64,000 nt of DNA from Neoroseomonas terrae (GTDB lineage Bacteria > Pseudomonadota > Alphaproteobacteria > Acetobacterales > Acetobacteraceae). The position numbers were made by a program, and so were the translations under genes. Location of the stretch: the NCBI RefSeq assembly GCF_018129025.1, contig NZ_JAAEDI010000007.1, positions 62,001 through 126,000 on the forward strand, given 5' to 3'. The notes under the pieces were generated by a model. That model made no database searches. It saw only the letters and a program-made list of their open reading frames with translations, and was not told the origin of the DNA. Within the stretch, counting starts at the first letter, position 1. The number at the start of each line of letters is the position of its first letter. Shown in pieces: positions 1 through 64,000 of the stretch.

Positions 1-1292
1 AACATCGACCATCCGCCCTGGTTGGGCGGATTCTTCATCGCGCGGCGCTGGCCGACCGTGCCCCAATCCGTCGCGACGAAATCGACGTTCATGCCAAGCC
101 GCTTCAGCAGATCGGCCGTCACGTCGCCCTGCGCCTTGGTGATCGGCTGGTCCTGAGCGACGACGCAGATCACCGGCTCGTTGTTGTAGCCGGATTCGCG
201 CAGCATCTGCCGGCCACGCTCCAGGTTCGCGGCCTTCATCATCGCGCCGCCTTCCTCGGAGTAGAGCGGCGTGCCGGGAGTGAAGAAGCCGCCCATCACC
301 TTCCACAAATCGGCATCGTCGCCGACGAGGGCGCGCATATAGTCTTCCTGGCTCAGCGCCGTCATCACCGCCTGGCGCACCTTCAGATTGTTGAAGGGCG
401 GGTGCAGGTGGTTCATGCGGAAGGAACCGATATTGCCCAGCGGATCGGCGATATCGACAGCGATGTTGCGGTTGCGGCGCAGGATGGGAACAAGGTCGGT
501 GATCGGATTCTCCCACCAGTCGACCTCGCCGTTCTGCAGCGCGGCCGAGGCCGTCGCCGGATCGGGCATCACCACCCATTCCACGCGGTCGATCAGCGCA
601 CGCTTGCCGCCGGCGAGCCAGCTCGCCGGCTCGCTACGCGGCACGTACTGATCGAACTTCGCGAAGACCGCCCTCGCACCCGGCACCCACTCATTGCGCA
701 CGAAGCGGAACGGGCCTGAGCCGACATACTCGCTGATCTGGCTGAACGGGTCGGTCTTGGCGATCCGTTCCGGCATGATGAACGCCATCGGCGTCGCATT
801 CTTGCCAAGCGCCATCTTCATCTTGGTGAAAGGCTGCTTCAGCCGCCAGCGGAAGGTGCGGTCGTCGACCGCGACCAGTTCCTCGTTCAAGGTCCGCAGC
901 AACTGACCCATCGGGTCGCGCGGCATCCAGCGCGTCAGGGAGGCGACGACATCGACCGAGCGCACGGGCTCGCCGTCGTGGAACTTCAGCCCCTCACGCA
1001 GCCTGAACGTCCAGGTCTTGCCGTCCTGCGAGACCTCCTCGCCTTCGACCATCTGGCGCTGGGGTTCGAGCTTGTCGTCGAAGCCGTACAGCGTGTCCCA
1101 CACCATGACCGAGGCGTTCCGGACGACATACTGCGTGGTCCAGATGGGGTCGAAATTCGCGAGATTCGCCTGCGGCACGAAGCGCAGGGTGCGGGCGGCA
1201 GCACCCTGGGACAGGGCGGGGGCGGCGACGCCCCCTGCCATGCCGAAGGCAGCGGCACCCGCCCCGGCCTTGAGGAACGTTCTGCGGTCCAT
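1..1292 (-). CDS. ABC transporter substrate-binding protein, family 5 (partial, C-terminus outside window)
   Basis: Periplasmic solute-binding protein of the dipeptide/oligopeptide/opine type (SBP_bac_5). About 430 codons are visible; the 3' end lies beyond position 1. It starts MDRRTFLKAG, a twin-arginine-like leader followed by an Ala-rich stretch ending near APALSQ. The mature part has family hallmarks: GLKFHDGEPV, the SGPFRFV block and NHLHPPFNN. It is the last of five paralogues read in the same direction, but it is separated from the next one by 206 bp that contain a strong hairpin, so it may have its own promoter. The ligand cannot be read from sequence. No permease or ATPase gene is adjacent on the visible side. 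Confidence 0.9.
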   Translation of the reverse strand, partial: MDRRTFLKAGAGAAAFGMAGGVAAPALSQGAAARTLRFVPQANLANFDPIWTTQYVVRNASVMVWDTLYGFDDKLEPQRQMVEGEEVSQDGKTWTFRLREGLKFHDGEPVRSVDVVASLTRWMPRDPMGQLLRTLNEELVAVDDRTFRWRLKQPFTKMKMALGKNATPMAFIMPERIAKTDPFSQISEYVGSGPFRFVRNEWVPGARAVFAKFDQYVPRSEPASWLAGGKRALIDRVEWVVMPDPATASAALQNGEVDWWENPITDLVPILRRNRNIAVDIADPLGNIGSFRMNHLHPPFNNLKVRQAVMTALSQEDYMRALVGDDADLWKVMGGFFTPGTPLYSEEGGAMMKAANLERGRQMLRESGYNNEPVICVVAQDQPITKAQGDVTADLLKRLGMNVDFVATDWGTVGQRRAMKNPPNQGGWSM

Positions 1293-1458
1293 TCACCGTC
1301 TCCCTGTTTTGCCGTCCGGTCAGGAGCCTCACCTGCCCGGTTGTCGGTCACATTGCATCATTCGCAGGCGCGCCACCAGGGTTGCCGCGGACCCGAAGGC
1401 CCCCGGCCGCCGTGGCCACGCCCCTGTGATGACAATGCTGAGCACGGCCCGTGCCAAC

Positions 1459-1492
1459 CGGCCCGCCACCCCCGCAGATGGGTGGCGGGCCG
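1459..1492 (-). terminator. GC-rich hairpin, probable terminator of the SBP operon
   Basis: A perfect 13-bp inverted repeat (arms 1459-1471 and 1480-1492, loop of 8) lies directly after the stop codon of the next substrate-binding protein gene. Position and stem strength suggest transcription termination between paralogues 2 and 1. There is no clear U-tract. Confidence 0.6.
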
Positions 1493-1498
1493 AGCCGG

Positions 1499-3085
1499 TC
1501 ACGACTTACCGATGTTCCAGAAGACGGTCGCCGGCGCGCGGAACACGCCGGTCACGTTCCGCCGCCAGGCCGAGGGCTGCCAGTAGTAGCCGAGCGGCAC
1601 GTAGTACATCGCCTGCATCGCCTCGCGGTTCAGCGCCTCGGCGATGCGGCGGCCCTCGGCGAGGTCGCCGCCCTTCTCGACCCATTCGGCGCGCAGGCGT
1701 TCCACCTCCGGCACGTCCGGCCAGCCGAACCAGGCATTCGGCCCGTTGGCGCGCAGGAACAGGTGGAAGACCGGCAGCGTCAGCGACTGGCCGGAGGAGG
1801 TGGTGTGGATGATGCTCCAGCCGCCGCGGTCGACCGGCTCCTTGCTCGCGCGGCGCTGGATCAGCGTGCCCCAGTCGGCCGAGATGAGTTCGAGGTTCAT
1901 CCCGAGCCGGCGGATGATGTCCGCCGTCATCAGCGACAGCGCGTTGATCTGCGGATAGTCGCCCGGCGCGATCAGCACCACCTTCTCGCCACTGTAGCCG
2001 GCGGCAGCGAGCGCCTGCTTCGCGCGCTCAATGTTGTGCATCTTCAGCAGATCACTGCCGACTTCGTTTGCAAGTGGCGTGTCGCAGGTGAAGACGCCCT
2101 CGCACACGCCCCAGCCGGCCGGATCGTCGCCCGCGACGGCGCGCAGGTAGTCGCGCTGGTCCACCGCCATCGCGACCGCCCGGCGGATCGCGGGGTTGTT
2201 GAAGGGCGGCTGCAGCGTGTTGAAGCGGCAGATGCCGTAGGTGCCTTCCTGAAGGCGCTGTTCGACCACCACGCCGCGGTTGCGGCGGAGCATCGGCAGC
2301 AGGTCGTGTAGCGGGTACTCCCAGTAGTCCTGCTCACCCTGCGCGATAGCGCTGGCGCTGGTCGCCGGATCGGTGATGATGGTCCATTCGATGCGGTCGA
2401 TCTTCGGCACACGGCCGCCGGCGAGGCCATCGACGGCTTCCTGCCGCGGCACGTAGCGCTCGTTCTTCTCCCATACCGCGCGCTGGCCGGGGTTCCATTC
2501 GTCGCGGACGAACTTGAACGGACCGGAACCGATCGTCTCGCGGATCTGCTGGAACGCGTCGGTCTGCGCGATGCGCTCGGGCATGATGAAGCAGGGGAAC
2601 TGCGTCTGGCCAAGCGCGAGCAGGATCAGCGGCGTCGGCCGGTGCAGGCGGAAGCGGAACTTCCGGTCGTCCATCGCCTCGACCGCCGCGACATTCGGCC
2701 ACAGCACCTGCATGAAGGGATCGCGCCGGCGCCAACGGTCGATGGAGGCGACGCAATCCTTCGCCAGCACGCGCTCGCCATCGTGGAAGGCGAGCCCTTC
2801 GCGCAGGGTGAAGACCCAGGTCAGCCCATCCTGGGACACGTCCCAGCCTTCGACCATCTGCGGCTTGATCTCGCCCTGCGCGTCCTGCGCGCAGAGCTGG
2901 TCGTAGATCATGAAGGCGTTGTTCCGGGTGACGACCGCCGTCGTCCAGACCGGATCGAGGCTGGTTAGGTTCGCCTGCGGGATGACGCGCAGCGTGCGCG
3001 CCACCGCACCCTGCGACAGCGCGGGCGCGGCAACGCCGGCCGTCGCGATGCCCGCGCCGGCGCCGAGGAAGGTCCTGCGTTCCAT
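1499..3085 (-). CDS. ABC transporter substrate-binding protein, family 5 (paralogue 2)
   Basis: A 528-residue periplasmic binding protein with the usual SBP_bac_5 length. The leader MERRTFLGAGAG..APALSQ has a twin-arginine pair and an Ala-X-Ala-like end, so export by Tat or Sec followed by cleavage is likely. The ASLDPVWTT-like N-terminal block (here TSLDPVWTT), EGLAFHDGERV and GSGPFKFV match the other four paralogues. It starts 5 bp after the stop of paralogue 3, so the two are almost certainly co-transcribed. The substrate (peptide, opine, glutathione or similar) is unknown. Confidence 0.92.
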   Translation of the reverse strand: MERRTFLGAGAGIATAGVAAPALSQGAVARTLRVIPQANLTSLDPVWTTAVVTRNNAFMIYDQLCAQDAQGEIKPQMVEGWDVSQDGLTWVFTLREGLAFHDGERVLAKDCVASIDRWRRRDPFMQVLWPNVAAVEAMDDRKFRFRLHRPTPLILLALGQTQFPCFIMPERIAQTDAFQQIRETIGSGPFKFVRDEWNPGQRAVWEKNERYVPRQEAVDGLAGGRVPKIDRIEWTIITDPATSASAIAQGEQDYWEYPLHDLLPMLRRNRGVVVEQRLQEGTYGICRFNTLQPPFNNPAIRRAVAMAVDQRDYLRAVAGDDPAGWGVCEGVFTCDTPLANEVGSDLLKMHNIERAKQALAAAGYSGEKVVLIAPGDYPQINALSLMTADIIRRLGMNLELISADWGTLIQRRASKEPVDRGGWSIIHTTSSGQSLTLPVFHLFLRANGPNAWFGWPDVPEVERLRAEWVEKGGDLAEGRRIAEALNREAMQAMYYVPLGYYWQPSAWRRNVTGVFRAPATVFWNIGKS

Positions 3086-3090
3086 GGTTC

Positions 3091-4683
3091 TCAGCTCCGC
3101 CGGATGTTCCAGAACAGCGCCAGACCGGGCACGCGCCCGGTCAGGTTGCGCTTGATCGCCGTGATCGAGAGGTAAGCGCCCACGGGAACGTAGGGCAGCT
3201 CATCCATCGCGACCGTTTGCATCTCGCGTGCCAGCGCCTGCTCGGCCGCGAGGTCCGGCGCGTCGAACCAGGCGTCGCGCAGTTCCTCGAGCCGCGGGAT
3301 GGTCGGCCAGCCGAACCACGCGCTCGTGCCGTTGCCGCGCATCGGGTAGTGCGCCGCGGGATCGACGAAGTCGACCGAGGAGAAGGAGGTGAACAGCATC
3401 GACCAGCCGCCGCGGTCGAGCGGCTCACGCGAGGCGCGGCGCGTCACCGTGGTGCCCCAGTCCGTCAGCACGATGTCCGCGTTGAAGCCGAGCCGGCGGA
3501 CCAGATCCGCACCCATCTGCGTCATCGCCGCGGGGGCCAGGATGTCGGTCGGGCCGATCAGGCGCATCGGCTGGTTGGTGTAGCCGGCCTCGCGCATCAG
3601 GGCCTTCGCGCGATCCAGGCTGCGCGGACCCATCAGCGGCGCAAGCCCGGCATCGTTCGCGAGCGGCGTACCGGGCGTGAACAGGCCGACGCCGGTGCGG
3701 AACAGCGATGCGTCGGTGCCGACCACCGCCTGCATGAATTCCTCCTGGTTGATCGCCGGGAGGATGGCCTGCCGCATCTTCTTGTCGGCGAAGGGCGGGT
3801 GCAGGTGGTTGAAGCGCAGGATACCGGTCAGCGGCAGCGGGTCGATCGCCTCGATCGAGATCTGCCGGTTGCGGCGGAGAAGCTGCTGGATCTCCGGCGG
3901 CGGCTGCTCGTACCAGTCGATCTCGCCGGTCTGCAGCGCGGCGGCGGCGGTCGCGGCATCGACGATGATGTGCCACTCGACGCGGTCCATGTAGGCGACC
4001 TTGGGGCCCGCCGTCAGGCTCGGCGTGCCGTTCGGCGTCGGCACGTAGTCGGCGAACTTCTCGTAGACGACGAGGCTGCCGGAGTTGAACTCATCCGCCT
4101 TGAACTTGAATGGGCCGGAGCCGATCGCCTCGCGCACCTGCTGGAAGGCGTCGGTCTCGGCAAGGCGCTGCGGCATGATGAAGGCCGGGCTGTTGGAAAC
4201 CTGGCCCAGCGCCTTGAACAGCAGCGGGAACGGCCTCTTCAGCTTGAAGCGCACGCGGCGGTCGTCCACGACCTCGAGCGCATCGACCACGGTGGCGAGC
4301 TTCTGGCCGAACGGGTTGCGCTTCATCCAGCGGTTGATGGACGGCACCACGTCCTGCGCGCGCACCGGCTCGCCGTCGTGGAACTTCAGCCCCTGGCGCA
4401 GCGTGATGGTGACGACCTTGCCGCCGTCATCAAGCACATGGCCCTCGGCCATCTGCGGCTGCGGCGCGAAATTCGCGTCGAGGCCGTAGAGGCTGTCATA
4501 GATCATGTGACCGTGGTTGCGGGTGATGTTCGCGGTCGTCCAGATCGGGTCCAGGCTGGTGAGGTTCGCCTGCGGTACCATCTTCAACAGGCGGTTCTGC
4601 GCCGGCTGCGCAGTCGCGAATCGCGGCAGTGCGGCGGCGGCCCCCGCGGCGGCGGAGGTCCTCAGCAGGTCACGACGGTTCAT
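3091..4683 (-). CDS. ABC transporter substrate-binding protein, family 5 (paralogue 3)
   Basis: A 530-residue SBP_bac_5 protein with the leader MNRRDLLRTSAAAG..RFATAQ, again twin-arginine-like. Conserved blocks include LTSLDPIWTT, QGLKFHDGEPV, GSGPFKFK and FNHLHPPF. It lies 71 bp downstream of paralogue 4 and 5 bp upstream of paralogue 2. Its closest relatives in the window are its four neighbours, which points to local tandem duplication followed by divergence of ligand specificity (inference). Confidence 0.92.
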   Translation of the reverse strand: MNRRDLLRTSAAAGAAAALPRFATAQPAQNRLLKMVPQANLTSLDPIWTTANITRNHGHMIYDSLYGLDANFAPQPQMAEGHVLDDGGKVVTITLRQGLKFHDGEPVRAQDVVPSINRWMKRNPFGQKLATVVDALEVVDDRRVRFKLKRPFPLLFKALGQVSNSPAFIMPQRLAETDAFQQVREAIGSGPFKFKADEFNSGSLVVYEKFADYVPTPNGTPSLTAGPKVAYMDRVEWHIIVDAATAAAALQTGEIDWYEQPPPEIQQLLRRNRQISIEAIDPLPLTGILRFNHLHPPFADKKMRQAILPAINQEEFMQAVVGTDASLFRTGVGLFTPGTPLANDAGLAPLMGPRSLDRAKALMREAGYTNQPMRLIGPTDILAPAAMTQMGADLVRRLGFNADIVLTDWGTTVTRRASREPLDRGGWSMLFTSFSSVDFVDPAAHYPMRGNGTSAWFGWPTIPRLEELRDAWFDAPDLAAEQALAREMQTVAMDELPYVPVGAYLSITAIKRNLTGRVPGLALFWNIRRS

Positions 4684-4754
4684 TTCTTCGGCTCCCAGCC
4701 CGTTTTAGTCAGCGCGCATCTGACCAGCCCCGTGCCGGATCAGCAACCCGCGCC

Positions 4755-6353
4755 TCAACCCTTGTTGACGTTCCAGAACACCGGCAGGCCCTTCAGCATG
4801 CCGGAGATGCCGCGGCGATAGGCAGTCGCCTGGAAATACTGCCCGAGCGGCAGGTACGGCGCCTCACGCATCGCTTCCGCCTGGATCTGCCGGGCCACCG
4901 CCTGCTGGGCGGCAAGGTCCGGCGCGTCGAACCACTGGCCGCGCAGTTCCTCCATGCGCGGCATGGTGGGCCAGCCGAACCAGGCATCCGCGCCTGTGCC
5001 GCGCAGCGCCTGGTTGCTCGCCGGGCTCAGCATGTCGATGCCGTTCCAGGTGGTGAAGAACATGCTCCAGCCGCCCTCGGCCGGCGCGGCGCGGTTGGCG
5101 CGGCGGCGCATCAGTTCCGCCCAGGGGCCAGTGACGAGCTCGACCTCAAGGCCGACGCGGCGCAGCGTGTCCGCCCCCGTCGAGGCCAGGGCCGCGAGGG
5201 TGGGGAAATCCGTTGCCGCGAGCAGCACCACCTTCTCCCCGCCATAGCCGGCCTCGGCGATCTCGCGCTTCACCTTGTCGATGTCGCGCGCGGCTGTCAG
5301 GGCCTCGAGGGCCTCGTCGCTCGCGAAGGGCGTGTCGGGCGGGAAGATGCCGACATCGTCGCGCCAGAGGCTGCGATCCTCGCCGATCACGGCCGCCATG
5401 AACCCGCCCTGGTCGATGGCGCCGAGCAGCGCGCGGCGGATCGGCGCGCGGTCGAAGGGCGGGTGCAGGTGGTTGAAGCGGGCAATGCCCATCAGCCCTG
5501 TCGGGTCGGGAACCTCGAGCACGATGTTGCGGTCGCGGCGCAGCGCCGCTTGCAGCGTGCCGGCCGGGTTCTCCCACCAGTCGACATCGCCGGCGACCAG
5601 CGCGTCCGATGCCGCCGCGGCATCCGGCCTGACATGCCATTCGATGCGGTCCATGTGGGCGCGCTTGGGCCCGGCGGTCCAGCTCGGCACGCCATCCGCG
5701 CGCGGCACGTAGTCGGCGAAACGCTCATAGACGAGACGGCGCCCGGCCTCACGCTCATCCGGCAGGTAGCGGAACGGGCCGCTGCCGATGATCTCGGTGA
5801 CCGCACGGCTCGGATCGGTCGCCGCGAGGCGCTCCGGCATGATGAAGCAGACCGGCGCGGCGGGCTTCGCCAGGGCGTGGAACAGCAGGGGAAACGGCTT
5901 CGACAGGCGCAGCACGAGAGTGCGGTCGTCAGTCGCCGTCATCTCCTCGATGCGCGGCAGCAGCACCTGGCCGAGCGGATCGCGCGCCGCCCAGCGGCGG
6001 ATGGAGGCCGCGCAGTCGGCCGCGCGCACCGGCTCGCCATCGTGGAACTTCAGGCCTTCCCGCAGCCGGATCGAGACACGCCGGCCATCCGCGTCGACGG
6101 TGTGGCCTTCGGCCATCTGCGGCTCGGGCGCATAGTCCTGATTGAAGCCGTACAGCGTGTCCCACACCGCGTAGCCATGGGTTCGCGTTGCCGTCGCCGT
6201 CGTGACGATCGGGTCGAGCACCGTCGGCTCCGCCTGCGGCACGAACTTCAGGACGCGGGGCGCGGCGGCTGTCCCCTGCCCCAGTGCGGGGCGCCGCGGC
6301 ATCGCGCCGAGCAGGGCTGCCCCCGTGCCGGCAATCAGGTGACGTCGCTGCAT
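4755..6353 (-). CDS. ABC transporter substrate-binding protein, family 5 (paralogue 4)
   Basis: A 532-residue SBP_bac_5 protein. The open frame extends upstream to 7478 by chance, overlapping paralogue 5. I place the start at the ATG at 6353 because it gives a normal leader, MQRRHLIAGTGAALLG..ALGQ, and the same length as its neighbours. EGLKFHDGEPV, GSGPFRYLPDE and FNHLHPPFDRA are family blocks. A 113-bp gap separates it from paralogue 5. The ligand is unknown. Confidence 0.92.
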   Translation of the reverse strand: MQRRHLIAGTGAALLGAMPRRPALGQGTAAAPRVLKFVPQAEPTVLDPIVTTATATRTHGYAVWDTLYGFNQDYAPEPQMAEGHTVDADGRRVSIRLREGLKFHDGEPVRAADCAASIRRWAARDPLGQVLLPRIEEMTATDDRTLVLRLSKPFPLLFHALAKPAAPVCFIMPERLAATDPSRAVTEIIGSGPFRYLPDEREAGRRLVYERFADYVPRADGVPSWTAGPKRAHMDRIEWHVRPDAAAASDALVAGDVDWWENPAGTLQAALRRDRNIVLEVPDPTGLMGIARFNHLHPPFDRAPIRRALLGAIDQGGFMAAVIGEDRSLWRDDVGIFPPDTPFASDEALEALTAARDIDKVKREIAEAGYGGEKVVLLAATDFPTLAALASTGADTLRRVGLEVELVTGPWAELMRRRANRAAPAEGGWSMFFTTWNGIDMLSPASNQALRGTGADAWFGWPTMPRMEELRGQWFDAPDLAAQQAVARQIQAEAMREAPYLPLGQYFQATAYRRGISGMLKGLPVFWNVNKG

Positions 6354-6466
6354 CCGTACCTCTCGACTGGCGAGGCGGCGTTCTGGGCGCATCGCCGCCC
6401 GCGGCGCAAGGGGCCGCGGCACCGGCTCGTGCCACGGCATGAATCTCCGGCCATGACCGGCGGCGG

Positions 6467-8071
6467 TCAGCCGCGGCGGATGTTCCAGAACAGCGGCGGC
6501 TGGCCCTTCAGCATGCCGGTCAGGTTCCGGCGATAGGCGGTCGGCTGGTAGTACATGCCGACCGGCACATAGGGCACCTGGTCGAAGGCGATGCGCTGCA
6601 TCTCGGCCGTCGCGGCCTTGGCGGCGGCCTCGTCCGGCGCATCGAACCAGGCGTTGCGCTGGGCCTCGATCGCCGGGATGGTCGGCCAGCCGGGCCAAGC
6701 GGCGTCGCCATGGCCGCGGATCGAAGCATGGCTCGCCGGGTTCCAGTGGTCTACGCCCGACCAGAAGGTGAAGAAGCCGGACCAGCCGCCCTGTTCCAGC
6801 GGGTTCTTGCTGGCGCGGCGCTGCACCACCGTGCCCCAGTCGGCGCTGACCAGATCGACGTCGAAGCCCATCCGGCGGAACAGGTCCGCGCCGACCAGCG
6901 TCGCCGCGTTGATTGAGGCGAGGTCGGTCGCGTTCATCAGCACCATCTTCGCGCCCATCGCGCCGGCCGCCTGCAATTCGGCGCGCGCGGCGTCGATCGA
7001 CTTCTTCAGCCGGTCGAGCCCCCCGGTCGAGGCGGAGGGCGAGGTCGGCGCGAAGAAGCCGATCTGGTCCCGCTTCAGCGACTGGTAGCCCGGGACGGTG
7101 GCATCCCCGATCACCGCCGTCATGAAGTCCATCTGGTCGATGGCTGTGATCACGGCACGCCGCACCGCAGGATTGTCGAACGGCTTGGTCAGGTGGTTCG
7201 GGCGGAAGATGCCGATCAGGCCAGTGCCGTTGATGACATCGACCGCGACGTTGCGGTTGCGTGCGACAAGCGGGAACAGGTCGGCCGTCGGCTGTTCCCA
7301 CCAGTCGATCTCGCCCGATTGCAGCGCGGCAGCGGCCGTCGAGGCATCGGGGATGATGCGCCATTCGACGCGGTCGAAATGCGCGACCTTCGGCCCGGCG
7401 GTCATCGAGGGTGTCCCGTTCGGCACGGGGACGTAGTCCGCGTTGCGGGCGTAGACGACGGTCGAGCCCGGCACCCATTCGTTCTGCACGAAGCGGAACG
7501 GGCCCGAGCCGACCGCCTCGCTCAGATTCGTGAAGGGATCAACATTCGCCAGCCGCTCCGGCATGATGAACAGGCAGGACGTCGTGACCTTCGAAAAGGC
7601 CTCGAGCATCTTCGTGAAGGGCCGGTTCAGCTTGATGGTGAAGACCCGGTCGCTGTCCTCGGTCATGTCGGCGACGCGCGCCAGCAATTCCTGCCCGAAG
7701 GCGTCGCGCCGGCCCCAGCGCCTGATGGAAGCGATGCAGTCGCGCCCGCGCACCGGCGTGCCGTCATGGAACTTCAGCCCCTCGCGCAGCGTGAAGCGCC
7801 ACAGCAGGCCGTCATTCTCGACCACATGGCCCTGCGCCATCTGCGGCACGGGCTCGAAGCGTTCGTTCATGCCGTAGAGCTGGTCGAACACCAGGAAGGC
7901 GTGGTCGCGGGCGACGAAGGCCGTGTTGGTGAAGGGGTCGATGTTCGGCAGGTTCGCGTGCGGGACGTATTTCAGCACGCGCTGCGCGGCCGGCTGGGCG
8001 ATGGCGAAACGCGGCAGCGAGGCGGCGGTCATGCCGGCCGCGGCGCCGGCCAGCAGGTCGCGTCGAAACAT
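6467..8071 (-). CDS. ABC transporter substrate-binding protein, family 5 (paralogue 5)
   Basis: A 534-residue SBP_bac_5 protein, the first gene of the minus-strand array. The leader MFRRDLLAGAAAGMT..RFAIAQ is twin-arginine-like. Conserved blocks: NLPNIDPFTNTAF, EGLKFHDGTPV, VGSGPFRFV. It has one extra stretch near the middle (a Ser/Gly-rich segment before DRLKKSIDAARAEL) that the other copies lack. A promoter for the array probably lies in 8072-8235, shared divergently with the gtrA-like gene. Confidence 0.92.
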   Translation of the reverse strand: MFRRDLLAGAAAGMTAASLPRFAIAQPAAQRVLKYVPHANLPNIDPFTNTAFVARDHAFLVFDQLYGMNERFEPVPQMAQGHVVENDGLLWRFTLREGLKFHDGTPVRGRDCIASIRRWGRRDAFGQELLARVADMTEDSDRVFTIKLNRPFTKMLEAFSKVTTSCLFIMPERLANVDPFTNLSEAVGSGPFRFVQNEWVPGSTVVYARNADYVPVPNGTPSMTAGPKVAHFDRVEWRIIPDASTAAAALQSGEIDWWEQPTADLFPLVARNRNVAVDVINGTGLIGIFRPNHLTKPFDNPAVRRAVITAIDQMDFMTAVIGDATVPGYQSLKRDQIGFFAPTSPSASTGGLDRLKKSIDAARAELQAAGAMGAKMVLMNATDLASINAATLVGADLFRRMGFDVDLVSADWGTVVQRRASKNPLEQGGWSGFFTFWSGVDHWNPASHASIRGHGDAAWPGWPTIPAIEAQRNAWFDAPDEAAAKAATAEMQRIAFDQVPYVPVGMYYQPTAYRRNLTGMLKGQPPLFWNIRRG

Positions 8072-8235
8072 CCGGATGATCTCCAGTTCGGTGAAGCCCG
8101 CCGCGAGCCTAGAGCAGATGGGGGCGCTGTGGAATTACCGGATCGTCGCCGGAAGGACCTTGCGGAGCGCATTCCCTGCGCTTGCCGATCGGTAAGCCGC
8201 TGGGCAAACCCTGCCCGCCGCCGTAAACCGCCGAC

Positions 8236-8682
8236 ATGGTGGAAATCCCCATCCTCGGGCCGGTGCTGGCGCGCTCACTCGGCCCCGCACGGGCTGCGGT
8301 GGCGCAGGAATTCCTGCGCTTCGGCGTGGTCGGGACCATCGGCTTCGTGGTCGATACCGCGGTGCTCTATGGCATGGTGGCGCTGGGGGCCGGGCTTTAT
8401 CTCGGCCGCGCCGTCTCCTACGTCGCCGCGGCGACGGCGACCTGGGGCCTGAACCGCATCTGGACATTCCGTGGGCGCGGCAGCGGGCCGGTGCACCGGC
8501 AATGGGCGCTGTTCGTGGCGGTGAACCTGATAGGCTTCACCCTGAACTACGGGACCTACGCGCTGCTGGTCGCGACCATGCCCGTTGTCGCAGCCAATCC
8601 GATCCTGGGCGTCGCGGCCGGGTCGATCGCCGGCATGTTCACCAACTTCGTGCTGTCGCGCCGCCTGGTGTTTCGCGGCTAG
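8236..8682 (+). CDS. GtrA-family membrane protein
   Basis: A 148-residue protein with four predicted membrane helices. The EFLRFGVVGTIGFVVDTAVLY block near residues 25-45 and the NRIWTFRGRG loop near residue 75 are typical of GtrA. GtrA proteins are thought to flip polyprenyl-phosphate-linked sugars across the inner membrane for decoration of cell-surface polymers. The convergent neighbour (8703-9899) is a DPM1-like glycosyltransferase, the usual functional partner, although the two are not in one operon here. Confidence 0.88.
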   Translation: MVEIPILGPVLARSLGPARAAVAQEFLRFGVVGTIGFVVDTAVLYGMVALGAGLYLGRAVSYVAAATATWGLNRIWTFRGRGSGPVHRQWALFVAVNLIGFTLNYGTYALLVATMPVVAANPILGVAAGSIAGMFTNFVLSRRLVFRG

Positions 8683-8702
8683 GTCGGACGGCGGGGATCG
8701 CC

Positions 8703-9899
8703 TCAGCCCGATCGCATCATCCCCAGCAGCGTGACGAAGAAGGCCCCGAAGGCCAATTGCAATCCCAGCACCATGCAGGTCACCGAGGCGATCGCCAGCC
8801 GCATCGTGCCCATGCCGACCAGCGTCCCGAAGTGTTGCGACCCCCACATGGCCACTGACACGACACCCAGCGCGAGCCCGATCAGAACCAGCAGCCCGGC
8901 GACGATCAGCGCCGGCTCCAGCCCGAAACGATCGAGCAGCGCGGCCAGGCGCCTGCTCTCCGGCACCACGCCCTGCTGGGCGCCATGGATGCGCGCGAAG
9001 GCCCAGAACTGCACCGCCTGGAAGCCCATGATCATCGCCCCGGCGCCGTACAGCATCGTGTGCACATCGATGGTGACGCTGCCGAGCCGCACTGGCCCGG
9101 GCAGCAGAAGCAGCATCGCGACCAGCCCGGTCAGGAACAGCGCCGCACCCGGATAGAGGAACAGCCAGCGCGGGCAGAACACCAGCAGGAAGCGCAGGTG
9201 ACGCCAGCCATCCCGCCAGGACCGCAGGTGCGGCGGGCGGGACCGCCCGTCGGGCGAGAGCGTCGTCGGCACCTCGGTGATGCGGAGCCCCTGGATCGTG
9301 GCCTTCACGACCATCTCGGAGGCGAACTCCATGCCCGGTGCCCGCAGGTCGAGCGCCCGGATCGCGTCGCGGTTGAAGCCGCGCAAGCCGCAATGGAAGT
9401 CCCGGACCGGCGCGTCGAAGAACAGCCGCCCGATCGTCGAGAGCACCGGATTGCCGAGATAGCGGTGCAGCGGCGGCATGGCGCCGGGCCGGATGCCCCC
9501 GCGGAAGCGGTTCCCCATAACCAGGTCGCATCCGTCCCGCAGTTCGGCGACGAAGGGTTCGAGGGTCGCGAAGTCATAGGAATCGTCGCTGTCGCCCATG
9601 ATGACGAAGCGCCCGCGCGCCGCCGCGATGCCGGCGATCAGTGCCGCGCCATAGCCGCGCATCGCGACCGGCACGACCCGCGCCCCGAGCCTTTCGGCAA
9701 TCGCCTGGCTGCCATCCGTGCTGCCGTTGTCGGCGATCAGCACCTCCCCGACGACGCCGCTGCGCGCTAGATAGCTCATCGCTTTGCCGATGCAGGCGCC
9801 GATCGTCTCGGCCTCGTTCAGACAAGGCATGAGGATGGTCAGTTCGACGGCGGCAGCGGAGTCCAGGCCCAGGGCACCCTGCGCTTTGGTCAGTTCCAT
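8703..9899 (-). CDS. Glycosyltransferase family 2, DPM1-like, with membrane C-terminus
   Basis: A 398-residue protein. Residues 18-230 form a GT2 domain (ILMPCLNEAETI, nucleotide-sugar motif GDSDDS at 102-107). The C-terminal third has about four hydrophobic helices, as in polyprenyl-phosphate sugar transferases that make a lipid-linked sugar donor. A strong Shine-Dalgarno (GGGGGGAG) lies about 6 bp before the ATG at 9899. The GtrA-like neighbour would flip the product. The sugar is not readable from sequence. Confidence 0.88.
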   Translation of the reverse strand: MELTKAQGALGLDSAAAVELTILMPCLNEAETIGACIGKAMSYLARSGVVGEVLIADNGSTDGSQAIAERLGARVVPVAMRGYGAALIAGIAAARGRFVIMGDSDDSYDFATLEPFVAELRDGCDLVMGNRFRGGIRPGAMPPLHRYLGNPVLSTIGRLFFDAPVRDFHCGLRGFNRDAIRALDLRAPGMEFASEMVVKATIQGLRITEVPTTLSPDGRSRPPHLRSWRDGWRHLRFLLVFCPRWLFLYPGAALFLTGLVAMLLLLPGPVRLGSVTIDVHTMLYGAGAMIMGFQAVQFWAFARIHGAQQGVVPESRRLAALLDRFGLEPALIVAGLLVLIGLALGVVSVAMWGSQHFGTLVGMGTMRLAIASVTCMVLGLQLAFGAFFVTLLGMMRSG

Positions 9900-10159
9900 G
9901 GGTCGCTCCCCCCTGCCCCTGCGCCAATCCTTATCAGAACCGCCGCGTTAGCCGGCAACGGAATATGATACGTTTTCGATATGTCCACATCGCCTGTCAT
10001 GCATTCAAGCGCTTTTTTCCGGCGGCCGTCTGCATTAGGGAAGCCTTCGCTGCACGATGACAAACGATATGTCGATGCATGGCACCGCCCACCGGGCCGC
10101 TGCCGTGCCACCAGGCCCGGGGCGTTCCGGGCCGCACCGACAGGCAAAGGCGATGCATA
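9900..10159 (+). promoter_or_regulatory. Divergent promoter region between GT2 and the type I secretion genes
   Basis: A 260-bp intergenic stretch with a more AT-rich core than its surroundings. The nonamer CGATATGTC occurs twice in direct orientation, at 9977-9985 and 10065-10073, 88 bp apart. These could be operator sites for the secretion operon. No gene is seen here. Confidence 0.35.
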
Positions 10160-11923
10160 ATGGCCGTTGATACGAGGGGCCTGCTGGGCGAGAGCAGGCC
10201 CGCCGAGACGCCGCTTGCGCGCGCTGTCGCGGCGTGCCGCGCGCAGTTCGTCGCCGTGGGCGTGTTCTCGGGCGTGGTCAACGGCCTGCAACTGACCGTC
10301 TCGCTGTACATGATGCAGGTGTTCGACCGCGTGCTGTCCACGCGCAACCTGAACACGCTGCTCTACCTCACATTGATCGCCATTGCCGCGGTCGGGCTGC
10401 TGGCGCTGCTCGAGGCCGCGCGGTCGCGCATCATGCAGCGCGTCGGCGCCTGGGTGGAGGAGAGCGTCGCCCCCGAGGGCTTCGCCCGCGCGGTGGAAAG
10501 CCAGTTGCGCGGACGGCCCTACCGGATGGAGGCGCTTCGCGACCTCGGCGTCTGCCGCGGCTTCATCGGCTCGGCGGGGGCGCTCGCCCTCTATGACGTG
10601 CCCTGGGTGCCGATCTACCTGCTGGTCATCTTCATCCTGCATCCGCTGCTCGGGCTCGTCGCGCTGATCGGGGCCGTGCTGCTGTTCGGCCTGACTATCC
10701 TCAATGAATTCGCGACCTCGAAGTTGCTGCGGGATGCCAATACGGCCGCGATGGTGTCGCAGCGGCGGGCGGATTCGATCGTCCGCAATGCCGAGGTGAT
10801 CGACAGCATGGGCATGCTGCCGGCCGTCATGGCGCGCTGGCGGATCGGCGTCGCCGAGATGTCTGTGCCGATGAACCGGGCGATGGACCGTGCGGCGCCG
10901 CTGCTGGCGATGACCAAGTTCTTCCGCCTCGCCGTGCAGATCGCGATCCTCGGCATCGGCGCTTATCTGGTGCTGGGGCAGGAACTGACGGCGGGTGCGT
11001 CGATCGCGGCCTCGATCATCATGGGCCGCGCCCTCGCCCCGGTGGAACAGCTCATCGGCGGCTGGAAGCAACTGGTGCAGGCGCGCCAGTGCTGGAAGCG
11101 GCTGCAGGCCTTCCTCGTGCAGCCCCGTCTGCGCCCGCCGGGCCTCGCTTTGCCGGAACCGACAGGCCGGCTGGCGGTCGAGCGCGTCACCTACGGCTTT
11201 CCCGGCACCAACGTCGCCGTGGTGAAGGGCGTGGCCTTCGCCCTGGAAGCCGGGGAGAGCCTCGCGGTGATCGGCCCGTCCGCGGCCGGCAAGACGACGC
11301 TGATCCGGCTGCTGACCGGCACGCTGCAGCCGCTTTCGGGTGCCGTGCGGCTCGACGGCGCGGATGTCTACACCTGGCAGCGCGAGGATTTCGGCCGCCA
11401 TGTCGGCTACATGCCGCAGGATGTCGAACTGTTCGACGGCACCATCCTCGATAACATCGCCCGCATGGCCGAAGCGCCGGTCGAGGCGGTGTACGAGGCC
11501 GCGAAGCTCGCCGGGGCGCATGAGATGATCCTGCGCCTGCCGAAGGGCTACGAAACCGCGATCGGCGACGGCGGCCAGCATCTGTCGGGTGGCCAGCGCC
11601 AGCAGGTGGGCCTCGCCCGCGCCATGTTCGGCAACCCGAAGTTCATCGTGCTCGACGAGCCGAACTCCAACCTCGACGGCGATTCCGAGGCTGCGCTGCT
11701 GCGCGCCCTGCACGAATTGCGGCGGCGCGGCGTGACGGTGGTCCTCGTCTCCCACCGCCCCGTGCTGGTGCAGGGGGTGGAGAAGGTCCTCCTGATGCGC
11801 GACGGCGCCGTCGAGATGTTCGGCCCACGCGCCGAGGTGCTGAAGACAATCATGAAGCCAGCCCAGCCCACCCCCATCCCCGCGCCGGCCGGGCGCCCCC
11901 AAGGCAGGGAGGCACAGGCATGA
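10160..11923 (+). CDS. Type I secretion ABC permease/ATPase, PrtD family
   Basis: A 587-residue inner-membrane exporter with no N-terminal C39 peptidase domain. The membrane domain spans about residues 25-300. The ATPase domain has Walker A GPSAAGKT (372-379), signature LSGGQ (475-479) and Walker B FIVLDEP (495-501). I start at the ATG at 10160 because it begins a standard PrtD N-terminus; the frame is open 81 bp further upstream. It overlaps the adaptor gene by 4 bp (ATGA). Such exporters carry unfolded proteins, often RTX proteins, across both membranes together with an adaptor and TolC; no TolC or RTX substrate gene is adjacent. Confidence 0.93.
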   Translation: MAVDTRGLLGESRPAETPLARAVAACRAQFVAVGVFSGVVNGLQLTVSLYMMQVFDRVLSTRNLNTLLYLTLIAIAAVGLLALLEAARSRIMQRVGAWVEESVAPEGFARAVESQLRGRPYRMEALRDLGVCRGFIGSAGALALYDVPWVPIYLLVIFILHPLLGLVALIGAVLLFGLTILNEFATSKLLRDANTAAMVSQRRADSIVRNAEVIDSMGMLPAVMARWRIGVAEMSVPMNRAMDRAAPLLAMTKFFRLAVQIAILGIGAYLVLGQELTAGASIAASIIMGRALAPVEQLIGGWKQLVQARQCWKRLQAFLVQPRLRPPGLALPEPTGRLAVERVTYGFPGTNVAVVKGVAFALEAGESLAVIGPSAAGKTTLIRLLTGTLQPLSGAVRLDGADVYTWQREDFGRHVGYMPQDVELFDGTILDNIARMAEAPVEAVYEAAKLAGAHEMILRLPKGYETAIGDGGQHLSGGQRQQVGLARAMFGNPKFIVLDEPNSNLDGDSEAALLRALHELRRRGVTVVLVSHRPVLVQGVEKVLLMRDGAVEMFGPRAEVLKTIMKPAQPTPIPAPAGRPQGREAQA

Positions 11924-13323
11924 GCGAACCCGCCCCGGCCCTGCCGCCGCCCGCCGCCAACCAGGAGCACCAGGTGGTGCCGCATCGCGAGCGGCTGCCA
12001 TCGGTCAACCTTGCGCCCCCCGCGGCGCCGCCGGTCGCGGCGCGGCCCCGCACCCGCGGCACGACGCTGTTCGGCATCGCCGCCATCGTGATCTTCTTCG
12101 GCAGCTTCGCCGCCTGGTCGGCCCTCGCCCCGCTGTCGGAGGCCGCGATCGCGCCCGGCATGATCAAGGTCGAGGGCACGCGGCGCACCATCCAACACCT
12201 GGAAGGCGGGATCGTGCGCGAGATCATGGTGCGGGACGGCGACCGCGTCCGCGCCGGGCAGGTATTGATCCGCCTGGACGATATCCGCGCCGGGTCCGAT
12301 CTCGAGACGCTGCGCAGCCAGCGCTGGGCGCTGTTGGCGCAGGATGCGCGCCTGGCGGCCGAGCTCGACGACAGCACCAGCATCCGGTTCCCCACCGCCC
12401 TGCGCAATGCGAACGAGCCGCGCGCGGAAGACGCCATGCTGGGCCAGACGGCGGTGTTCGAGGCGCGCCGCGCCGCCCTGACCAGCCAGGTCGCGGTGCA
12501 GGAGGCACGGATCGGCCAGCAGGAAGCCGTGACTGCCGGCGCCACGGGCCAGCTTCGCGCGCAGCGCCAGCAGCTCGAGCTGATCCGCCAGGAGGAAGCG
12601 ATGACCCGCACCCTGGTCCAGCAGGGGCTCCAGCGCCTGCCGACACTGCTCGCCCTGCAGCGCTCCGCCGCCGCGCTGGAAGGCCAGGGGGAGGATCTGC
12701 GCGGCCAGCTCGAACGCGCCGCGCAGACGATGACCGAGGCGCGCAGCACCATCGCGAGCATCGTCGGCCAACGCCGGGAGGAAGCCGCGGGAGAACAGCG
12801 CGAGATCCGCGTTCGGCTCGCGGAAGTCGAGGAGAAGCTGCGCGCCGCCCAGGACGTCGCGGTGCGGCGGGACATCGTCGCGCCCGAGGACGGCACCGTG
12901 CTGAACCTGCGCCTGTTCACCGTGGGCGCCGTGGTGCGGCCGGGCGACCCGGTGATGGACCTGGTGCCCACCCAGGACCGGCTGATCGCCGAGGTGAACA
13001 TCCAGCCGAACGATATCGACGTCGTCCATGTCGGGTTGCAGGCTGAGGTCCGGCTGCCGGCCTTCAAGCAGCGGCTGGTGCCGTATCTTCACGGACATGT
13101 CACCTTCGTCGCGCAGGACGTGACAACGGACGAACGCACGCGGCAGACCTATTATCGGGCGCATATCCTGATCGATCAGGAGCAACTCGCCCGCACGGAA
13201 GGGGTACAGCTGGTGCCGGGCATGCCGGTCGAGGCGATGATCCAGATCGGCGAGCGTTCCTTCCTGCGCTATATCACCCAGCCGGTTCGCGATAGCTTCA
13301 CCCGCGCCTTCCGCGAGCAGTAG
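11920..13323 (+). CDS. HlyD-family type I secretion periplasmic adaptor
   Basis: A 467-residue membrane-fusion protein (PrtE/HlyD type). It has a Pro-rich cytoplasmic N-terminus (1-47), one membrane helix (48-70), a lipoyl-like half motif IQHLEGGIVREIMVRDGDRV (91-110), a long helical hairpin, and a C-terminal beta-barrel with the conserved PGMPVEAMI near residue 430. It is translationally coupled to the ABC protein by a 4-bp overlap. It would bridge that ABC protein to a TolC encoded elsewhere; the only TolC-family gene in the window is at 28935-30770. Confidence 0.93.
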   Translation: MSEPAPALPPPAANQEHQVVPHRERLPSVNLAPPAAPPVAARPRTRGTTLFGIAAIVIFFGSFAAWSALAPLSEAAIAPGMIKVEGTRRTIQHLEGGIVREIMVRDGDRVRAGQVLIRLDDIRAGSDLETLRSQRWALLAQDARLAAELDDSTSIRFPTALRNANEPRAEDAMLGQTAVFEARRAALTSQVAVQEARIGQQEAVTAGATGQLRAQRQQLELIRQEEAMTRTLVQQGLQRLPTLLALQRSAAALEGQGEDLRGQLERAAQTMTEARSTIASIVGQRREEAAGEQREIRVRLAEVEEKLRAAQDVAVRRDIVAPEDGTVLNLRLFTVGAVVRPGDPVMDLVPTQDRLIAEVNIQPNDIDVVHVGLQAEVRLPAFKQRLVPYLHGHVTFVAQDVTTDERTRQTYYRAHILIDQEQLARTEGVQLVPGMPVEAMIQIGERSFLRYITQPVRDSFTRAFREQ

Positions 13324-13343
13324 ATAGAAGGGATTCCCAAAGC

Positions 13344-13652
13344 ATGGCTGAACTCCGCCCCACCATCTTCGCCGACGGCGTGGTCGAGGCCCAGGTGGCC
13401 CATGGCGTTGCCCGCGTGACCCTCGCCGTGACCGGTTCCGACGGCAAGGCGCAGCCCTGCGCGACGCTGTGCGTGCCGGTGACGCAACTGCCCGCCATGG
13501 TGAACGGCATGGGCAACCTGCTGAAGCAGATCGAGGACAAGGTTCGCGCCCAGGTGGCCCAACAGGCGACGAACGCCGCGGCAGCGGCCACCGGCGCGGC
13601 GCCGGCGGCCGAGAGCGCGCCCCCGTCGGGCGCCTTCCGCTTCGATAGCTGA
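13344..13652 (+). CDS. Small hypothetical protein of the type I secretion operon
   Basis: A 102-residue protein I do not recognise. It starts 20 bp after the HlyD gene with an AAGGGA ribosome site, so it is probably in the same operon. Residues 1-65 look globular, with alternating hydrophobic strands and then a helix (LLKQIEDKVRAQVAQQ). Residues 68-102 are Ala/Pro-rich and probably disordered. There are no RTX repeats, signal peptide or membrane segment. It could be an accessory or a very small cargo of the exporter (inference). Confidence 0.65.
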   Translation: MAELRPTIFADGVVEAQVAHGVARVTLAVTGSDGKAQPCATLCVPVTQLPAMVNGMGNLLKQIEDKVRAQVAQQATNAAAAATGAAPAAESAPPSGAFRFDS

Positions 13653-13660
13653 GCACGTGT

Positions 13661-13683
13661 CGGGAGGGGCGATGCCCCTCCCG
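13661..13683. terminator. Bidirectional hairpin terminator
   Basis: A perfect 10-bp stem (arms 13661-13670 and 13674-13683, loop of 3) sits between two convergent genes. The core, GGGAGGGGC paired with GCCCCTCCC, recurs at 21977-22001, so it belongs to a recurrent hairpin class in this genome. Confidence 0.7.
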
Positions 13684-13684
13684 C

Positions 13685-14008
13685 TCACTGGTCGAGCGAC
13701 TTCGTCTTCCGGTCCGCCCAGGCCTTGCCGGCGTCGCCGCCCCAGAGCAGCCAGGCGATGAAGCCGGCCGAGGGGTCGGTGTCCGAATCCCATCGATGGG
13801 TCTTCGTCTGCTTGTCGACGGCATGGCGCGCGAAGAAGCTGTGCATCGACTTCACGTCCTTTGCCGCAAGCTCCTGCCTGTCGATCAGTTGCTGCGCGCG
13901 CCGGACGCCCACCTCCGTGCCGCCGCGGCCGAATTTTTCCCGCAGGCGCAGGCCGCGCCGCGCGGCTGAGGCCATCTGCATGGTCGGGCGGAAGATCTCC
14001 TCGGGCAT
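13685..14008 (-). CDS. Conserved small hypothetical protein (107 aa)
   Basis: A 107-residue cytoplasmic protein starting MPEEIFRPTMQM. Features are a basic helix (ARRGLRLREKFGRGGTEVGV), a second helix around QQLIDRQELAAKDVKSM, an FARHAVDK block and a C-terminal FIAWLLWGGDAGKAWADRK. I recall similar proteins as conserved proteins of unknown function, also present as domains in prophage regions; I assign no function. Its start is 5 bp after the stop of the DUF2945 gene, so the two form an operon. The frame is open further upstream, but that part overlaps the neighbour. Confidence 0.72.
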   Translation of the reverse strand: MPEEIFRPTMQMASAARRGLRLREKFGRGGTEVGVRRAQQLIDRQELAAKDVKSMHSFFARHAVDKQTKTHRWDSDTDPSAGFIAWLLWGGDAGKAWADRKTKSLDQ

Positions 14009-14013
14009 CGCGG

Positions 14014-14220
14014 TCACTCCCGCGTCAGCGCCGGGGGCTTGTGGGCGGCGCGGCCGCCCTCCTCCGTTTCCACGATAAATTGCGGATCCTCGTCCGAGGC
14101 GGCGATGGTGTGGCCCTTGATCCGGGTCCGCTCGGTGACCTTCGCCACGACCTTGCCATGGGCCTCGCCGCCGTGGCTTTTCCACCGGACGTGGTCGCCG
14201 CGCTTCAGTGCCTTCGCCAT
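14014..14220 (-). CDS. DUF2945 (hypervirulence-associated TUDOR-like) protein
   Basis: A 68-residue protein matching DUF2945: KRGDHVRWKSHGGEAHGKVV at the N-terminus, then IKGHTIAASDEDPQFIVE and AAHKPPAL at the end. The fold is a small SH3/TUDOR-like barrel; the function is unknown. I choose the ATG at 14220 because a good ribosome site (AGAGGAG) precedes it; an upstream GTG in frame at 14244 is less likely. It is first in a two-gene operon with the 107-residue protein. Confidence 0.82.
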   Translation of the reverse strand: MAKALKRGDHVRWKSHGGEAHGKVVAKVTERTRIKGHTIAASDEDPQFIVETEEGGRAAHKPPALTRE

Positions 14221-14317
14221 GGTGCTCGCTCCTCTGCCGGTCACGGATCAACGCGGCAGCGAGGCGGCCGTTCCGTCCTGAGGACGTCGCTCCTGCCGAC
14301 GTGACGGCGGCAATGGG

Positions 14318-15310
14318 TCAGCGATCGCCGTAGCCCTGCGGATGCGCTTCCCGCCACTGCCAGGCGGTGCGGACGATGTCCTCCAGGCTGCCGAGGTGCG
14401 GCGCCCAGCCGGTCTCGGCCCGCAGCCGGTCGGAGGCCGCGACCAGCACGGCGGGATCGCCGGCGCGGCGCGGGCCGATGCTGTGCGGCACCGGCCGGCC
14501 GCCGACGCGCTCGACGGCCGCGATGACCTCCTTCACCGAGGCGCCTTTGCCGCTGCCGATGTTGTAGCGGCAGGAGCCATGCGTCTCGAGCCGCGCGAGC
14601 GCGGCGAGATGCGCCGCCGCCAGGTCCGTGACATGGACGTAGTCCCGGATGCAGGTGCCGTCGGGCGTCGCATAGTCATCCCCGAAGACCGTCAGCGCCG
14701 GGCGCCGGCCGAGCGCGGCGTCGATGGCGAGCGGCACGAGATGCGTCTCGGGGTCGTGATCCTCCCCCGCCCGGCCCTGCGGGTCCGAACCGGCCGCGTT
14801 GAAGTAGCGCAGCGCCGCGTAGCGCAGCCCATGGAGGCGGGCCGCCCATTCCAGCCCTTCCTCGACCATGCGCTTGCTGTCGCCATAGGGGTTGGATGGC
14901 GCGATGCGGCAATCCTCGTCGATCGGCACGCGGTCCGGATCGCCGAACAACGCGGCGGTCGAGGACAGGACAAAGCGCTGGCATCCCGCCTTGATCGCGG
15001 CCTCGGCGAGGCGCAGCGAATGGCCGACATTCTCGGCGATGTAGTGCAGCGGGTCGCGCATCGAGGCGCCCACGATCGACAGCGCGGCGAAATGCAGCAC
15101 GGCGTCGAAGCGCCAGGTCGCGAAGACCTCCGCGACGCGCTTCGCGTCGGCGAGCTCGGCCTCCACCAGCGTCGCCGCCTCGGGCACCGCGGCGCGATGG
15201 CCCTGCGAGAGGTTGTCGAGCACGACGACCTCATCCCCGCGATCGAGCAGGGCGAGCACGACGTGGCTGCCGACGAAGCCGGCGCCGCCGGTGACGAGGT
15301 AACGGGCCAA
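14318..15310 (-). CDS. galE: UDP-glucose 4-epimerase
   Basis: A short-chain dehydrogenase-fold epimerase interconverting UDP-glucose and UDP-galactose with bound NAD. Rossmann motif GGAGFVG is at residues 8-14, catalytic YGDSK at 142-146 (Tyr142, Lys146), the SST block at 116-118, and RYFNAAG follows. I prefer the TTG at 15310, since GGAGGA lies 5 bp upstream; a GTG at 15334 would add 8 residues but has no ribosome site. It is divergent from mepA across about 70 bp. It probably supplies UDP-galactose for surface polysaccharide; no other sugar-nucleotide genes are adjacent. Confidence 0.92.
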   Translation of the reverse strand: MARYLVTGGAGFVGSHVVLALLDRGDEVVVLDNLSQGHRAAVPEAATLVEAELADAKRVAEVFATWRFDAVLHFAALSIVGASMRDPLHYIAENVGHSLRLAEAAIKAGCQRFVLSSTAALFGDPDRVPIDEDCRIAPSNPYGDSKRMVEEGLEWAARLHGLRYAALRYFNAAGSDPQGRAGEDHDPETHLVPLAIDAALGRRPALTVFGDDYATPDGTCIRDYVHVTDLAAAHLAALARLETHGSCRYNIGSGKGASVKEVIAAVERVGGRPVPHSIGPRRAGDPAVLVAASDRLRAETGWAPHLGSLEDIVRTAWQWREAHPQGYGDR

Positions 15311-15383
15311 GGCAATCCTCCGGCGCGCGGTCACGGAATGGTGGGCGTTTTCGCCCGATCACGATCTGCTTTAGCAATCGGGC

Positions 15384-16220
15384 ATGGGCAAGGCACTTCT
15401 CGGATTCCTGGCGGCGCTGCTGGCACAGGGCGCCGCCATGGCGCAGGACATCTCGCGGGCCGAAAGCTGGGGAGCGGTGGCGACCCCCTCCCCCGGGCCG
15501 GTGCGCGTCATCGGCAGCACCGGCCTCGGCTGCATCGCCGGCGCGGTCGAGCTGCCGAACCAGGGGCCGGGCTGGCAATCGGTGCGTATCTCCCGCAACC
15601 GCCACTGGGGGCATCCCGCCATGGTGGGTTGGGTCCAGGCCTTTGCCGGCCGGGCACGCGCCGAGGGCTTCCCGGACCTGTGGATCGGGGACCTGTCCCA
15701 GCCGCGGGGCGGGCCGATGACCTTCGGCCACGCCAGCCACCAGGCCGGCATCGACGCCGACATCTGGCTGGACGTGAACCCCAAGCCCCTGCTGCCCGCG
15801 GCGCAGCGCGAACGCATCCCGGAAGTCTCGCTGGTGCTGCCGGGTGGATCGGCGGTGGACCCGGCCCGGTTCACCGACCGGCATGTCGCGCTGATCCGGC
15901 TGGCGGCGCAGATGCCGGGGCTGGACCGGCTGCTGGTGAATGCGGCGATCAAGCAGGAACTCTGCCGGCGCCATCGCGGCGAGCCCTGGCTTCGCCGCGT
16001 GCGCCCCTGGCGCGGGCATGACGCCCATATGCACATCCGCCTGCCCTGCCCAGCGGACCAGCCGGAATGCCGCGGCATCGCCCCGCCGCCACCGGGCGAT
16101 GGGTGCGACGCGACGCTCGCCTGGTGGTTCACGGAGGAAGCGCGACGGCCACCGCCCCGGCGGGTCGGGCCACGGCCGGTGATGCCCGTGGCCTGCGCCG
16201 GGGTCCTGACGGCGCGGTAG
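15384..16220 (+). CDS. mepA: Penicillin-insensitive murein endopeptidase
   Basis: A 278-residue periplasmic M74 (LAS-type) zinc peptidase that cleaves D-Ala-meso-DAP crosslinks in peptidoglycan. It has an N-terminal signal peptide (1-20, ending GAAMAQ). The zinc-site motif GGPMTFGHASHQAGIDADIW contains His116, His119 and Asp126, and the C-terminal RPWRGHDAHMHIR supplies the last His. Cysteines are spaced as in MepA. Length is normal for the family. Confidence 0.93.
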   Translation: MGKALLGFLAALLAQGAAMAQDISRAESWGAVATPSPGPVRVIGSTGLGCIAGAVELPNQGPGWQSVRISRNRHWGHPAMVGWVQAFAGRARAEGFPDLWIGDLSQPRGGPMTFGHASHQAGIDADIWLDVNPKPLLPAAQRERIPEVSLVLPGGSAVDPARFTDRHVALIRLAAQMPGLDRLLVNAAIKQELCRRHRGEPWLRRVRPWRGHDAHMHIRLPCPADQPECRGIAPPPPGDGCDATLAWWFTEEARRPPPRRVGPRPVMPVACAGVLTAR

Positions 16221-16259
16221 CGGCAGCCCCGGCGGCAGTCGCCGGCCGGCGCGGGCGAT

Positions 16260-17030
16260 CTATGGCTTCAGCCGGTATCCGGTGCGGAACATCCACCACA
16301 GCACCCCGAGACACAGCGCCATGAAGCCCGTCATGAAGGCGAGGCTCGCGACCAGGCTGACATCCCCAACCCCGTGAAAGCTCCAGCGGAATCCGCTGAC
16401 CAGGTAGACCACGGGATTGAACAGGCTGATGGTCCGCCACGGTTCCGACAGCATGTCGATCGAGTAGAACGCACCGCCCAGGAAGGTCAGCGGCGTCACA
16501 ACCAGGGACGGCACGATGGCGAGCTGCTCGAAGCTCCGCGCCCAGATGCCGATGATGAAGCCGAACAGGCTGAAGGCGACGGAGGTGATGACGAGGAAGG
16601 CCACCATCCAGACCGGATGGAGGATCTCGACCCGCACGAAGAAGGTCGCGGTCAGCAGGATGATGAGGCCGATGCCGATGGATTTGGTCGCGGCCGCCCC
16701 GACATAGGCGAGCACGGCTTCGAAAGCCGAGAGCGGCGCGGAGAGAAGCTCGAACAGCGTGCCGGTGAATTTCGGGAAGTAGATGGCGATGGAGGCGTTC
16801 GAGATGCTCTGCGTGAGGATGGTCAGCATCATCAGGCCGGGCACGATGAAGGCGCCGTAGTCGACGCCGCCGAGCTGCTGCATGTGCGACCCGATGGCCG
16901 CGCCGAACACGATGAAGTACAGCGCCGTCGTGATCACCGGCGTGATGATGCTCTGCCAGATGGTGCGGAACGCCCGCTGCATCTCGGTGCGGTAGATGGC
17001 CCAGATGCCGTGGTAGTTGATGCCGGTCAT
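16260..17030 (-). CDS. ABC-2 type transporter permease
   Basis: A 256-residue inner-membrane protein with six hydrophobic helices, of the YadH/NodJ class. The [18 protein letters not shown] block near residue 185 and the [12 protein letters not shown] signature are typical of ABC-2 permeases. I choose the ATG at 17030, which overlaps the ATPase stop by 4 bp (ATGA); the upstream part of the open frame is the antisense-phase shadow of the ATPase gene. Substrate unknown; it is probably an exporter. Confidence 0.92.
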
Positions 17031-17953
17031 CGCGCGGGCTCCAGCAGGCTGATGAAGATCTCCTCGAGCGAGCTTCGCTCGGTGTCGAGATCCTTGAAGT
17101 CGATGCCGAGTTCGCCGAGCCGCTTCAGCAGCCCCGGCACGCCGGTGCCCTCGGCATTGGCGTCGAAGGTATAGAGCAGCTGCTGCCCATCGGCCTGAAG
17201 CTCGAGCGGCCAGCCGGCGAGCTCGGGCGGGATCGCCGCCATCGGATGCTGCAGCACGAGCGTAAGGCGGCGCTTGCCCAGCTTCTCCATCAGCGTCGTC
17301 ATGTCCTCGACCAGGAGAATGCGCCCCTTTTCGATGACGCCGACGCGGTCGGCCATGTCCTCGGCTTCCTCGATGTAGTGCGTGGTCAGGACGATGGTGA
17401 CACCCTTGTCGCGCAGCCGGCGGACCAGCGCCCACATGTCGCGGCGGAGGTTCACGTCGACGCCGGCCGTGGGTTCATCGAGGAACAGCAGTTCGGGCTC
17501 GTGGCTCAAGGCCTTTGCGATCATCACGCGCCGCTTCATACCGCCCGACAGCTCGATGACCTTGCTGTTGCGCTTCTCCCACAGCGACAGATCGCGCAGG
17601 ATCTGCTCGAGATAGGCGGGATCGGGCGAGCGACCGAACAGGCCGCGGCTGAAAACGACCGTGTTCCAGACGGTCGAGAAGATATCCAGCGCGATCTCCT
17701 GCGGCACCAGGCCGATGATGGAGCGCGCCGCGCGGAAATCCGTCACAACATCGTGGCCGCCGACGAGAACCTTGCCCGACGTCATCGTGACGGTGCCGCA
17801 GATGATGCTGATGAGGGTCGTCTTGCCGGCGCCGTTCGGACCGAGCAGCGCGAAGATCTCGCCCCGACGGACCTCCAGATCGACGCCGCCGAGGGCCGTC
17901 AGACCGGAATCGTAGTGTTTCTCGAGACCGGCAACAGACAGTATGGGTGGCAT
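17027..17953 (-). CDS. ABC-2 type transporter ATP-binding protein
   Basis: A 308-residue ATPase of the YadG/NodI class. Walker A GPNGAGKT is at 38-45, signature LSGGMKRR near 145, Walker [13 protein letters not shown] near 167, and the last 80 residues form a C-terminal extension. I start at the ATG at 17953 ([14 protein letters not shown]), where the homologous domain begins; an ATG at 17968 is an alternative, and the frame is open to 18076. It is coupled to the permease by a 4-bp overlap. Confidence 0.92.
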
Positions 17954-18147
17954 TGCCTCGACTCTCATGACCATCCGGCAGGCATACCAGCGGACAGCCA
18001 TTGATGCAGCAGCACGACAGGTCCTTGTGAGAGGCGCGGCGTTCACCGGCCCCGGCGCGCTGACACGGAACCGCAATCAAAACGTCATACGTCCGACGTC
18101 GAGAGCAGCTACGCAACGGCCCCGCCGACCGCTTGGAGCCGTCCCCT

Positions 18148-19170
18148 ATGCGCTGCCTTGCCCTCCTCGCCCTGGCCCTCGCGAGCCTGCTGCCCGCGGC
18201 CGCCGAGGCGCAGCAGCGCACCCGCCTGATGGTCTACACTGCGCTAGAAAACGAGCAGCTCCAGCCCTTCAAGCAGGCGGCCGAGGCCGCGCTGCGGGAC
18301 ATCGAGATCGCCTGGGTGCGCGACAGCACCGGCGTCATCACCGCCCGGCTGATCGCCGAGCGCGCCAATCCGCGTGCCGATGTGGTCTGGGGTCTGTCCG
18401 TCTTCTCCATCCTGCAGATGGAGGGACTCGAGATGCTCGAGCCCTACACGCCGGTCGGCGCCGACGCGCTGCGGCCTTCCATGCGGTCCGACCGCAACCC
18501 GATGACCTGGACGGGGATGGACGCCTTCGTCTCGGCCATCTGCTTCAACACGGCGGTGGCGCAGCAGCGCAACCTGCCGCGGCCGAGCACCTGGGAAGAC
18601 CTGCTGAACCCGGCCTTCCGTGGCCAGATCGCGATGCCGAACCCGAATTCCTCGGGCACCGGCTTCCTGACCCTGGCGGGCTGGATCAGCCGCCGCGGGG
18701 AGGCCGGCGCCTGGGACTTCATGACGCGTCTGCACGACAACATCCAGCAGTACACGCATTCCGGCTCCTCGCCCTGCAACAACGCGGCGCGCGGCGAGTT
18801 CGGCGTCGGCATCTCGCTCGACATGCGCGCCGTGACGCTGCGCAACCAGGGCGCGCCGATCGAGATCATCGTGCCGACCGACGGCGTCGGCTTCGACCTC
18901 GAGGCCACGGCGATCATGCGCGGCACCCGCAACCTCGCCGCGGCCCGGCGCCTCGCCGATTTCGCGGTGTCGCGCCCGGCGATGGAGGTCTATGGCCGCT
19001 ACTATGCGCTGCTCGCCCTGCCGGGCGTCGAACCCACGGTGCGCGGCTACCCGGCGGCCTTCGCCGAGCGGCTCGTGGACGCCGATTTCCGCGCCATCGC
19101 GCAGGAACGGGACCGGCTGCTGCGCGACTGGGCGGCGCGGTTCGACGGCAAGTCGGCGCCGCGGAACTGA
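18148..19170 (+). CDS. Putative 2-aminoethylphosphonate ABC transporter, substrate-binding protein
   Basis: A 340-residue periplasmic protein with a clear signal peptide ([22 protein letters not shown]). The mature domain resembles family-1/6 iron and phosphonate binding proteins: [15 protein letters not shown], then [19 protein letters not shown] and GGW. With the next two genes it matches the arrangement of the putative 2-aminoethylphosphonate importer class (binding protein, ATPase, fused double permease). Ferric iron or spermidine transport is a less likely alternative. I choose the ATG at 18148; a TTG at 18133 is also in frame. Confidence 0.85.
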
Positions 19171-19180
19171 CGCGACCGGC

Positions 19181-20299
19181 ATGGGCGCCTCCGCATCCGA
19201 CGCGGCCGTGACGGAAGGCGCGCCGACGCGCGCCGCCTATCTGGAAGTCCGCGACGCCGGCAAGCAGTTCGGCAGCTTCGTCGCACTGCAGCGGGTGAAC
19301 CTGGCCGTGCAGGCAGGGGAGTTCGTCACCTTCCTCGGGCCTTCCGGCTGCGGGAAGACGACGCTGCTGCGCGGTATCGCGGGGCTCGATCCCCCGACAA
19401 CGGGGCGCATCCTCCAGGGCGGCCGGGACATCACCCACCTGCCGCCTTCCGACCGCGACTTCGGCATCGTGTTCCAGTCCTATGCGCTGTTCCCGAACCT
19501 GACGGTCGCGCAGAACATCGCCTACGGCCTGCGCGGACCGGCCTGGCCGAAGGCGCGGGTGAAGGAACGGGTGAACGAGATGCTGGGCCTCGTCGGCCTA
19601 GCCGAGCACGCGCCGAAATATCCGGCGCAGCTTTCGGGAGGGCAGCAGCAGCGCGTCGCCCTCGCCCGCGCTCTGGCGACGGAGCCTGGATTACTGCTGC
19701 TGGACGAGCCGCTCTCGGCACTGGACGCCGTCGTGCGGCTGCATCTGCGGCAGGAGATCCGGTCGCTCCAGCAGCGCCTCGGCGTCACGACGATCATGGT
19801 CACGCATGACCAGGAGGAGGCGATGAGTGTCTCCGACCGCATCGTGGTGATGAGCCGCGGCAGGATCGAGCAGATCGGCAGCCCCGCCGAGATCTATACG
19901 CAGCCCGCCACACCCTTCGTTGCGAGCTTCGTCGGCCATTCCAGCCGCATCGAGGCCGTGGTCGATACCCCGCCGGGCACCGTCGTCGCGCAGGGCGTGC
20001 GGCTGCCGGCGACCGGTGCGCGGCTGATGCTCTACGGCGCGCGGGTGGTCTGCTTCATCCGGCCGGAGCATGTCCGGCTGCATCCCCACGATGCCGCGCC
20101 GGCGGGGGCGCTGATGGCGACCGTCACGGGGCTGGAGTTCCTCGGGCCGGTGGTGCGGTTGTCGCTGGAAGCCGGGCCGCTGCGGCTGCTCGCCTCCATC
20201 CCGCCGGCGGATCTCGCCGCGCTCGGCTCGCTGGCCGACGGCAAGGTGGCCGTGACGCTGCCGCCCGAGCATCTGCTGGTCTTCCCGGATGATGTCTGA
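19181..20299 (+). CDS. Putative 2-aminoethylphosphonate ABC transporter, ATP-binding protein
   Basis: A 372-residue importer ATPase with Walker A GPSGCGKT (53-60), signature LSGGQQQR, Walker [13 protein letters not shown], and a C-terminal TOBE-like regulatory domain (about 270-372) as in the PotA/FbpC group. The ATG at 19181 gives a normal N-terminus 10 bp after the binding-protein stop; the frame is open upstream only as a shadow. The last 11 bp overlap the permease gene. Confidence 0.92.
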
Positions 20300-21974
20300 C
20301 GCGGCCCTGTCCCGGCCCCGCCTCTCCCTCGACCAGGCGTTGATGCGCGGCGGGCTGTGGCTCGCCGCGGGCTTCCTGGCGATCTTCCTGGTGCTGCCGC
20401 TCGGTGCCCTGCTGATGCGCGCGTTCGAGACGCCGCAGGGTGGCTTCGCGGGCCTCGCGAACCTCGCCGCCTATGTCACCACGCCGGCTCTGCTCGTCGC
20501 GGCGTGGAACAGCGTGTGGACGGCGGCGCTGACCGCGCTGATCGTCGTGCCGCTCGCCTTCGCCTTCGCCTATGCGCTGACGCGATCCTGCATGCCGACG
20601 AAGCCGCTGTTCCGCGCAGTGATGATGCTGCCGCTGCTGGCCCCTTCCCTGCTGCCGGCGCTCGCCCTGATCTACCTGTTCGGCAACCAGGGCATGCTGC
20701 GCGGGCTACTGATGGGCAACAGCATCTACGGGCCGATCGGCATCGTCGTCGCGCAGGTCTTCCACTGCTTTCCCTCGGCGGCGCTGATCCTCTCGGTCGC
20801 GCTGTCCACCGCCGATGCGCGGCTGTACGAGGCGGCGGCGGCGCTGAAGGCATCCCGCGCGCGCATCTTCCGGACGGTGACGCTGCCTGGCGCGCGCTAT
20901 GGCCTCGTCTCCGCCTTCGTCGTCGTCTTCACCCTGGTCGTCACGGATTTCGGCATTCCGAAAGTGATCGGCGGCCAATTCCCGGTGCTCGCCACCGATG
21001 TCTACAAGCAGGTCGTCGGGCTGCAGAACTTCAACATGGGTGCGGTGGTCGGGCTGGTGCTGCTGCTGCCTGCAGTGATCGCCTATGCGCTCGACCGCTG
21101 GGCGACGCGGCAGCGCGCGGCGACGCTGTCCGGCCGCGCCGTGCCGCTGCGCCCCGCGCCGCGGCGCGCGCGGGACCTGCCGCTGCTCGCGCTCTGCCTG
21201 GTCGTCGCGGCGCTGCTGGTCGGCATCGTCGGCGTGGCTGTCTGGGGTTCGCTGATCCGCTTCTGGCCGTACAATCTATCGCTCACGCTCGACAACTACG
21301 ACTTCACGCGCTTCGACGCGGCGGGGTGGAGCACGGTGTGGCTGTCGGTACGGATGGCGGCGCTGGTTGCGATGATCGGCAGCGTCATCGTCTTCACCAT
21401 CGCCTATGTGCTGGAACGCGGGCGGCAGGACGGCGCGTTGCCGGGGATGGTTCGCTTCGCGGCATCAGTGCCGCTCGCTGTCCCGGGGCTGGTGCTCGGG
21501 CTCGCCTATGTCATGTTCTTCAACCACCCGGCCAATCCGCTCGGCTTCCTCTACGGGACGCTGGCGATCCTGGTGCTGAATTCGCTCGTCCACTTCTACA
21601 CGGTCTGCCATCTGACGGCGGTGACGGCGATCCGTCAGCTCGACCCGGAATTCGAGGCGGTGGGTGCCTCCATGCGCGTGCCGGTCTGGGTGACCTTCTG
21701 GCGCGTGACGGTGCCGATCTGCCTGCCGGCGATCCTGGAGATCGCGGTGTACCTGTTCGTCAGCGCCATGACGACGGTCAGCGCGGTGATCTTCCTCTAC
21801 GGCCCCGACACCAAGCCTGCGTCGATCGCCGTGGTGCATATGGACGAGGCCGGGCAGGCCAGCGCGGCAGCGGCAATGGCCGTGGTGATCCTGGGGGTCA
21901 CGACGGCGGCGAAGCTGGGGCAACTGGCCGTCGGCGCGGTGGTGGGCAGGGTGACGCAGGCGTGGCGGCGGTAA
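20289..21974 (+). CDS. Putative 2-aminoethylphosphonate ABC transporter, fused permease
   Basis: A 561-residue inner-membrane protein with two tandem binding-protein-dependent permease domains, each with about six helices and the EAA loop (first copy [15 protein letters not shown] near 180, second [16 protein letters not shown] near 455). The double-length permease is typical of the FbpB/putative 2-AEP class. It starts 11 bp inside the ATPase gene (ATG at 20289, a second ATG at 20292). No phosphonate catabolism genes are in view. Confidence 0.9.
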
Positions 21975-21976
21975 GG

Positions 21977-22001
21977 CCGGGAGGGGCGCCGCCCCTCCCG
22001 G
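21977..22001 (+). terminator. Terminator hairpin 1 after the phosphonate transporter
   Basis: A perfect 11-bp stem (arms 21977-21987 and 21991-22001, loop of 3) starts 2 bp after the permease stop. It has the same GGGAGGGGC core as the hairpin at 13661-13683. Confidence 0.75.
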
Positions 22002-22011
22002 ACCCACCCCG

Positions 22012-22033
22012 CCAAAGGCCGAAGGGCCTTTGG
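22012..22033 (+). terminator. Terminator hairpin 2 after the phosphonate transporter
   Basis: A perfect 9-bp stem (CCAAAGGCC paired with GGCCTTTGG, loop GAAG) follows the first hairpin by 10 bp. The double-hairpin module looks like a stereotyped 3'-end element. Confidence 0.6.
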
Positions 22034-22549
22034 AAACCAATACTTGGCGCCGGGCAACAAGGGTGGAGAACAGTGCCGAGGCCCGCTTTCGTGCGCGAAA
22101 CGCGCCTGGAGGGGCAGCAGGCCTGCAGTGCCCGGTGCCAACAGATTGCGGTCCAGGATGCCCAGCATCCTGGCGGGGTGGTTCGGAGGCTCATACCCTC
22201 TTTTACCGAACTCACCTTGGCCCGGCGTGTTGAGGCCCGGCGACGTACGGCTCCGATTCCGGGTGACGTGTTCCGGTTGGTCCGCCCAGATGCTGAAGAC
22301 CACTCCTGTGGGACCAAGCCGTGCAAACAATCCGAGCCGGCGCGACGGCGCAACGCTATCCAACGTATCGCCAAGGACTGGGTGGTGCGGTTCAACATGA
22401 AGGAACTCATCCCGCGCCGACATCGGGTGGGGTGTATATCTGCACGCTCGACCGTGTCACTCTGATCGGCACACGGCTGCTTCCACATCTCAAGGCCATC
22501 TTGTCGTGAAGCAGTTGGTGGATTCGCCCACGAGGAGCCCGACCGCACC
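22034..22549. other. Gene-free stretch before the antiporter
   Basis: About 516 bp. Only short open frames with biased shadow-like composition occur, and none has a ribosome site or a recognisable product. It must hold the antiporter promoter if that gene is still transcribed. I see nothing else. Confidence 0.5.
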
Positions 22550-23808
22550 GTGACCTTTGCCGAAGGCGCGCTCGACCTCCCGCCGCTCGCACGCTTTGCA
22601 GTTCTCTTGCTCGGTATCATGGCGGTGCGGTGGGCATGCCCACGCCTGCGGCTGCCGGATTGCGTCGGATACATCCTCATCGGCGTCATCGTGGGACCGC
22701 ATCTTCTGGGCATCGTACCGCGCCACGCAGACGTCGCCGGTTTCTTTGCCGAGCTCGGCAAGCTGCTGCTGATGTTCTTCGTTGGCCTGGAAATCGACCT
22801 CAAGCAATTCGCGCTGGCCAAGCGGCGAGCGTTCGCCTTCGGCCTCGCGACCTTCGCCATACCGATGGCCGCCGGTACCGCGGTGGGCCTCGCTTTCGGC
22901 TACCAGTTGGTCGCTGCCCTGCTGATCGGTTCGCTGATCGCCTCGCACACGCTGATCGCCTTCCCGATGGTCGTCGCAGCCGGGCTGGCGGCGCGGGCAT
23001 CGGTGGTCGTGGCTGTTGGCGCAACAGTGCTCACCGACATGCTGGCCCTGTTGGTGCTGGCCGGCTGCCTGGCAACGCACCGCACCGCACCGGCTTCGCG
23101 CCCGCCGCGCTGCTCATCCAGATCGCCGAACTTGTTGTCTTTGCGGCGATCCTGCTCGGTGTGGTCGGGCCGCTGGCGCGACGCGTCGCCGCCGCGCTGG
23201 GCAACAGCGAGCAGGCCGGCTTCACGCTCCTGCTGGTCATTGTCAGCGTCGCGGCCATCGCGGCGGAAGCCATTCAACTCGAGGGCATCATCGGCGCTTT
23301 CCTGGCCGGGATCGCGGTGAACCATGCGGTGAGGTCGTCGAATGCCAAGGTAAAGCTTGAATTCCTTGGCAACAGCATCTTCATCCCCGCCTTTTTCATC
23401 GTGACGGGGTTCCTCATCGATCTGCGAATGCTCGGCCAGTCGCTGACCACGGACCTGCCGCTTGTTCTATCCATCGTCGGCACGCTGGTCGTGGGGAAAT
23501 GGGCGGCGGCCGAACTGTCGGGCCGCGGATTCGGCTTCGGCGCCACCGATCGCCTGTTGATGACGTCGCTGACATTGCCTCAGGTGGCAGCGACGCTCGC
23601 GGCTGCGCTGGTGGGATACGAAGCCGTGAACGCGGCCGGCGAGCAACTACTTGATGGCAGGATGCTGAATGCGGTGCTGGTGCTTGTCGTTGTCACCGCG
23701 GTGCTTGGGCCGGTACTGACACAGCGGGCGCTCACTCGCCTGCGCGGCCGGGCCAACCCGGATAGTCCGGAGCACTCGCCGCCCGTTACCCTGACGACAC
23801 GGGCGTGA
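22550..23808 (+). pseudogene. CPA2 cation:proton antiporter (KefB/NapA type), frameshifted
   Basis: Two overlapping frames together encode one monovalent cation:proton antiporter-2 membrane domain of about 417 residues. The first frame (GTG at 22550) gives LPDCVGYILIGVIVGPHLLG through LLVLAGCLATHRT. The second frame continues with GFAPAALLIQIAELV through the QLEGIIGAFLAGIAVN block to a stop at 23808. The switch falls at three tandem CACCG units (23078-23092). Removing one 5-bp unit restores a continuous protein, so the lesion looks like replication slippage or a sequencing error. Not in an operon with its neighbours. Confidence 0.85.
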
Positions 23809-23866
23809 CGTAGGCTCAGCCGGACTTCAGCTGTTGGCCACTGACCTTCTGCGCTGATGCTTCGGA

Positions 23867-25597
23867 TCAATGCACCCACAATCGGCGCTTGACCCACCGG
23901 ACGGGATCGCGAAGCAGTGCGGCCAGCCACGTCGTCTGTCCGGTCTCGATCCGCGCCCATCCTTCCATGCCGGGTCGGAACTCCGTGACATCGCTTTCCG
24001 TGATCCGCGCGACCACGCGGAAGACGTTGCGACCATCCACCACCTCGGCCATGGGCCGGATGCGCTCGACCACGGCTCCCCGGACACGGCCGGGTTCCGC
24101 TGCCATCGCGAAGCGGACCGGCTGGCCCTCGCGCAGCGCAGCGCTGTCCTCGTCCAGCACCAGCACTTCCGCGCGCAACGGCCCGGGCAGGGCGATCTCG
24201 AACAGCACCTGCCCGCGCGACAGTGCCTGGCCCAGGCTGCGGCGAAGATCACCCGCAATGATCAGACCGTCCGCGGGCGCGCGGATGTCCGCCAGGCGCA
24301 GCCGGTGTTCCAGCAGCGCCACCTGCGCCTCACTGCGTCGCGCCGCGAGCAGCGCGATCTGTTCCTGCGCCGGCTGTCCGCCCGCGCGTGCGACCGCGGC
24401 GTCACGCAAATCGTTCGCCGCCCGGGCGCGCGCCGCCGCCAGTTCCAGTTCCACGTCGCGCGTGCCGAGCCGGGCGAGCGATGTCCCGCCCTGACGGACG
24501 GTATCGCCGGGCTGCACCGCCGAAGCCTCCAGGATGCCATCGAAAGGTGCGGTGACCGCCTGCGCGTGGTCCGGCCGCAGGACGACCGGCGCCTCGACCA
24601 CGGCGGCGCGCGGCAGCACAGCGAGCACCGCGATCACTGCCGCCAAGCCGGCGACGAAGGCCCAGCGCCGCGACAGTCCGCGTCGCGATTCGGGCACGGC
24701 GGCCACGGCCCCCAGCAGCGTGGCCACCGGTCGCAGGCGCACGCTCAGGTCATCGTGGACGGCCGTACCGGGCGCGAAGGCAACCACGATGACCGCGCTA
24801 CCCGATGGCGACGGGACGGTCAGCAGCGCGTGCCGTCCCGCCTGCTCCGCGACGGCGCGTTCGGCGGGGCTGGTGGGCTCCTCGGCAAGGTGCGGCACAC
24901 CGCGATCGGCCGCCTCCTGTGCCAGGGACAGCAGCTGGCGCGGCAGCGGCGCGGCGGGCTCCATCTGCGGCTGGTCGGACAAGCCGAGCAGCCGCGCGCG
25001 CGGAAACACGATCGCGACGCGCTCGGCGCCCGGGATGCCGGCGGATTGGAGCAAGGCAGCCGCGTCATGCAGCCCGGCGGCGCGATCCGGCGCCGTCAGC
25101 AATGCTTCGGCCACGGCCGCGGCCAACGCCTGCGGCGCGCGTGCCTGGAACGCAGCCTCGACGGCGCCGGCCTCGGCGACGGCGCCGAGGAAGGCCAGGC
25201 GCTCCCGTGTGAGCGCGAGGTCCATCGGCAGCGCGGAGACGACTTCCAACACCAGCACCGAGTGCCGGCGCGCAGCGCCCGGCGGATCGGCGGGGCCGGT
25301 CGCCACCGCAAACACCCAGCGCCCGTGAACACCGGATGGCGCGGCGGCAATGCCGCGTCCGCTCGCCGCATCCTGCGCCAGCGCGGCCCAGCTCGCAGGC
25401 GCCGCCCCCCCATTCGCCGGCGCCAGAGCCTCCCAGACACCGGAGGTCGGCGCCAGCACGGCGCCCGCCTCGGCCATCGTCATCTCACGCCCAAGTTCTA
25501 GCAGGGCCTGCTCCCAGCCGGGATCGCGCCGCAGCAGCCGAAGCTGCGCCAGACGCTCGATCAGAGGGTCGGTCGGGCGTTGGGCCGGCGCGTTCAC
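23867..25597 (-). CDS. HlyD-family adaptor with large N-terminal GAF-like region
   Basis: A 576-residue protein with two parts. Residues 1-300 are predicted cytoplasmic, with an Ala-rich alpha/beta composition resembling one or two GAF-like domains. Residues 312-330 are one membrane helix. Residues 335-560 are a periplasmic adaptor module: split biotinyl-lipoyl motif (TAPFDGILEASAVQPGDTVR), a helical hairpin (about 385-430), then IRAPADGLI and a beta-barrel. It is last in the export cluster and overlaps the preceding adaptor by 4 bp. The GAF-like region could sense a signal or bind a partner inside the cell (inference). Confidence 0.85.
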   Translation of the reverse strand: MNAPAQRPTDPLIERLAQLRLLRRDPGWEQALLELGREMTMAEAGAVLAPTSGVWEALAPANGGAAPASWAALAQDAASGRGIAAAPSGVHGRWVFAVATGPADPPGAARRHSVLVLEVVSALPMDLALTRERLAFLGAVAEAGAVEAAFQARAPQALAAAVAEALLTAPDRAAGLHDAAALLQSAGIPGAERVAIVFPRARLLGLSDQPQMEPAAPLPRQLLSLAQEAADRGVPHLAEEPTSPAERAVAEQAGRHALLTVPSPSGSAVIVVAFAPGTAVHDDLSVRLRPVATLLGAVAAVPESRRGLSRRWAFVAGLAAVIAVLAVLPRAAVVEAPVVLRPDHAQAVTAPFDGILEASAVQPGDTVRQGGTSLARLGTRDVELELAAARARAANDLRDAAVARAGGQPAQEQIALLAARRSEAQVALLEHRLRLADIRAPADGLIIAGDLRRSLGQALSRGQVLFEIALPGPLRAEVLVLDEDSAALREGQPVRFAMAAEPGRVRGAVVERIRPMAEVVDGRNVFRVVARITESDVTEFRPGMEGWARIETGQTTWLAALLRDPVRWVKRRLWVH

Positions 25598-26421
25598 GGT
25601 GCCACCAGCCGCAGGTCGAACCCGGCCTCCAGCCCCGCCGGGATGGCACCGTCCGCATTATCGATGATGAACACGGCGCGGAACCGGCCGGACGCCGCGT
25701 CCATAACGGGGTCCATGTGACGCAATCGCGCCGGCACGGCACGGGACACGGGGTCGGACAGCATCAGTTGGTAGCTTTGGCCCAGACGCAATGCCGTCCA
25801 AGCCTGGGCGGGCACGTACAGCACCGCCTCGATCACCGCGAGATCGGCGACGGTTACCGGCCGGTCGGTGCGGGTCAGCGTGGCACCGGGAACGGTGTCC
25901 ACGCGCGTCACCACCCCGTCGAAAGGCGCGCGGATGACCGTCTGCGCCTGCTGCGCCAGCTCGAGTTCCAGCCGTTGCCGTTCGATGCGACGGCGTTCCT
26001 GCGCCGTCTCGGTCGCCGCGCGGGTCATCTCGACGCGCGCCCGAGCCTGACGGAGTTCCCAGTCCGTCGCGACGCCGCGGCCGGCGGCCTGTTGGGTGCG
26101 GCCGAGAACGACCTGCGCTTCCTCGAACTGGACCTGGGCCTGGCGCAGCTCGCCCTCGGCCTCCGCCGAGGCGCGTGCCAGCCCGATGCGCGCCGCCTGC
26201 ACCTGGTCGTCCAGGCGCAGCAGGACATCGCCACTCGTCACGCGCTGCCCCTCGACCACCAGCACTTCCAGCACGACGCCGTCGCTCTGCGGGCCGAGGG
26301 CGGCGAGGCGCTGGGGCCGTGTCGGGCCGCGGATCAGGCTCTCATCCTCCTCCGCGCTCAAGCGCAGCGGTGCCAGGGCAAACGGCAAGGCGACGAGCGA
26401 TCGGCGGTCGACGGGCGACAT
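25594..26421 (-). CDS. HlyD/RND-type periplasmic adaptor (short)
   Basis: A 275-residue membrane-fusion protein. The N-terminus (MSPVDRRSLVALPFALAPLRLSA) is a weak signal or anchor. Then come the half lipoyl motif VVLEVLVVEGQRVTSGDVLL, a coiled-coil hairpin (about 80-150, AEAEGELRQAQVQFEEAQ), the second half motif VIRAPFDGVVTRV, and a C-terminal barrel. It starts about 10 bp after the M50 gene and overlaps the GAF-HlyD gene by 4 bp. The frame is open upstream, but that part overlaps the M50 gene. A GTG 9 bp earlier is an alternative start. Confidence 0.88.
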   Translation of the reverse strand: MSPVDRRSLVALPFALAPLRLSAEEDESLIRGPTRPQRLAALGPQSDGVVLEVLVVEGQRVTSGDVLLRLDDQVQAARIGLARASAEAEGELRQAQVQFEEAQVVLGRTQQAAGRGVATDWELRQARARVEMTRAATETAQERRRIERQRLELELAQQAQTVIRAPFDGVVTRVDTVPGATLTRTDRPVTVADLAVIEAVLYVPAQAWTALRLGQSYQLMLSDPVSRAVPARLRHMDPVMDAASGRFRAVFIIDNADGAIPAGLEAGFDLRLVAP

Positions 26422-26431
26422 CGGTGGCACT

Positions 26432-28534
26432 CTACACTGCCAGCCGGCGCTGCAACGCCTGCCGGATGCGGCGCCAGGACTGGTCCAGCAGGGAGGCGGG
26501 CGGCAGGGCGATCCGTGCTTCGACCCGCGCGCCATGCCGCCAGGCGACGGAGGCCTCGGGCGCGACGCGCAGTTCAAACACCCGCTCGACCGGCCTCGCG
26601 GCGCCTTGGTCATCCGTGCGCGCCGGGATGCTGCCGCCATTGGCCAAAGCGAGGGCCGGCGATGGCAGGCTGTCGCGCGCCTCGATGGCCGGCCAGAGCG
26701 GTCGACCTTCGGTCTCGACAGCGCTGCCGCCCCGCAGGCGCAGCGCCATACGCACATCGTTGGTCGCAGCCAGGGCGGCGAGCACGGCGGGCCCGTCCCA
26801 TTGGTCCAGCACCAGCCGGACCTCCGCGGGCGCCTCGGACAGCAGCACGCCGAGCGGCCGCGCATCGTCGCGCCGCACCCATGCCCCCTTGAGGCTCTCC
26901 GCTCGCAGAGGTTCCCAGAGGGTACCGGGCGGCGCCGTCACCTCCCACTGCTCCCGTTCTGACTGAAGGCCGGCGATCTGGTTGGCCACCGCACGCTGGC
27001 GTTCGAGGGTCGAATCTACATGCTCGGTGCCGGTTGCGCGGGCGCGACGGCCCTCGATCGCGATGGCGGCTGCCTCGGCACGGAGCTGCGTCATCATTCG
27101 GTCGGTTTCGGGGTTCTGCAGGCGCAGCACGGGTGTGTCACCGGCCGGCCCGGGCTGGGCGACGGCGAGAAGCTGCCCATCGGTGCGCGGATATACGAAG
27201 GACAGGCCGGGGCGGATCACCACGCCCTCGACGACCACATGGTTGGGCAGCGGCAGCAGCGCGACGGCAGTGATGATGCCGGCAACCGCGGCGGCGAACA
27301 CCGTGGCGCGGGCCGGTGCCCGGCCGAAGGCGCCCGGTGCGGCTCGCGCCAGGCGCAACAGCGGCAGCGCCAGGAACAGCAGCGCGACCACCGAGGCCAC
27401 ACCACCCGCGAGCAGCCAGTGATGCCCGCCCGCCAGCCAGAAGATCGAGAGATAGATGGTCCAGCGATAGACCCAGGACCCCGCCGCATAGAGCCCGAGT
27501 GGCACATCCGCCGCCGCCGGCCAGCTGGCCATGCCGAAGGGTCCGAAAACCAGCCGGCCGAACGCCGCCTGCGCCCGCGCCATCAGGTTCGGGATGCCGA
27601 GCAGGTCCGACAGCACATAGTAGCCATCGAGCCGCGCCAGCGGGTTCAGGTTGAACAGCAGCGAGGAGACGGAGCAGATCACCACCAGGTCGAACATCCG
27701 CTCCCGCAGTGCCCCTGGCCCGAGCGCGGCCCAGGCGAGCGCGGCGAGGGCTGCAATCAGCAGGTCCGTCGCCACCCCAGCGAGGCCGACCGCCGCGCGC
27801 CGCCACGGGCTCCGCAGGAACCACGCCGAGGACGCGTCCACATAGGGCGCCGGCAGCAGGAACATGAACGACACGCCCCAGGGATGCGCGCCGACCGTCA
27901 GCCCTTCCGCCGCCGCCATGCGGTCCGCGGCGACAGCGTGGCCTGCCTCATGCAGCAGCTTGGCGCCGATGAAGAGCAGATAGCCTATGATGAGGTCGCC
28001 GACGCCGAGATCGCCATAGCGGGCGACATGCGCGGCGAGTTCGGGGCCCCTGCCCGCCCAGGCGATGGCTGCTCCGACGATCAGGGCAAGCAGAACTAGC
28101 GCACCGGCCGGGGTGTAGAGCCAGCCGAGCAGCGGTCGGAACACCGGCATCACGACGCCCATGTCGCCGATACGACATCGCGTGAAGGCCAACCCGGCAA
28201 CGGCCTTGATCGCGGCATTGCCCTGGCGCTGCGGCGGCCGCGCCCCGGGCACAACGATCAGCCCCGCCGCCATCATGCCACCGATGCCGCGCAGCAGGCC
28301 GTCCCGGTCCTCGCCGTTCGCGGCGCGACCGATCGCCTCCTCCACCGTGGTCCGGCCATCGAACGAGGCGACGATCAAATAGAGTTGGGGCGAGGCCCGG
28401 AAATACCGGCCGGTCGTAGGGTTGTGGAATACCCAGAGCGGCCGTCGTCCACTGTCGATCCGCCGCGCTGCAATGCCGGCGGCCAGCCGCGGGCGGACGC
28501 CGAGCAGCGCCGCGGCCGGATCCGGCGCGATCAG
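26432..28534 (-). CDS. M50 (site-2 protease family) membrane protein with adaptor-like C-terminus
   Basis: A multipass inner-membrane protein. The zinc motif HEAGH is at about residues 195-199, and the second-helix motif NLNPLARLDGYY is about 110 residues later. The last third is a periplasmic HlyD-like module (VVIRPGLSFVYPRTDGQL, coiled coil, barrel). The classical start is a TTG at 28378 (648 aa), but coding clearly continues 52 codons upstream (RPRLAAGIAARR, PLWVFHNPTTGRYFRASPQ), a domain usual in these proteins. There is no ATG, GTG or TTG there. A CTG at 28534 overlaps the preceding TGA as CTGA, like the ATGA overlaps nearby, so I infer a CTG start (700 aa). It may act as the export channel base or process the cargo. 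Confidence 0.85.
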   Translation of the reverse strand: MIAPDPAAALLGVRPRLAAGIAARRIDSGRRPLWVFHNPTTGRYFRASPQLYLIVASFDGRTTVEEAIGRAANGEDRDGLLRGIGGMMAAGLIVVPGARPPQRQGNAAIKAVAGLAFTRCRIGDMGVVMPVFRPLLGWLYTPAGALVLLALIVGAAIAWAGRGPELAAHVARYGDLGVGDLIIGYLLFIGAKLLHEAGHAVAADRMAAAEGLTVGAHPWGVSFMFLLPAPYVDASSAWFLRSPWRRAAVGLAGVATDLLIAALAALAWAALGPGALRERMFDLVVICSVSSLLFNLNPLARLDGYYVLSDLLGIPNLMARAQAAFGRLVFGPFGMASWPAAADVPLGLYAAGSWVYRWTIYLSIFWLAGGHHWLLAGGVASVVALLFLALPLLRLARAAPGAFGRAPARATVFAAAVAGIITAVALLPLPNHVVVEGVVIRPGLSFVYPRTDGQLLAVAQPGPAGDTPVLRLQNPETDRMMTQLRAEAAAIAIEGRRARATGTEHVDSTLERQRAVANQIAGLQSEREQWEVTAPPGTLWEPLRAESLKGAWVRRDDARPLGVLLSEAPAEVRLVLDQWDGPAVLAALAATNDVRMALRLRGGSAVETEGRPLWPAIEARDSLPSPALALANGGSIPARTDDQGAARPVERVFELRVAPEASVAWRHGARVEARIALPPASLLDQSWRRIRQALQRRLAV

Positions 28535-28938
28535 AACAGGAAGTCCACCCGCCGGCCGCCGCCCTCGCAGCGACCGGTGCCGCCACCGTCCAGGCCGCGT
28601 GGTGGGTTCAGCAGCCGGAAGCGGCAGCCCATCACCGACACGCCGCTGGTGTCCGCGATGTTGCCAACGAGGTCGGTGCCACCGCCGACCAGCGGCTGCC
28701 CCGTCGCCATGATCGGCACGACGACCGGCTGCTGTTCCGTCGCCAGAAGCCCCGTCAGCACGGTGCCGTCGGCGGCGACGAGTTCCATCTGCGTGCCGCC
28801 CTGCACCGGCGTTGCCGCGGCCGGCACGGTGCGGGGGCTGTCGGTCAGCCCCCGCGTCTCGGCACCTGAAAGGCGGGTCGATTCAGGTGCGCAGCCGGCC
28901 ACCAGCGTGGCGGCGAGGACAATGAGTCGCGGGGTCAT
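28531..28938 (-). CDS. Small lipoprotein of the export cluster
   Basis: A 135-residue protein. The N-terminus MTPRLIVLAATLVAGCAPES is a lipobox leader (LVAGC, lipidated Cys at 16). The mature part is Gly/Thr-rich beta sequence (GTQMELVAADGTVLTGLL) with two further cysteines (MGCRF and GRCEGG) that may form a disulfide. It overlaps the TolC gene by 4 bp, and its stop overlaps the inferred CTG start of the M50 gene. It may be an outer-membrane accessory of the export complex. Family not recognised. Confidence 0.8.
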   Translation of the reverse strand: MTPRLIVLAATLVAGCAPESTRLSGAETRGLTDSPRTVPAAATPVQGGTQMELVAADGTVLTGLLATEQQPVVVPIMATGQPLVGGGTDLVGNIADTSGVSVMGCRFRLLNPPRGLDGGGTGRCEGGGRRVDFLF

Positions 28939-30770
28939 CGCACGGCTCCCGTGCTGGAGGTTGGCCTGGGCGGGGCGGGATTGGTGTCGCGCCGGAAGAC
29001 GAAGGCGGGGCCGCGCGCCGCATCCTCGATCCGTCGCATCTCGAGGTTCTGCACCTGGGTGAAGGTGCCCTGCACGCGTTGCAGCGCAAGGAAGGCAATG
29101 GTGAAGGTCACTTCGGCCGCCGCGAAACGCTCCTCGGCGTCGGTCAGGCGCTCCTGTGCCGAAAGCAGGCGCTCGAGGGCATTGGCGGCGCCCTCCCCGG
29201 TGCCGGCCACGCCCTGCTGCCAGCGATCCGTCTCGACCGAGAGATCGCGGCCGGCGGCGCGTACTGCGCCCGCCCGCGCCGCCATCTCGCGATAGGCGAC
29301 GTTGTATTCGTTCAGCGTCACCTCGGCCTCGGCAATGATGGTGGCGAGCGTGGCGCGGCCCTGGTTCTCGATCTGCCGCGTCTCCAGCCGGCGGCGGTCG
29401 GCGCGCGCGCGCAGATCGTCGGTGCCGAGCGGGATCTCGATCCGCAACCCAAAGAAGCCGCCGGGCTGATCGGTGTTGCGGCGCGTGTCCTGCCAGGCCT
29501 GGCCCCATTGCCAGGTGTCGGCGGCCCGACCGCCATAGTTCCCTTCCAGGATCACGTCGAAGCGCGGCAGCGCCTCGATCTGTCCCTGACCCTCGCGCAG
29601 CACGGCGGCGCGGTGCTGGAGGAAGACCTGCTGCACCTCCGGCCGCAGCGCGACGGCGCGCTCCAGCACCGTTTGCAGCGGGATCGGCTCATAAGCGACG
29701 AGGGTCGCGTCGATCGGCAGCATGGTGCCGGCATCTGCGCCCTCGAAGCGCGGGTCGTTCACCAGGCCACGGATGCGGGCCTCGGCGTTGCGGATCGCGG
29801 CCTCGCTACGCAGCAGGTCGGCCTCCCGCAAGGCCAGCGCCGATCGCGAGCGGCTGGCCAGCAACGGGTCGGCGCCCAGCTCTGCCCGACCCTCGATCTG
29901 GCCTACGAGGCCGCGGATCGTGCCCACGGCGCGCTGGCGTTGCAGATGGACGGCGCGGGCCAGATACAGCCCCCAATAGGCACGCGAGATGTCGAGCAGG
30001 TGGCTTTCCGTCTGCCGCCGGAATTCGGCTTCCGCGACCCGCGCATCGAGCCGCGCGACCTCATGCAGGCTGCGCGTGTAGGCGACGCCGGAATCGCGCA
30101 GCAGCGGCTGCACGACGCTGATGAAAGTGCGCCCGCGGCTCTGGTTGTTGGGCGCGTAGTCGGTCGAGTTGGAGGACACGTTCCAGAAGCGCTGGCCGAT
30201 GGTGATTTCGCCACCGGTGATGGTGCGCTGCCGGATGCCGAGTTCGGCGGCCTGCTCGCGCTGGATCAACCGCTGGGACCCGTTGGTGTTGGCCGGGTTG
30301 CGGGTCGGATCGTTGATTGTCTCGGCACGACCCTCGCCATAGGCGCGGGGCACGTAGCGGCCGGCGACCTCGGCTTCCAGCGTTTCGCGAATGGCGGGCA
30401 GGTCGCCAAATACGCGGATCTGGGCGGAGTTGATGATGGCGCTGTCATAGAGGTAGGCGAGGCTGAGGCGCAGCGGCCGGCCGGATTGCGGGCCGTCCGC
30501 GGTAGCGACGCGCTGCACCCACCAGCGATCCGTGGTGCGCATGGCCTGCAATTCAGCCCGCGTTGGCGTTGCCATCGGCGCGGGACGGCGATTGATGCGG
30601 GCCATTTCTGCACTGATCTGGTCACGGTAGCGCGCCGTGATCTGGTCCACGTTCATGATGGCATTGTTGGTTCGATCGTTGATCCAGCCCTGCGCGAAAG
30701 CCGGCGCCGTCGTGGCAAGAAGCAGTGCGGCGCCGGCGATGTGGTGGGGCATTCGGTCCATTCCTGCCAT
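28935..30770 (-). CDS. TolC-family outer membrane efflux protein
   Basis: A 611-residue protein with a signal peptide (ending APAFAQ) and two TolC-type helical repeats. The helices around LLASRSRSALALREADLLRSEAA, the EPIPLQTVLERAVALRPEVQ block and NEYNVAYREMAARAGAV match outer-membrane efflux proteins. It is longer than the usual 430-500 residues, mainly through the N-terminal 150 residues. It begins 6 bp after the giant gene; an internal ATG at 30752 has a better-placed AGGA site than that at 30770. It would form the outer-membrane duct for the giant protein. Confidence 0.9.
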   Translation of the reverse strand: MAGMDRMPHHIAGAALLLATTAPAFAQGWINDRTNNAIMNVDQITARYRDQISAEMARINRRPAPMATPTRAELQAMRTTDRWWVQRVATADGPQSGRPLRLSLAYLYDSAIINSAQIRVFGDLPAIRETLEAEVAGRYVPRAYGEGRAETINDPTRNPANTNGSQRLIQREQAAELGIRQRTITGGEITIGQRFWNVSSNSTDYAPNNQSRGRTFISVVQPLLRDSGVAYTRSLHEVARLDARVAEAEFRRQTESHLLDISRAYWGLYLARAVHLQRQRAVGTIRGLVGQIEGRAELGADPLLASRSRSALALREADLLRSEAAIRNAEARIRGLVNDPRFEGADAGTMLPIDATLVAYEPIPLQTVLERAVALRPEVQQVFLQHRAAVLREGQGQIEALPRFDVILEGNYGGRAADTWQWGQAWQDTRRNTDQPGGFFGLRIEIPLGTDDLRARADRRRLETRQIENQGRATLATIIAEAEVTLNEYNVAYREMAARAGAVRAAGRDLSVETDRWQQGVAGTGEGAANALERLLSAQERLTDAEERFAAAEVTFTIAFLALQRVQGTFTQVQNLEMRRIEDAARGPAFVFRRDTNPAPPRPTSSTGAVR

Positions 30771-30776
30771 GCGTGA

Positions 30777-33700
30777 TCAGCGACCGACCACGCTTGCGGC
30801 TGCAGTGGCGGCGGCGAAGTCGAGGGCGAAGCGGTTCCAGGCCAGGCTGTTCGGCGCCGTCAGTTGTGGCGCGCCAATGGCCGCAGCGGCGGCAACGGCG
30901 CCTTGACTGCTCTGCGCGCCAACAAAGACGCCGCCGGCCTGGACCACGCCGCCGAAGGTCAGATGCAGCCGATCCATGCCGCTGCGCGTGTCGAAGGCGG
31001 CGGGGGCTTCACCGGCTATGACGGTGAAGGGCGCGGTGTTGGCGCTCGGCGTGCTGGAATAGCTCGCTAGGGCCGGCAGGGAGGACGCCCCCGCCGGTTG
31101 GGAGGTGCGGCCCGCGAGCGTGGCGAGGCCGGAAAGCGACGGGTCCTCCGCGCGCGCCCCGGGGCCGCTCGGCACGGGGTTGGCGATCCAATTGCCGCCG
31201 GTATCCGCCATCACGCCGACGATGGTGATCTGCTCACCGAAGGCGTTGATCAGGCCAAGCGTGACCGACGCGCCCGGTGCGGCCGTGCCGCTCAGCACCG
31301 TTGGGGCGGGAATGGTGTTGCGGGCGATGCGGCGGAACGCGTCCTCAAAATCTGCGAACAGCGAACCCTCGGATGGCGGCGGCGAGCTGGAGACGATCTG
31401 CACCTGTGCGGAATCCTGACCGGAGTCCGGCCGCAGGAAGCCGGCCGGCACCACGCCGGGCGCCGAGGTGCTGCTGAAGGTCGAGGTGTTCGGCGCGATG
31501 CCGTCCGGCACCGGCACGCCGACTGCGCGCGCCTGGAAGGTGATGGTCAGCACCTGACCCGGCATGAGCAGCGGCAGGCTGACGACGATGGTCGAATCGC
31601 CCGCGCCATTGCCGATGATGACGGTGCCGGCGGACGTCACCACGCTGCCCGCGACGAGCTTCAGCGAGGCATCCGACAGCGGGTCCTGCACCACGACCTC
31701 ATAGGCCGGGGCGGTTGAGTTCGGCGCGTGCGACAGGATGAGGGCGTAGGTGATCGGCTCGCCGAGGCTCACCGTCGTCGGGGTCACCTGCTTGTCGATC
31801 GTGAGCACGGCGGCGACCGCCTCGGCGCTCGCCGTGTCGCTGGCCGTCAGCCTGCCGCCCGGCACGGTGGGGTCGGCGGGCGCGGTCACGTCGGCCACGG
31901 CGCCGTTCGTCAGCACGGTGCCGGCCGGCGGCGTGGCGTTCAGCCGGGCGACGATCTCCACAACGATCTGGTCGCCGGCGATGTTGTCGCCGCTGTTCAC
32001 CACAATGCCGAAGTCGAAGACGACGCGACCATCCGTGATGGTGATGACCGGCGCACCTGCCGCTATGCCAGCGCCGAGGCCGACGAGGCGCGCTGATTCC
32101 GCGATCAGCCCCGGCGGCAGCGTGTCGGTGATGACGAGGCGCTGGGTGCCCTCCGACAGCGTGGCCGTGATGTGGAAGGTCACAGTCTCGCCGGCGGCGA
32201 CATCCGGCAGGGTGGGGTCGAAATAGGCGGTTCCGGTCTCGGGCAGCGACGTCGCGACGATGTCCTTGGTCAACCCGAGGACGAACTCCGCCCTCACCGA
32301 GGCCTCCGCGTCGTCGCCGAAATTTCGCGCGGCGAGGTTCGGCGCCGACGCATAGTCGAGCGTGGCGACGTTCGGCACGATCTGTCCCGGCTGAATCGCA
32401 TCCGCGAAGGCAGCCCGATACGTGATGATGATCGGCGCCGCGTCGGGCAGCATCACCGGCACTTCAACGCGGATCATGTTGCCGAAGATGGTTGCCGTGC
32501 CGGCGGAACTCGTCAGGCTGCCCGGCACGACGACGAGGAAGGGCGAGAGTGCGTCCTCGATCAAGAGGTCGTAGGCCGGCGCGTCGGTGCCGGCGGCGGG
32601 CGACACCGTGAGCGTATAGGTGAACACGTCACCCGCATCGCCCGTGACATGATCCACGGTCTTGTCGAGCAGGAAGCGCGGTACGACGATCTCCGCGGCC
32701 GCGCTGGCATCGAGGGTGATCGTGCCGCCCGGCGCACCCGGATTGCTGGGCGAGAAATCGATCGCCTGAGCGGCGTTGATCACCTGTCGCCCGTTCACGT
32801 TGAGAGGGACGTCGATCACGACCGCCGAGATGCGGATGACGATCTGGTCCCCGGCATTCGTGACGTTGTCGCCGGAGTTGACGATGGTGCCGAAATCGAA
32901 GGTGATGGTCTGGCCGGCGACGGGATCGCCGGCGAAGATCGCCGATGGCGTCAACGTGCCGCCGGCCCCCGCGCTGATCCCCGCCCCGGTCGAAACAACG
33001 AAGGCCGTGAACGGCGCCGCGAGCAGGCCGCCCGGCACGCGATCGGTCACGAGGAGGTTCTGCGTGCCCTCGGACAGCGTGACGACGAGTTCGTAGGTGA
33101 CGACCTCGCCGATCTCGAGATCCGGCAGGGTGGGATCGAAGCGATCGCTGCCCGTCTGCGGCAGGGATGTCGCGACGATCTCCTTCGTCAGCGTCGGGTT
33201 GAACACCACCGTCAGGTCCGGCGCGGATGCCTGCCCGGCATCGGGCCTGCCGCCGGTGCCCGGTTTGCTGTCCCAGCCGAGTTGCGCGGTGTTGCCGATC
33301 ACCTGGCCCTGCTCGACCGCATCCGTGAAACGGACGACATAGGTCAGTGTGATGGGCGCATCCGCGACCAGCAGGCGCGGGACGGTCAGGCGGATCTGAT
33401 TGCCAAGAATCTCGGCGGTGCCGACGCTCGCCGTCACCGACACCGGCACGAAGCGCGCATCGAGCGTGTCCGTCAGCAGCAGGTCGTAGGCGGCTGCGGT
33501 CGAGGTCGCGTCATGCGTGATCGTGACCGTATAGGTGAACAGGTCGCCCGCATCGCCGCTGGTGACATCCACCTGCTTCACGATGTCCAGCACCGGCTCA
33601 ACCAGTTCGGCGGGCGCCGTCACCTGGAGCGTGCCGTCCCGCCCGCCGATGGTGAAGGTCGCACCGCCATCGTTGATGATGGTGTCGCCTGCCGAGATGC

Positions 33701-36700
33701 CGGAAGCGTCGATCACCTGTGCGTCGATCTCGATGGTGATCTGGTCCTCAGCCCCCACCGTATCGCCGGAGCCGTTGACCACGGTGCCGAAGGCAAGCGC
33801 GATCGACTGCCCATTGATGGTGATGAGCGGAGCGCCGGCCGTGAGGCCACTGCCGACGGACACCAGCCGCGCGGCGAGCGGCTGCAGCGACGCCGGCAAC
33901 AGGTCGGCGAGAACCAGGTTCTCGGTCGTACCCTGTGGCAGGGTGATGGTCAGGCGGTAGGTGAGCGTCTCGCCGATCGCGAGGTCCGGTAGAACCGGAT
34001 TGAACTGGCCGGTGCCGGTATCGGGGTTGGACGTCGCCACGATCTGCTTGACCAGTGACGGCGCACCGGGCGTCTGCGTGCTGTCCTGCCCGCCATCGGG
34101 GCGGCCGCCTGCGCCCGCATTGCTGTCGAAGGTATCGGTCACGGTGTTGGTCAGCGTCACGCCACCGGGCGCATCGGCGGCGACCCGCGCGGTGAAGGTA
34201 ACCGTCACGGTTTGGCCGAGCGCGAGCACCGGGACCTCGACCCGCACGACGCTGTCTCCCGCGCCGTTGCCGAGAACGATGGTACCGAGATTGGTCGTCA
34301 CGCTGCCGGCGACGAGGTCGAGGTACGGATCGGCCAGCAGGTCCTGCAACACGACGTCATAGGCAGCGGAGGTCGATCCCGGCTGATGCGTCAGCGTGAC
34401 CGTGTAGAGGATGGTCTCGCCCGCCGCGACGAAGCCGGGCGGCGCTGTCTTGTCGATGACGAGTTCGGGCTCAACGATCTCGGCCGAGGTCGCGGCGTCG
34501 TCGGTCAGGGTGCCGCCAGGGCGCTGTGGATCGTCCGGCGCGGTGACGACGGCCTGCGCCGCATTGGTCATTACCGTACCAGCTTGGTTGCCGGCAATGT
34601 CGAGCACGCGCGCGACGACCGTGATCGTCACGGTGCCGTCCCCGCCGATGTTGTTCCCGGTGTTCACCACAGTGCCGAAATCGAACAGGATACCCTGTCC
34701 GGTGCCGGTGTTAGCGATCGAGGCGAGTGATCCGGGCAACCCAGCACCGACGCCGGTCACCGCCGCCGAAAGCAATTCGAGACCGGCGGGCAAGGTGTCG
34801 CTGACCACCAGCGTCTGCGTGCCTTCGGCCAGCGTCGCGACGATCTGATAGGTGACCGTCTCGCCCACGGCGAGGTCCGTGAGTGCCGGATCGAACTGCG
34901 ACATACCGGTCTCCGGCAGGGATGTCGCAATGATGGCTTTGCTGAGATCGAGGGTGAAGACGCCGGTGACATCCTGCGCCGAGGCCTGGCCGCTGCCGGG
35001 AATACCGCCGGTGCCAGCGCTGCTGTCAAAGTCGAGCGTCGCCGTGTTGCCGACGACCTGTCCCGGCTGGACGGTATCGCGGAAGGCCACGACGTAAGTC
35101 ACCACCACCGGCGCGTCGGTCGTCAGGAAGCTCGGCAAGGTCACTCGGATCACGTTGCCGCTGATGGTCGCAGTGCCGGCGCTGCTGCTGACCGAAACAG
35201 GCACGAAGACCGCATCGAGCACGTCCTCGACCACCAGATCATAGGCGGCGCTGCTGGAACCCGCCGCGTGCTGGACGGTGACGGTATAGGTGAAGCGGTC
35301 ACCGGCATCGCCCGTCAGTTGGTCGACGGATTTGACGATGGTCACCTCGGGAGCAACGATCTCGGCCGAGGTGCTGTCCGTCGCTGTCTGTGTCCCGCCG
35401 GGCGCGGCCGGATTGTCCGGCGAAGCGATCGTCACCTGGGCGGCGTTGGTGAGTACGGTGCCGGCGGCGATCGGTGACGCGTCGCGGACGCGCGCAACGA
35501 CCTCGATCGTCACCGTGCCGTCCGCAGTGTTGTTGTTGCCGGTGTTCACCACCGTGCCGAAGTCAAAGCGGAGCTGCTGTCCCGTTCCGCTGTTCGCAAT
35601 GCCGGTCAGGCCCGGCGGCAGCCCTGCGCCGACGGCCGTGACGGCTGCGGAAACCAGTTCAAGCTCACCCGGCAGCAGGTCCTCGATCAGCAGCGTCTGC
35701 GTGCCTTCAGACAGCGTGGCGACGATGCGATACGTCACTGACTCGCCCTGGGCGAGGTCCGTCAGCGTCGGGTCGAACTGCCCGGTGCCCGTTTCGGGCA
35801 GCGAGGTCGCGACGATCTGCTTGTCGATGGCGACCGGCATGGCGACCGTGACGATCGCCGACGCCTGGTCGGTCAGGGTCTCGGTGGTCGGCCCGCCACC
35901 GGGAGCGGTCGCACCCAAATAGACAGCTGTGTTGGTGATGACCTGTCCCGGCTGAACCGTATCCGCCAGCCGCACGCTGTATGTGATGGTGACCGCGGAT
36001 TCGTCAATGCCGGCCGTGGTCGGGTCATCCGCCGGCAGCAGCGCCGCGCCGTTCAGGGTGAGAGTCACGGTATTGCCCGACTCACCGACCGTGCCGCGCG
36101 ATGCGGTGGCGCTGCCGGCGACGAGCACATAGCCCGCCGGCAGCGTGTCAGCGACCGTGAGGTCGTACAGCGGCGCCGTCGCGTTCGTCGTCTGCATCAG
36201 GGTGACGGTGAAGGTGACGAGGTCCCCCGCATCGCCGGTCGTGATGGACGCCGTCTTGGTGATGGTCACCTCGGGCGCGACGACCTCCACATCCGTTGAC
36301 GCCGCGAAGCTGCGAGTGTCGGTGGTGAAGGTGGCTTGGTTGGTGAGGACATCGCCCGCAACGTTGACGCCGGGCAGCACCCGGGCAACGACGCGCATGA
36401 CGATCACCCCGTCATCGGCGATGTTGTTGCCGGTGTTCACGACGCCCGCGCCGAAGTCGAACGTCACCTGCCCGCCGGACAGCACGGGTATGGCACCCAC
36501 GCCGATTGAGGTGTTCGAGATGCCGCTGCCGATCGACACGACGGAGCCTGACACGAAGTCGAGCCCTGCCGGCAGCGCATCCGCGACCAGCACCTTCTGC
36601 GTACCCTCGCCGAGCGTCAGCCGGATCTCGTAGGTCACCGTCTCGCCGATCGCGAGGTCAGGCAGGGAGGGGTCGAAGTAGGCGGACGTCGTCTCGGGCA

Positions 36701-39700
36701 GCGAGGTGTCCACGACGGTCTTCTCGATCGCCTCGGCCAGCACCACGGTGACGGTCGCGGTATCGGTCGCGCTGTCGGGCCTTGCCTCGGGGAAGCCGAG
36801 CGGGGCGCTCTGCCAGGTCAGCGATGCCGTGTTGGTCAGGACATCGTCGTGCCGGACAGAATCCGTGAGCCGTGCCTGGTAGGTGACGGTCAGCACGCCA
36901 TCCGCCAAGGCCAGCGCCTCGGAAAGCTGGCTGAGCGCGACCTCAACGCGCATGTCGCCGACGCCGTTGCCAACTCGGATGCTGAACGTGCCGAGGGAAT
37001 TCGCGAGCGTTGCGGTCACGCTGCCTGCAACAAGCTGGAGCCCCGGCGCCAGCGTATCCGTCAGGACAAGGTTGTAGCCGTCCGAGGTCGAGAGTTGATC
37101 GTGGGTGATCGTGACCGTGTAGGTCACGATGTCGCCCGCGTCCCCGGTGGCGATGTCCGCCGCCTTGTCGATCGTCAGTTCGGGCGAGACGATCTCGACG
37201 CTGGCGCTTGCGGTCAGCAGCCCGTTCGGATCGGCGGCGCGCGTGTATTCGAGCAGCGCGCTGTTGGTAAGCTGGTCACCCGGTGCGTTCGACGGCCGGT
37301 TCACGACCCGGCCTTCCACTTCGAACACCAGAATGTCCGCGGACGTCACCGCATTGTCGGCAAGATTGGTGACGAAGCCGAGATTCCAGATGATGGTGTC
37401 AAGCAGCCCGTCGCCGTTGGTGTCCGACACGACGCCGACATCGCCGATGCTCGGCCCACCCGGCCCGAAGCGCAGATTGGCGCCGATCGAGACGATGCGG
37501 CTGCTGATCCATTCCATGTCGCCCGCGATGGGGTTCGCACCCATCGCGATCGGGAGGATATCCGTCAACACAAGATTGGTCGTCACCTCGGGCATCGCGA
37601 CGGAGATGAGGTAGGTGACGGTCTCACCCACCGCGACGTCTTCGGTCAAGCGAGCGAGTTCGAGAATGCGCGTCGAGGCGATGTCGGTTCCGGAGATCGC
37701 CTTCGTGAGAACAGGTCGGGAGACGATGAAGTTCTCGCTGTCCTGGACGGGGCCGTAGTCGCGCTGATAGATCGTGCCCGGATCGCCCGGATGGCTGTCG
37801 AAGATCACCGACGCCGTATTCACCAGGATCTGGTCGGGCCTCACGGTGTTGGCGACGATGGTCGAGTAGGCGAAGCTGACGGCACCCCCTTCATAGGTCA
37901 TCACTGGAACGGTGACGACGATCTGCCGGGTCAAGACGTTGTACGCCAGCGTCGCACCCGGCAGCGTCGCACCGATGAAGGTGAGGCTCGACGGATCGAT
38001 CTCCATGCCCTCGGGGACCGTATCCGTCAGCACCACGTCGTAGGCGGGACCATCCTGGAAGCTCGGCACACGCGCGACGACGGTATAGTCGATCCTGTCG
38101 CCACCATCGCCGCCGACGGCGCTGGCGGTCTTGTCGATCGCCATGTTCGGCTCGACGATATCGACCTGTGCCGTGTCGCTGACCGACGTGATCACGCCAC
38201 CCGTGTCGAAGGTCACGGTCGATGTATTGATCGGCGCGTTGCCGACCCGATTCGACGGGTCGTCGCGCACCCGGGCGGTCACGGTGAACTCCAGCTGGTC
38301 CCTGGCGTCGAAAATGCCGTCTGCGGCGTTCGTGGCTGTCCCGACAGACCATTCGACCCCGTCCGCGATGCCGTCGCCATTGCGATCAACCGGGGTGAGA
38401 GCACCTGGGTTGCTGATAGTGATGTTCGATCCGGTGCGCACGAGTTGGGCGTCGAGAAATTCGAACAACCCATCCGTCGCCGCGCCGAAGGGCAGCGGCA
38501 GGTAGTCCGCGAAGGTCACGAACTGCGTGACGGCCTCGGGCAGCGTCACGACGATCCGATAGGTGACGACCTCTCCGATCGCGAGATCCGGGCGCGAAGA
38601 GTCGAACCGGTCGCTGCCCGTCTCGGGCAGGCTCGTATCCGCGGCTACAACCGTTTTCGCGATGCCGGGGCCTGGCACCTGCACTGTCGCGGTCGCGGAC
38701 TGGGTGAACTCCCGCTCCACCCCCAACGGGTTCGTGCCGGGAAAGCTGTCGGCCCGGCCGGACGCCGTATTGGGCAGGATGCTGCCGGCCAGCACCGTTG
38801 GCGAGACCAGCGCCTGATAGGTGATGACCACGGTCTCGCCTGGCATGATCACCGGCGCGGTGACGGTGATGACGCCACCCGCCTCGCTGATCGTGGCGCC
38901 GCCGGCGGGGCCGGTGACGATGAATGCGCTACCGGAGACCAGCGTGAGGAGGCCGGGCAGCAAGGGGTCGGTCAGGATCGCGTCGAAGACAGGGCCAGCC
39001 GTATTCGACGCGATGGGCGCGTAGGTGACCGTGTAGGTGACGATGTCGTTGCCCTGGACGAAGTCGCGATCGGCGTCTTTCGTCAGGATGAAGGCGGGCC
39101 CGACAATCTCGGCCGTCGCCGTATCGGTGATCGTGACGACCTGGCCGGAGGCGGTGAACATCAGCGCAGCGGTGTTGACGAGATCGACGCCCGGCGCGTT
39201 GCCGGGCACGTCCGCCGCCACCGCGGTGACGCGCAGGACGATGCGGTCGCCACTGCTCACCACATTGTCCGGCACGTTGATCACGTCATCGGCGAAGGTG
39301 AAGCGAATGACATTGCCAATCACGTCGATCGTCGGCGGGCCCAGCGCCCCGATCACGGCGCCGGAACCATCAGCCGCGAACAGGTTCGACCCGATCGACA
39401 CCAGTTGCGCAGTGACATAGTCGAGCCGGCCCGGTGAAACCGGTAGCCGGTCTTCGACGATGAATCCCTGGAGCCGTCCTTCCTGCAACGTCACCGTCAG
39501 GTCGAAGGTGATGGTCTCCCCGATGTTGAGATCGGGGAAGGCCGGATTATCCGCCGACGACCCGGTCTGCGGCAGCGAGGTATCGACGATCTGCTTGTCC
39601 ATCGTCGGATCGCTGATCAGGGTCTCCGCTGTGTCGGTCGTCTGCTCGGTCGTGGTCGGCACCCGGTCCACACCGCCCTCGACGGCAGCGTAGTTCTCGA

Positions 39701-42419
39701 CCTCGGCGAGGTTGGAGTGCACCGACCGCGCCTCGACGAGATCCGTGACAAGCAGATCGTAAGTGATGACGACGATGTTCGCCCCTCCCGTCGGGGCATA
39801 GGAGGCGAGCGCCCCACGCCCCACGGGATCGATCAGTTCCACGATCGCACCCGTCGCCGTCGGCGTCAGGATGTAGGCCAGCGCATTGCCGGCGCCGTCC
39901 GTGACCTGAAGATTCAGCCCCAGCGGAGGAATGACGTAGCCGTCCGGATGGTCGTCTCCCATCCTGATGTCGAAGGCGCCATTGATGCCACGGCCGCGAT
40001 TCTCGATGACGACAGCGAAGGTCACGAGGTCACCGGCATCGACATTGCCGAGATTGCTGTCGATCGGGGTGGCCGCGAGGTTCGTACTGTCGATCGTGCC
40101 GATGAAGCGCACGCCGGCCGAGCCCGGCGCGTTGAAGACTACCGGCGCGACGGCACCGGGGCTGAAGATGCCGGCGGGATTGTCAGTCGCAACAATGCCC
40201 TTGGTGATGCGCAGTTCGGGTTCCGTCAGCGTCACCGTCGTGATTGCCGCGCTCTCGGCGATCACGGTACCCGTCGGCGTCAGTTCCACACCCTGCACGG
40301 TGTTCGTCATGAGCAAACCGTCGCCGAACGGCGCGTCGATCACGCGCACCGTGAACAGCAGGTCGGCGGAGGTCGCCAATGTGCTGCCGGGATACAGGTC
40401 CAGGAACTCGACCGCGAAGCTGTTGTTGGCAGCGTCGATCGTCACAAGTGGCGCTTGGGACAGCACGGCCAGGAAGGCGGCCGCGTCCGGTCCCCATTGA
40501 ATCACGTTCTCGGCGGGGGGCGTAGCGCCCGGCGTGCCGGCGATCGTCGTGCCGAGCCCGGCCACCGTGAAGATCGGCAGCGGCAGGTAGTCGGTCAGGA
40601 TCAGGTCATCGGCGAGCGACTGCGGCAGGTCGTACTTGATGCGGTAGGTGACAAGATCACCGGCACCGATCTCAACGGCGGCACCCGGCACGACCAGCGT
40701 GCCGTTGATCGCATAGACCACCTTCGTGATGGAGCCGGTGGTGATCGTCCCGCCGCTCTGGCTGGTGTCGTCGGGGATGTTGCCAGTGGGCGTGCCGCCG
40801 TCAACCACCTCCGCGCCCACACTCACGCTGTTCGAGATGCTGTCGCCCTGCACGACCGGCTGACCCGTGCCCAGGAAGGTCGAGCCGATGACGGCTTCGT
40901 AGCTGATGCGAAGCACCGTCGCGGAGCCCGCGAACTCGCCCCCTGTCAGCAGGGCGTCCATGGCGCCATTCGCCAGAAGCTGGTCCGAGACCAGGAAGCG
41001 GAAGGTTGTGACGCCCGTCATCGGATCGCGGGTCACCACGATGTTGGGGGCGGTGAAGTTGCCCGATCCGGCCGTCGATCCGCCCTCGAAGACCAACAGC
41101 GTCGCAGAGCCATCCACATAGGACTGCCCATCCGACATCAGGTCGGTCAGCGTCAGCCCCTGGAACTGGAAGTAGTCCGAGATTTGGACATCGATCGTGT
41201 AGCGCAGCGTATCGCCCGGCCCCAAGCCCGGCGCTCCCGCATCGACCTCGATCACCTGTGTCTTCTGCGTCGCGATGCTGCGGGCGATGACCGTGGCCTC
41301 GGGGCCTGGCTCATCGATGGTGATGGTCTGCTGTGCGTCGCGCGTATCGATCGGCGTCCAGTCGACCGTCGCCGTCACGTTGTTCTCGAGGGTTCGCGGC
41401 GCGCCGGTTGCCGGATCGAGCACCGGTGTCCCCGGATCGCCCGGCGCCATGGTCTCGCCGATGTAGAAGGTGATCGTCAGCGTGCCATCGACGCCGGCGA
41501 CACCGACATAGCTGCCGTTCAGCGTCGCCGTCACCGTATGCGCGATCGGATCGTAGCTGGCGGTCCCGGGCAGCCCGGACAGGACGGGCGCGCCGACGAC
41601 GACCAGGCCGTCCGGCAGCAGGTCGGTAAAGGTCGCGTTGGTCAGCGTCTGGCCCGCCGCGATGTCCAGGCTGACGGTGAAGCTCCGCGGGAAGTTCGGG
41701 CCGGTTGTCGTCTCGCCTTCCGGCCCATTGTAGACCTTGTCGAACGTCAGCAGCTTCGGCGTAACGGTGCCGGATGCGGTGGCTCCGAGCACCGGCGCAT
41801 CGGTTGTCGGATTGTCCGTCGCGTCGCGGCCCAGTGCGAACCCGCCGACGGCTGAAACCGGAAGCGGCGTGTCGACGTCCGCGAGATTCGAAACCTGCAC
41901 CGTGACATCGATGGCTGCAGCGGGCTGCGAGGGTACAAACGACCCGAAGGGCAGCCGCATGACGACGAGCTGGTCGCCCGCTGACGCCCCGTAATCCGCC
42001 GCATTCACGACGCGCAGATTGCCCGAAGCATCCTTGGCGAAGGGGTGGGTCGCCTGACCGTTTGCGTCGAATTCGAGCACCGTCGACTGGACCGATTGAC
42101 CCAGATACGTAGCACCCACGAAGGTGACGCCATCATTCTCATTGGGCGACGTGCTGCCCACGCCTGCGCCATCGGCTCCGTTCTGCGGCAGCACCAGGTC
42201 GACATATGGCGCGTAGCCGACATCGCTGCCGCCGCTACCGTCGGGCTGGTTCTGGAAGGTGACGGTAAGATGGGCTTGCTCGCCGACCAACGGCGTGGGG
42301 TCGCTGCTGATCGTCGTGACCGGCTGCGCAGCCAGAAGAACGCGTTCCTCGAGCACATCAAAATGTGAATCTCGTGGTGCCATCCTGGCTATCTCGATCA
42401 GCCCCATGAGCCGAACCAT
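30777..42419 (-). CDS. Giant LEPR-XLL repeat protein (3880 aa), probable exported surface protein
   Basis: A 3880-residue protein. Residues near 20-32 (FDVLEERVLLAAQ) match the LEPR-XLL motif found at the N-terminus of very large exported proteins. There is no classical signal peptide. The body is DUF11/fimbrial-isopeptide-like beta domains. A two-domain unit of about 290-320 residues recurs about nine times: a domain opening SLPETG..FDP..LPDLAIGE..TY, then one opening TGDAGD..TYTVT..H. The C-terminal 300 residues differ: a spacer after PPPSEGSL, a TIPAPTVLSGTAAPGASVTL block, and an Ala-rich end. No RTX nonapeptides and no cysteine were noticed on reading. It is followed at once by TolC, lipoprotein, M50 and HlyD genes, its likely exporter. 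Confidence 0.9.
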   Translation of the reverse strand: MVRLMGLIEIARMAPRDSHFDVLEERVLLAAQPVTTISSDPTPLVGEQAHLTVTFQNQPDGSGGSDVGYAPYVDLVLPQNGADGAGVGSTSPNENDGVTFVGATYLGQSVQSTVLEFDANGQATHPFAKDASGNLRVVNAADYGASAGDQLVVMRLPFGSFVPSQPAAAIDVTVQVSNLADVDTPLPVSAVGGFALGRDATDNPTTDAPVLGATASGTVTPKLLTFDKVYNGPEGETTTGPNFPRSFTVSLDIAAGQTLTNATFTDLLPDGLVVVGAPVLSGLPGTASYDPIAHTVTATLNGSYVGVAGVDGTLTITFYIGETMAPGDPGTPVLDPATGAPRTLENNVTATVDWTPIDTRDAQQTITIDEPGPEATVIARSIATQKTQVIEVDAGAPGLGPGDTLRYTIDVQISDYFQFQGLTLTDLMSDGQSYVDGSATLLVFEGGSTAGSGNFTAPNIVVTRDPMTGVTTFRFLVSDQLLANGAMDALLTGGEFAGSATVLRISYEAVIGSTFLGTGQPVVQGDSISNSVSVGAEVVDGGTPTGNIPDDTSQSGGTITTGSITKVVYAINGTLVVPGAAVEIGAGDLVTYRIKYDLPQSLADDLILTDYLPLPIFTVAGLGTTIAGTPGATPPAENVIQWGPDAAAFLAVLSQAPLVTIDAANNSFAVEFLDLYPGSTLATSADLLFTVRVIDAPFGDGLLMTNTVQGVELTPTGTVIAESAAITTVTLTEPELRITKGIVATDNPAGIFSPGAVAPVVFNAPGSAGVRFIGTIDSTNLAATPIDSNLGNVDAGDLVTFAVVIENRGRGINGAFDIRMGDDHPDGYVIPPLGLNLQVTDGAGNALAYILTPTATGAIVELIDPVGRGALASYAPTGGANIVVITYDLLVTDLVEARSVHSNLAEVENYAAVEGGVDRVPTTTEQTTDTAETLISDPTMDKQIVDTSLPQTGSSADNPAFPDLNIGETITFDLTVTLQEGRLQGFIVEDRLPVSPGRLDYVTAQLVSIGSNLFAADGSGAVIGALGPPTIDVIGNVIRFTFADDVINVPDNVVSSGDRIVLRVTAVAADVPGNAPGVDLVNTAALMFTASGQVVTITDTATAEIVGPAFILTKDADRDFVQGNDIVTYTVTYAPIASNTAGPVFDAILTDPLLPGLLTLVSGSAFIVTGPAGGATISEAGGVITVTAPVIMPGETVVITYQALVSPTVLAGSILPNTASGRADSFPGTNPLGVEREFTQSATATVQVPGPGIAKTVVAADTSLPETGSDRFDSSRPDLAIGEVVTYRIVVTLPEAVTQFVTFADYLPLPFGAATDGLFEFLDAQLVRTGSNITISNPGALTPVDRNGDGIADGVEWSVGTATNAADGIFDARDQLEFTVTARVRDDPSNRVGNAPINTSTVTFDTGGVITSVSDTAQVDIVEPNMAIDKTASAVGGDGGDRIDYTVVARVPSFQDGPAYDVVLTDTVPEGMEIDPSSLTFIGATLPGATLAYNVLTRQIVVTVPVMTYEGGAVSFAYSTIVANTVRPDQILVNTASVIFDSHPGDPGTIYQRDYGPVQDSENFIVSRPVLTKAISGTDIASTRILELARLTEDVAVGETVTYLISVAMPEVTTNLVLTDILPIAMGANPIAGDMEWISSRIVSIGANLRFGPGGPSIGDVGVVSDTNGDGLLDTIIWNLGFVTNLADNAVTSADILVFEVEGRVVNRPSNAPGDQLTNSALLEYTRAADPNGLLTASASVEIVSPELTIDKAADIATGDAGDIVTYTVTITHDQLSTSDGYNLVLTDTLAPGLQLVAGSVTATLANSLGTFSIRVGNGVGDMRVEVALSQLSEALALADGVLTVTYQARLTDSVRHDDVLTNTASLTWQSAPLGFPEARPDSATDTATVTVVLAEAIEKTVVDTSLPETTSAYFDPSLPDLAIGETVTYEIRLTLGEGTQKVLVADALPAGLDFVSGSVVSIGSGISNTSIGVGAIPVLSGGQVTFDFGAGVVNTGNNIADDGVIVMRVVARVLPGVNVAGDVLTNQATFTTDTRSFAASTDVEVVAPEVTITKTASITTGDAGDLVTFTVTLMQTTNATAPLYDLTVADTLPAGYVLVAGSATASRGTVGESGNTVTLTLNGAALLPADDPTTAGIDESAVTITYSVRLADTVQPGQVITNTAVYLGATAPGGGPTTETLTDQASAIVTVAMPVAIDKQIVATSLPETGTGQFDPTLTDLAQGESVTYRIVATLSEGTQTLLIEDLLPGELELVSAAVTAVGAGLPPGLTGIANSGTGQQLRFDFGTVVNTGNNNTADGTVTIEVVARVRDASPIAAGTVLTNAAQVTIASPDNPAAPGGTQTATDSTSAEIVAPEVTIVKSVDQLTGDAGDRFTYTVTVQHAAGSSSAAYDLVVEDVLDAVFVPVSVSSSAGTATISGNVIRVTLPSFLTTDAPVVVTYVVAFRDTVQPGQVVGNTATLDFDSSAGTGGIPGSGQASAQDVTGVFTLDLSKAIIATSLPETGMSQFDPALTDLAVGETVTYQIVATLAEGTQTLVVSDTLPAGLELLSAAVTGVGAGLPGSLASIANTGTGQGILFDFGTVVNTGNNIGGDGTVTITVVARVLDIAGNQAGTVMTNAAQAVVTAPDDPQRPGGTLTDDAATSAEIVEPELVIDKTAPPGFVAAGETILYTVTLTHQPGSTSAAYDVVLQDLLADPYLDLVAGSVTTNLGTIVLGNGAGDSVVRVEVPVLALGQTVTVTFTARVAADAPGGVTLTNTVTDTFDSNAGAGGRPDGGQDSTQTPGAPSLVKQIVATSNPDTGTGQFNPVLPDLAIGETLTYRLTITLPQGTTENLVLADLLPASLQPLAARLVSVGSGLTAGAPLITINGQSIALAFGTVVNGSGDTVGAEDQITIEIDAQVIDASGISAGDTIINDGGATFTIGGRDGTLQVTAPAELVEPVLDIVKQVDVTSGDAGDLFTYTVTITHDATSTAAAYDLLLTDTLDARFVPVSVTASVGTAEILGNQIRLTVPRLLVADAPITLTYVVRFTDAVEQGQVIGNTAQLGWDSKPGTGGRPDAGQASAPDLTVVFNPTLTKEIVATSLPQTGSDRFDPTLPDLEIGEVVTYELVVTLSEGTQNLLVTDRVPGGLLAAPFTAFVVSTGAGISAGAGGTLTPSAIFAGDPVAGQTITFDFGTIVNSGDNVTNAGDQIVIRISAVVIDVPLNVNGRQVINAAQAIDFSPSNPGAPGGTITLDASAAAEIVVPRFLLDKTVDHVTGDAGDVFTYTLTVSPAAGTDAPAYDLLIEDALSPFLVVVPGSLTSSAGTATIFGNMIRVEVPVMLPDAAPIIITYRAAFADAIQPGQIVPNVATLDYASAPNLAARNFGDDAEASVRAEFVLGLTKDIVATSLPETGTAYFDPTLPDVAAGETVTFHITATLSEGTQRLVITDTLPPGLIAESARLVGLGAGIAAGAPVITITDGRVVFDFGIVVNSGDNIAGDQIVVEIVARLNATPPAGTVLTNGAVADVTAPADPTVPGGRLTASDTASAEAVAAVLTIDKQVTPTTVSLGEPITYALILSHAPNSTAPAYEVVVQDPLSDASLKLVAGSVVTSAGTVIIGNGAGDSTIVVSLPLLMPGQVLTITFQARAVGVPVPDGIAPNTSTFSSTSAPGVVPAGFLRPDSGQDSAQVQIVSSSPPPSEGSLFADFEDAFRRIARNTIPAPTVLSGTAAPGASVTLGLINAFGEQITIVGVMADTGGNWIANPVPSGPGARAEDPSLSGLATLAGRTSQPAGASSLPALASYSSTPSANTAPFTVIAGEAPAAFDTRSGMDRLHLTFGGVVQAGGVFVGAQSSQGAVAAAAAIGAPQLTAPNSLAWNRFALDFAAATAAASVVGR
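31650..39610 (-). repeat. Nine-fold long repeat within the giant gene
   Basis: The segment encoding the [ST]-LPxTG-containing domain opening recurs near 32235, 33151, 34021, 34909, 35791, 36691, 37660, 38620 and 39565, a period of about 870-970 bp. Copies near 32.2-36.7 kb are closest to each other at DNA level (shared words such as GTCTCGGGCAGCGA); those near 37.7 and 39.6 kb are more diverged. Such repeats allow unequal recombination and are a risk for assembly. Confidence 0.85.
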
Positions 42420-42541
42420 TTCCAGCGCGGATCAAGACATAACAGGACGAAGCATGTACTCGCAACGGTTGTGCTGAAAGCGCCGCGAATCACCATCCGT
42501 CCCTTCATCACTGTGGCATGAAAGGCACGCGCAGGAAGCCG
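42420..42541 (-). promoter_or_regulatory. Intergenic gap before the giant gene
   Basis: This 122-bp gap is the only break over 100 bp in the minus-strand run from 52946 to 23867. The giant gene could have a second promoter here. I see no hairpin terminator and no strong ribosome site before the ATG at 42419; later in-frame ATGs at 42407 and 42383 are possible starts. Confidence 0.4.
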
Positions 42542-43129
42542 CTATGGGATGGACCTCTTCGCGAGTTCGGTGCTGGACCCGTCTTGCGCGGCCTCCAGAA
42601 GCGTATTCAAGCCAAGACCCCAGGACGAGATCGCCTTCAGGAACGGGAGCAAGGGTATGTCGAGGAGCTTTACCCGGTCGGGGGTGAAGATGTAGAGCGC
42701 CCCGGACATCGGCGCCGGGGCGCCAGGGACGAACACGAGAAGGCGTCCATCGGCAAACTCGTCCATCACCAGCGCTGGGCACTCGCCATCCTCAATCTTC
42801 GCGAGCGCCGGCCGCACGGCACGACCGCCCATCGGCGCTTCGCTGGCGAAGGCCTTCACCAGGCGATAGCCGGGCACCCGCTCGAACAGCATCGCTTCCA
42901 GCACACGGCGGGCGCGACGCCCGGTGGCCGATTGCACGACCAGCCCGATCAGGAGGCACAGCAGCACCAGCATAACCACCGCGACGATTGCCGGGTGGAC
43001 ATAGGTGCCGGCGAGAGGATCCGCGGCCTCCTGCAGCCGGTGAACGATGCCCAGGACGAGCAGCGCGATGGCACCGATCGGCAGAACCACCATCGCTCCA
43101 TCAATGAACGCGCGTCGTAAGTTCTTCAT
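42542..43129 (-). CDS. DUF502 family membrane protein
   Basis: A 195-residue protein with two N-terminal membrane helices (8-29, 46-67) followed by a soluble domain with LFERVPGYRLVKAF and LLVFVPGAPAPMSGALYIF, both hallmarks of DUF502. Function unknown. It overlaps the HAD gene by 4 bp (ATGA) and is the last gene before the giant gene. Its membrane placement would suit a role beside the export or chaperone complex (inference). Confidence 0.88.
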   Translation of the reverse strand: MKNLRRAFIDGAMVVLPIGAIALLVLGIVHRLQEAADPLAGTYVHPAIVAVVMLVLLCLLIGLVVQSATGRRARRVLEAMLFERVPGYRLVKAFASEAPMGGRAVRPALAKIEDGECPALVMDEFADGRLLVFVPGAPAPMSGALYIFTPDRVKLLDIPLLPFLKAISSWGLGLNTLLEAAQDGSSTELAKRSIP

Positions 43130-44118
43130 GACGGGAACACCTGCGACCAGTCATCCCTCATCGAGAGCACGTGCCAACCGCGGCGCGCCGCATCGTTCAA
43201 ACCGCGATCCAGCCGACCGACATTCGACTGCCGGTCATAGGCATACTCGCGCTCCGCATCGTCATGGTGGACGATCATGCCCAACCGCCGCCCTGACCCT
43301 TCGGTGATGTACTGCAACATCTCGTAGTCGCCGTCCGAGTTGCCGAAGGCAGCCTGCGGCAGCGTACCGAGGAAGCGCGAGATGCCGACCGGCTTGCCCG
43401 GCCCGTCATCATTCAGGTCGAGCTCGGGCAGGCGTACCAGGCGACCGTTCTCGAAGCGCATCTGCAGCGTCGTGCCGACCACATTTGCCGGCGGGATGCC
43501 GTAGGTGCGTCCCGTCCATGGCCGCATGAACTCGACCGTGCCGCCCGAGCAGATGCAGGTACGGAAACCGCGCGCGCGGAACAGCGACAGCACTTCCAGC
43601 ATCGGTTGGTACACCAGCTGGGTATAGGGTCGGTCGAAGCGCGGGTGTCGGGCCTGCCTCAACCAGTCCTCGACCAGCACGTGGAACTCGTCAGGTGACA
43701 TGCCGGCGTGGGTGACGCGGATGATCTCCAGCATCCCGCGCGTGCCCGCGCGCGCGATGCCGTCACGGTCGCCAGCCAGCACGCTGCGGAACGGCTCCTG
43801 CGCTTGCCATTCGGGGTGTTGCGGCGCGAGGGCCCGCACACGATCCAGTGCAAAGACGACCTGGGTGTAGAGAGGCTGTTCGACCCACAGCGTGCCGTCA
43901 TTGTCGAATATCGCGAGCCGCTCGGCCTGCGGCACGAATGCCGGGCTGCCTTCTGTCGTTGTCGCTGCCAGAAAGTCGAGGATGGCGGTCCGTCGCGGTG
44001 AATCGCGCCAGGATGGCAAGGGATCGGTGCCGGTCTGCGACAGCGCCGCGCGCGTCGACAATGCTGCGAGCAGCAAGCCGCCGAGGCTGCGACGTGCCAG
44101 GGCGAATGCGTCATTCAT
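43126..44118 (-). CDS. HAD-superfamily phosphatase, exported
   Basis: A 330-residue protein with an N-terminal leader (ARRSLGGLLLAALSTRAALSQ, possibly Tat) suggesting a periplasmic location. HAD motif I is IFDNDGT with Asp72 and Asp74, and motif IV is FGNSDGDYEM near residue 270; motif II lies around CICSGGT. It resembles phosphoserine-phosphatase-like acid phosphatases. I start at the ATG at 44118; the frame is open to 44448 only as a shadow of the BatD gene. It lies 19 bp after BatD and overlaps DUF502. Substrate unknown, perhaps a phosphorylated surface component. Confidence 0.86.
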   Translation of the reverse strand: MNDAFALARRSLGGLLLAALSTRAALSQTGTDPLPSWRDSPRRTAILDFLAATTTEGSPAFVPQAERLAIFDNDGTLWVEQPLYTQVVFALDRVRALAPQHPEWQAQEPFRSVLAGDRDGIARAGTRGMLEIIRVTHAGMSPDEFHVLVEDWLRQARHPRFDRPYTQLVYQPMLEVLSLFRARGFRTCICSGGTVEFMRPWTGRTYGIPPANVVGTTLQMRFENGRLVRLPELDLNDDGPGKPVGISRFLGTLPQAAFGNSDGDYEMLQYITEGSGRRLGMIVHHDDAEREYAYDRQSNVGRLDRGLNDAARRGWHVLSMRDDWSQVFPS

Positions 44119-44137
44119 GGCGTGTCTGCCTTCGTTC

Positions 44138-45517
44138 TCATCGAAGCCTCGGGGGTGCGCCGAAGCGTAGGGCGGGATTGAGCGGCGGCAAGTCCCGGCT
44201 GGCATCGGCGATGCGCCGGGTGTGGCGGGCATGTTCGACCCGGCGCGCCGCGCGCAGCAGCGCGGCACCCTGCCAGTCGGGCGCCTCCCCGGTGGAGAGG
44301 AAATGCCGCTCCAGCCCTGCCGCCTCACGCGCCAGGTCCGGCACGTCAGCGCGCGCGGCCAGCGCCGCGATCGTCTGTTCGCCGCCTCGCTGGTGGTGGC
44401 TGTCGGCCCACCGGTACAGCGCCCGCAGCGCCCCCCGCGCATCGCCACGGCCGCAGGCGCGGGCCAGGTCGCGCAGAGGCGATGCCACGCGATGCGTCAG
44501 CCGCCACCACAAGCCGAACGTGCCGGCAACCAGGAACGCCAGGAGGAGCATGCCGGCGGCAATGCGGCGCCAGGCGAGCACGGGATGGACGGGCGCGCCG
44601 TCCGTAGCCGTTGCGGGCACGACATCGAGATGCATCGGATCCACCGCGACTTGGCGCGTGCGGCCACTGCGCGGATCGAACCAACTGACCGCGAAGCCCG
44701 GCAACACCAGCGGACCGGGCCGCTGCGGCACGAAGGCGGCCCGTTCGCTGCGCAGGGCGTGGAGCACGCCACGGTCGCTGCGGTCCTGCAGCACGGGCGG
44801 GTCGGGATAGACCCGCACCCCTTCCGGCTGACCCCAGATCGCCGGCGGCAGCAGCATCGAGCCGGTGTCGTCGGCTTCCATGCGCAAGGTCCGAACGACC
44901 GCTTGGCCGACCTGTATCTGCGTCACGCTGCCCTCGGTCGCGGCCGCCATGCGAAAGGACGGCGCGACGATGAGCCGCCGCACATCCGGGACGTTCGGCG
45001 GTATGCGCACCTCGAGCGGTGCCGGGTTCGCGGTCGCCTCGGCCTCCACCGGCTGTCCATCCGGGCCGCCGACGCGAACCGCCATAGACAGCGGCGCGAG
45101 CACGAGGCTGCCGGTCTCGGCGGGAAAGATCGAGTAGCTACGCTCGATGGCGGCGTAGCTCTGGCCGTCGATGCGCTCGGTTCCGGGAACCGTCTGCACC
45201 TCTGGCAACGCGATGATGCGGCCCTGCGCGGCGGTGAGGTCGGGCCATGGCGGCGGCTCGACGAAGCGCACCGGCGTCATCGCCGTGACCGTCACGATGA
45301 CGCGTTGCCCGACCCAGACCGGACCCGGCGGCGACACCGAGACGCGGAGCAGGAGCGGCGCTTGCTGCCGTGGCTGCGCCGCGGGTGGTGTCGGGGCCGC
45401 TTCCGTGCCCGTCCGGGTCGGGCCAGCGTCCTGCATCCAAGGCGGAGCGGGCGTCCGGTCCTGCGCATCGGCTGGCGCGGCAAGCAGCAGGCCGACGAGG
45501 ATGAGACGACGCCTCAT
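44138..45517 (-). CDS. BatD-like protein
   Basis: A 459-residue protein with a signal peptide (MRRRLILVGLLLAAPADAQ), two or three Ig-like beta domains as in BatD (SVSPPGPVWVGQRVIVTV near 55), one membrane helix near residues 325-346 (GMLLLAFLVAGTFGLWW), and a cytoplasmic helical tail. I choose the ATG at 45517, which overlaps the stop of the VWA-TPR gene by 4 bp. In known Bat operons BatD works with BatA/B and MoxR in the envelope, though its biochemical role is unsettled. Confidence 0.82.
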   Translation of the reverse strand: MRRRLILVGLLLAAPADAQDRTPAPPWMQDAGPTRTGTEAAPTPPAAQPRQQAPLLLRVSVSPPGPVWVGQRVIVTVTAMTPVRFVEPPPWPDLTAAQGRIIALPEVQTVPGTERIDGQSYAAIERSYSIFPAETGSLVLAPLSMAVRVGGPDGQPVEAEATANPAPLEVRIPPNVPDVRRLIVAPSFRMAAATEGSVTQIQVGQAVVRTLRMEADDTGSMLLPPAIWGQPEGVRVYPDPPVLQDRSDRGVLHALRSERAAFVPQRPGPLVLPGFAVSWFDPRSGRTRQVAVDPMHLDVVPATATDGAPVHPVLAWRRIAAGMLLLAFLVAGTFGLWWRLTHRVASPLRDLARACGRGDARGALRALYRWADSHHQRGGEQTIAALAARADVPDLAREAAGLERHFLSTGEAPDWQGAALLRAARRVEHARHTRRIADASRDLPPLNPALRFGAPPRLR

Positions 45518-47031
45518 TGGCCCGCGGCCTGGCGCGCGAAGCGCTGGCGCAGGAAATCCGCGGGCGTGCCGCCGACGCGGCGCATCCACATGGATTGGAT
45601 GTCCGCATCCGACAGGCCGCCCTGTTCCGCCCCCTGCTGGTGTTCCTGCTGCTGCGGGTTCGGCGGGCGTGGCTGGTCCTGGACGATCTGGTCGGGGTCC
45701 GGCGGCCGCTCATCCGGGTCGTTGGTCTGGTTTGCCTCCCGCTGCGCCTCCGCCGCCTGCTGCTGGAGCTGAAATGCTGCCGCGACAGCGCGGTTATCGG
45801 TCGCCTCGGCAAAACCGGGGCGAAGCTGCAGGGCACGGTCATAGGCCGGGATGGCGTCGTTCCAGCCCTGTGGGCGCATCATCAGCGCATTGCCGCGGTC
45901 GTAGGCCGCCTCGGCGGTGCCTGCCTGGGCAAAGGCATTGGCCGCACCCTCGTAGTCGCCGGCCGCATAGAGCGCGGCACCGCGCCGTACCGGGTCGGTG
46001 AACAGGGCGGCGGCGCGCGCCGGTTCGCCGCGGTTCATCAGCAGTTGCGCGCGCTGGTCCGACGTCAGCCACAACCGCCAGAACCAGCCAAGGTCGCCCT
46101 CCCCCGCCGCCATCGCAGGACGGCCGCCGAGCGCCAGCATCACCAGAACGACCGCGAGGAAACCACGCCGCGCGAACAGCCCCGCCACAGGCACCAGCAG
46201 CAGCGCCACCCATGGTCCCGCATCGCGCCAGCGCATCGCCGGGTCGTCGGTCGGCGCGAGCGCGAAATGCCGCTGCGCGCGCGCGACGATGGCATTCACG
46301 TCGGCCGCATCCGGCGTGGGCTCCACGACCCCCGCGCCCGGCGCGCCATCGAAGGGGCCATCGCCCGTGGCCAGGACCAGCACGCCATGGCGGCTGCCCT
46401 GCGCCGCCTGGCGGAAGGCGGCAGCCTCGGTGGCCGGTATGCCGGGGGTTACGAAAACGACAGTGCCCGCGCCTGGCTCGTCGGCCAGCATGGCGAAGGC
46501 GGAATTCCGCGCCTCGGCCGCCGCGCTCCCGTCGCGCGGCATCACCTGGGGCGACAACGCATCGAGATAGCTCTCGATCAGCCCCGGATCGTCGGTGGGC
46601 GGCAAGGCGGGATGGGCGCTGCCAGCATAGGCGATGAGCCCGGTTCGCGCGCCCGCCCGCGCGGCCACGAGGTCGCGTATCTTGCGCTTGCCGGCCGCCA
46701 GCGCCGGTTCGCCCGCCCGTGACAGATCCAGCGCCACAACCATCGGCGCGCGGTCGGTGACGAAAGGATTGGGCTCGCGCCGCCAGCTCGGCCCTGCGAG
46801 CGCGATCGCGAGCAGGGGGAACAGGATGGCCGCGACCACCGCCGGACGCAGTCGCGCGCGCGTTCCATCCGCGATCAGCAGAGCGTCCAGTAGATGGGGC
46901 GCAACCACGCCGCGCCAGCCGCCGGCATCGCGCTGCCGCGCGCGTTCCAGCATCAACGCCGCCGGCGCCGCCAGCACCAGCAGCAGCCACCAGGGCCGCA
47001 GGAAATGGAAGGCGGCGAGCGCGTCGGTCAT
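45514..47031 (-). CDS. BatB/BatC-like VWA-TPR membrane protein with degenerate MIDAS
   Basis: A 505-residue protein. Two N-terminal helices (10-28, 63-80) flank a short loop as in BatA/BatB. A VWA domain follows (about 95-275), and a third helix lies near 285-305. TPR-like repeats (about 330-430: AALYAAGDYEGAANAFAQAG, DAIPAYDRALQLRPGF) precede a Gln/Pro/Asp-rich tail. The metal site reads DLSRA (102-106) instead of DxSxS, so metal binding is probably impaired. The fusion joins what are BatB and BatC in other genomes. The start at 47031 overlaps the BatA gene by 4 bp. Confidence 0.86.
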   Translation of the reverse strand: MTDALAAFHFLRPWWLLLVLAAPAALMLERARQRDAGGWRGVVAPHLLDALLIADGTRARLRPAVVAAILFPLLAIALAGPSWRREPNPFVTDRAPMVVALDLSRAGEPALAAGKRKIRDLVAARAGARTGLIAYAGSAHPALPPTDDPGLIESYLDALSPQVMPRDGSAAAEARNSAFAMLADEPGAGTVVFVTPGIPATEAAAFRQAAQGSRHGVLVLATGDGPFDGAPGAGVVEPTPDAADVNAIVARAQRHFALAPTDDPAMRWRDAGPWVALLLVPVAGLFARRGFLAVVLVMLALGGRPAMAAGEGDLGWFWRLWLTSDQRAQLLMNRGEPARAAALFTDPVRRGAALYAAGDYEGAANAFAQAGTAEAAYDRGNALMMRPQGWNDAIPAYDRALQLRPGFAEATDNRAVAAAFQLQQQAAEAQREANQTNDPDERPPDPDQIVQDQPRPPNPQQQEHQQGAEQGGLSDADIQSMWMRRVGGTPADFLRQRFARQAAGQ

Positions 47032-48002
47032 GACGCCCGCCGACGCAGAGCGCGCAGATCGGGCAGCAGCAGAAGCAGGACGGCGATGACCGCGAAGCCG
47101 CCAAGCGGCCACATGAATATCGGCGTGCGTGGTCGCCAGGACTGCGTCGGCGCCTCGCTCGCCTCCATCGCGTCGATACGCCGGTAGATCGCGGCGAGCG
47201 CGGCGGGGTCTGCCGCATGGAAATGCGCGCCGCCCGCTGCCTTGGCGATGGCCTCGAGCGCCGGGATATCAAGTGCCGCTTCCCCTGTCGCCGCGGGGTC
47301 GCCGAGCGAGATCGTGTAGATCTTCACGCCGAGCCTCGCCGCGATCTCGGCGGCGCGCTGCGGCGGCACGCGGCTGCCGGTGTCGTTGCCATCGGTCAGC
47401 AGGATCATCAGCCGGCCCTGCACCTGCCCGCGCTCGAAGGTCCGGGCCGCGAGGCCGATGGCATCGCCGATCATCGTCTGCGGCCCAGCCATGCGCGGCG
47501 TCGTCTCGTCCAGCAACGACAGCAGCACACGGTGATCATGGGTGAAGGGGGCCAGCACGAAGGCCGCCGTGCCGAAGACGATCAGACCCAGCCGATCATC
47601 CTTGCGGCGGGCAATGAAGTCCTTGAGCACGGTGCGGGCGGCATCGAGACGGCTGACCATCGCCCCGCCCGGTTCCGCCATGTCCTGCGTTTCCATCGAG
47701 CCCGACAGGTCGAGCGCCAGCAGCACGTCCCGCCCGCCGATCTGCCGCGTGACGGGCGGTTCGATCCGCACCGGCGCGGCTGCCGCCAAGACCAGCAGCA
47801 ACCATGCCAGCGCGCCCAACAGGAGGCGCCAGGGGCTGGGTCGCGGCGCTTCCGGCGGCGGCGCGCCGTTGCCGGCGAGCCGCGTCAGGAACGGCATGCG
47901 CAGCGCGACGCTGCGTTCCCGGTAGGCCGGCAACAGGTACCGCAGGAACAGCGGCAGGGGCAGCAGCAACAGCGCCCAGGCGTGGTCAAGCGCGAGGGTC
48001 AT
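47028..48002 (-). CDS. BatA-like VWA-domain membrane protein
   Basis: A 324-residue protein with helices at 8-26 and 58-76, a VWA domain with an intact MIDAS (DLSGS at 98-102, Thr176, LTDGND further on), and a C-terminal helix (about 295-315). VWA proteins of this type are paired with MoxR ATPases as metal-dependent protein-binding partners. The ATG at 48002 lies 17 bp inside the DUF4381 gene. This is the VWA protein of the pair that keeps a full metal site. Confidence 0.88.
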   Translation of the reverse strand: MTLALDHAWALLLLPLPLFLRYLLPAYRERSVALRMPFLTRLAGNGAPPPEAPRPSPWRLLLGALAWLLLVLAAAAPVRIEPPVTRQIGGRDVLLALDLSGSMETQDMAEPGGAMVSRLDAARTVLKDFIARRKDDRLGLIVFGTAAFVLAPFTHDHRVLLSLLDETTPRMAGPQTMIGDAIGLAARTFERGQVQGRLMILLTDGNDTGSRVPPQRAAEIAARLGVKIYTISLGDPAATGEAALDIPALEAIAKAAGGAHFHAADPAALAAIYRRIDAMEASEAPTQSWRPRTPIFMWPLGGFAVIAVLLLLLPDLRALRRRAS

Positions 48003-48426
48003 GGAACCGGATCCAACGCGCAGCCGCGTCGCGCGCGCCGTCGGGGGGCGTCGCGTAGGCCATGCGCGCGATGCCTTCGGCCATCGCGGCGTCCAGGCGC
48101 GCGCGGGGCGCCGTGCGACGCAGGAACGCGGCCCAGTCGCTGCCTGCCAGCGCCGCGACGTCAGCGCGCGGCCAGGCGGCGAGCGCGGTGCGCTTGAGCA
48201 GCGCGGCCACTTCGGCAGGCGCTTCCGCCGCCCGCCATTCGCGCAGCGCCTGTCGGCGATAGGCATTCCGTCGCCAGTGCCGCCAACAACGCCAGCACAG
48301 CAACAGCGCCAACAGGCCGATCATCGCGAACAGCACGTACCACGCCGTCGTCCCCGGCCAGAACGACACCGGCGGCGGCAGGATGAGGCCGTGCATCGCC
48401 TCGCGCGATGGCGCCGCCGGGTTCAT
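47986..48426 (-). CDS. DUF4381 domain protein
   Basis: A 146-residue single-pass protein: a short N-terminal segment containing LPPPVSFWPGTTAW (typical of DUF4381), one helix (28-45), then a basic cytoplasmic helical domain. DUF4381 proteins occur between DUF58 and VWA genes in MoxR operons; the function is unknown. The ATG at 48426 overlaps the DUF58 stop by 4 bp. Confidence 0.84.
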   Translation of the reverse strand: MNPAAPSREAMHGLILPPPVSFWPGTTAWYVLFAMIGLLALLLCWRCWRHWRRNAYRRQALREWRAAEAPAEVAALLKRTALAAWPRADVAALAGSDWAAFLRRTAPRARLDAAMAEGIARMAYATPPDGARDAAARWIRFHDPRA

Positions 48427-49367
48427 GGCCCGTTCCGCCGTGGCGCCGCCGCAGCGCCCAGCATCCGCCGCAACTGCGGCGCGGCCTGTTCCTCCGTACC
48501 GATCGGCAGCAGCGGCAGTTGCACCCGCAGCCCGGCGCGCTTCAGGTCCGTCACGCGTCGCTCGTGCTGCTCCGGCACCTTCGCGCCAAGGCCGCCCTGG
48601 CCAGGGTCCAGCACGCCGACGCGGCGGCCATCGGTCGCCACGCCACGCCACGGCGCGGCCGGCAGTGCGCGCTCCAGGGGATCGGACACCGCGATCGCCA
48701 CCACGTCATTGTGGCGTGTCATCATGCCGAGCATTGCCTCGCTCTGCGCATGGGCCGCCTGCAGGTCGCTGACCAGCAGGATGAGCCAGTCATGGCCGAC
48801 CATCGCCTGCGCCGCGCGAAGGGCGGCGTTCAGCGGGTCGGGCGAGAGCGGCCGCGGCGGGGCGGCAGCCAGCGCGGCAGCGCGCCGCGCGATCGCGCCG
48901 AGGATGCGCATCACTCCATCACGGCTGCGATGCGGCCGATGTTCCTCATGCCCGTCATCGCCGAACAGCACGGCGCCGATGCGGTCACCCGCCTGCAAGC
49001 CGCGCCAGGCCGCGAGCGCCGCGGATTGCGCGATCACCGCGGTCTTGGTCGCGTGCCGCGTACCGAAGAAGGTGGCGGAGGTCAGGTTGACCACCAGCAG
49101 CGTCGGGCGGTCCCGCTCCTCGGTGAAGACGCGCGTCTGGGTGCGGCCGGTGCGCGCGCTGGCGCGCCAGTCGATCATGCGGACATCGTCGCCGGGGCGA
49201 TAGGCGCGGATCTCCTCGAACGCCAACCCGCGGCCACGGATGCGTGAGGCGCGACGCCCCGCCAGCAGGCTCGTCACCGGCTGGCTGTGCAGGAAGGAGA
49301 AACCGCGCGCCTCGTGCTGGAGGCGGATGAGGCTTTCCAGCGTCGGGACGATCCGCGCGTCCATCAC
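48423..49367 (-). CDS. DUF58 family protein
   Basis: A 314-residue cytoplasmic protein with the DUF58 signature YRPGDDVRMIDWRASAR (56-72) and a VWA-like fold after it (PTLLVVNLTSATFF; DWLILLVSDLQAAH). DUF58 proteins are regular partners of MoxR ATPases. The start is either the GTG at 49367 (GTGA overlap with the MoxR stop) or the ATG at 49364 (1-bp overlap). Confidence 0.9.
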   Translation of the reverse strand: MMDARIVPTLESLIRLQHEARGFSFLHSQPVTSLLAGRRASRIRGRGLAFEEIRAYRPGDDVRMIDWRASARTGRTQTRVFTEERDRPTLLVVNLTSATFFGTRHATKTAVIAQSAALAAWRGLQAGDRIGAVLFGDDGHEEHRPHRSRDGVMRILGAIARRAAALAAAPPRPLSPDPLNAALRAAQAMVGHDWLILLVSDLQAAHAQSEAMLGMMTRHNDVVAIAVSDPLERALPAAPWRGVATDGRRVGVLDPGQGGLGAKVPEQHERRVTDLKRAGLRVQLPLLPIGTEEQAAPQLRRMLGAAAAPRRNGP

Positions 49368-50341
49368 GCCACGGCGGTCAGCGAGATCAATCGTTCGACC
49401 GCAGCATCGGCGGTGATGCGGTCGGCATTCGCCTCATAGGACAGGATCAGCCGGTGGCGCAGCACGTCGGGCGCGATGGCGCGGACGTCGTCCGGCGAGA
49501 CGTGATCCTGCCCGGCGAGCCAGGCGTGGGCACGCGCCGCGCGGTCGATGGCGATGGAGGCGCGCGGGCTGGCGCCGACCTCGATCCAGGTGCCGAGATC
49601 CTTGTCGAGTGCCGCCGCATCGCGCGTGCCGCAGACCAGCGCGACGATATAGTCCTCGATCGCCTCGGCGACCGTGAGGCGCGACATTGCGGCGCGGGCG
49701 TCGAACACGGCCTGCTGCGGGATGGGCGCGGGCGCGTCGGGCGCGGCGCCGTGCTTCGCCTGTTCCTCACCGCGGACAAGGCGCAGGATCGCGCGTTCAT
49801 CCGCTGCCGGCGGGTAGTCCACGGCGATCTTCATCAGGAAGCGATCGAGCTGCGCCTCCGGCAGGGGATAGGTGCCTTCCTGCTCGATCGGGTTCTGCGT
49901 CGCCATCACCAGGAACAGGTCGGGCAGTTTGTGCGTCGTGCCGGCAACGGTGACCTGGCGTTCCTCCATCGCTTCCAGCAGCGCGGATTGCACCTTGGCC
50001 GGCGCGCGATTGATCTCGTCCACCAGCACGATGTTGCCGAAGACCGGGCCCTGTTCGAAGCGGAACTCGCCGGTCTTCTGCTCGTAGATCTCGCTGCCCA
50101 CGACGTCGGAGGGCAGCAGGTCAGGGGTGAACTGGATGCGCCGGAACCGCGCATCCAGATTCTTCGCCAGCGCCTTGACCGAGCGTGTCTTGGCGACGCC
50201 CGGCAGGCCCTCGACCAGCACGTTGCCGTCGGCCAGCAGGGCGATGAGCAGGCGCTCGATCACCCTGTCCTGGCCAATGATGGCCTGGCCCATGCGGGCG
50301 CGCAGCTCGGCGAAGGCTGCGCGTGGGTCGGCGACGGGCAT
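49364..50341 (-). CDS. MoxR-family AAA+ ATPase
   Basis: A 325-residue ATPase. Walker A is GLPGVAKT (45-52) and Walker B is VLVDE (105-109, Asp108/Glu109), followed by the sensor ATQNPIEQEGTYPLPEAQLDRF region typical of MoxR and a C-terminal lid domain. MoxR proteins act as chaperones that mature or insert cofactors into specific proteins together with VWA partners. The ATG overlaps the sulfatase stop by 1 bp (TGATG). Candidate clients are the sulfatase, the giant protein or the export complex (inference). Confidence 0.93.
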   Translation of the reverse strand: MPVADPRAAFAELRARMGQAIIGQDRVIERLLIALLADGNVLVEGLPGVAKTRSVKALAKNLDARFRRIQFTPDLLPSDVVGSEIYEQKTGEFRFEQGPVFGNIVLVDEINRAPAKVQSALLEAMEERQVTVAGTTHKLPDLFLVMATQNPIEQEGTYPLPEAQLDRFLMKIAVDYPPAADERAILRLVRGEEQAKHGAAPDAPAPIPQQAVFDARAAMSRLTVAEAIEDYIVALVCGTRDAAALDKDLGTWIEVGASPRASIAIDRAARAHAWLAGQDHVSPDDVRAIAPDVLRHRLILSYEANADRITADAAVERLISLTAVA

Positions 50342-51984
50342 CAGCCGCCGCCGGCGGCCGCCCCTTCCATCTGCCGCAGGATGCCATCCAGGTTGAAACT
50401 GTCCGGCCGCTGCCGTGGCGGGAACTCGCGGAAGGTCTCGAGGAACTGCCGCGCCATCGCCTGCGCAGGCACCAGCAGATAGACGCGGCTCATGAACCAG
50501 TCATTGTAGGTGTTGCTGCTCTCGTCCGCGCGCTCGTAGGGGTCCATGCGCAGGTCGAACAGCTTGGGCACGCGCAGATTGGTGAAGGGTTCACGCCACA
50601 CGCCGAAGCCGACGCCACGGTTTTCCATAAAGACGACCTTCCAGCGTTCGTAGCGCATCGCCACCATCTGGCCGTCATCGTTGAAGTAGTAGAATTCCTT
50701 GCGCGGCCCTTCCTGCGTCTGGCCGGTGATCAGCGGCAGCTGGTTGTAGCCGTCGAGATGCACCTTGTAGGTGCGCCCGCCCACCGCGAAGCCCTGCAGC
50801 AGCTTCTGCTTGATGTCCGTATCGCCCGCGGCGGCCACCAGCGTGGGGAACCAGTCGAGATTGGACACGACCTGGTTGGACACGCTGCCCGGCTGCACGC
50901 GCCCCGGCCACTTGATGGCGAAGGGTACGCGATACGCCCCTTCCCAGTTGCTGTTCTTCTCGCTGCGGAAGGGCGTCACCGCCGCATCCGGCCAGGAGTT
51001 GAAGTGCGGGCCGTTGTCGGTGCCGTAGATGACGATGGTGTTGTCGGCGATGCCGAGGTCGTCGATCTTCTGCAGGATCTTCCCCACCCATTCGTCGTGC
51101 TGGAGCATGCCGTCGGCGTACTCGTTCAGCCCGGATCGGCCGCGGAAGTTCGGCGGCACATGGGTGCGGAAGTGCATCCGCGTGGAGTTCATCCATACGA
51201 ACATCGGCTTGTTCGCCGCCTTCTGGCGATCCATGAAGTCCATGCCGGCGGCGAGGAACTCGTCATCGATCGTCTGCATGCGCTGGCGCGTCAGCGGGCC
51301 GGTATTCTCGATGCGACCGTCGGCAAAGGACTTGATGACGCCGCGCGGACCGAAGCGGCGGCGGAACTCCGGGTTGCGCGGGTAATCCTCGTTCTCCGGC
51401 TCCTCCTCGGCATTCAGGTGATAGAGGTTGCCGAAGAACTCGTCGAAGCCGTGCGCGGTCGGCAGGTGCTCGTCGCGGTCGCCCAGGTGGTTCTTGCCGA
51501 ACTGCCCGGTCGCGTAGCCCATCCCCTTCAGGATGGTCGCGATGGTCGGGTCTTCCGCCTGCATGCCGGCGGCGGCACCCGGCAGGCCGACCTTCGACAG
51601 TCCGGTGCGCGCGGTGCACTGGCCCGTGATGAAGGCGGACCGGCCGGCGGTGCAGGATTGCTCGGCGTAGTAGTCGGTGAAGGCCATGCCCTCGTTGAAG
51701 ACGCGATCGATATTGGGCGTGCGGTAGCCCATCAGGCCACGCGACCAGTAGCTGATGTTCGACTGCCCGACATCGTCGCCCCAGATGACGATGATGTTGG
51801 GCTGCCGGGCGGCCGCGGCTGGCGCCGCCGGCGCCTGTGCCGGAGCGGCCGGGGCTGCCGGCGGTGTCGCGGGGCGCGTCTGCGCCTGCGCCTGCGCCAT
51901 CTGCGTGCCGGCGCCGAGCGAGGCCGCCCCGCCGAGCAGCATGTTGCGCCGGTTCACTCGGCTTGCTGTGTCACGCTCGTTCAT
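50341..51984 (-). CDS. Arylsulfatase (formylglycine-dependent), Tat-like leader
   Basis: A 547-residue type I sulfatase hydrolysing sulfate esters in the periplasm or outside. The leader RVNRRNMLLGGAASLG is twin-arginine-like, followed by an Ala/Pro linker (32-60). Metal ligands Asp70-Asp71 (WGDDVGQ), the formylglycine site CTAGR with Cys111, KNHLGDR and the TDNGPH metal site are all present, so it should be active once Cys111 is oxidised. A good AGGAGA ribosome site precedes the ATG at 51984, which overlaps the SUMF1 stop by 4 bp. Confidence 0.94.
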   Translation of the reverse strand: MNERDTASRVNRRNMLLGGAASLGAGTQMAQAQAQTRPATPPAAPAAPAQAPAAPAAAARQPNIIVIWGDDVGQSNISYWSRGLMGYRTPNIDRVFNEGMAFTDYYAEQSCTAGRSAFITGQCTARTGLSKVGLPGAAAGMQAEDPTIATILKGMGYATGQFGKNHLGDRDEHLPTAHGFDEFFGNLYHLNAEEEPENEDYPRNPEFRRRFGPRGVIKSFADGRIENTGPLTRQRMQTIDDEFLAAGMDFMDRQKAANKPMFVWMNSTRMHFRTHVPPNFRGRSGLNEYADGMLQHDEWVGKILQKIDDLGIADNTIVIYGTDNGPHFNSWPDAAVTPFRSEKNSNWEGAYRVPFAIKWPGRVQPGSVSNQVVSNLDWFPTLVAAAGDTDIKQKLLQGFAVGGRTYKVHLDGYNQLPLITGQTQEGPRKEFYYFNDDGQMVAMRYERWKVVFMENRGVGFGVWREPFTNLRVPKLFDLRMDPYERADESSNTYNDWFMSRVYLLVPAQAMARQFLETFREFPPRQRPDSFNLDGILRQMEGAAAGGG

Positions 51985-52946
51985 GCTGGCTCTCCTGGAT
52001 GGGCCGTGTGTCGCGTCACGCAGCGGAAGCCGATATGGCTCATGCCGCTGTCGATCATCTGTGCGTGCCGTGCCGCCGGGCGGTAGCGCCGGCAATAGGA
52101 TGGCGCGCAGAGGAAGGACCCACCCTTCACCACCTTGCGCGGGATGCGGATGGTCGGCTGGGCAGGGTCGTAGCTGGCTTCGATCGCCGCGGCGCGGCCG
52201 CCGCCGCAGCATGCCGGCGCCGTTGCATCCGGCTGATGGCGCGGGGCGAACCAATCCGTGGTCCACTCCCAGACATTGCCGCACATCTCGTACAGGCCGT
52301 AACCATTCGGCGGGAAGCTGCGCACGGGGCAGGTGCGGTCGAACCCGTCCGTGGCGAAGTTGCGCCATGGGAAAGGGCCCTGCCAGGTGTTCGCCATGTG
52401 CACGCCGCCCGGGGCGAGTTCCGCGCCCCAGGCGAATTCGGCGCCGTCGAGACCACCGCGCGCGGCGTATTCCCACTCGGCCTCGGTCGGCAGAGACTTA
52501 CCGGCCCAGGACGCGAAGGCCTCGGCATCGCGATAGGCGACTTGCACGACGGGATGATCCTCGCGCCCGGCGATGTCGCTGCCGCCACCTTCCGGCCGGC
52601 GCCAGCAGGCGCCGGGCACCCAACGCCACCAGTTGCGAAAGTCAGACGTATCGACCGGCCCATCGGTCATATGGAAGACAAGGCCGCCAGGCTGAAGCAT
52701 GTCGCGCATCGCGCCCGGGTACATCGCTGGATCCAGCGGCTCCTCGGCGACGGTCACGTAGCCGGTGGCCTCGATGAAGGCCGCGAACTCGCCATTCGTG
52801 ACGCAGGTATCATCCATCACCAGCGCCGCAACCTCAGTCGGGTGGGCGGGCCGCTCTTCTGCGTAGTGACGATCAGAGCCCATCAAGAACGTGCCGCCGC
52901 AAATTCCGATGGGCACAGGGCGGTGATCGCTGGCGAGGCTATCCAC
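51981..52946 (-). CDS. Formylglycine-generating enzyme (SUMF1/FGE)
   Basis: A 321-residue protein that oxidises the sulfatase active-site cysteine to formylglycine. The FGE-sulfatase fold is clear: GTFLMGSD at 19-26, LPTEAEWEYAARGG at 152-165, NGYGLYEMCGNVWEWTTDWF at 214-233, and KGGSFLCAPSYCRRYRPAAR at 274-293. Both copper/redox cysteines (Cys280, Cys285) are present, which separates true FGE from look-alikes. No signal peptide is visible, so it acts in the cytoplasm. It uses a GTG start with AGGA 7 bp before. It is the first gene of the long minus-strand run and coupled to the sulfatase. Confidence 0.93.
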   Translation of the reverse strand: MDSLASDHRPVPIGICGGTFLMGSDRHYAEERPAHPTEVAALVMDDTCVTNGEFAAFIEATGYVTVAEEPLDPAMYPGAMRDMLQPGGLVFHMTDGPVDTSDFRNWWRWVPGACWRRPEGGGSDIAGREDHPVVQVAYRDAEAFASWAGKSLPTEAEWEYAARGGLDGAEFAWGAELAPGGVHMANTWQGPFPWRNFATDGFDRTCPVRSFPPNGYGLYEMCGNVWEWTTDWFAPRHQPDATAPACCGGGRAAAIEASYDPAQPTIRIPRKVVKGGSFLCAPSYCRRYRPAARHAQMIDSGMSHIGFRCVTRHTAHPGEPA

Positions 52947-53220
52947 TGCTCCATCCTACCAGTCGCGGATGACCCACTGAGCGCGCATGATGTCTGGGGC
53001 GCACGACAGATGCAACCACGCGTTGTTTTGTTTCGTGCGCGGCCGACGCCCGTCTGGGTTGGCCAAACCTGCTGGTCCCCGGACGCCGGCGGTGCGGTAC
53101 GAGTGAGGCCGTCTCGCTTCCGATCTAACTGATGGCGGATCCTCTTTCGCGATAGGGAGTTAGGGTTGTTCGCGGGGAGCCGGGCGCTACTGACCTGGCC
53201 GAATGAGCGCGACAAGTACG
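52947..53220 (-). promoter_or_regulatory. Upstream region of the sulfatase/MoxR/export gene run
   Basis: About 270 bp with more A/T than its surroundings; it should hold the main promoter. A 10-codon open frame (ATG at 52988, MRAQWVIRDW, stop TAG at 52956-52958) ends just before the ribosome site of the FGE gene, so it could be a translated leader, or chance. No terminator-like hairpin is evident. Confidence 0.35.
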
Positions 53221-53604
53221 CTACGGAAATCGCGCGGCCACCAAGGTTGCGAGCCGCGCGTCTCTGGATGCGACCTCCCGCAGCGTGTCTTTTTGGCCCC
53301 GGAGCCGAATGACCCCGTCATCCCGGAACACCGGCACGTTCCGGGTATGGAGCGGTCGGGTCGGGCCGCGCAGGTCGTCCGTCCCCGCCACGATGCTGAC
53401 CAGGCTCCGCTCCCAGGGCTGCCACAGCAGGCCCTCGGGCATGTCGAGGTAGTCGGCGATTTGCGCACGCGCCGTCACCGGCAGCGCCTTAGGCCGCCAA
53501 AAATATCCAACAGGTGGAGAAGCCGGCTTCGCGGACAACAATCGACAACGCGCAAGCCACAACTGGCAAAGGACAACCCTCGGAACTCCGGGAACAATCA
53601 ACAC
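53221..53604 (-). CDS. Hypothetical protein, possibly a remnant
   Basis: An open frame of 127 codons with a GTG start. The last 90 residues (from FWRPKALPVTARAQIADYLD through RNVPVFRDDGVIRLRGQ) have protein-like composition; the first 35 look less convincing. I do not recognise a family. There is no good ribosome site. It sits between the sulfatase operon and the recombinase element and may be a truncated gene. Confidence 0.3.
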   Translation of the reverse strand: MLIVPGVPRVVLCQLWLARCRLLSAKPASPPVGYFWRPKALPVTARAQIADYLDMPEGLLWQPWERSLVSIVAGTDDLRGPTRPLHTRNVPVFRDDGVIRLRGQKDTLREVASRDARLATLVAARFP

Positions 53605-53729
53605 GCCCTGCCATCAAGGCATGCCGGGAACAACGAGGTAGCCACCGCAGGAGCCGGGCAAGCTCCTTGCCGGTCGATGTTGGAGACGGCCGATCGCCGT
53701 TCCTTCCGCTAGCTTTGGCTTCTCCACCG
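53513..53729. repeat. 217-bp segment bounded by 12-bp inverted repeats
   Basis: GGTGGAGAAGCC at 53513-53524 and its exact complement at 53718-53729 bound a segment partly overlapping the start of the doubtful open frame. The interior carries several ACAAC words (53538-53580). It could be a miniature inverted-repeat element, a binding-site cluster, or chance. No target duplication is seen. Confidence 0.3.
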
Positions 53730-53777
53730 CCCTGCACCGACGTACGCCCAAACTGGAAGGGCCGCCGGGCAAGCTCG

Positions 53778-54365
53778 TCAGGACGCGATTCGTGCTTCCT
53801 TCAGCGTCTCAACGGTCACCGGATCGAGGACGATCCGCGTGTTGAGATTGATAGCCGCCACCGCATCGGCGATGTCAGCGCGCTCCCGACGAGCCGCCGC
53901 CTTCTTCTCGGCGATATGCTCGTACCGGAGCGTGTCCACCAAGGGCAGCGAGACGGTCTCGCTGCCATAGAGGTCATGGCCCGAGGCGACGCGCTGCTTC
54001 GACATGGTGATGTCCGAAACCATGATGGCAAGTGTCTCGGCCGCGTCCTGCCCCTTGCCGGCCTTCTCGGTGACGACCGTGAGCTTCTTCTCGATCGCCT
54101 CCAGCCGTGCCCGGCGGGTCAGCAGGTCGTCAAGGCCGCTCTGAGCATTGGCGGCGCCGATCCGGCCACGGATGGCGTAGTGCGCAGCCAGCAGGGCCTC
54201 GAACTTCTCCATCGCGTCATCGAAGGCCTGCATCGCGCGTCCCGCCGCGGCGACCGGATCAGGGGCGTGAATAGAGATGGACGCCTTCGGCTCGAGGTTG
54301 AATTCATTCGCCGCATCCAATGCGGCGCGGGCCAGATCGGCGGCCCGCTTGAGAGTGACTTCCAT
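53778..54365 (-). CDS. Hypothetical helical protein (195 aa)
   Basis: A 195-residue, mostly helical, charged protein with no signal or membrane segment. A long helix pair spans about 40-110 (RAMQAFDDAMEKFEALLAAH; RRARLEAIEKKLTVVTEK), followed by YGSETVSLPLVDTLRYEHIAEKKAAARRERAD and a C-terminal VLDPVTVETLKEARIAS. I do not recognise the family; the composition suggests a phage- or element-borne protein. The ATG at 54365 is chosen because upstream codons (to 54428) look non-coding. Confidence 0.6.
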   Translation of the reverse strand: MEVTLKRAADLARAALDAANEFNLEPKASISIHAPDPVAAAGRAMQAFDDAMEKFEALLAAHYAIRGRIGAANAQSGLDDLLTRRARLEAIEKKLTVVTEKAGKGQDAAETLAIMVSDITMSKQRVASGHDLYGSETVSLPLVDTLRYEHIAEKKAAARRERADIADAVAAINLNTRIVLDPVTVETLKEARIAS

Positions 54366-54958
54366 GGTGGCGATCCTGACGACGAAGATGCGGGACAGTC
54401 CTTTCCCGAAGACGCCGAGCAGCGGCATCGTCAGCCGCTCCGCGCGGTGGGAAAGGTCCAGCGTCTGACGCGGCCGGGCTACGGCAGCGTTCGGTCTCTT
54501 GGGTGCAGCTCAGAGGCCCGCGAATGTGTTGTGCGGAAGCGCGCGGAGAGCAGCAGCGACATTCACCAGCGGCCCTCCTTCAGAGCTCGGATCGCCACTC
54601 GATTGCGGCGAGGGGCGGGCGGATATCACCGGGAACTGCCTGAGGTCAACAGAATCCGTCACCATGGACCGACGGGTTGACCGTCAGGGCTGACACCGAC
54701 TCGAATGCCGCGGCACTGCAGCTTGTGATTGAAATGGACGTCGCATTGGCGGCCGTCAACGCAGAGGATCACGGGCTGCGAAGACAGTTCGGACGACAGC
54801 ACCGCGCGCATTGGACCCTCTCACCAGGTGGGCCGGCAGCCTCAATGCGCCATCGCTCGCGGAGCCTTTCAACTGGTCCACCGGGGCTCGCACGCTCCAA
54901 CCTGCCCAGCTGAGCGATTCCCGCGCCGGCCCGAAGGTCGTGACGCTGCAATGGGCCT
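54366..54958. other. Stretch without a convincing gene
   Basis: About 590 bp. A short plus-strand frame from 54677 (LTVRADTDSNAAAL, VIEMDVALAAVNAEDHGL) and a second frame from 54811 have protein-like stretches but no ribosome site, and could be the two halves of a decayed small gene. Nothing else is recognised. The left end of the recombinase element may lie here. Confidence 0.4.
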
Positions 54959-55162
54959 ATGGCCGAGCCCCTGCCAGACCGAGTCTACCACGATTCGCCC
55001 GACGACGAACGCGCTGCTGCGTCCGCCGCCCGGCCGGATCGCGACGACGCGTCTGCGCAGAACGCCCTGCTGATCGACCTGGTCCGCGCCCTGGCGCGGC
55101 AGGCGGCCGCAGACGCGTGGGGTGAGGCCACCCAACCCAGAACCTCGGAGCCTTACCCGTGA
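54959..55162 (+). CDS. Small hypothetical protein upstream of the excisionase
   Basis: A 67-residue charged protein (MAEPLPDRVYHDSPDDERAA, then a helix NALLIDLVRALARQAAADAW). Its stop overlaps the GTG of the excisionase gene by 4 bp (GTGA), the same coupling used throughout this element, which argues that it is real. No family recognised. Confidence 0.5.
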   Translation: MAEPLPDRVYHDSPDDERAAASAARPDRDDASAQNALLIDLVRALARQAAADAWGEATQPRTSEPYP

Positions 55163-55368
55163 GCACCACCATCACCTCGTCCCGCCGGGCCGGGCGTCAT
55201 TCCACGTCGTGCCTGCTGAGCGTCGCGGCCATCGCCGAGCGCCTGGACGTCTGCGAGCGCACCGTCCGTCGCCTGATCCAGGCCGGCCATCTCAAGCCGC
55301 TGCGCGTCGGCCGCTGCCTCCGCATCAGCGAGGAGGACCTGCAGACCTACATGGCCGGCTGCCGCTAG
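55159..55368 (+). CDS. Excisionase-like helix-turn-helix protein
   Basis: A 69-residue DNA-binding protein of the excisionase/MerR-like HTH_17 family: LLSVAAIAERLDVCERTVRR forms the helix-turn-helix, then LIQAGHLKPLRVGRCLRISE forms the wing, and EEDLQTYM ends it. It would bend DNA at the attachment region and set the direction of the recombinases that follow. It starts with GTG overlapping the upstream small gene. Confidence 0.85.
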   Translation: MSTTITSSRRAGRHSTSCLLSVAAIAERLDVCERTVRRLIQAGHLKPLRVGRCLRISEEDLQTYMAGCR

Positions 55369-55514
55369 GCAGCCGTCGAGTCCACTAGAGTCCATGTAGT
55401 TCCTCAACATTGGCGGCCATCGTGACTGCGTAGGACGCGATATCCACTACGCTACACGGAAGACGCAGTCACGTTTGTCTATCCCGCCACACTAAGGATA
55501 CAAAGGATCCCGAC
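55369..55514. promoter_or_regulatory. Dyad-rich region between excisionase and recombinases
   Basis: An 11-bp perfect inverted repeat (55421-55431 and 55463-55473, CGTGACTGCGT and its complement) encloses a competing 6-bp pair, GCGTAG at 55428-55433 and CTACGC at 55447-55452. TCCACTA occurs at 55381 and 55443, and GAGTCCA twice near 55379-55394. This fits excisionase or recombinase arm sites, an attachment site, or alternative RNA hairpins before the first recombinase. Confidence 0.5.
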
Positions 55515-57245
55515 GTGTCCACTTCTGTCCACTCGGAGAGCGCGGACCATCCTCGCACCCACCCCACCCTCGGGGAAGTCCGCGCCCGCATCCAGGCGGA
55601 CCTCGCGCTGCCCGCCAGCCGCCGGCGCGACATGGCCTCGGCGGTTAGCAGCCTCGCCAAGGCCATCGGGCAGCCCGCCGAGATGATCGCCGCGGACCCC
55701 AAGACCCTGCGCCCGCAGGTCGCCCATCTCACCCCCGCCATGGCCGGCCACAAGCCCGGCCGGTGGCGCAACATCCTCTCGGCGACCGGCAGCGCCCTCG
55801 AATATGCCGGCGTCGTCGCCGTGCCGGGGCGGCTGAACCTCGCGCCGTCGGCGGCCTGGCGCGCCGTCCTCGGGATGCTGGAGGCGGGTGCGCACCGGCA
55901 TTTCAACCTCTGGCGCTTCGCGCGCTGGGCCACCCACAACGGCATCGAGCCGGACATGGTCGATGACGGTGTGATCGTCCGCTATCGGCTGGATCTCACG
56001 GAGCGGAGCCTCGTCACCGAGCCCGATCGCGCCGCCCGCGACGCGGCCCGGTACTGGAACATGGCGGCCGAGGCCCACGAGGCGTGGCCGCAGCAACGGC
56101 TGGAGGTGCCCGACAATCGCGACGTCTATTCGCTGCCCTGGGAGCGATATCCGGAGAGCTTGCAGCGCGATGTGGAGGCCTGGTGCGCGTGGCTCGGCGC
56201 CGATGACCCGTTCCTCGAGCGGGACTTCACGTCCCTCAAGCCCGGCTCGATCCGCACCCGGCGCAAGCAGGTGCAGCTCCTCCTCGGCGCCCTGGTGCAG
56301 CAGGGTGTGCCGCCGGAAGACCTGCCCGACCTCGCCGCGGTGACCGCGCCGAGCATGGCGCAGTTGGGGCTGCGCTACATCTGGGAACGTGTGGGCAAGC
56401 GCGCGACGCCGCACACCTTCCAGATGGCCGGCGTCGTGCTGATGATCGCACGACACTGGGTCAAGCGTCCCCGCTCGGATCTCGACGTGCTCCAGGGGAT
56501 GGTGAAGAAGCTGCGCCCCAGCGGACAGGGCATGTCCGAGCGTACCAAGACGCGTCTGCGCGCCGTGGCGGACAATCCCGACCGCCTGGCCGCCCTGCTC
56601 GCGCTGCCCGACCTGCTCATCCGCGAGGCCCGCCAGGTCGGCCCGCCCAGCGAGATCCTGGCACAGCAGGTCCAGACCGCGGTGGTGCTGCTGGTGCTGC
56701 TGTACACGCCGATCCGCCATGGGAATCTGCGTGGCCTCCGTCTCGGCACGCACCTCGTGAGCCGGGACGGCGGCCGGATCGCGATCTCCATCCCGGGTGC
56801 CGAGACCAAGAACGGCAAGCCCTATGCGGGCATCCTGCCGGCCACGGTGAGCCGGACCATCGATCTGTACATCAAGGCCTACCGCCCCTGCCTGGCGACC
56901 GGTTCGGGCGACTGGCTGTTCCCCGGCGCGACGGCCCAGGGGATGAAGTCGGATGATGGCCTGCGCTCGCAGATCCGCAAGGCCATCGAGATCCGCTGCG
57001 GCGTCACGCTCACCCCGCATTGTTTCCGGGCGCTCGCCGGCTGGATGGTGCTGAAGGACAATCCGGATGCGCATGGTCTGGTGCAGCGGCTGCTCGGGCA
57101 CAGCAATCTGGCCACCACGATGGCCTACTACACCGGCCTCGAGCAGTCGCGGGCGGTGGAATCCTACGGCGAGTTACTGGACCGCCATCGGGTGGATGGC
57201 GGCGCCAAGCCCCGCCAGCCGAAGCGCCGGAAGATCGCGTCGTGA
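55515..57245 (+). CDS. Tyrosine recombinase 1 of the recombinase trio
   Basis: A 576-residue site-specific recombinase. The catalytic domain (about 380-560) has Arg401 (TPIRHGNLRGLRL), His502-x-x-Arg505 (TPHCFRALAG), His529 (LLGHSN) and nucleophile Tyr538/539 (TTMAYYT). The long N-terminal 370 residues hold the SAM-like core-binding domain plus extra sequence. Its stop overlaps the next recombinase by 4 bp (GTGA), so the three are made together. All catalytic residues are present, so it looks active. Confidence 0.93.
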   Translation: MSTSVHSESADHPRTHPTLGEVRARIQADLALPASRRRDMASAVSSLAKAIGQPAEMIAADPKTLRPQVAHLTPAMAGHKPGRWRNILSATGSALEYAGVVAVPGRLNLAPSAAWRAVLGMLEAGAHRHFNLWRFARWATHNGIEPDMVDDGVIVRYRLDLTERSLVTEPDRAARDAARYWNMAAEAHEAWPQQRLEVPDNRDVYSLPWERYPESLQRDVEAWCAWLGADDPFLERDFTSLKPGSIRTRRKQVQLLLGALVQQGVPPEDLPDLAAVTAPSMAQLGLRYIWERVGKRATPHTFQMAGVVLMIARHWVKRPRSDLDVLQGMVKKLRPSGQGMSERTKTRLRAVADNPDRLAALLALPDLLIREARQVGPPSEILAQQVQTAVVLLVLLYTPIRHGNLRGLRLGTHLVSRDGGRIAISIPGAETKNGKPYAGILPATVSRTIDLYIKAYRPCLATGSGDWLFPGATAQGMKSDDGLRSQIRKAIEIRCGVTLTPHCFRALAGWMVLKDNPDAHGLVQRLLGHSNLATTMAYYTGLEQSRAVESYGELLDRHRVDGGAKPRQPKRRKIAS

Positions 57246-58435
57246 GCGCCCTTCGGTCCCGCGCGCACGCGGCGTTGCCGCTGGCGTCCTGGCCCGCGGC
57301 CGATCGCGCGGCCTGGGCGGCCGCCCATCGCCAGGGGGACTTTCTCCAGAAGGACGGCCACGCCACGACGTGGCGCGCCGCGACGGAGCGCAGCGCGCTC
57401 GGCGCCTATGGCCGGTGGCTGCGCTGGTCGGCGGATCAGGGGGTGGAGTTGTCGCGGGAGGAGCCGTCGGCGCGGCTGACGCCCGATCGCGTGCACGCCT
57501 ATGTCGCTTACCTGCAGCAGGACCGCGCGCCGGTCACCGTCGCCAGCGTGCTGGGCGTGATGTGCATGGTGGTGGTCGCGCTGTTCCCCGAGCAGGACTG
57601 GTCCTGGCTGCGTGCCGTCCAGCGTCGCGCCCGACGCCGGGCGCGTCCGGTCCGCAACAAGGAGGCGCGGGTGGTGCCGGCCACCGACCTGTTCAACCAC
57701 GGACTCGCCCTGATGGCGCAGGCTGACGAGGCCCTCGAGCGTCCCGAAGCGGAGGCACCCCAGTTGCCCGACCGGCAGCGCGTCGCCGCGGCGCGGGATT
57801 ATCGGGACGGTCTGATCATCGCGGTCCAGGCGACGATCGCACTGCGGGTCAAGAACCTGCTGTCGATCGAGTTGGGGCGCCACCTGCGGATCGCGCATGG
57901 CCGCGCCACGCTGTACTTCCCAGCGAGCGAGATGAAGACCCATCAGGCGCATGAGACTGATTGGCCCGCGAGCCTGGTGTCGCACCTCGACCGCTATCTC
58001 TCCACGGTGCGGCCCATCCTGGTGGCCGCGCCAGCGCCGGGGGGTTGCGGCCGGTATGCCAGGCCGCCCGGTGCGCGGCTCTGGGTCGGCCAGGGAGGAT
58101 CGCCGCTGACCCCTGCGGGTGTGCAGAAGGCGCTCGCCCGCCACACCCGGCTGCGCTTTGGCCATGCCCTGAATCCGCACCTGTTCCGGGATTGCCTGGC
58201 GACGACGCAGGCCGCTCTGGACCCGAAGCATGGCCGCTACGCCAGCGCCCTGCTGGGCCACGGCAATACGCGCACCACCGAGCGCAGCTACATCATCGCG
58301 TCCCAGCAGGTCGCCCTGGATCACCATCACAGGGTGATCGACGCCATGCGCAAGGCGGCGCGTGCCAAGGCCCGATCGTTGTCGCGCCCCCGCGCGCTCG
58401 TCGGCGCACCGCCCCGTCGGAGGACTGATCCATGA
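57242..58435 (+). CDS. Tyrosine recombinase 2 of the recombinase trio
   Basis: A 397-residue recombinase starting with a GTG at 57242. Catalytic residues are Arg202 (ATIALRVKNLLSIEL), His313-x-x-Arg316 (NPHLFRDCLA), His340 (LLGHGNTRTT) and Tyr350 (ERSYI). The N-terminal 150 residues are a core-binding domain. The frame is open upstream to 57020 but that overlaps recombinase 1. It overlaps the serine recombinase by 4 bp (ATGA). Confidence 0.92.
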   Translation: MSALRSRAHAALPLASWPAADRAAWAAAHRQGDFLQKDGHATTWRAATERSALGAYGRWLRWSADQGVELSREEPSARLTPDRVHAYVAYLQQDRAPVTVASVLGVMCMVVVALFPEQDWSWLRAVQRRARRRARPVRNKEARVVPATDLFNHGLALMAQADEALERPEAEAPQLPDRQRVAAARDYRDGLIIAVQATIALRVKNLLSIELGRHLRIAHGRATLYFPASEMKTHQAHETDWPASLVSHLDRYLSTVRPILVAAPAPGGCGRYARPPGARLWVGQGGSPLTPAGVQKALARHTRLRFGHALNPHLFRDCLATTQAALDPKHGRYASALLGHGNTRTTERSYIIASQQVALDHHHRVIDAMRKAARAKARSLSRPRALVGAPPRRRTDP

Positions 58436-60861
58436 CCGTCGCACGGCGCTGTTTGGTCTACGCGCGCTACTCCACCGACAATCAGCGCGAGGCCTCGATC
58501 GAGGATCAGTTGCGGGTCTGCACGGTCCGTGCCGAGCGTGAGGGCTGGCTGATCGTCGGCACCCATGCCGATGCCGCCATCTCGGGGGCGACGACGGTCC
58601 GCCCGGGCTATCAGTCCCTGCTCGCGGCCATCCGCGATGGTCAGGCCGACATCATCCTGGCGGAAAGCCTCGATCGGTTCTCCCGCGACCTCGAGCATGT
58701 CGCGGCCTTTCACAAGCTGACCGTCTTTGCAGGCGTCCAGGTCATTACCCTGGCCGAGGGCGAGATCTCTGAGCTCCATGTCGGGCTCAAGGGCACCATG
58801 GGGGCGCTGTATCTCAAGGACCTCGCGCAAAAGACCCATCGCGGTTTGGAAGGTCGCGCGCGGCAGGGGTTCGGGACCGGCCGGTTGGCCTATGGCTATC
58901 GCGCCGTTCGCCAGTTCGGCCCGGATGGCGAGCCGGTGCGCGGGCTGCGCGAGGTTGATGAGGCCTGCGCGGTCGTCGTGCGGCGGATCTTTCGCGACTA
59001 TGTCGGCGGTGCCAGCCCGCTGGCCATCGCCCGCGCGCTCAACGCCGAGGGTGTTCCTGGCCCCGAGGGCCGGCCCTGGCATGACTGGACGATCCGCGGC
59101 CGGCCGGGGCGGGAGAATGGCCTGTTGCGCAACCCGCTCTATGCCGGGGTCCAGGTCTGGAACCGGACCAGCCGCCGACGCGATCCCGTCCGTGGTGGTT
59201 GGGTCAGGCGCATCCATCCCAAGGAGGCCATGGTCGAGACGCCGGTGCCGACCCTGCGGATCATTGACGACGAACTCTGGCAGCGGGCCCAGGATCGCCT
59301 CGCCGAGGAGGCGTCGCCCGTCGAGCAGAACCGGGGCAACTCCTTCTGGGACCAGCGGCGGCCGAAGCATCTGCTCAGCGGCAAGGTGTTCTGCGGCTGC
59401 TGCGGGAAGGCGTTCTCGGCGGTGGGGCAGGACTATCTGGCGTGCCCGGCGGCCCGCGCTGGGCAGGGCTGTCCCAACCGCCAGACGGTCCGCCGCTCGA
59501 CGCTCGAGGCGCGGGTGCTCGACGCGCTGGCCCGGCGCCTCATGCGGCCGGATCTGGTCGAGGCGTTCTGCAAGGCGTTCATCGCGGAATGGAACCGCCT
59601 GTCGGCCGAAGCCTCCGCGGGCGCGGACACGCGCCGGCGCGAACTCCAGGCCGTCGAGCGCAAGATCGAGAACCTGGTCGAGGCGATCTCCGACGGGCTC
59701 AAGGCCGCCGGGGTCATGACGAAGCTGTCCGACCTCGAGGCCCGCCGCGACGAATTGGCAGCGATGGCGTCCGCTGAGCCGGCCTCGCCGCCGGCCCTGA
59801 TGCCGAACCTCGCGCAGGTCTACGCCGCGAAGGTCGCCCAGTTGCAATCAGGGCTCCAGGCCGGGAAGGGCCAGGAGGTGCTGGAAGCGGCGCGCGCTTT
59901 GATCGACAAGGTCGTCATCATCCCCGGCGACGGGCCGGACGACCCGCCCGGCATCGAACTGGTCGGGCACCTCATGGCCATGCTCCAGGCCGGCGGGGCC
60001 TTCGCCAACGGCGCCGATGAGACTAGCCGCAGTCTCATCAACGCCGTATCCAACGGTTCGGTAAAGGGGACTATGAGGGGGCGGCGCCCCTCCGATCTTC
60101 ACTACCTGCAAGCGGGACGACGGGCCGCCTCCGCGCCCATCCGGCCGAGGCGGGCTGGCGTCAGGCGCGTGACGCCGTTCGAATCACCAGCGCCGCGCCG
60201 GGCCGCAGTCGAGATGGACGAACCCGTCGCGGCGATAGAGGCCGACGCCCCCGATCTGCATGTCGGCCGCGGTACGGGCGATGCCCATCGCCTGCCGTCC
60301 CGGCAGCCGCACATCCGCCGCCATGCCCGACATATGCAGCGACACGCGGGAGACGCGGCGCGATTGGCGCGCGCGCGAGGCGTTGGTTTCGGGCGCGCGG
60401 TAGCCGCTGATCACCTCGTAGAAGCCATCCGCGTCGAGCCGGTCGGCGACGGTGAACAGCACGTCGAACAGGCGCGGGTCCATGGGCGTCGTCTCGTCCA
60501 TGGAAGGGTCGCGGAACACCACGTCCAGGCGGCGCAGCGACTCCCGGTCATAGCGACCGTCGCGCCAGTAGACGCCGCTGAAGGATTCGCCGGTCTGCAC
60601 GCGACGGATGCTGATGCTGCGCGCGGCGGCGCCGCGGGCGGCCTGGGCAGCGGCGGCGGCCGGCGTGACGGCCAGGGCGAGCAGCCCGCCGATCCCGGCG
60701 CGGATCAGTTCTCGCCGCTTCGCAGTAGCCGGGTCGCAGCAGGGACAGTCGAAACGGTGAAACAGGCGCGCCATGCTCAGCGCGCCCCCGTGCCGCGTGT
60801 TGCCCCCCCTTCCGCGGAAGCGACGCGCTGGCTGGTCGCGCGGTCGAGGGCACGGGCGTAG
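58432..60861 (+). CDS. Large serine recombinase, reading through the element boundary
   Basis: The resolvase domain (1-150) has the nucleophile Ser14 in YARYSTDNQ and the conserved LDRFSRD. It is followed by the recombinase domain and a zinc-ribbon segment with CGCCGKAF and CPAARAGQGC (about 320-345), then a coiled coil (ELQAVERKIENLVEAI). Family-like sequence ends near residue 545 (about 60070, SLINAVSNGSVKG). The frame then stays open 260 more codons, running antisense through the DUF882 gene, which I take as non-native. It probably lost its own stop at the insertion junction. Conserved part 58432 to about 60070. Confidence 0.8.
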   Translation: MTVARRCLVYARYSTDNQREASIEDQLRVCTVRAEREGWLIVGTHADAAISGATTVRPGYQSLLAAIRDGQADIILAESLDRFSRDLEHVAAFHKLTVFAGVQVITLAEGEISELHVGLKGTMGALYLKDLAQKTHRGLEGRARQGFGTGRLAYGYRAVRQFGPDGEPVRGLREVDEACAVVVRRIFRDYVGGASPLAIARALNAEGVPGPEGRPWHDWTIRGRPGRENGLLRNPLYAGVQVWNRTSRRRDPVRGGWVRRIHPKEAMVETPVPTLRIIDDELWQRAQDRLAEEASPVEQNRGNSFWDQRRPKHLLSGKVFCGCCGKAFSAVGQDYLACPAARAGQGCPNRQTVRRSTLEARVLDALARRLMRPDLVEAFCKAFIAEWNRLSAEASAGADTRRRELQAVERKIENLVEAISDGLKAAGVMTKLSDLEARRDELAAMASAEPASPPALMPNLAQVYAAKVAQLQSGLQAGKGQEVLEAARALIDKVVIIPGDGPDDPPGIELVGHLMAMLQAGGAFANGADETSRSLINAVSNGSVKGTMRGRRPSDLHYLQAGRRAASAPIRPRRAGVRRVTPFESPAPRRAAVEMDEPVAAIEADAPDLHVGRGTGDAHRLPSRQPHIRRHARHMQRHAGDAARLARARGVGFGRAVAADHLVEAIRVEPVGDGEQHVEQARVHGRRLVHGRVAEHHVQAAQRLPVIATVAPVDAAEGFAGLHATDADAARGGAAGGLGSGGGRRDGQGEQPADPGADQFSPLRSSRVAAGTVETVKQARHAQRAPVPRVAPPSAEATRWLVARSRARA
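60075..60092. terminator. Hairpin at the element/core junction
   Basis: GAGGGGGC and GCCCCTC pair with one bulged G around a short loop. Sequence and position (92 bp after the stop of the minus-strand DUF882 gene) match the GGGGC/GCCCC terminator hairpins elsewhere in this window, so it is probably core DNA and marks the element's right edge. Confidence 0.5.
60184..60774 (-). CDS. DUF882 / YcbK-like peptidase M15 protein
   Basis: A 196-residue exported protein. The leader has a short N-terminal CPCC segment and a twin-arginine-like RRELIRAGIGG before an Ala-rich stretch. The M15-type zinc motif SLHMSGMAADVR and the C-terminal FVHLDCG supply metal-binding residues; VISGYRAPETN is the typical DUF882 block. 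It probably trims peptidoglycan. The ATG at 60774 is 2 bp after the stop of the L,D-transpeptidase gene, so the two are one operon. It lies inside the non-native open extension of the serine recombinase on the other strand. Confidence 0.9.
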   Translation of the reverse strand: MARLFHRFDCPCCDPATAKRRELIRAGIGGLLALAVTPAAAAAQAARGAAARSISIRRVQTGESFSGVYWRDGRYDRESLRRLDVVFRDPSMDETTPMDPRLFDVLFTVADRLDADGFYEVISGYRAPETNASRARQSRRVSRVSLHMSGMAADVRLPGRQAMGIARTAADMQIGGVGLYRRDGFVHLDCGPARRW

Positions 60862-62321
60862 TCGGCATCCAGGCCATAGACGTCGGGTCGCATGATCACT
60901 TGGCCTCCATCCACGATGACGGTGCTGTAGAACAGCCGCACCGGGATGGAGCGCGCGAGCGGCGCGCTGCGGGTGGCACGGCTGGCCAGGACGCGATTCA
61001 CCTGCGCCCCGTCCCACGACGTGCCCGAGAGTGCGGCGGAAAGCAACTCCATGGGCCGTTCGAGCCGGATGCAGCCAGAGGAGAAGGCCCGTGCGCCGCG
61101 GGTGAACAGATGCCGGTCCGGCGTATCGTGCATGAAGATCGCATCATTGTTTGGCATCACGAACTTGATGTTGCCGAGCGCGTTCCGCTCCCCGGCATCC
61201 TGCCGGATGAAGTACGGGAAGTTGTTGCGGCTGTAGGCGCTGAAATCCACCGTTTCGGGGTCGATCTCGATCGACTCTCCCTCGACCCGCTGGAACAGGC
61301 GATAGCCGCCGGCCCGCATGGCGGCGGGGTTGCGCTGGAAGCGCGGCAGCAGGTCCTCACGCGCGTTGCGCTCGGGCACGCCCCAGGGCGGGTTGAACTG
61401 CACCGAGGTCATGCGGACGTTCAGCATCGGCGTCTGCCGGTCACGGCGGCCGACGATCACCGCCATGTCGAGCACGGCGCGGTCCCCTTCCAGCAGCTGC
61501 AGCCGGTAGAAGGGGACGTTGACCTCGATGCGGCGCTCGGTCTGGCGCGGGCCCTGGCCGCGGCGCATGTCAAGCGCGACGCGCAGCTGGTTCAGCTTGG
61601 CCTCGATGGGCACGTTCAGCGCCGTCCAGGTGATGGTGCCGACGCGGCCGTCGGTCTCGAGGCCCTCGGAAGCCTGGAAGCGCTTCACCGCGTCCAGCAG
61701 CGCCTCGTCATAGACGGGCGTCGTCAGGTCGGTCACGGCCCGGTCGGTGGCGGCGAGGCGCGCGCGGAGCTGCGGCACCCGCTCGGCATCGGTGCTGCCG
61801 GGTTCCAGAGTGCGGCGTGTGTCGCCGGTGATGCGCGGCCAGCCCCCGGCCGCCACACCCGCGCGATACTGGGCGAGCACCGCCTTGATGGCCCGGGCAT
61901 CGGGCGGAAGGTCGGCGGCGCGATCGATCACCTGGGCGGGCTCGGCCGCGGCGGCGAGTTCGGCGGTCCAGGCCGGCAGGTTCGCGGCCGCCGGGTCGCG
62001 CCGCAGGTCGACGCGGCCGCGGAGGCCATTCACCCGGCCGAGCAGCAGGTCGGACAGCGCGGCCTGGGCCGAGCGAAGCGTCCCGGCACGGTAGGCGGCG
62101 GGGTCGGTGGCGGCGAGCTCCGGCGCCGGCACGGCGTAGTGGCGCGGGTCCAGCCCGTCCTCCTCCAGCCGCGCGAGGCGGTCGGCCAGGCGCTGGATGG
62201 CGGCCTGGGAGGCGTTCACCGCGGTCATTGCCGTGGGATCGGTGCCGGAAGCGAGGGCCGGACCGGTCGGCGGGACGAGGGCAGTCGCCGCGAGCAGCGG
62301 CAGTATCAGCAGAGCGCGCAT
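60777..62321 (-). CDS. L,D-transpeptidase, YcbB/LdtD-like
   Basis: A 514-residue periplasmic enzyme forming 3-3 crosslinks in peptidoglycan. It has a signal peptide (MRALLILPLLAATALVPP..ALA), a peptidoglycan-binding domain (VKRFQASEGLETDGRVGTIT), and a YkuD catalytic domain with IFMHDTPDRHLF and the catalytic SSGCIRLERP. I start at the ATG at 62321, which has an AGGAGG site somewhat far upstream; the frame is open to 62477. Operon with the DUF882 protein: both act on the cell wall. Confidence 0.93.
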   Translation of the reverse strand: MRALLILPLLAATALVPPTGPALASGTDPTAMTAVNASQAAIQRLADRLARLEEDGLDPRHYAVPAPELAATDPAAYRAGTLRSAQAALSDLLLGRVNGLRGRVDLRRDPAAANLPAWTAELAAAAEPAQVIDRAADLPPDARAIKAVLAQYRAGVAAGGWPRITGDTRRTLEPGSTDAERVPQLRARLAATDRAVTDLTTPVYDEALLDAVKRFQASEGLETDGRVGTITWTALNVPIEAKLNQLRVALDMRRGQGPRQTERRIEVNVPFYRLQLLEGDRAVLDMAVIVGRRDRQTPMLNVRMTSVQFNPPWGVPERNAREDLLPRFQRNPAAMRAGGYRLFQRVEGESIEIDPETVDFSAYSRNNFPYFIRQDAGERNALGNIKFVMPNNDAIFMHDTPDRHLFTRGARAFSSGCIRLERPMELLSAALSGTSWDGAQVNRVLASRATRSAPLARSIPVRLFYSTVIVDGGQVIMRPDVYGLDADYARALDRATSQRVASAEGGATRGTGAR

Positions 62322-62379
62322 GTCTGTTGCGTAACCTCCTGACGTATGAAAGCCAATGAAGCGATGCAGTTGCAGCGCG

Positions 62380-63756
62380 TTATTCCGACCTGTGTTGCAA
62401 TGATTCCGCAGTTGCGGCGAGCAGCCCGACGCTGAGCGGCTTGTACGGCGCCCGGGGCCGCAGCGGCGGGACGGCATCGGGCGGCAGGCCGCGTGTCTCC
62501 GCGATCAGCGCGGCGACGGTCGGCGCGCAGATCCGGCCCTGGCATGGACCCATGCCGCAGCGGAGATAAGCCTTGAGCTGGTTCGGGCCGGTGGCGCCGA
62601 GTCGCGCAGCGGCACGCACGGCGCCGGCCGTCACTTCCTCGCAGCGGCAGGCGATGGTGTCGTCGGTGGGGGTCAGCAGGTCGCGTGCCGGAGCGTAGAC
62701 CGCATCGAGGAAGGGCCGCAGCGCCAGGGCAGTGGCTCGCGCGGCGAGTGGGGCGGCCGCGCGGGCGGCGAAGGCGTCCTCCGCGATCGCGCCGAGCCGA
62801 CGCGCGGCGTCGAGTCCGGCGAGGCGGCCGGCGGCGGCGGCCGCTTCCCAGCCGCCGATGCCAGCACCGTCGCCGGCCAGCGCGACGCGGTCCAGCGCGG
62901 TGGCGCCGAAGGGTCCGGTGACCGGCCGCCAGCAGCTCTGCGCCGCGTCCCAGTCGTGGTCCAACCCGATGGCACGGGAGATCTGCGTGGCCGGGATCAC
63001 GCCCTCATGCAGCAGCAGCGTGTCGCAGGGGGCGCTGCCGCCGTCCCAGGCGACGCGCTCGACGCGGCCGTTGCCTTCGGCACGCAGGCCACGGACGGCC
63101 GGGACGATGCGAAGGCCGGCGCGACGCGCCTCGGCCATCAGGGACAGGCCCTTGGCGAGCATGCGCCGCCCGGCCCAAAGCCCCCCGGCCGCACGGATCA
63201 GCGAGGCCGCGACGCCGCCGCGCCGCGTCTCGAGCACCAGGGGCGGTGCGCCGGCACGCGCGAGCTGCACCGCCAGCAGCCAGACGAGCGGCCCCTGCCC
63301 GGCGAGCACGATCTGGCCGGCCGGCACGGCGCCGGCGGATTTGAGAAGGATCTGCGCCGCGCCCGCGCCCATCACCCCGGGCAGCGTCCAACCCGGGATC
63401 GGCACGGGCCGCTCCTGCGCGCCGGTAGCGAGGATGATGCGTCGGGCGGCGATGGTCTCGGCCGCGCCGGCAGAGGAAAGGCTGAGCACGCCGTCGGCCG
63501 GGTCCAGGTGCCACAAGGTCGTGGCAGGCCGGTACGCCGCGCCGCAGTGGCGGAAGGCATCGATCAGCGGCAGGCCCGGGGCGATATCGGGCGCGACGGC
63601 GGGGTCATCGGCGGCCGCCTCTGCCGCGCGGAAGACCTGGCCGCCGGGGGCCGCGTTCTCGTCCGCCACCAGCACGGACAGCCCCAGGGCGCGGGCTTCC
63701 ACCGCGGCCGCCATGCCGGCCGGACCGGCGCCGACGATGGCGAGGTCAACGGTCAT
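62380..63756 (-). CDS. FAD/NAD(P)-dependent oxidoreductase with BFD-like [2Fe-2S] domain
   Basis: A 458-residue flavoprotein. The N-terminal dinucleotide motif is VGAGPAGMAAA (7-17), a second Rossmann region is near 140, and a C-terminal BFD-like domain has cysteines in CRCEE and CGMGPCQGRIC. This matches the alpha subunit of opine/octopine, hydroxyproline or cyanide-type dehydrogenases (OoxA/HcnB class), which work with a small ferredoxin-like and a beta subunit; those partners may lie upstream but are not visible here. The ATG at 63756 is the natural start; an upstream GTG/ATG frame to 63783 adds only 9 residues. Confidence 0.9.
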   Translation of the reverse strand: MTVDLAIVGAGPAGMAAAVEARALGLSVLVADENAAPGGQVFRAAEAAADDPAVAPDIAPGLPLIDAFRHCGAAYRPATTLWHLDPADGVLSLSSAGAAETIAARRIILATGAQERPVPIPGWTLPGVMGAGAAQILLKSAGAVPAGQIVLAGQGPLVWLLAVQLARAGAPPLVLETRRGGVAASLIRAAGGLWAGRRMLAKGLSLMAEARRAGLRIVPAVRGLRAEGNGRVERVAWDGGSAPCDTLLLHEGVIPATQISRAIGLDHDWDAAQSCWRPVTGPFGATALDRVALAGDGAGIGGWEAAAAAGRLAGLDAARRLGAIAEDAFAARAAAPLAARATALALRPFLDAVYAPARDLLTPTDDTIACRCEEVTAGAVRAAARLGATGPNQLKAYLRCGMGPCQGRICAPTVAALIAETRGLPPDAVPPLRPRAPYKPLSVGLLAATAESLQHRSE

Positions 63757-63830
63757 ATGCGGTTGCTCATGGTCATTGCGCACGCGATCGCGAGGGGGCA
63801 GGCTGTCATCGCGCTGCCGGAACGCCCGCC

Positions 63831-64000
63831 ATGACCTTCGACGTCACGACTCTGCTCGGTTTCCATACCGTCATCAGCCTCGTCGCGTTGGCGGCGGGGA
63901 TCGTGGTGGTGCTCGGCATGGCAAGGAATGCCACCATGCCCGCCATGACCGCGCTGTTCATGGCAAGCGCGATCCTGACCAGCGTCACCGGCTTCCTCTT
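63831..64000 (+). CDS. Hypothetical membrane protein (partial, C-terminus outside window)
   Basis: Fifty-six codons are visible: MTFDVTTLLGFHTVISLVAL, then GIVVVLGMARNATMPAMTALF, then ASAILTSVTGFLF. There are two hydrophobic helices and a short loop, with a TSVTGF motif I recall from small conserved membrane proteins of unknown function. It is divergent from the oxidoreductase gene across 74 bp. It ends beyond the window. Confidence 0.65.
   Translation, partial: MTFDVTTLLGFHTVISLVALAAGIVVVLGMARNATMPAMTALFMASAILTSVTGFL

Follow-up and report, generated by a model that had tools for sequence, protein, structure and literature searches.

A candidate leader-addressed exporter for LEPR-XLL giant proteins, in a gene family with SecA-bearing and SecA-less branches

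A block of six adjoining genes in the window, the 64-kb stretch of DNA analysed here (positions 62001-126000; part of a 5.77-Mb genome that is 98% complete), is probably a dedicated exporter of the giant protein encoded at its head. This exporter would be addressed by the N-terminal leader of the giant and driven by a SecA-type ATPase, in this genome the housekeeping SecA. The locus type itself and the idea that its M50 protein is a pore are already in print (sections on the locus in Kamneva, Poudel and Ward, 2015; PMC4452313). New here are the branch devoid of a dedicated SecA, the RRE-like domain of the M50 protein and the link between the locus and LEPR-XLL proteins.

The gene block and its giant protein

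The six genes, all on the minus strand (23867-42419), follow one another head to tail in the order giant, TolC-family outer-membrane factor (OMF), lipoprotein, M50 protein, HlyD, and GAF-HlyD (Table 1). Giant and OMF genes are separated by 6 bp, the OMF/lipoprotein and lipoprotein/M50 junctions are 4-bp overlaps, the M50 and HlyD genes lie 10 bp apart (counted from the HlyD ATG), and HlyD and GAF-HlyD overlap by 4 bp. The initial annotation had described a tightly packed block with gaps or overlaps of 10 bp or less and no ABC, RND or MFS motor. Both points hold; indeed, Pfam finds no ABC, RND, or MFS domain in the six block proteins. The closest ABC ATPase among the scanned ORFs of the window (18992-20299) carries a TOBE domain, is of importer type and lies on the opposite strand, 3.6 kb outside the block; ATPase and permease together span 18992-21974.

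Table 1. Features of the six-gene block, with positions in the window
Feature	Position	Strand	Description
Giant protein gene	30777..42419	-	3880 aa, 0 Cys; DUF11 / RrgB-like isopeptide repeats; predicted export substrate
Leader of giant, residues 1-37	42309..42419	-	Short N-terminus then FDVLEERVLLAAQPV; LEPR-XLL type
TolC-family outer-membrane factor (OMF)	28935..30770	-	611 aa; two PF02321 stretches; signal peptide by eye
Small lipoprotein	28531..28938	-	135 aa; lipobox ..LVAGC; present in 4/4 loci of the window clade
RRE-like + M50 + MexA-like adaptor fusion	26432..28534 (start approximate)	-	About 700 aa, probable CTG start
HlyD/RND-type periplasmic adaptor	25594..26421	-	275 aa
GAF-GAF-TM-HlyD adaptor	23867..25597	-	576 aa

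The giant-OMF-lipoprotein-M50 order recurs in three other genomes of the window's family (L116/L117, L118, and L119), and the block is therefore not a chance arrangement. At L116, HlyD and GAF-HlyD genes come next, as in the window; the contigs of L118 and L119 stop before that point. The lipoproteins of the window, L116, and L119 have a common C-terminal ..LLNP.RG.DGG..G.C.G motif, found in a looser form in L118, and the lipoprotein is plausibly a partner of the OMF. GAF is not detected by Pfam in the window GAF-HlyD protein; it is found in 28 of the 36 aligned members, and the AF2 model of the window protein shows GAF folds.

Upstream of the giant gene, the region 43126-48266 (minus strand) encodes a HAD hydrolase, a DUF7939 protein, and a VWA protein, and looks like a Bat/MoxR-type cluster. 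At L117, the genes adjoining the giant run in the other direction than those upstream of the window giant. Further along the window, 58432-60861 encodes a large serine recombinase (Resolvase, Recombinase, and zinc ribbon), possibly part of a mobile element.

RrgB-type domains form Lys-Asn isopeptide bonds. In the giant, such domains are found in 10 stretches and DUF11 in eight (Pfam and NCBIfam), and its 3880 residues include 28 Lys and no Cys. About 19 of the 28 Lys, counted by eye, stand at repeat starts, as in pilin-like, self-locking repeats, here in a Gram-negative giant. The Pfam and NCBIfam scans report mainly repeat-type domains and no target domain of type I secretion.

The giant begins with MVRLMGLIEIARMAPRDSHFDVLEERVLLAAQPV, where the LEPR-XLL motif takes the LEER form and reads LEERVLL. 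Against the NCBIfam model LEPR-8K (NF012209; cut-off 17 bits), the first 60 residues score 16.8 bits, and the genome search, which includes neighbours in frame, gives 18 bits; at the stricter E limit of the phylum-wide LEPR search, the window genome scored as LEPR-negative. The three further genomes of the window clade have leaders of the same form: LEERVLLAAQPV (L119), LEERIMLAAQPV (L151), and LEPRLLFAAQPV (L148), the last from a genome whose M50 gene lies on another contig. In a broader set of 34 rows, the first position of a leader core [FLVI]xxL fits in 25, the L being fixed by the search pattern and at least four rows being spurious, namely L068, L072, L090, and a 378-aa frame from L119. 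In a set of 33 rows, which was based on a tightened motif and excludes L068, L072, and L090 and in which duplicates of one gene remain (L117/L151 and L125/L143), the longest run without charged or strongly polar residues is at most 9 in 30 rows, by a crude measure. The block's own signals reach 5 (HlyD), 12 (OMF), and 13 (lipoprotein) on this scale, and the measure is a hint only because the HlyD signal scores below most leaders. Kyte-Doolittle and uncharged-run measures were accordingly set aside as too crude to prove that the leaders differ from Sec signals.

The M50 protein and its association with LEPR giants

The first ATG, GTG, or TTG of the M50 frame comes only at 28378, within the first domain. 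The probable start is a CTG at 28534-28532, which overlaps the stop codon of the lipoprotein gene and gives a protein of 700 aa, in line with the length of relatives. The protein is predicted to combine a PqqD/RRE-like fold at its N-terminus with an intact S2P active site and, as third part, a MexA-like adaptor domain. The predicted N-terminal fold is beta-beta-beta-alpha-alpha-alpha, as in RRE/PqqD domains. The S2P motifs are HEAGH (194-198) and NLNPLARLDG (294-303), whose H, E, H, N, P, and D are invariant in all 28 aligned members; the long helices around them in the predicted model are taken as membrane helices. HExxH is present in 118 of 118 M50-domain frames, picked without an HExxH filter and with the motif counted anywhere in the frame. 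Pfam PF02163 matches the window protein at 16.8-16.9 bits, below its cut-off of 27.2, and matches 26 of the 28 aligned members at E up to 0.05. No S2P structure was among the matches listed in structure searches for residues 100-425, which says nothing against an S2P fold, because the listed matches are filled by the adaptor and N-terminal domains. Relatives named to genus include Roseomonas fluvialis (65% identity) and an uncultured Roseococcus (40%). Taken together, the RRE-like fold, the intact S2P site, and the adaptor domain suggest that the M50 protein reads and cuts the LEPR leader. A leader-cutting role had been put forward in the initial annotation, and the conservation of HExxH and the predicted RRE-like fold make it likelier.

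In a phylum sample of 349 genomes, relatives of the M50 protein were found in 91, about a quarter (E up to 1e-15, without a control set). LEPR-8K scored over its cut-off in 79 of these genomes, 68 of them M50-positive, and in one of 14 known genomes searched as a control. LEPR frames of at least 700 aa occur in 65 genomes, of which 62 are M50-positive (the exceptions are G239, G399, and G422), and frames of at least 2000 aa in 51, of which 50 are M50-positive. Matches in small frames only, found in 16 genomes with six M50-positive ones, are likely due to chance. Within the window's family (200 genomes), the M50 protein is present in 27 genomes and an over-cut-off LEPR frame of at least 700 aa in 18; 14 have both, and four (G050, G119, G167, and G175) have the LEPR frame without M50. 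The p-values for these three associations (3e-42 and 5e-34 in the phylum, 4e-11 in the family) treat the genomes as independent, which they are not. Adjacency was assessed with 150 listed M50 places, at most three candidates being scored per genome: among 93 LEPR frames of at least 700 aa, 46 are on a contig with a listed M50 place, at a distance of at most 15 kb in 43 cases. The co-occurrence of LEPR giants with the M50 family, which the initial annotation had proposed to look for, is thus borne out, and so is the tie that it drew between LEPR-XLL giants and an ABC-less duct, ABC signatures being found at only 4 of 80 relative loci.

ATPases of the locus and its SecA-less branches

GTDB genomes were scanned with the M50 alignment, and 80 loci were kept from at least 585 relatives. 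Judging by titles, they come from Planctomycetota, Verrucomicrobiota, Proteobacteria, Nitrospirota, Fibrobacter, and others. With our own gene calls, a SecA-like ATPase is found at 66 of the 80 loci (always within 5 kb), a GAF-HlyD protein at 65, a separate HlyD at 54, an OMF at 21, and a frame of at least 1000 aa at 37; these are lower bounds, because contig ends cut many loci. Where 8 kb is available on both flanks, SecA is present at 29 of 35 loci. SapC-family (PF07277) genes also recur, at 12 of the 80 (for example L024:4774-5517 and L047:12176-13030). A motif scan detected ABC ATPase signatures at four loci, within 5 kb at two of them. An ABC motor as the usual rule in homologous clusters, the outcome that would have told against the initial annotation, is rejected on these counts. 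At L178 and L180, two adjacent ABC genes lie outside the block and would form an importer pair.

The SecA label denotes a profile match at E up to 1e-4. Four such proteins were checked with Pfam, and all four contain SecA_DEAD, SecA_PP_bind, and the SecA P-loop domain; the L180 protein so labelled (20 bits) has the sequence of a DEAD-box helicase. Among 71 SecA-like neighbours, three (L038, L073, and L183:10742-12694) have neither GxGK[ST] nor a DEAD motif according to a crude pattern, and are possibly dead as ATPases. SecA is missing locally at 14 of the 80 loci. In the 12 genomes examined (all except those of L009 and L056), eight have a canonical SecA and a second, shorter one, two have the short form only, and two have SecA of canonical length only. 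Outside the window's family, local absence therefore usually does not mean absence from the genome.

In the window genome, no secondary SecA is detected with Pfam SecA_DEAD or with a profile of 23 secondary SecAs including two degenerate ones. The genome has one canonical SecA frame, matched in two stretches, and a hidden divergent SecA is not supported, the next-best match, in a 708-aa frame, scoring 22 to 26 bits. In the family, 27 genomes are M50-positive; a secondary SecA is encoded in 11 of these, and the other 16 have the canonical form alone. Each of the 16 proved to have a housekeeping SecA, and beside canonical frames the secondary-SecA profile gave nothing above 26 bits there. G018 is not counted as bearing a secondary SecA: its second SecA_DEAD match (24.9 bits, cut-off 24.6) covers 59 residues in a 1206-aa frame and scores 16 bits with the profile. 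A LEPR giant and the M50 protein are found without a secondary SecA in the window genome (G000), G018, G020, G036, G045 (on one contig), G052, and G162.

At the scale of the phylum, we considered the 70 M50-positive genomes other than G000 with completeness of at least 90% and contamination of at most 5% (20 M50-positive genomes fall outside these limits). With M50 scores of at least 440 bits, 28 of 31 genomes have a secondary SecA, or 29 with the degenerate G221, which is counted here as without one and whose 650-aa SecA-like neighbour has no ATPase motifs. With scores below 440 bits, none of 39 has a secondary SecA, this group including six genomes whose best M50 score was not listed and was taken as 0 (G255, G332, G368, G387, G500, and G544). 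No GAF protein was found in 17 stretches from 16 genomes with this low-score M50 type (L132-L135 are examples from the window's family); the usual set is an OMF, a HlyD, a 440-510-aa HlyD, and the M50 protein, with leaders such as LEPRMMFDGA. Overall, LEPR frames of at least 700 aa occur in 50 high-quality genomes, and Pfam detects no secondary SecA in 24 of them.

An M50 tree (100 rows, quick search, SH-aLRT support only, midpoint root) has SecA-less forms at three places: the GAF-less set, the window clade, and a clade made up of G020, G036, and G018. The window clade comprises 14 rows (support 100), with genomic context known for three and not for 11. The G020/G036/G018 clade is nested within the SecA-bearing part of the tree (support 100). 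Thus, more than one lineage has probably lost the dedicated SecA or never acquired it. The motor-less cluster of the initial annotation is a valid description of the window branch, in which both the cluster and the 98%-complete genome are devoid of a secondary SecA. It does not extend to the family at large and, since a secondary SecA is usually present there within 5 kb, replacement of the motor by the M50 protein cannot be a general rule.

Proposed export route, alternatives, and known systems

In the route that we propose, the LEPR-XLL leader would act as an address tag and would be bound on the cytoplasmic side by the PqqD/RRE-like domain of the M50 protein, in keeping with the fold of this domain. 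The unfolded giant would then be threaded through the inner membrane at a platform formed by the M50 and GAF-HlyD proteins, where the intact S2P site may clip the leader region. By analogy with known families, the adaptor domains of the M50-HlyD, GAF-HlyD, and HlyD proteins would build a periplasmic barrel docked on the TolC-like OMF, and the giant would exit through one continuous duct. A SecA-type ATPase would supply the push, and this is the weakest step. Because the dedicated SecA is absent from the window branch and the housekeeping SecA is the sole SecA of the genome, the latter is most likely the motor there.

Two alternatives retain the giant as substrate of the block and differ in how it crosses the inner membrane. 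In the version of the initial annotation, no ATPase is involved: the M50 protein would itself be channel and gate, and the giant would be pulled by folding or binding outside or by the proton gradient. The lack of a secondary SecA in 16 of the 27 M50-positive family genomes and in all 39 high-quality, low-score GAF-less genomes of the phylum is in its favour, as are the three neighbours with neither ATPase motif in the crude pattern. We nevertheless regard it as unlikely, given a SecA-like neighbour kept at 66 of 80 relatives, a housekeeping SecA in each of the 16 family genomes, and a pore that is hypothetical. The other version is a two-step route, in which SecYEG and the housekeeping SecA would take the giant across the inner membrane and the M50, HlyD, and TolC proteins would serve only for processing and for the step from periplasm to outside. 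The capture of the giant before translocation, indicated by the predicted cytoplasmic location of the RRE and GAF domains, argues against it, as do leaders without a typical hydrophobic core in the crude run measure (at most 9 in 30 of 33 rows). Such a route is quite unlikely, even if it would suit a genome with one canonical SecA and a block whose OMF, lipoprotein, and HlyD carry N-terminal signals that look ordinary by eye.

RTX and serralysin domains are type I secretion hallmarks, and ABC proteins are common in any genome. A published LEPR-XLL giant from Vibrio, about 8000 aa long, carries RTX and serralysin domains at its C-terminus (described in PMC10868602), which counts against the proposed mechanism and would fit an ABC or other exporter encoded elsewhere and acting as motor in trans. 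With ABC motifs at 4 of 80 relative loci, two of them within 5 kb, and importer-type genes as the nearest ABC genes of the window, this is very improbable. Finally, the duct could serve a small molecule or peptide, as in daptide-like biosynthesis, the giant being an unrelated neighbour. The sole NCBIfam match of the M50 part is indeed the daptide protease NF041824, but its 104 bits are far below the cut-off of 300 and the association with LEPR giants holds across many families; we give this idea hardly any credence.

The leader-addressed, SecA-driven exporter that we favour shares features with several known systems. The closest is the M50/GAF/HlyD locus type with a secondary SecA ATPase, for which SecA was proposed as the ATPase and the M50 protein as the inner-membrane pore (Kamneva, Poudel and Ward, 2015; PMC4452313). 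Like the window, that locus as described there has M50-HlyD, GAF-HlyD, HlyD and, in some cases, OEP proteins, and no ABC protein; it differs by its secondary SecA_DEAD protein, whereas the window has none and has a conserved lipoprotein. Methylobacterium extorquens AM1 is among the reported carriers of the locus in its SecA-bearing form. Neither LEPR nor giant appears as a word in the main text of that paper, and its sections on the locus describe no RRE domain. It is the only paper on the locus among the matches listed, judged by titles and abstract starts. Searches, largely of journals outside subscription, found the term LEPR-XLL in two papers, a single time in each, and no literature that links it to an M50/HlyD locus; no experiments on the export of LEPR giants are among the literature matches listed. 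As in the type I secretion system (HlyB-HlyD-TolC), HlyD-type adaptors and a TolC-family OMF adjoin the gene of a very large substrate. However, type I systems have an ABC ATPase and a C-terminal signal, while no cognate ABC ATPase is found among the six block proteins and the predicted signal is the N-terminal LEPR leader. The window giant resembles LEPR-XLL domain proteins (NF012209) in having the motif at the N-terminus of a giant repeat protein, and differs by its LEER form at the edge of the cut-off.

Leader recognition and removal have parallels among RiPP systems. Like the M50 proteases of these systems (EpeP of epipeptides, the daptide protease NF041824), the window M50 protein is a predicted membrane metalloprotease that would be tied to leader removal; unlike them, it carries an adaptor domain in the same chain and is accompanied by an OMF and a giant substrate. 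EpeP is thought both to cleave and to export, which is a precedent (PMC10885120). The predicted beta-beta-beta-alpha-alpha-alpha N-terminal fold is shared with RRE-dependent leader recognition (lasso B1, PqqD, TigE), where the substrate is a small peptide and not, as predicted here, a chain thousands of residues long. The leader core [FLVI]xxL also resembles a W/Y/LxxP/L/I motif reported for one RRE trajectory (PMC12710340).

More broadly, and only tentatively, LEPR-XLL may be the address tag of a distinct Gram-negative pathway for the secretion of giant proteins. An RRE-S2P-adaptor fusion would read the leader, open the duct, and cut the leader. Such a pathway would exist in two versions, one equipped with its own secondary SecA and the other, represented by the window and the GAF-less lineage, lacking any dedicated ATPase. 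The question matters because the M50 family occurs in about a quarter of the sampled genomes of the phylum (91 of 349), alongside open frames with a LEPR start that reach 19,427 residues. Combining a leader motif, a reader domain, and a protease in one protein would offer a testable account of how giants are recognised, and the SecA-bearing and SecA-less branches provide a natural experiment on whether an ATPase pushes them and, if so, which one.
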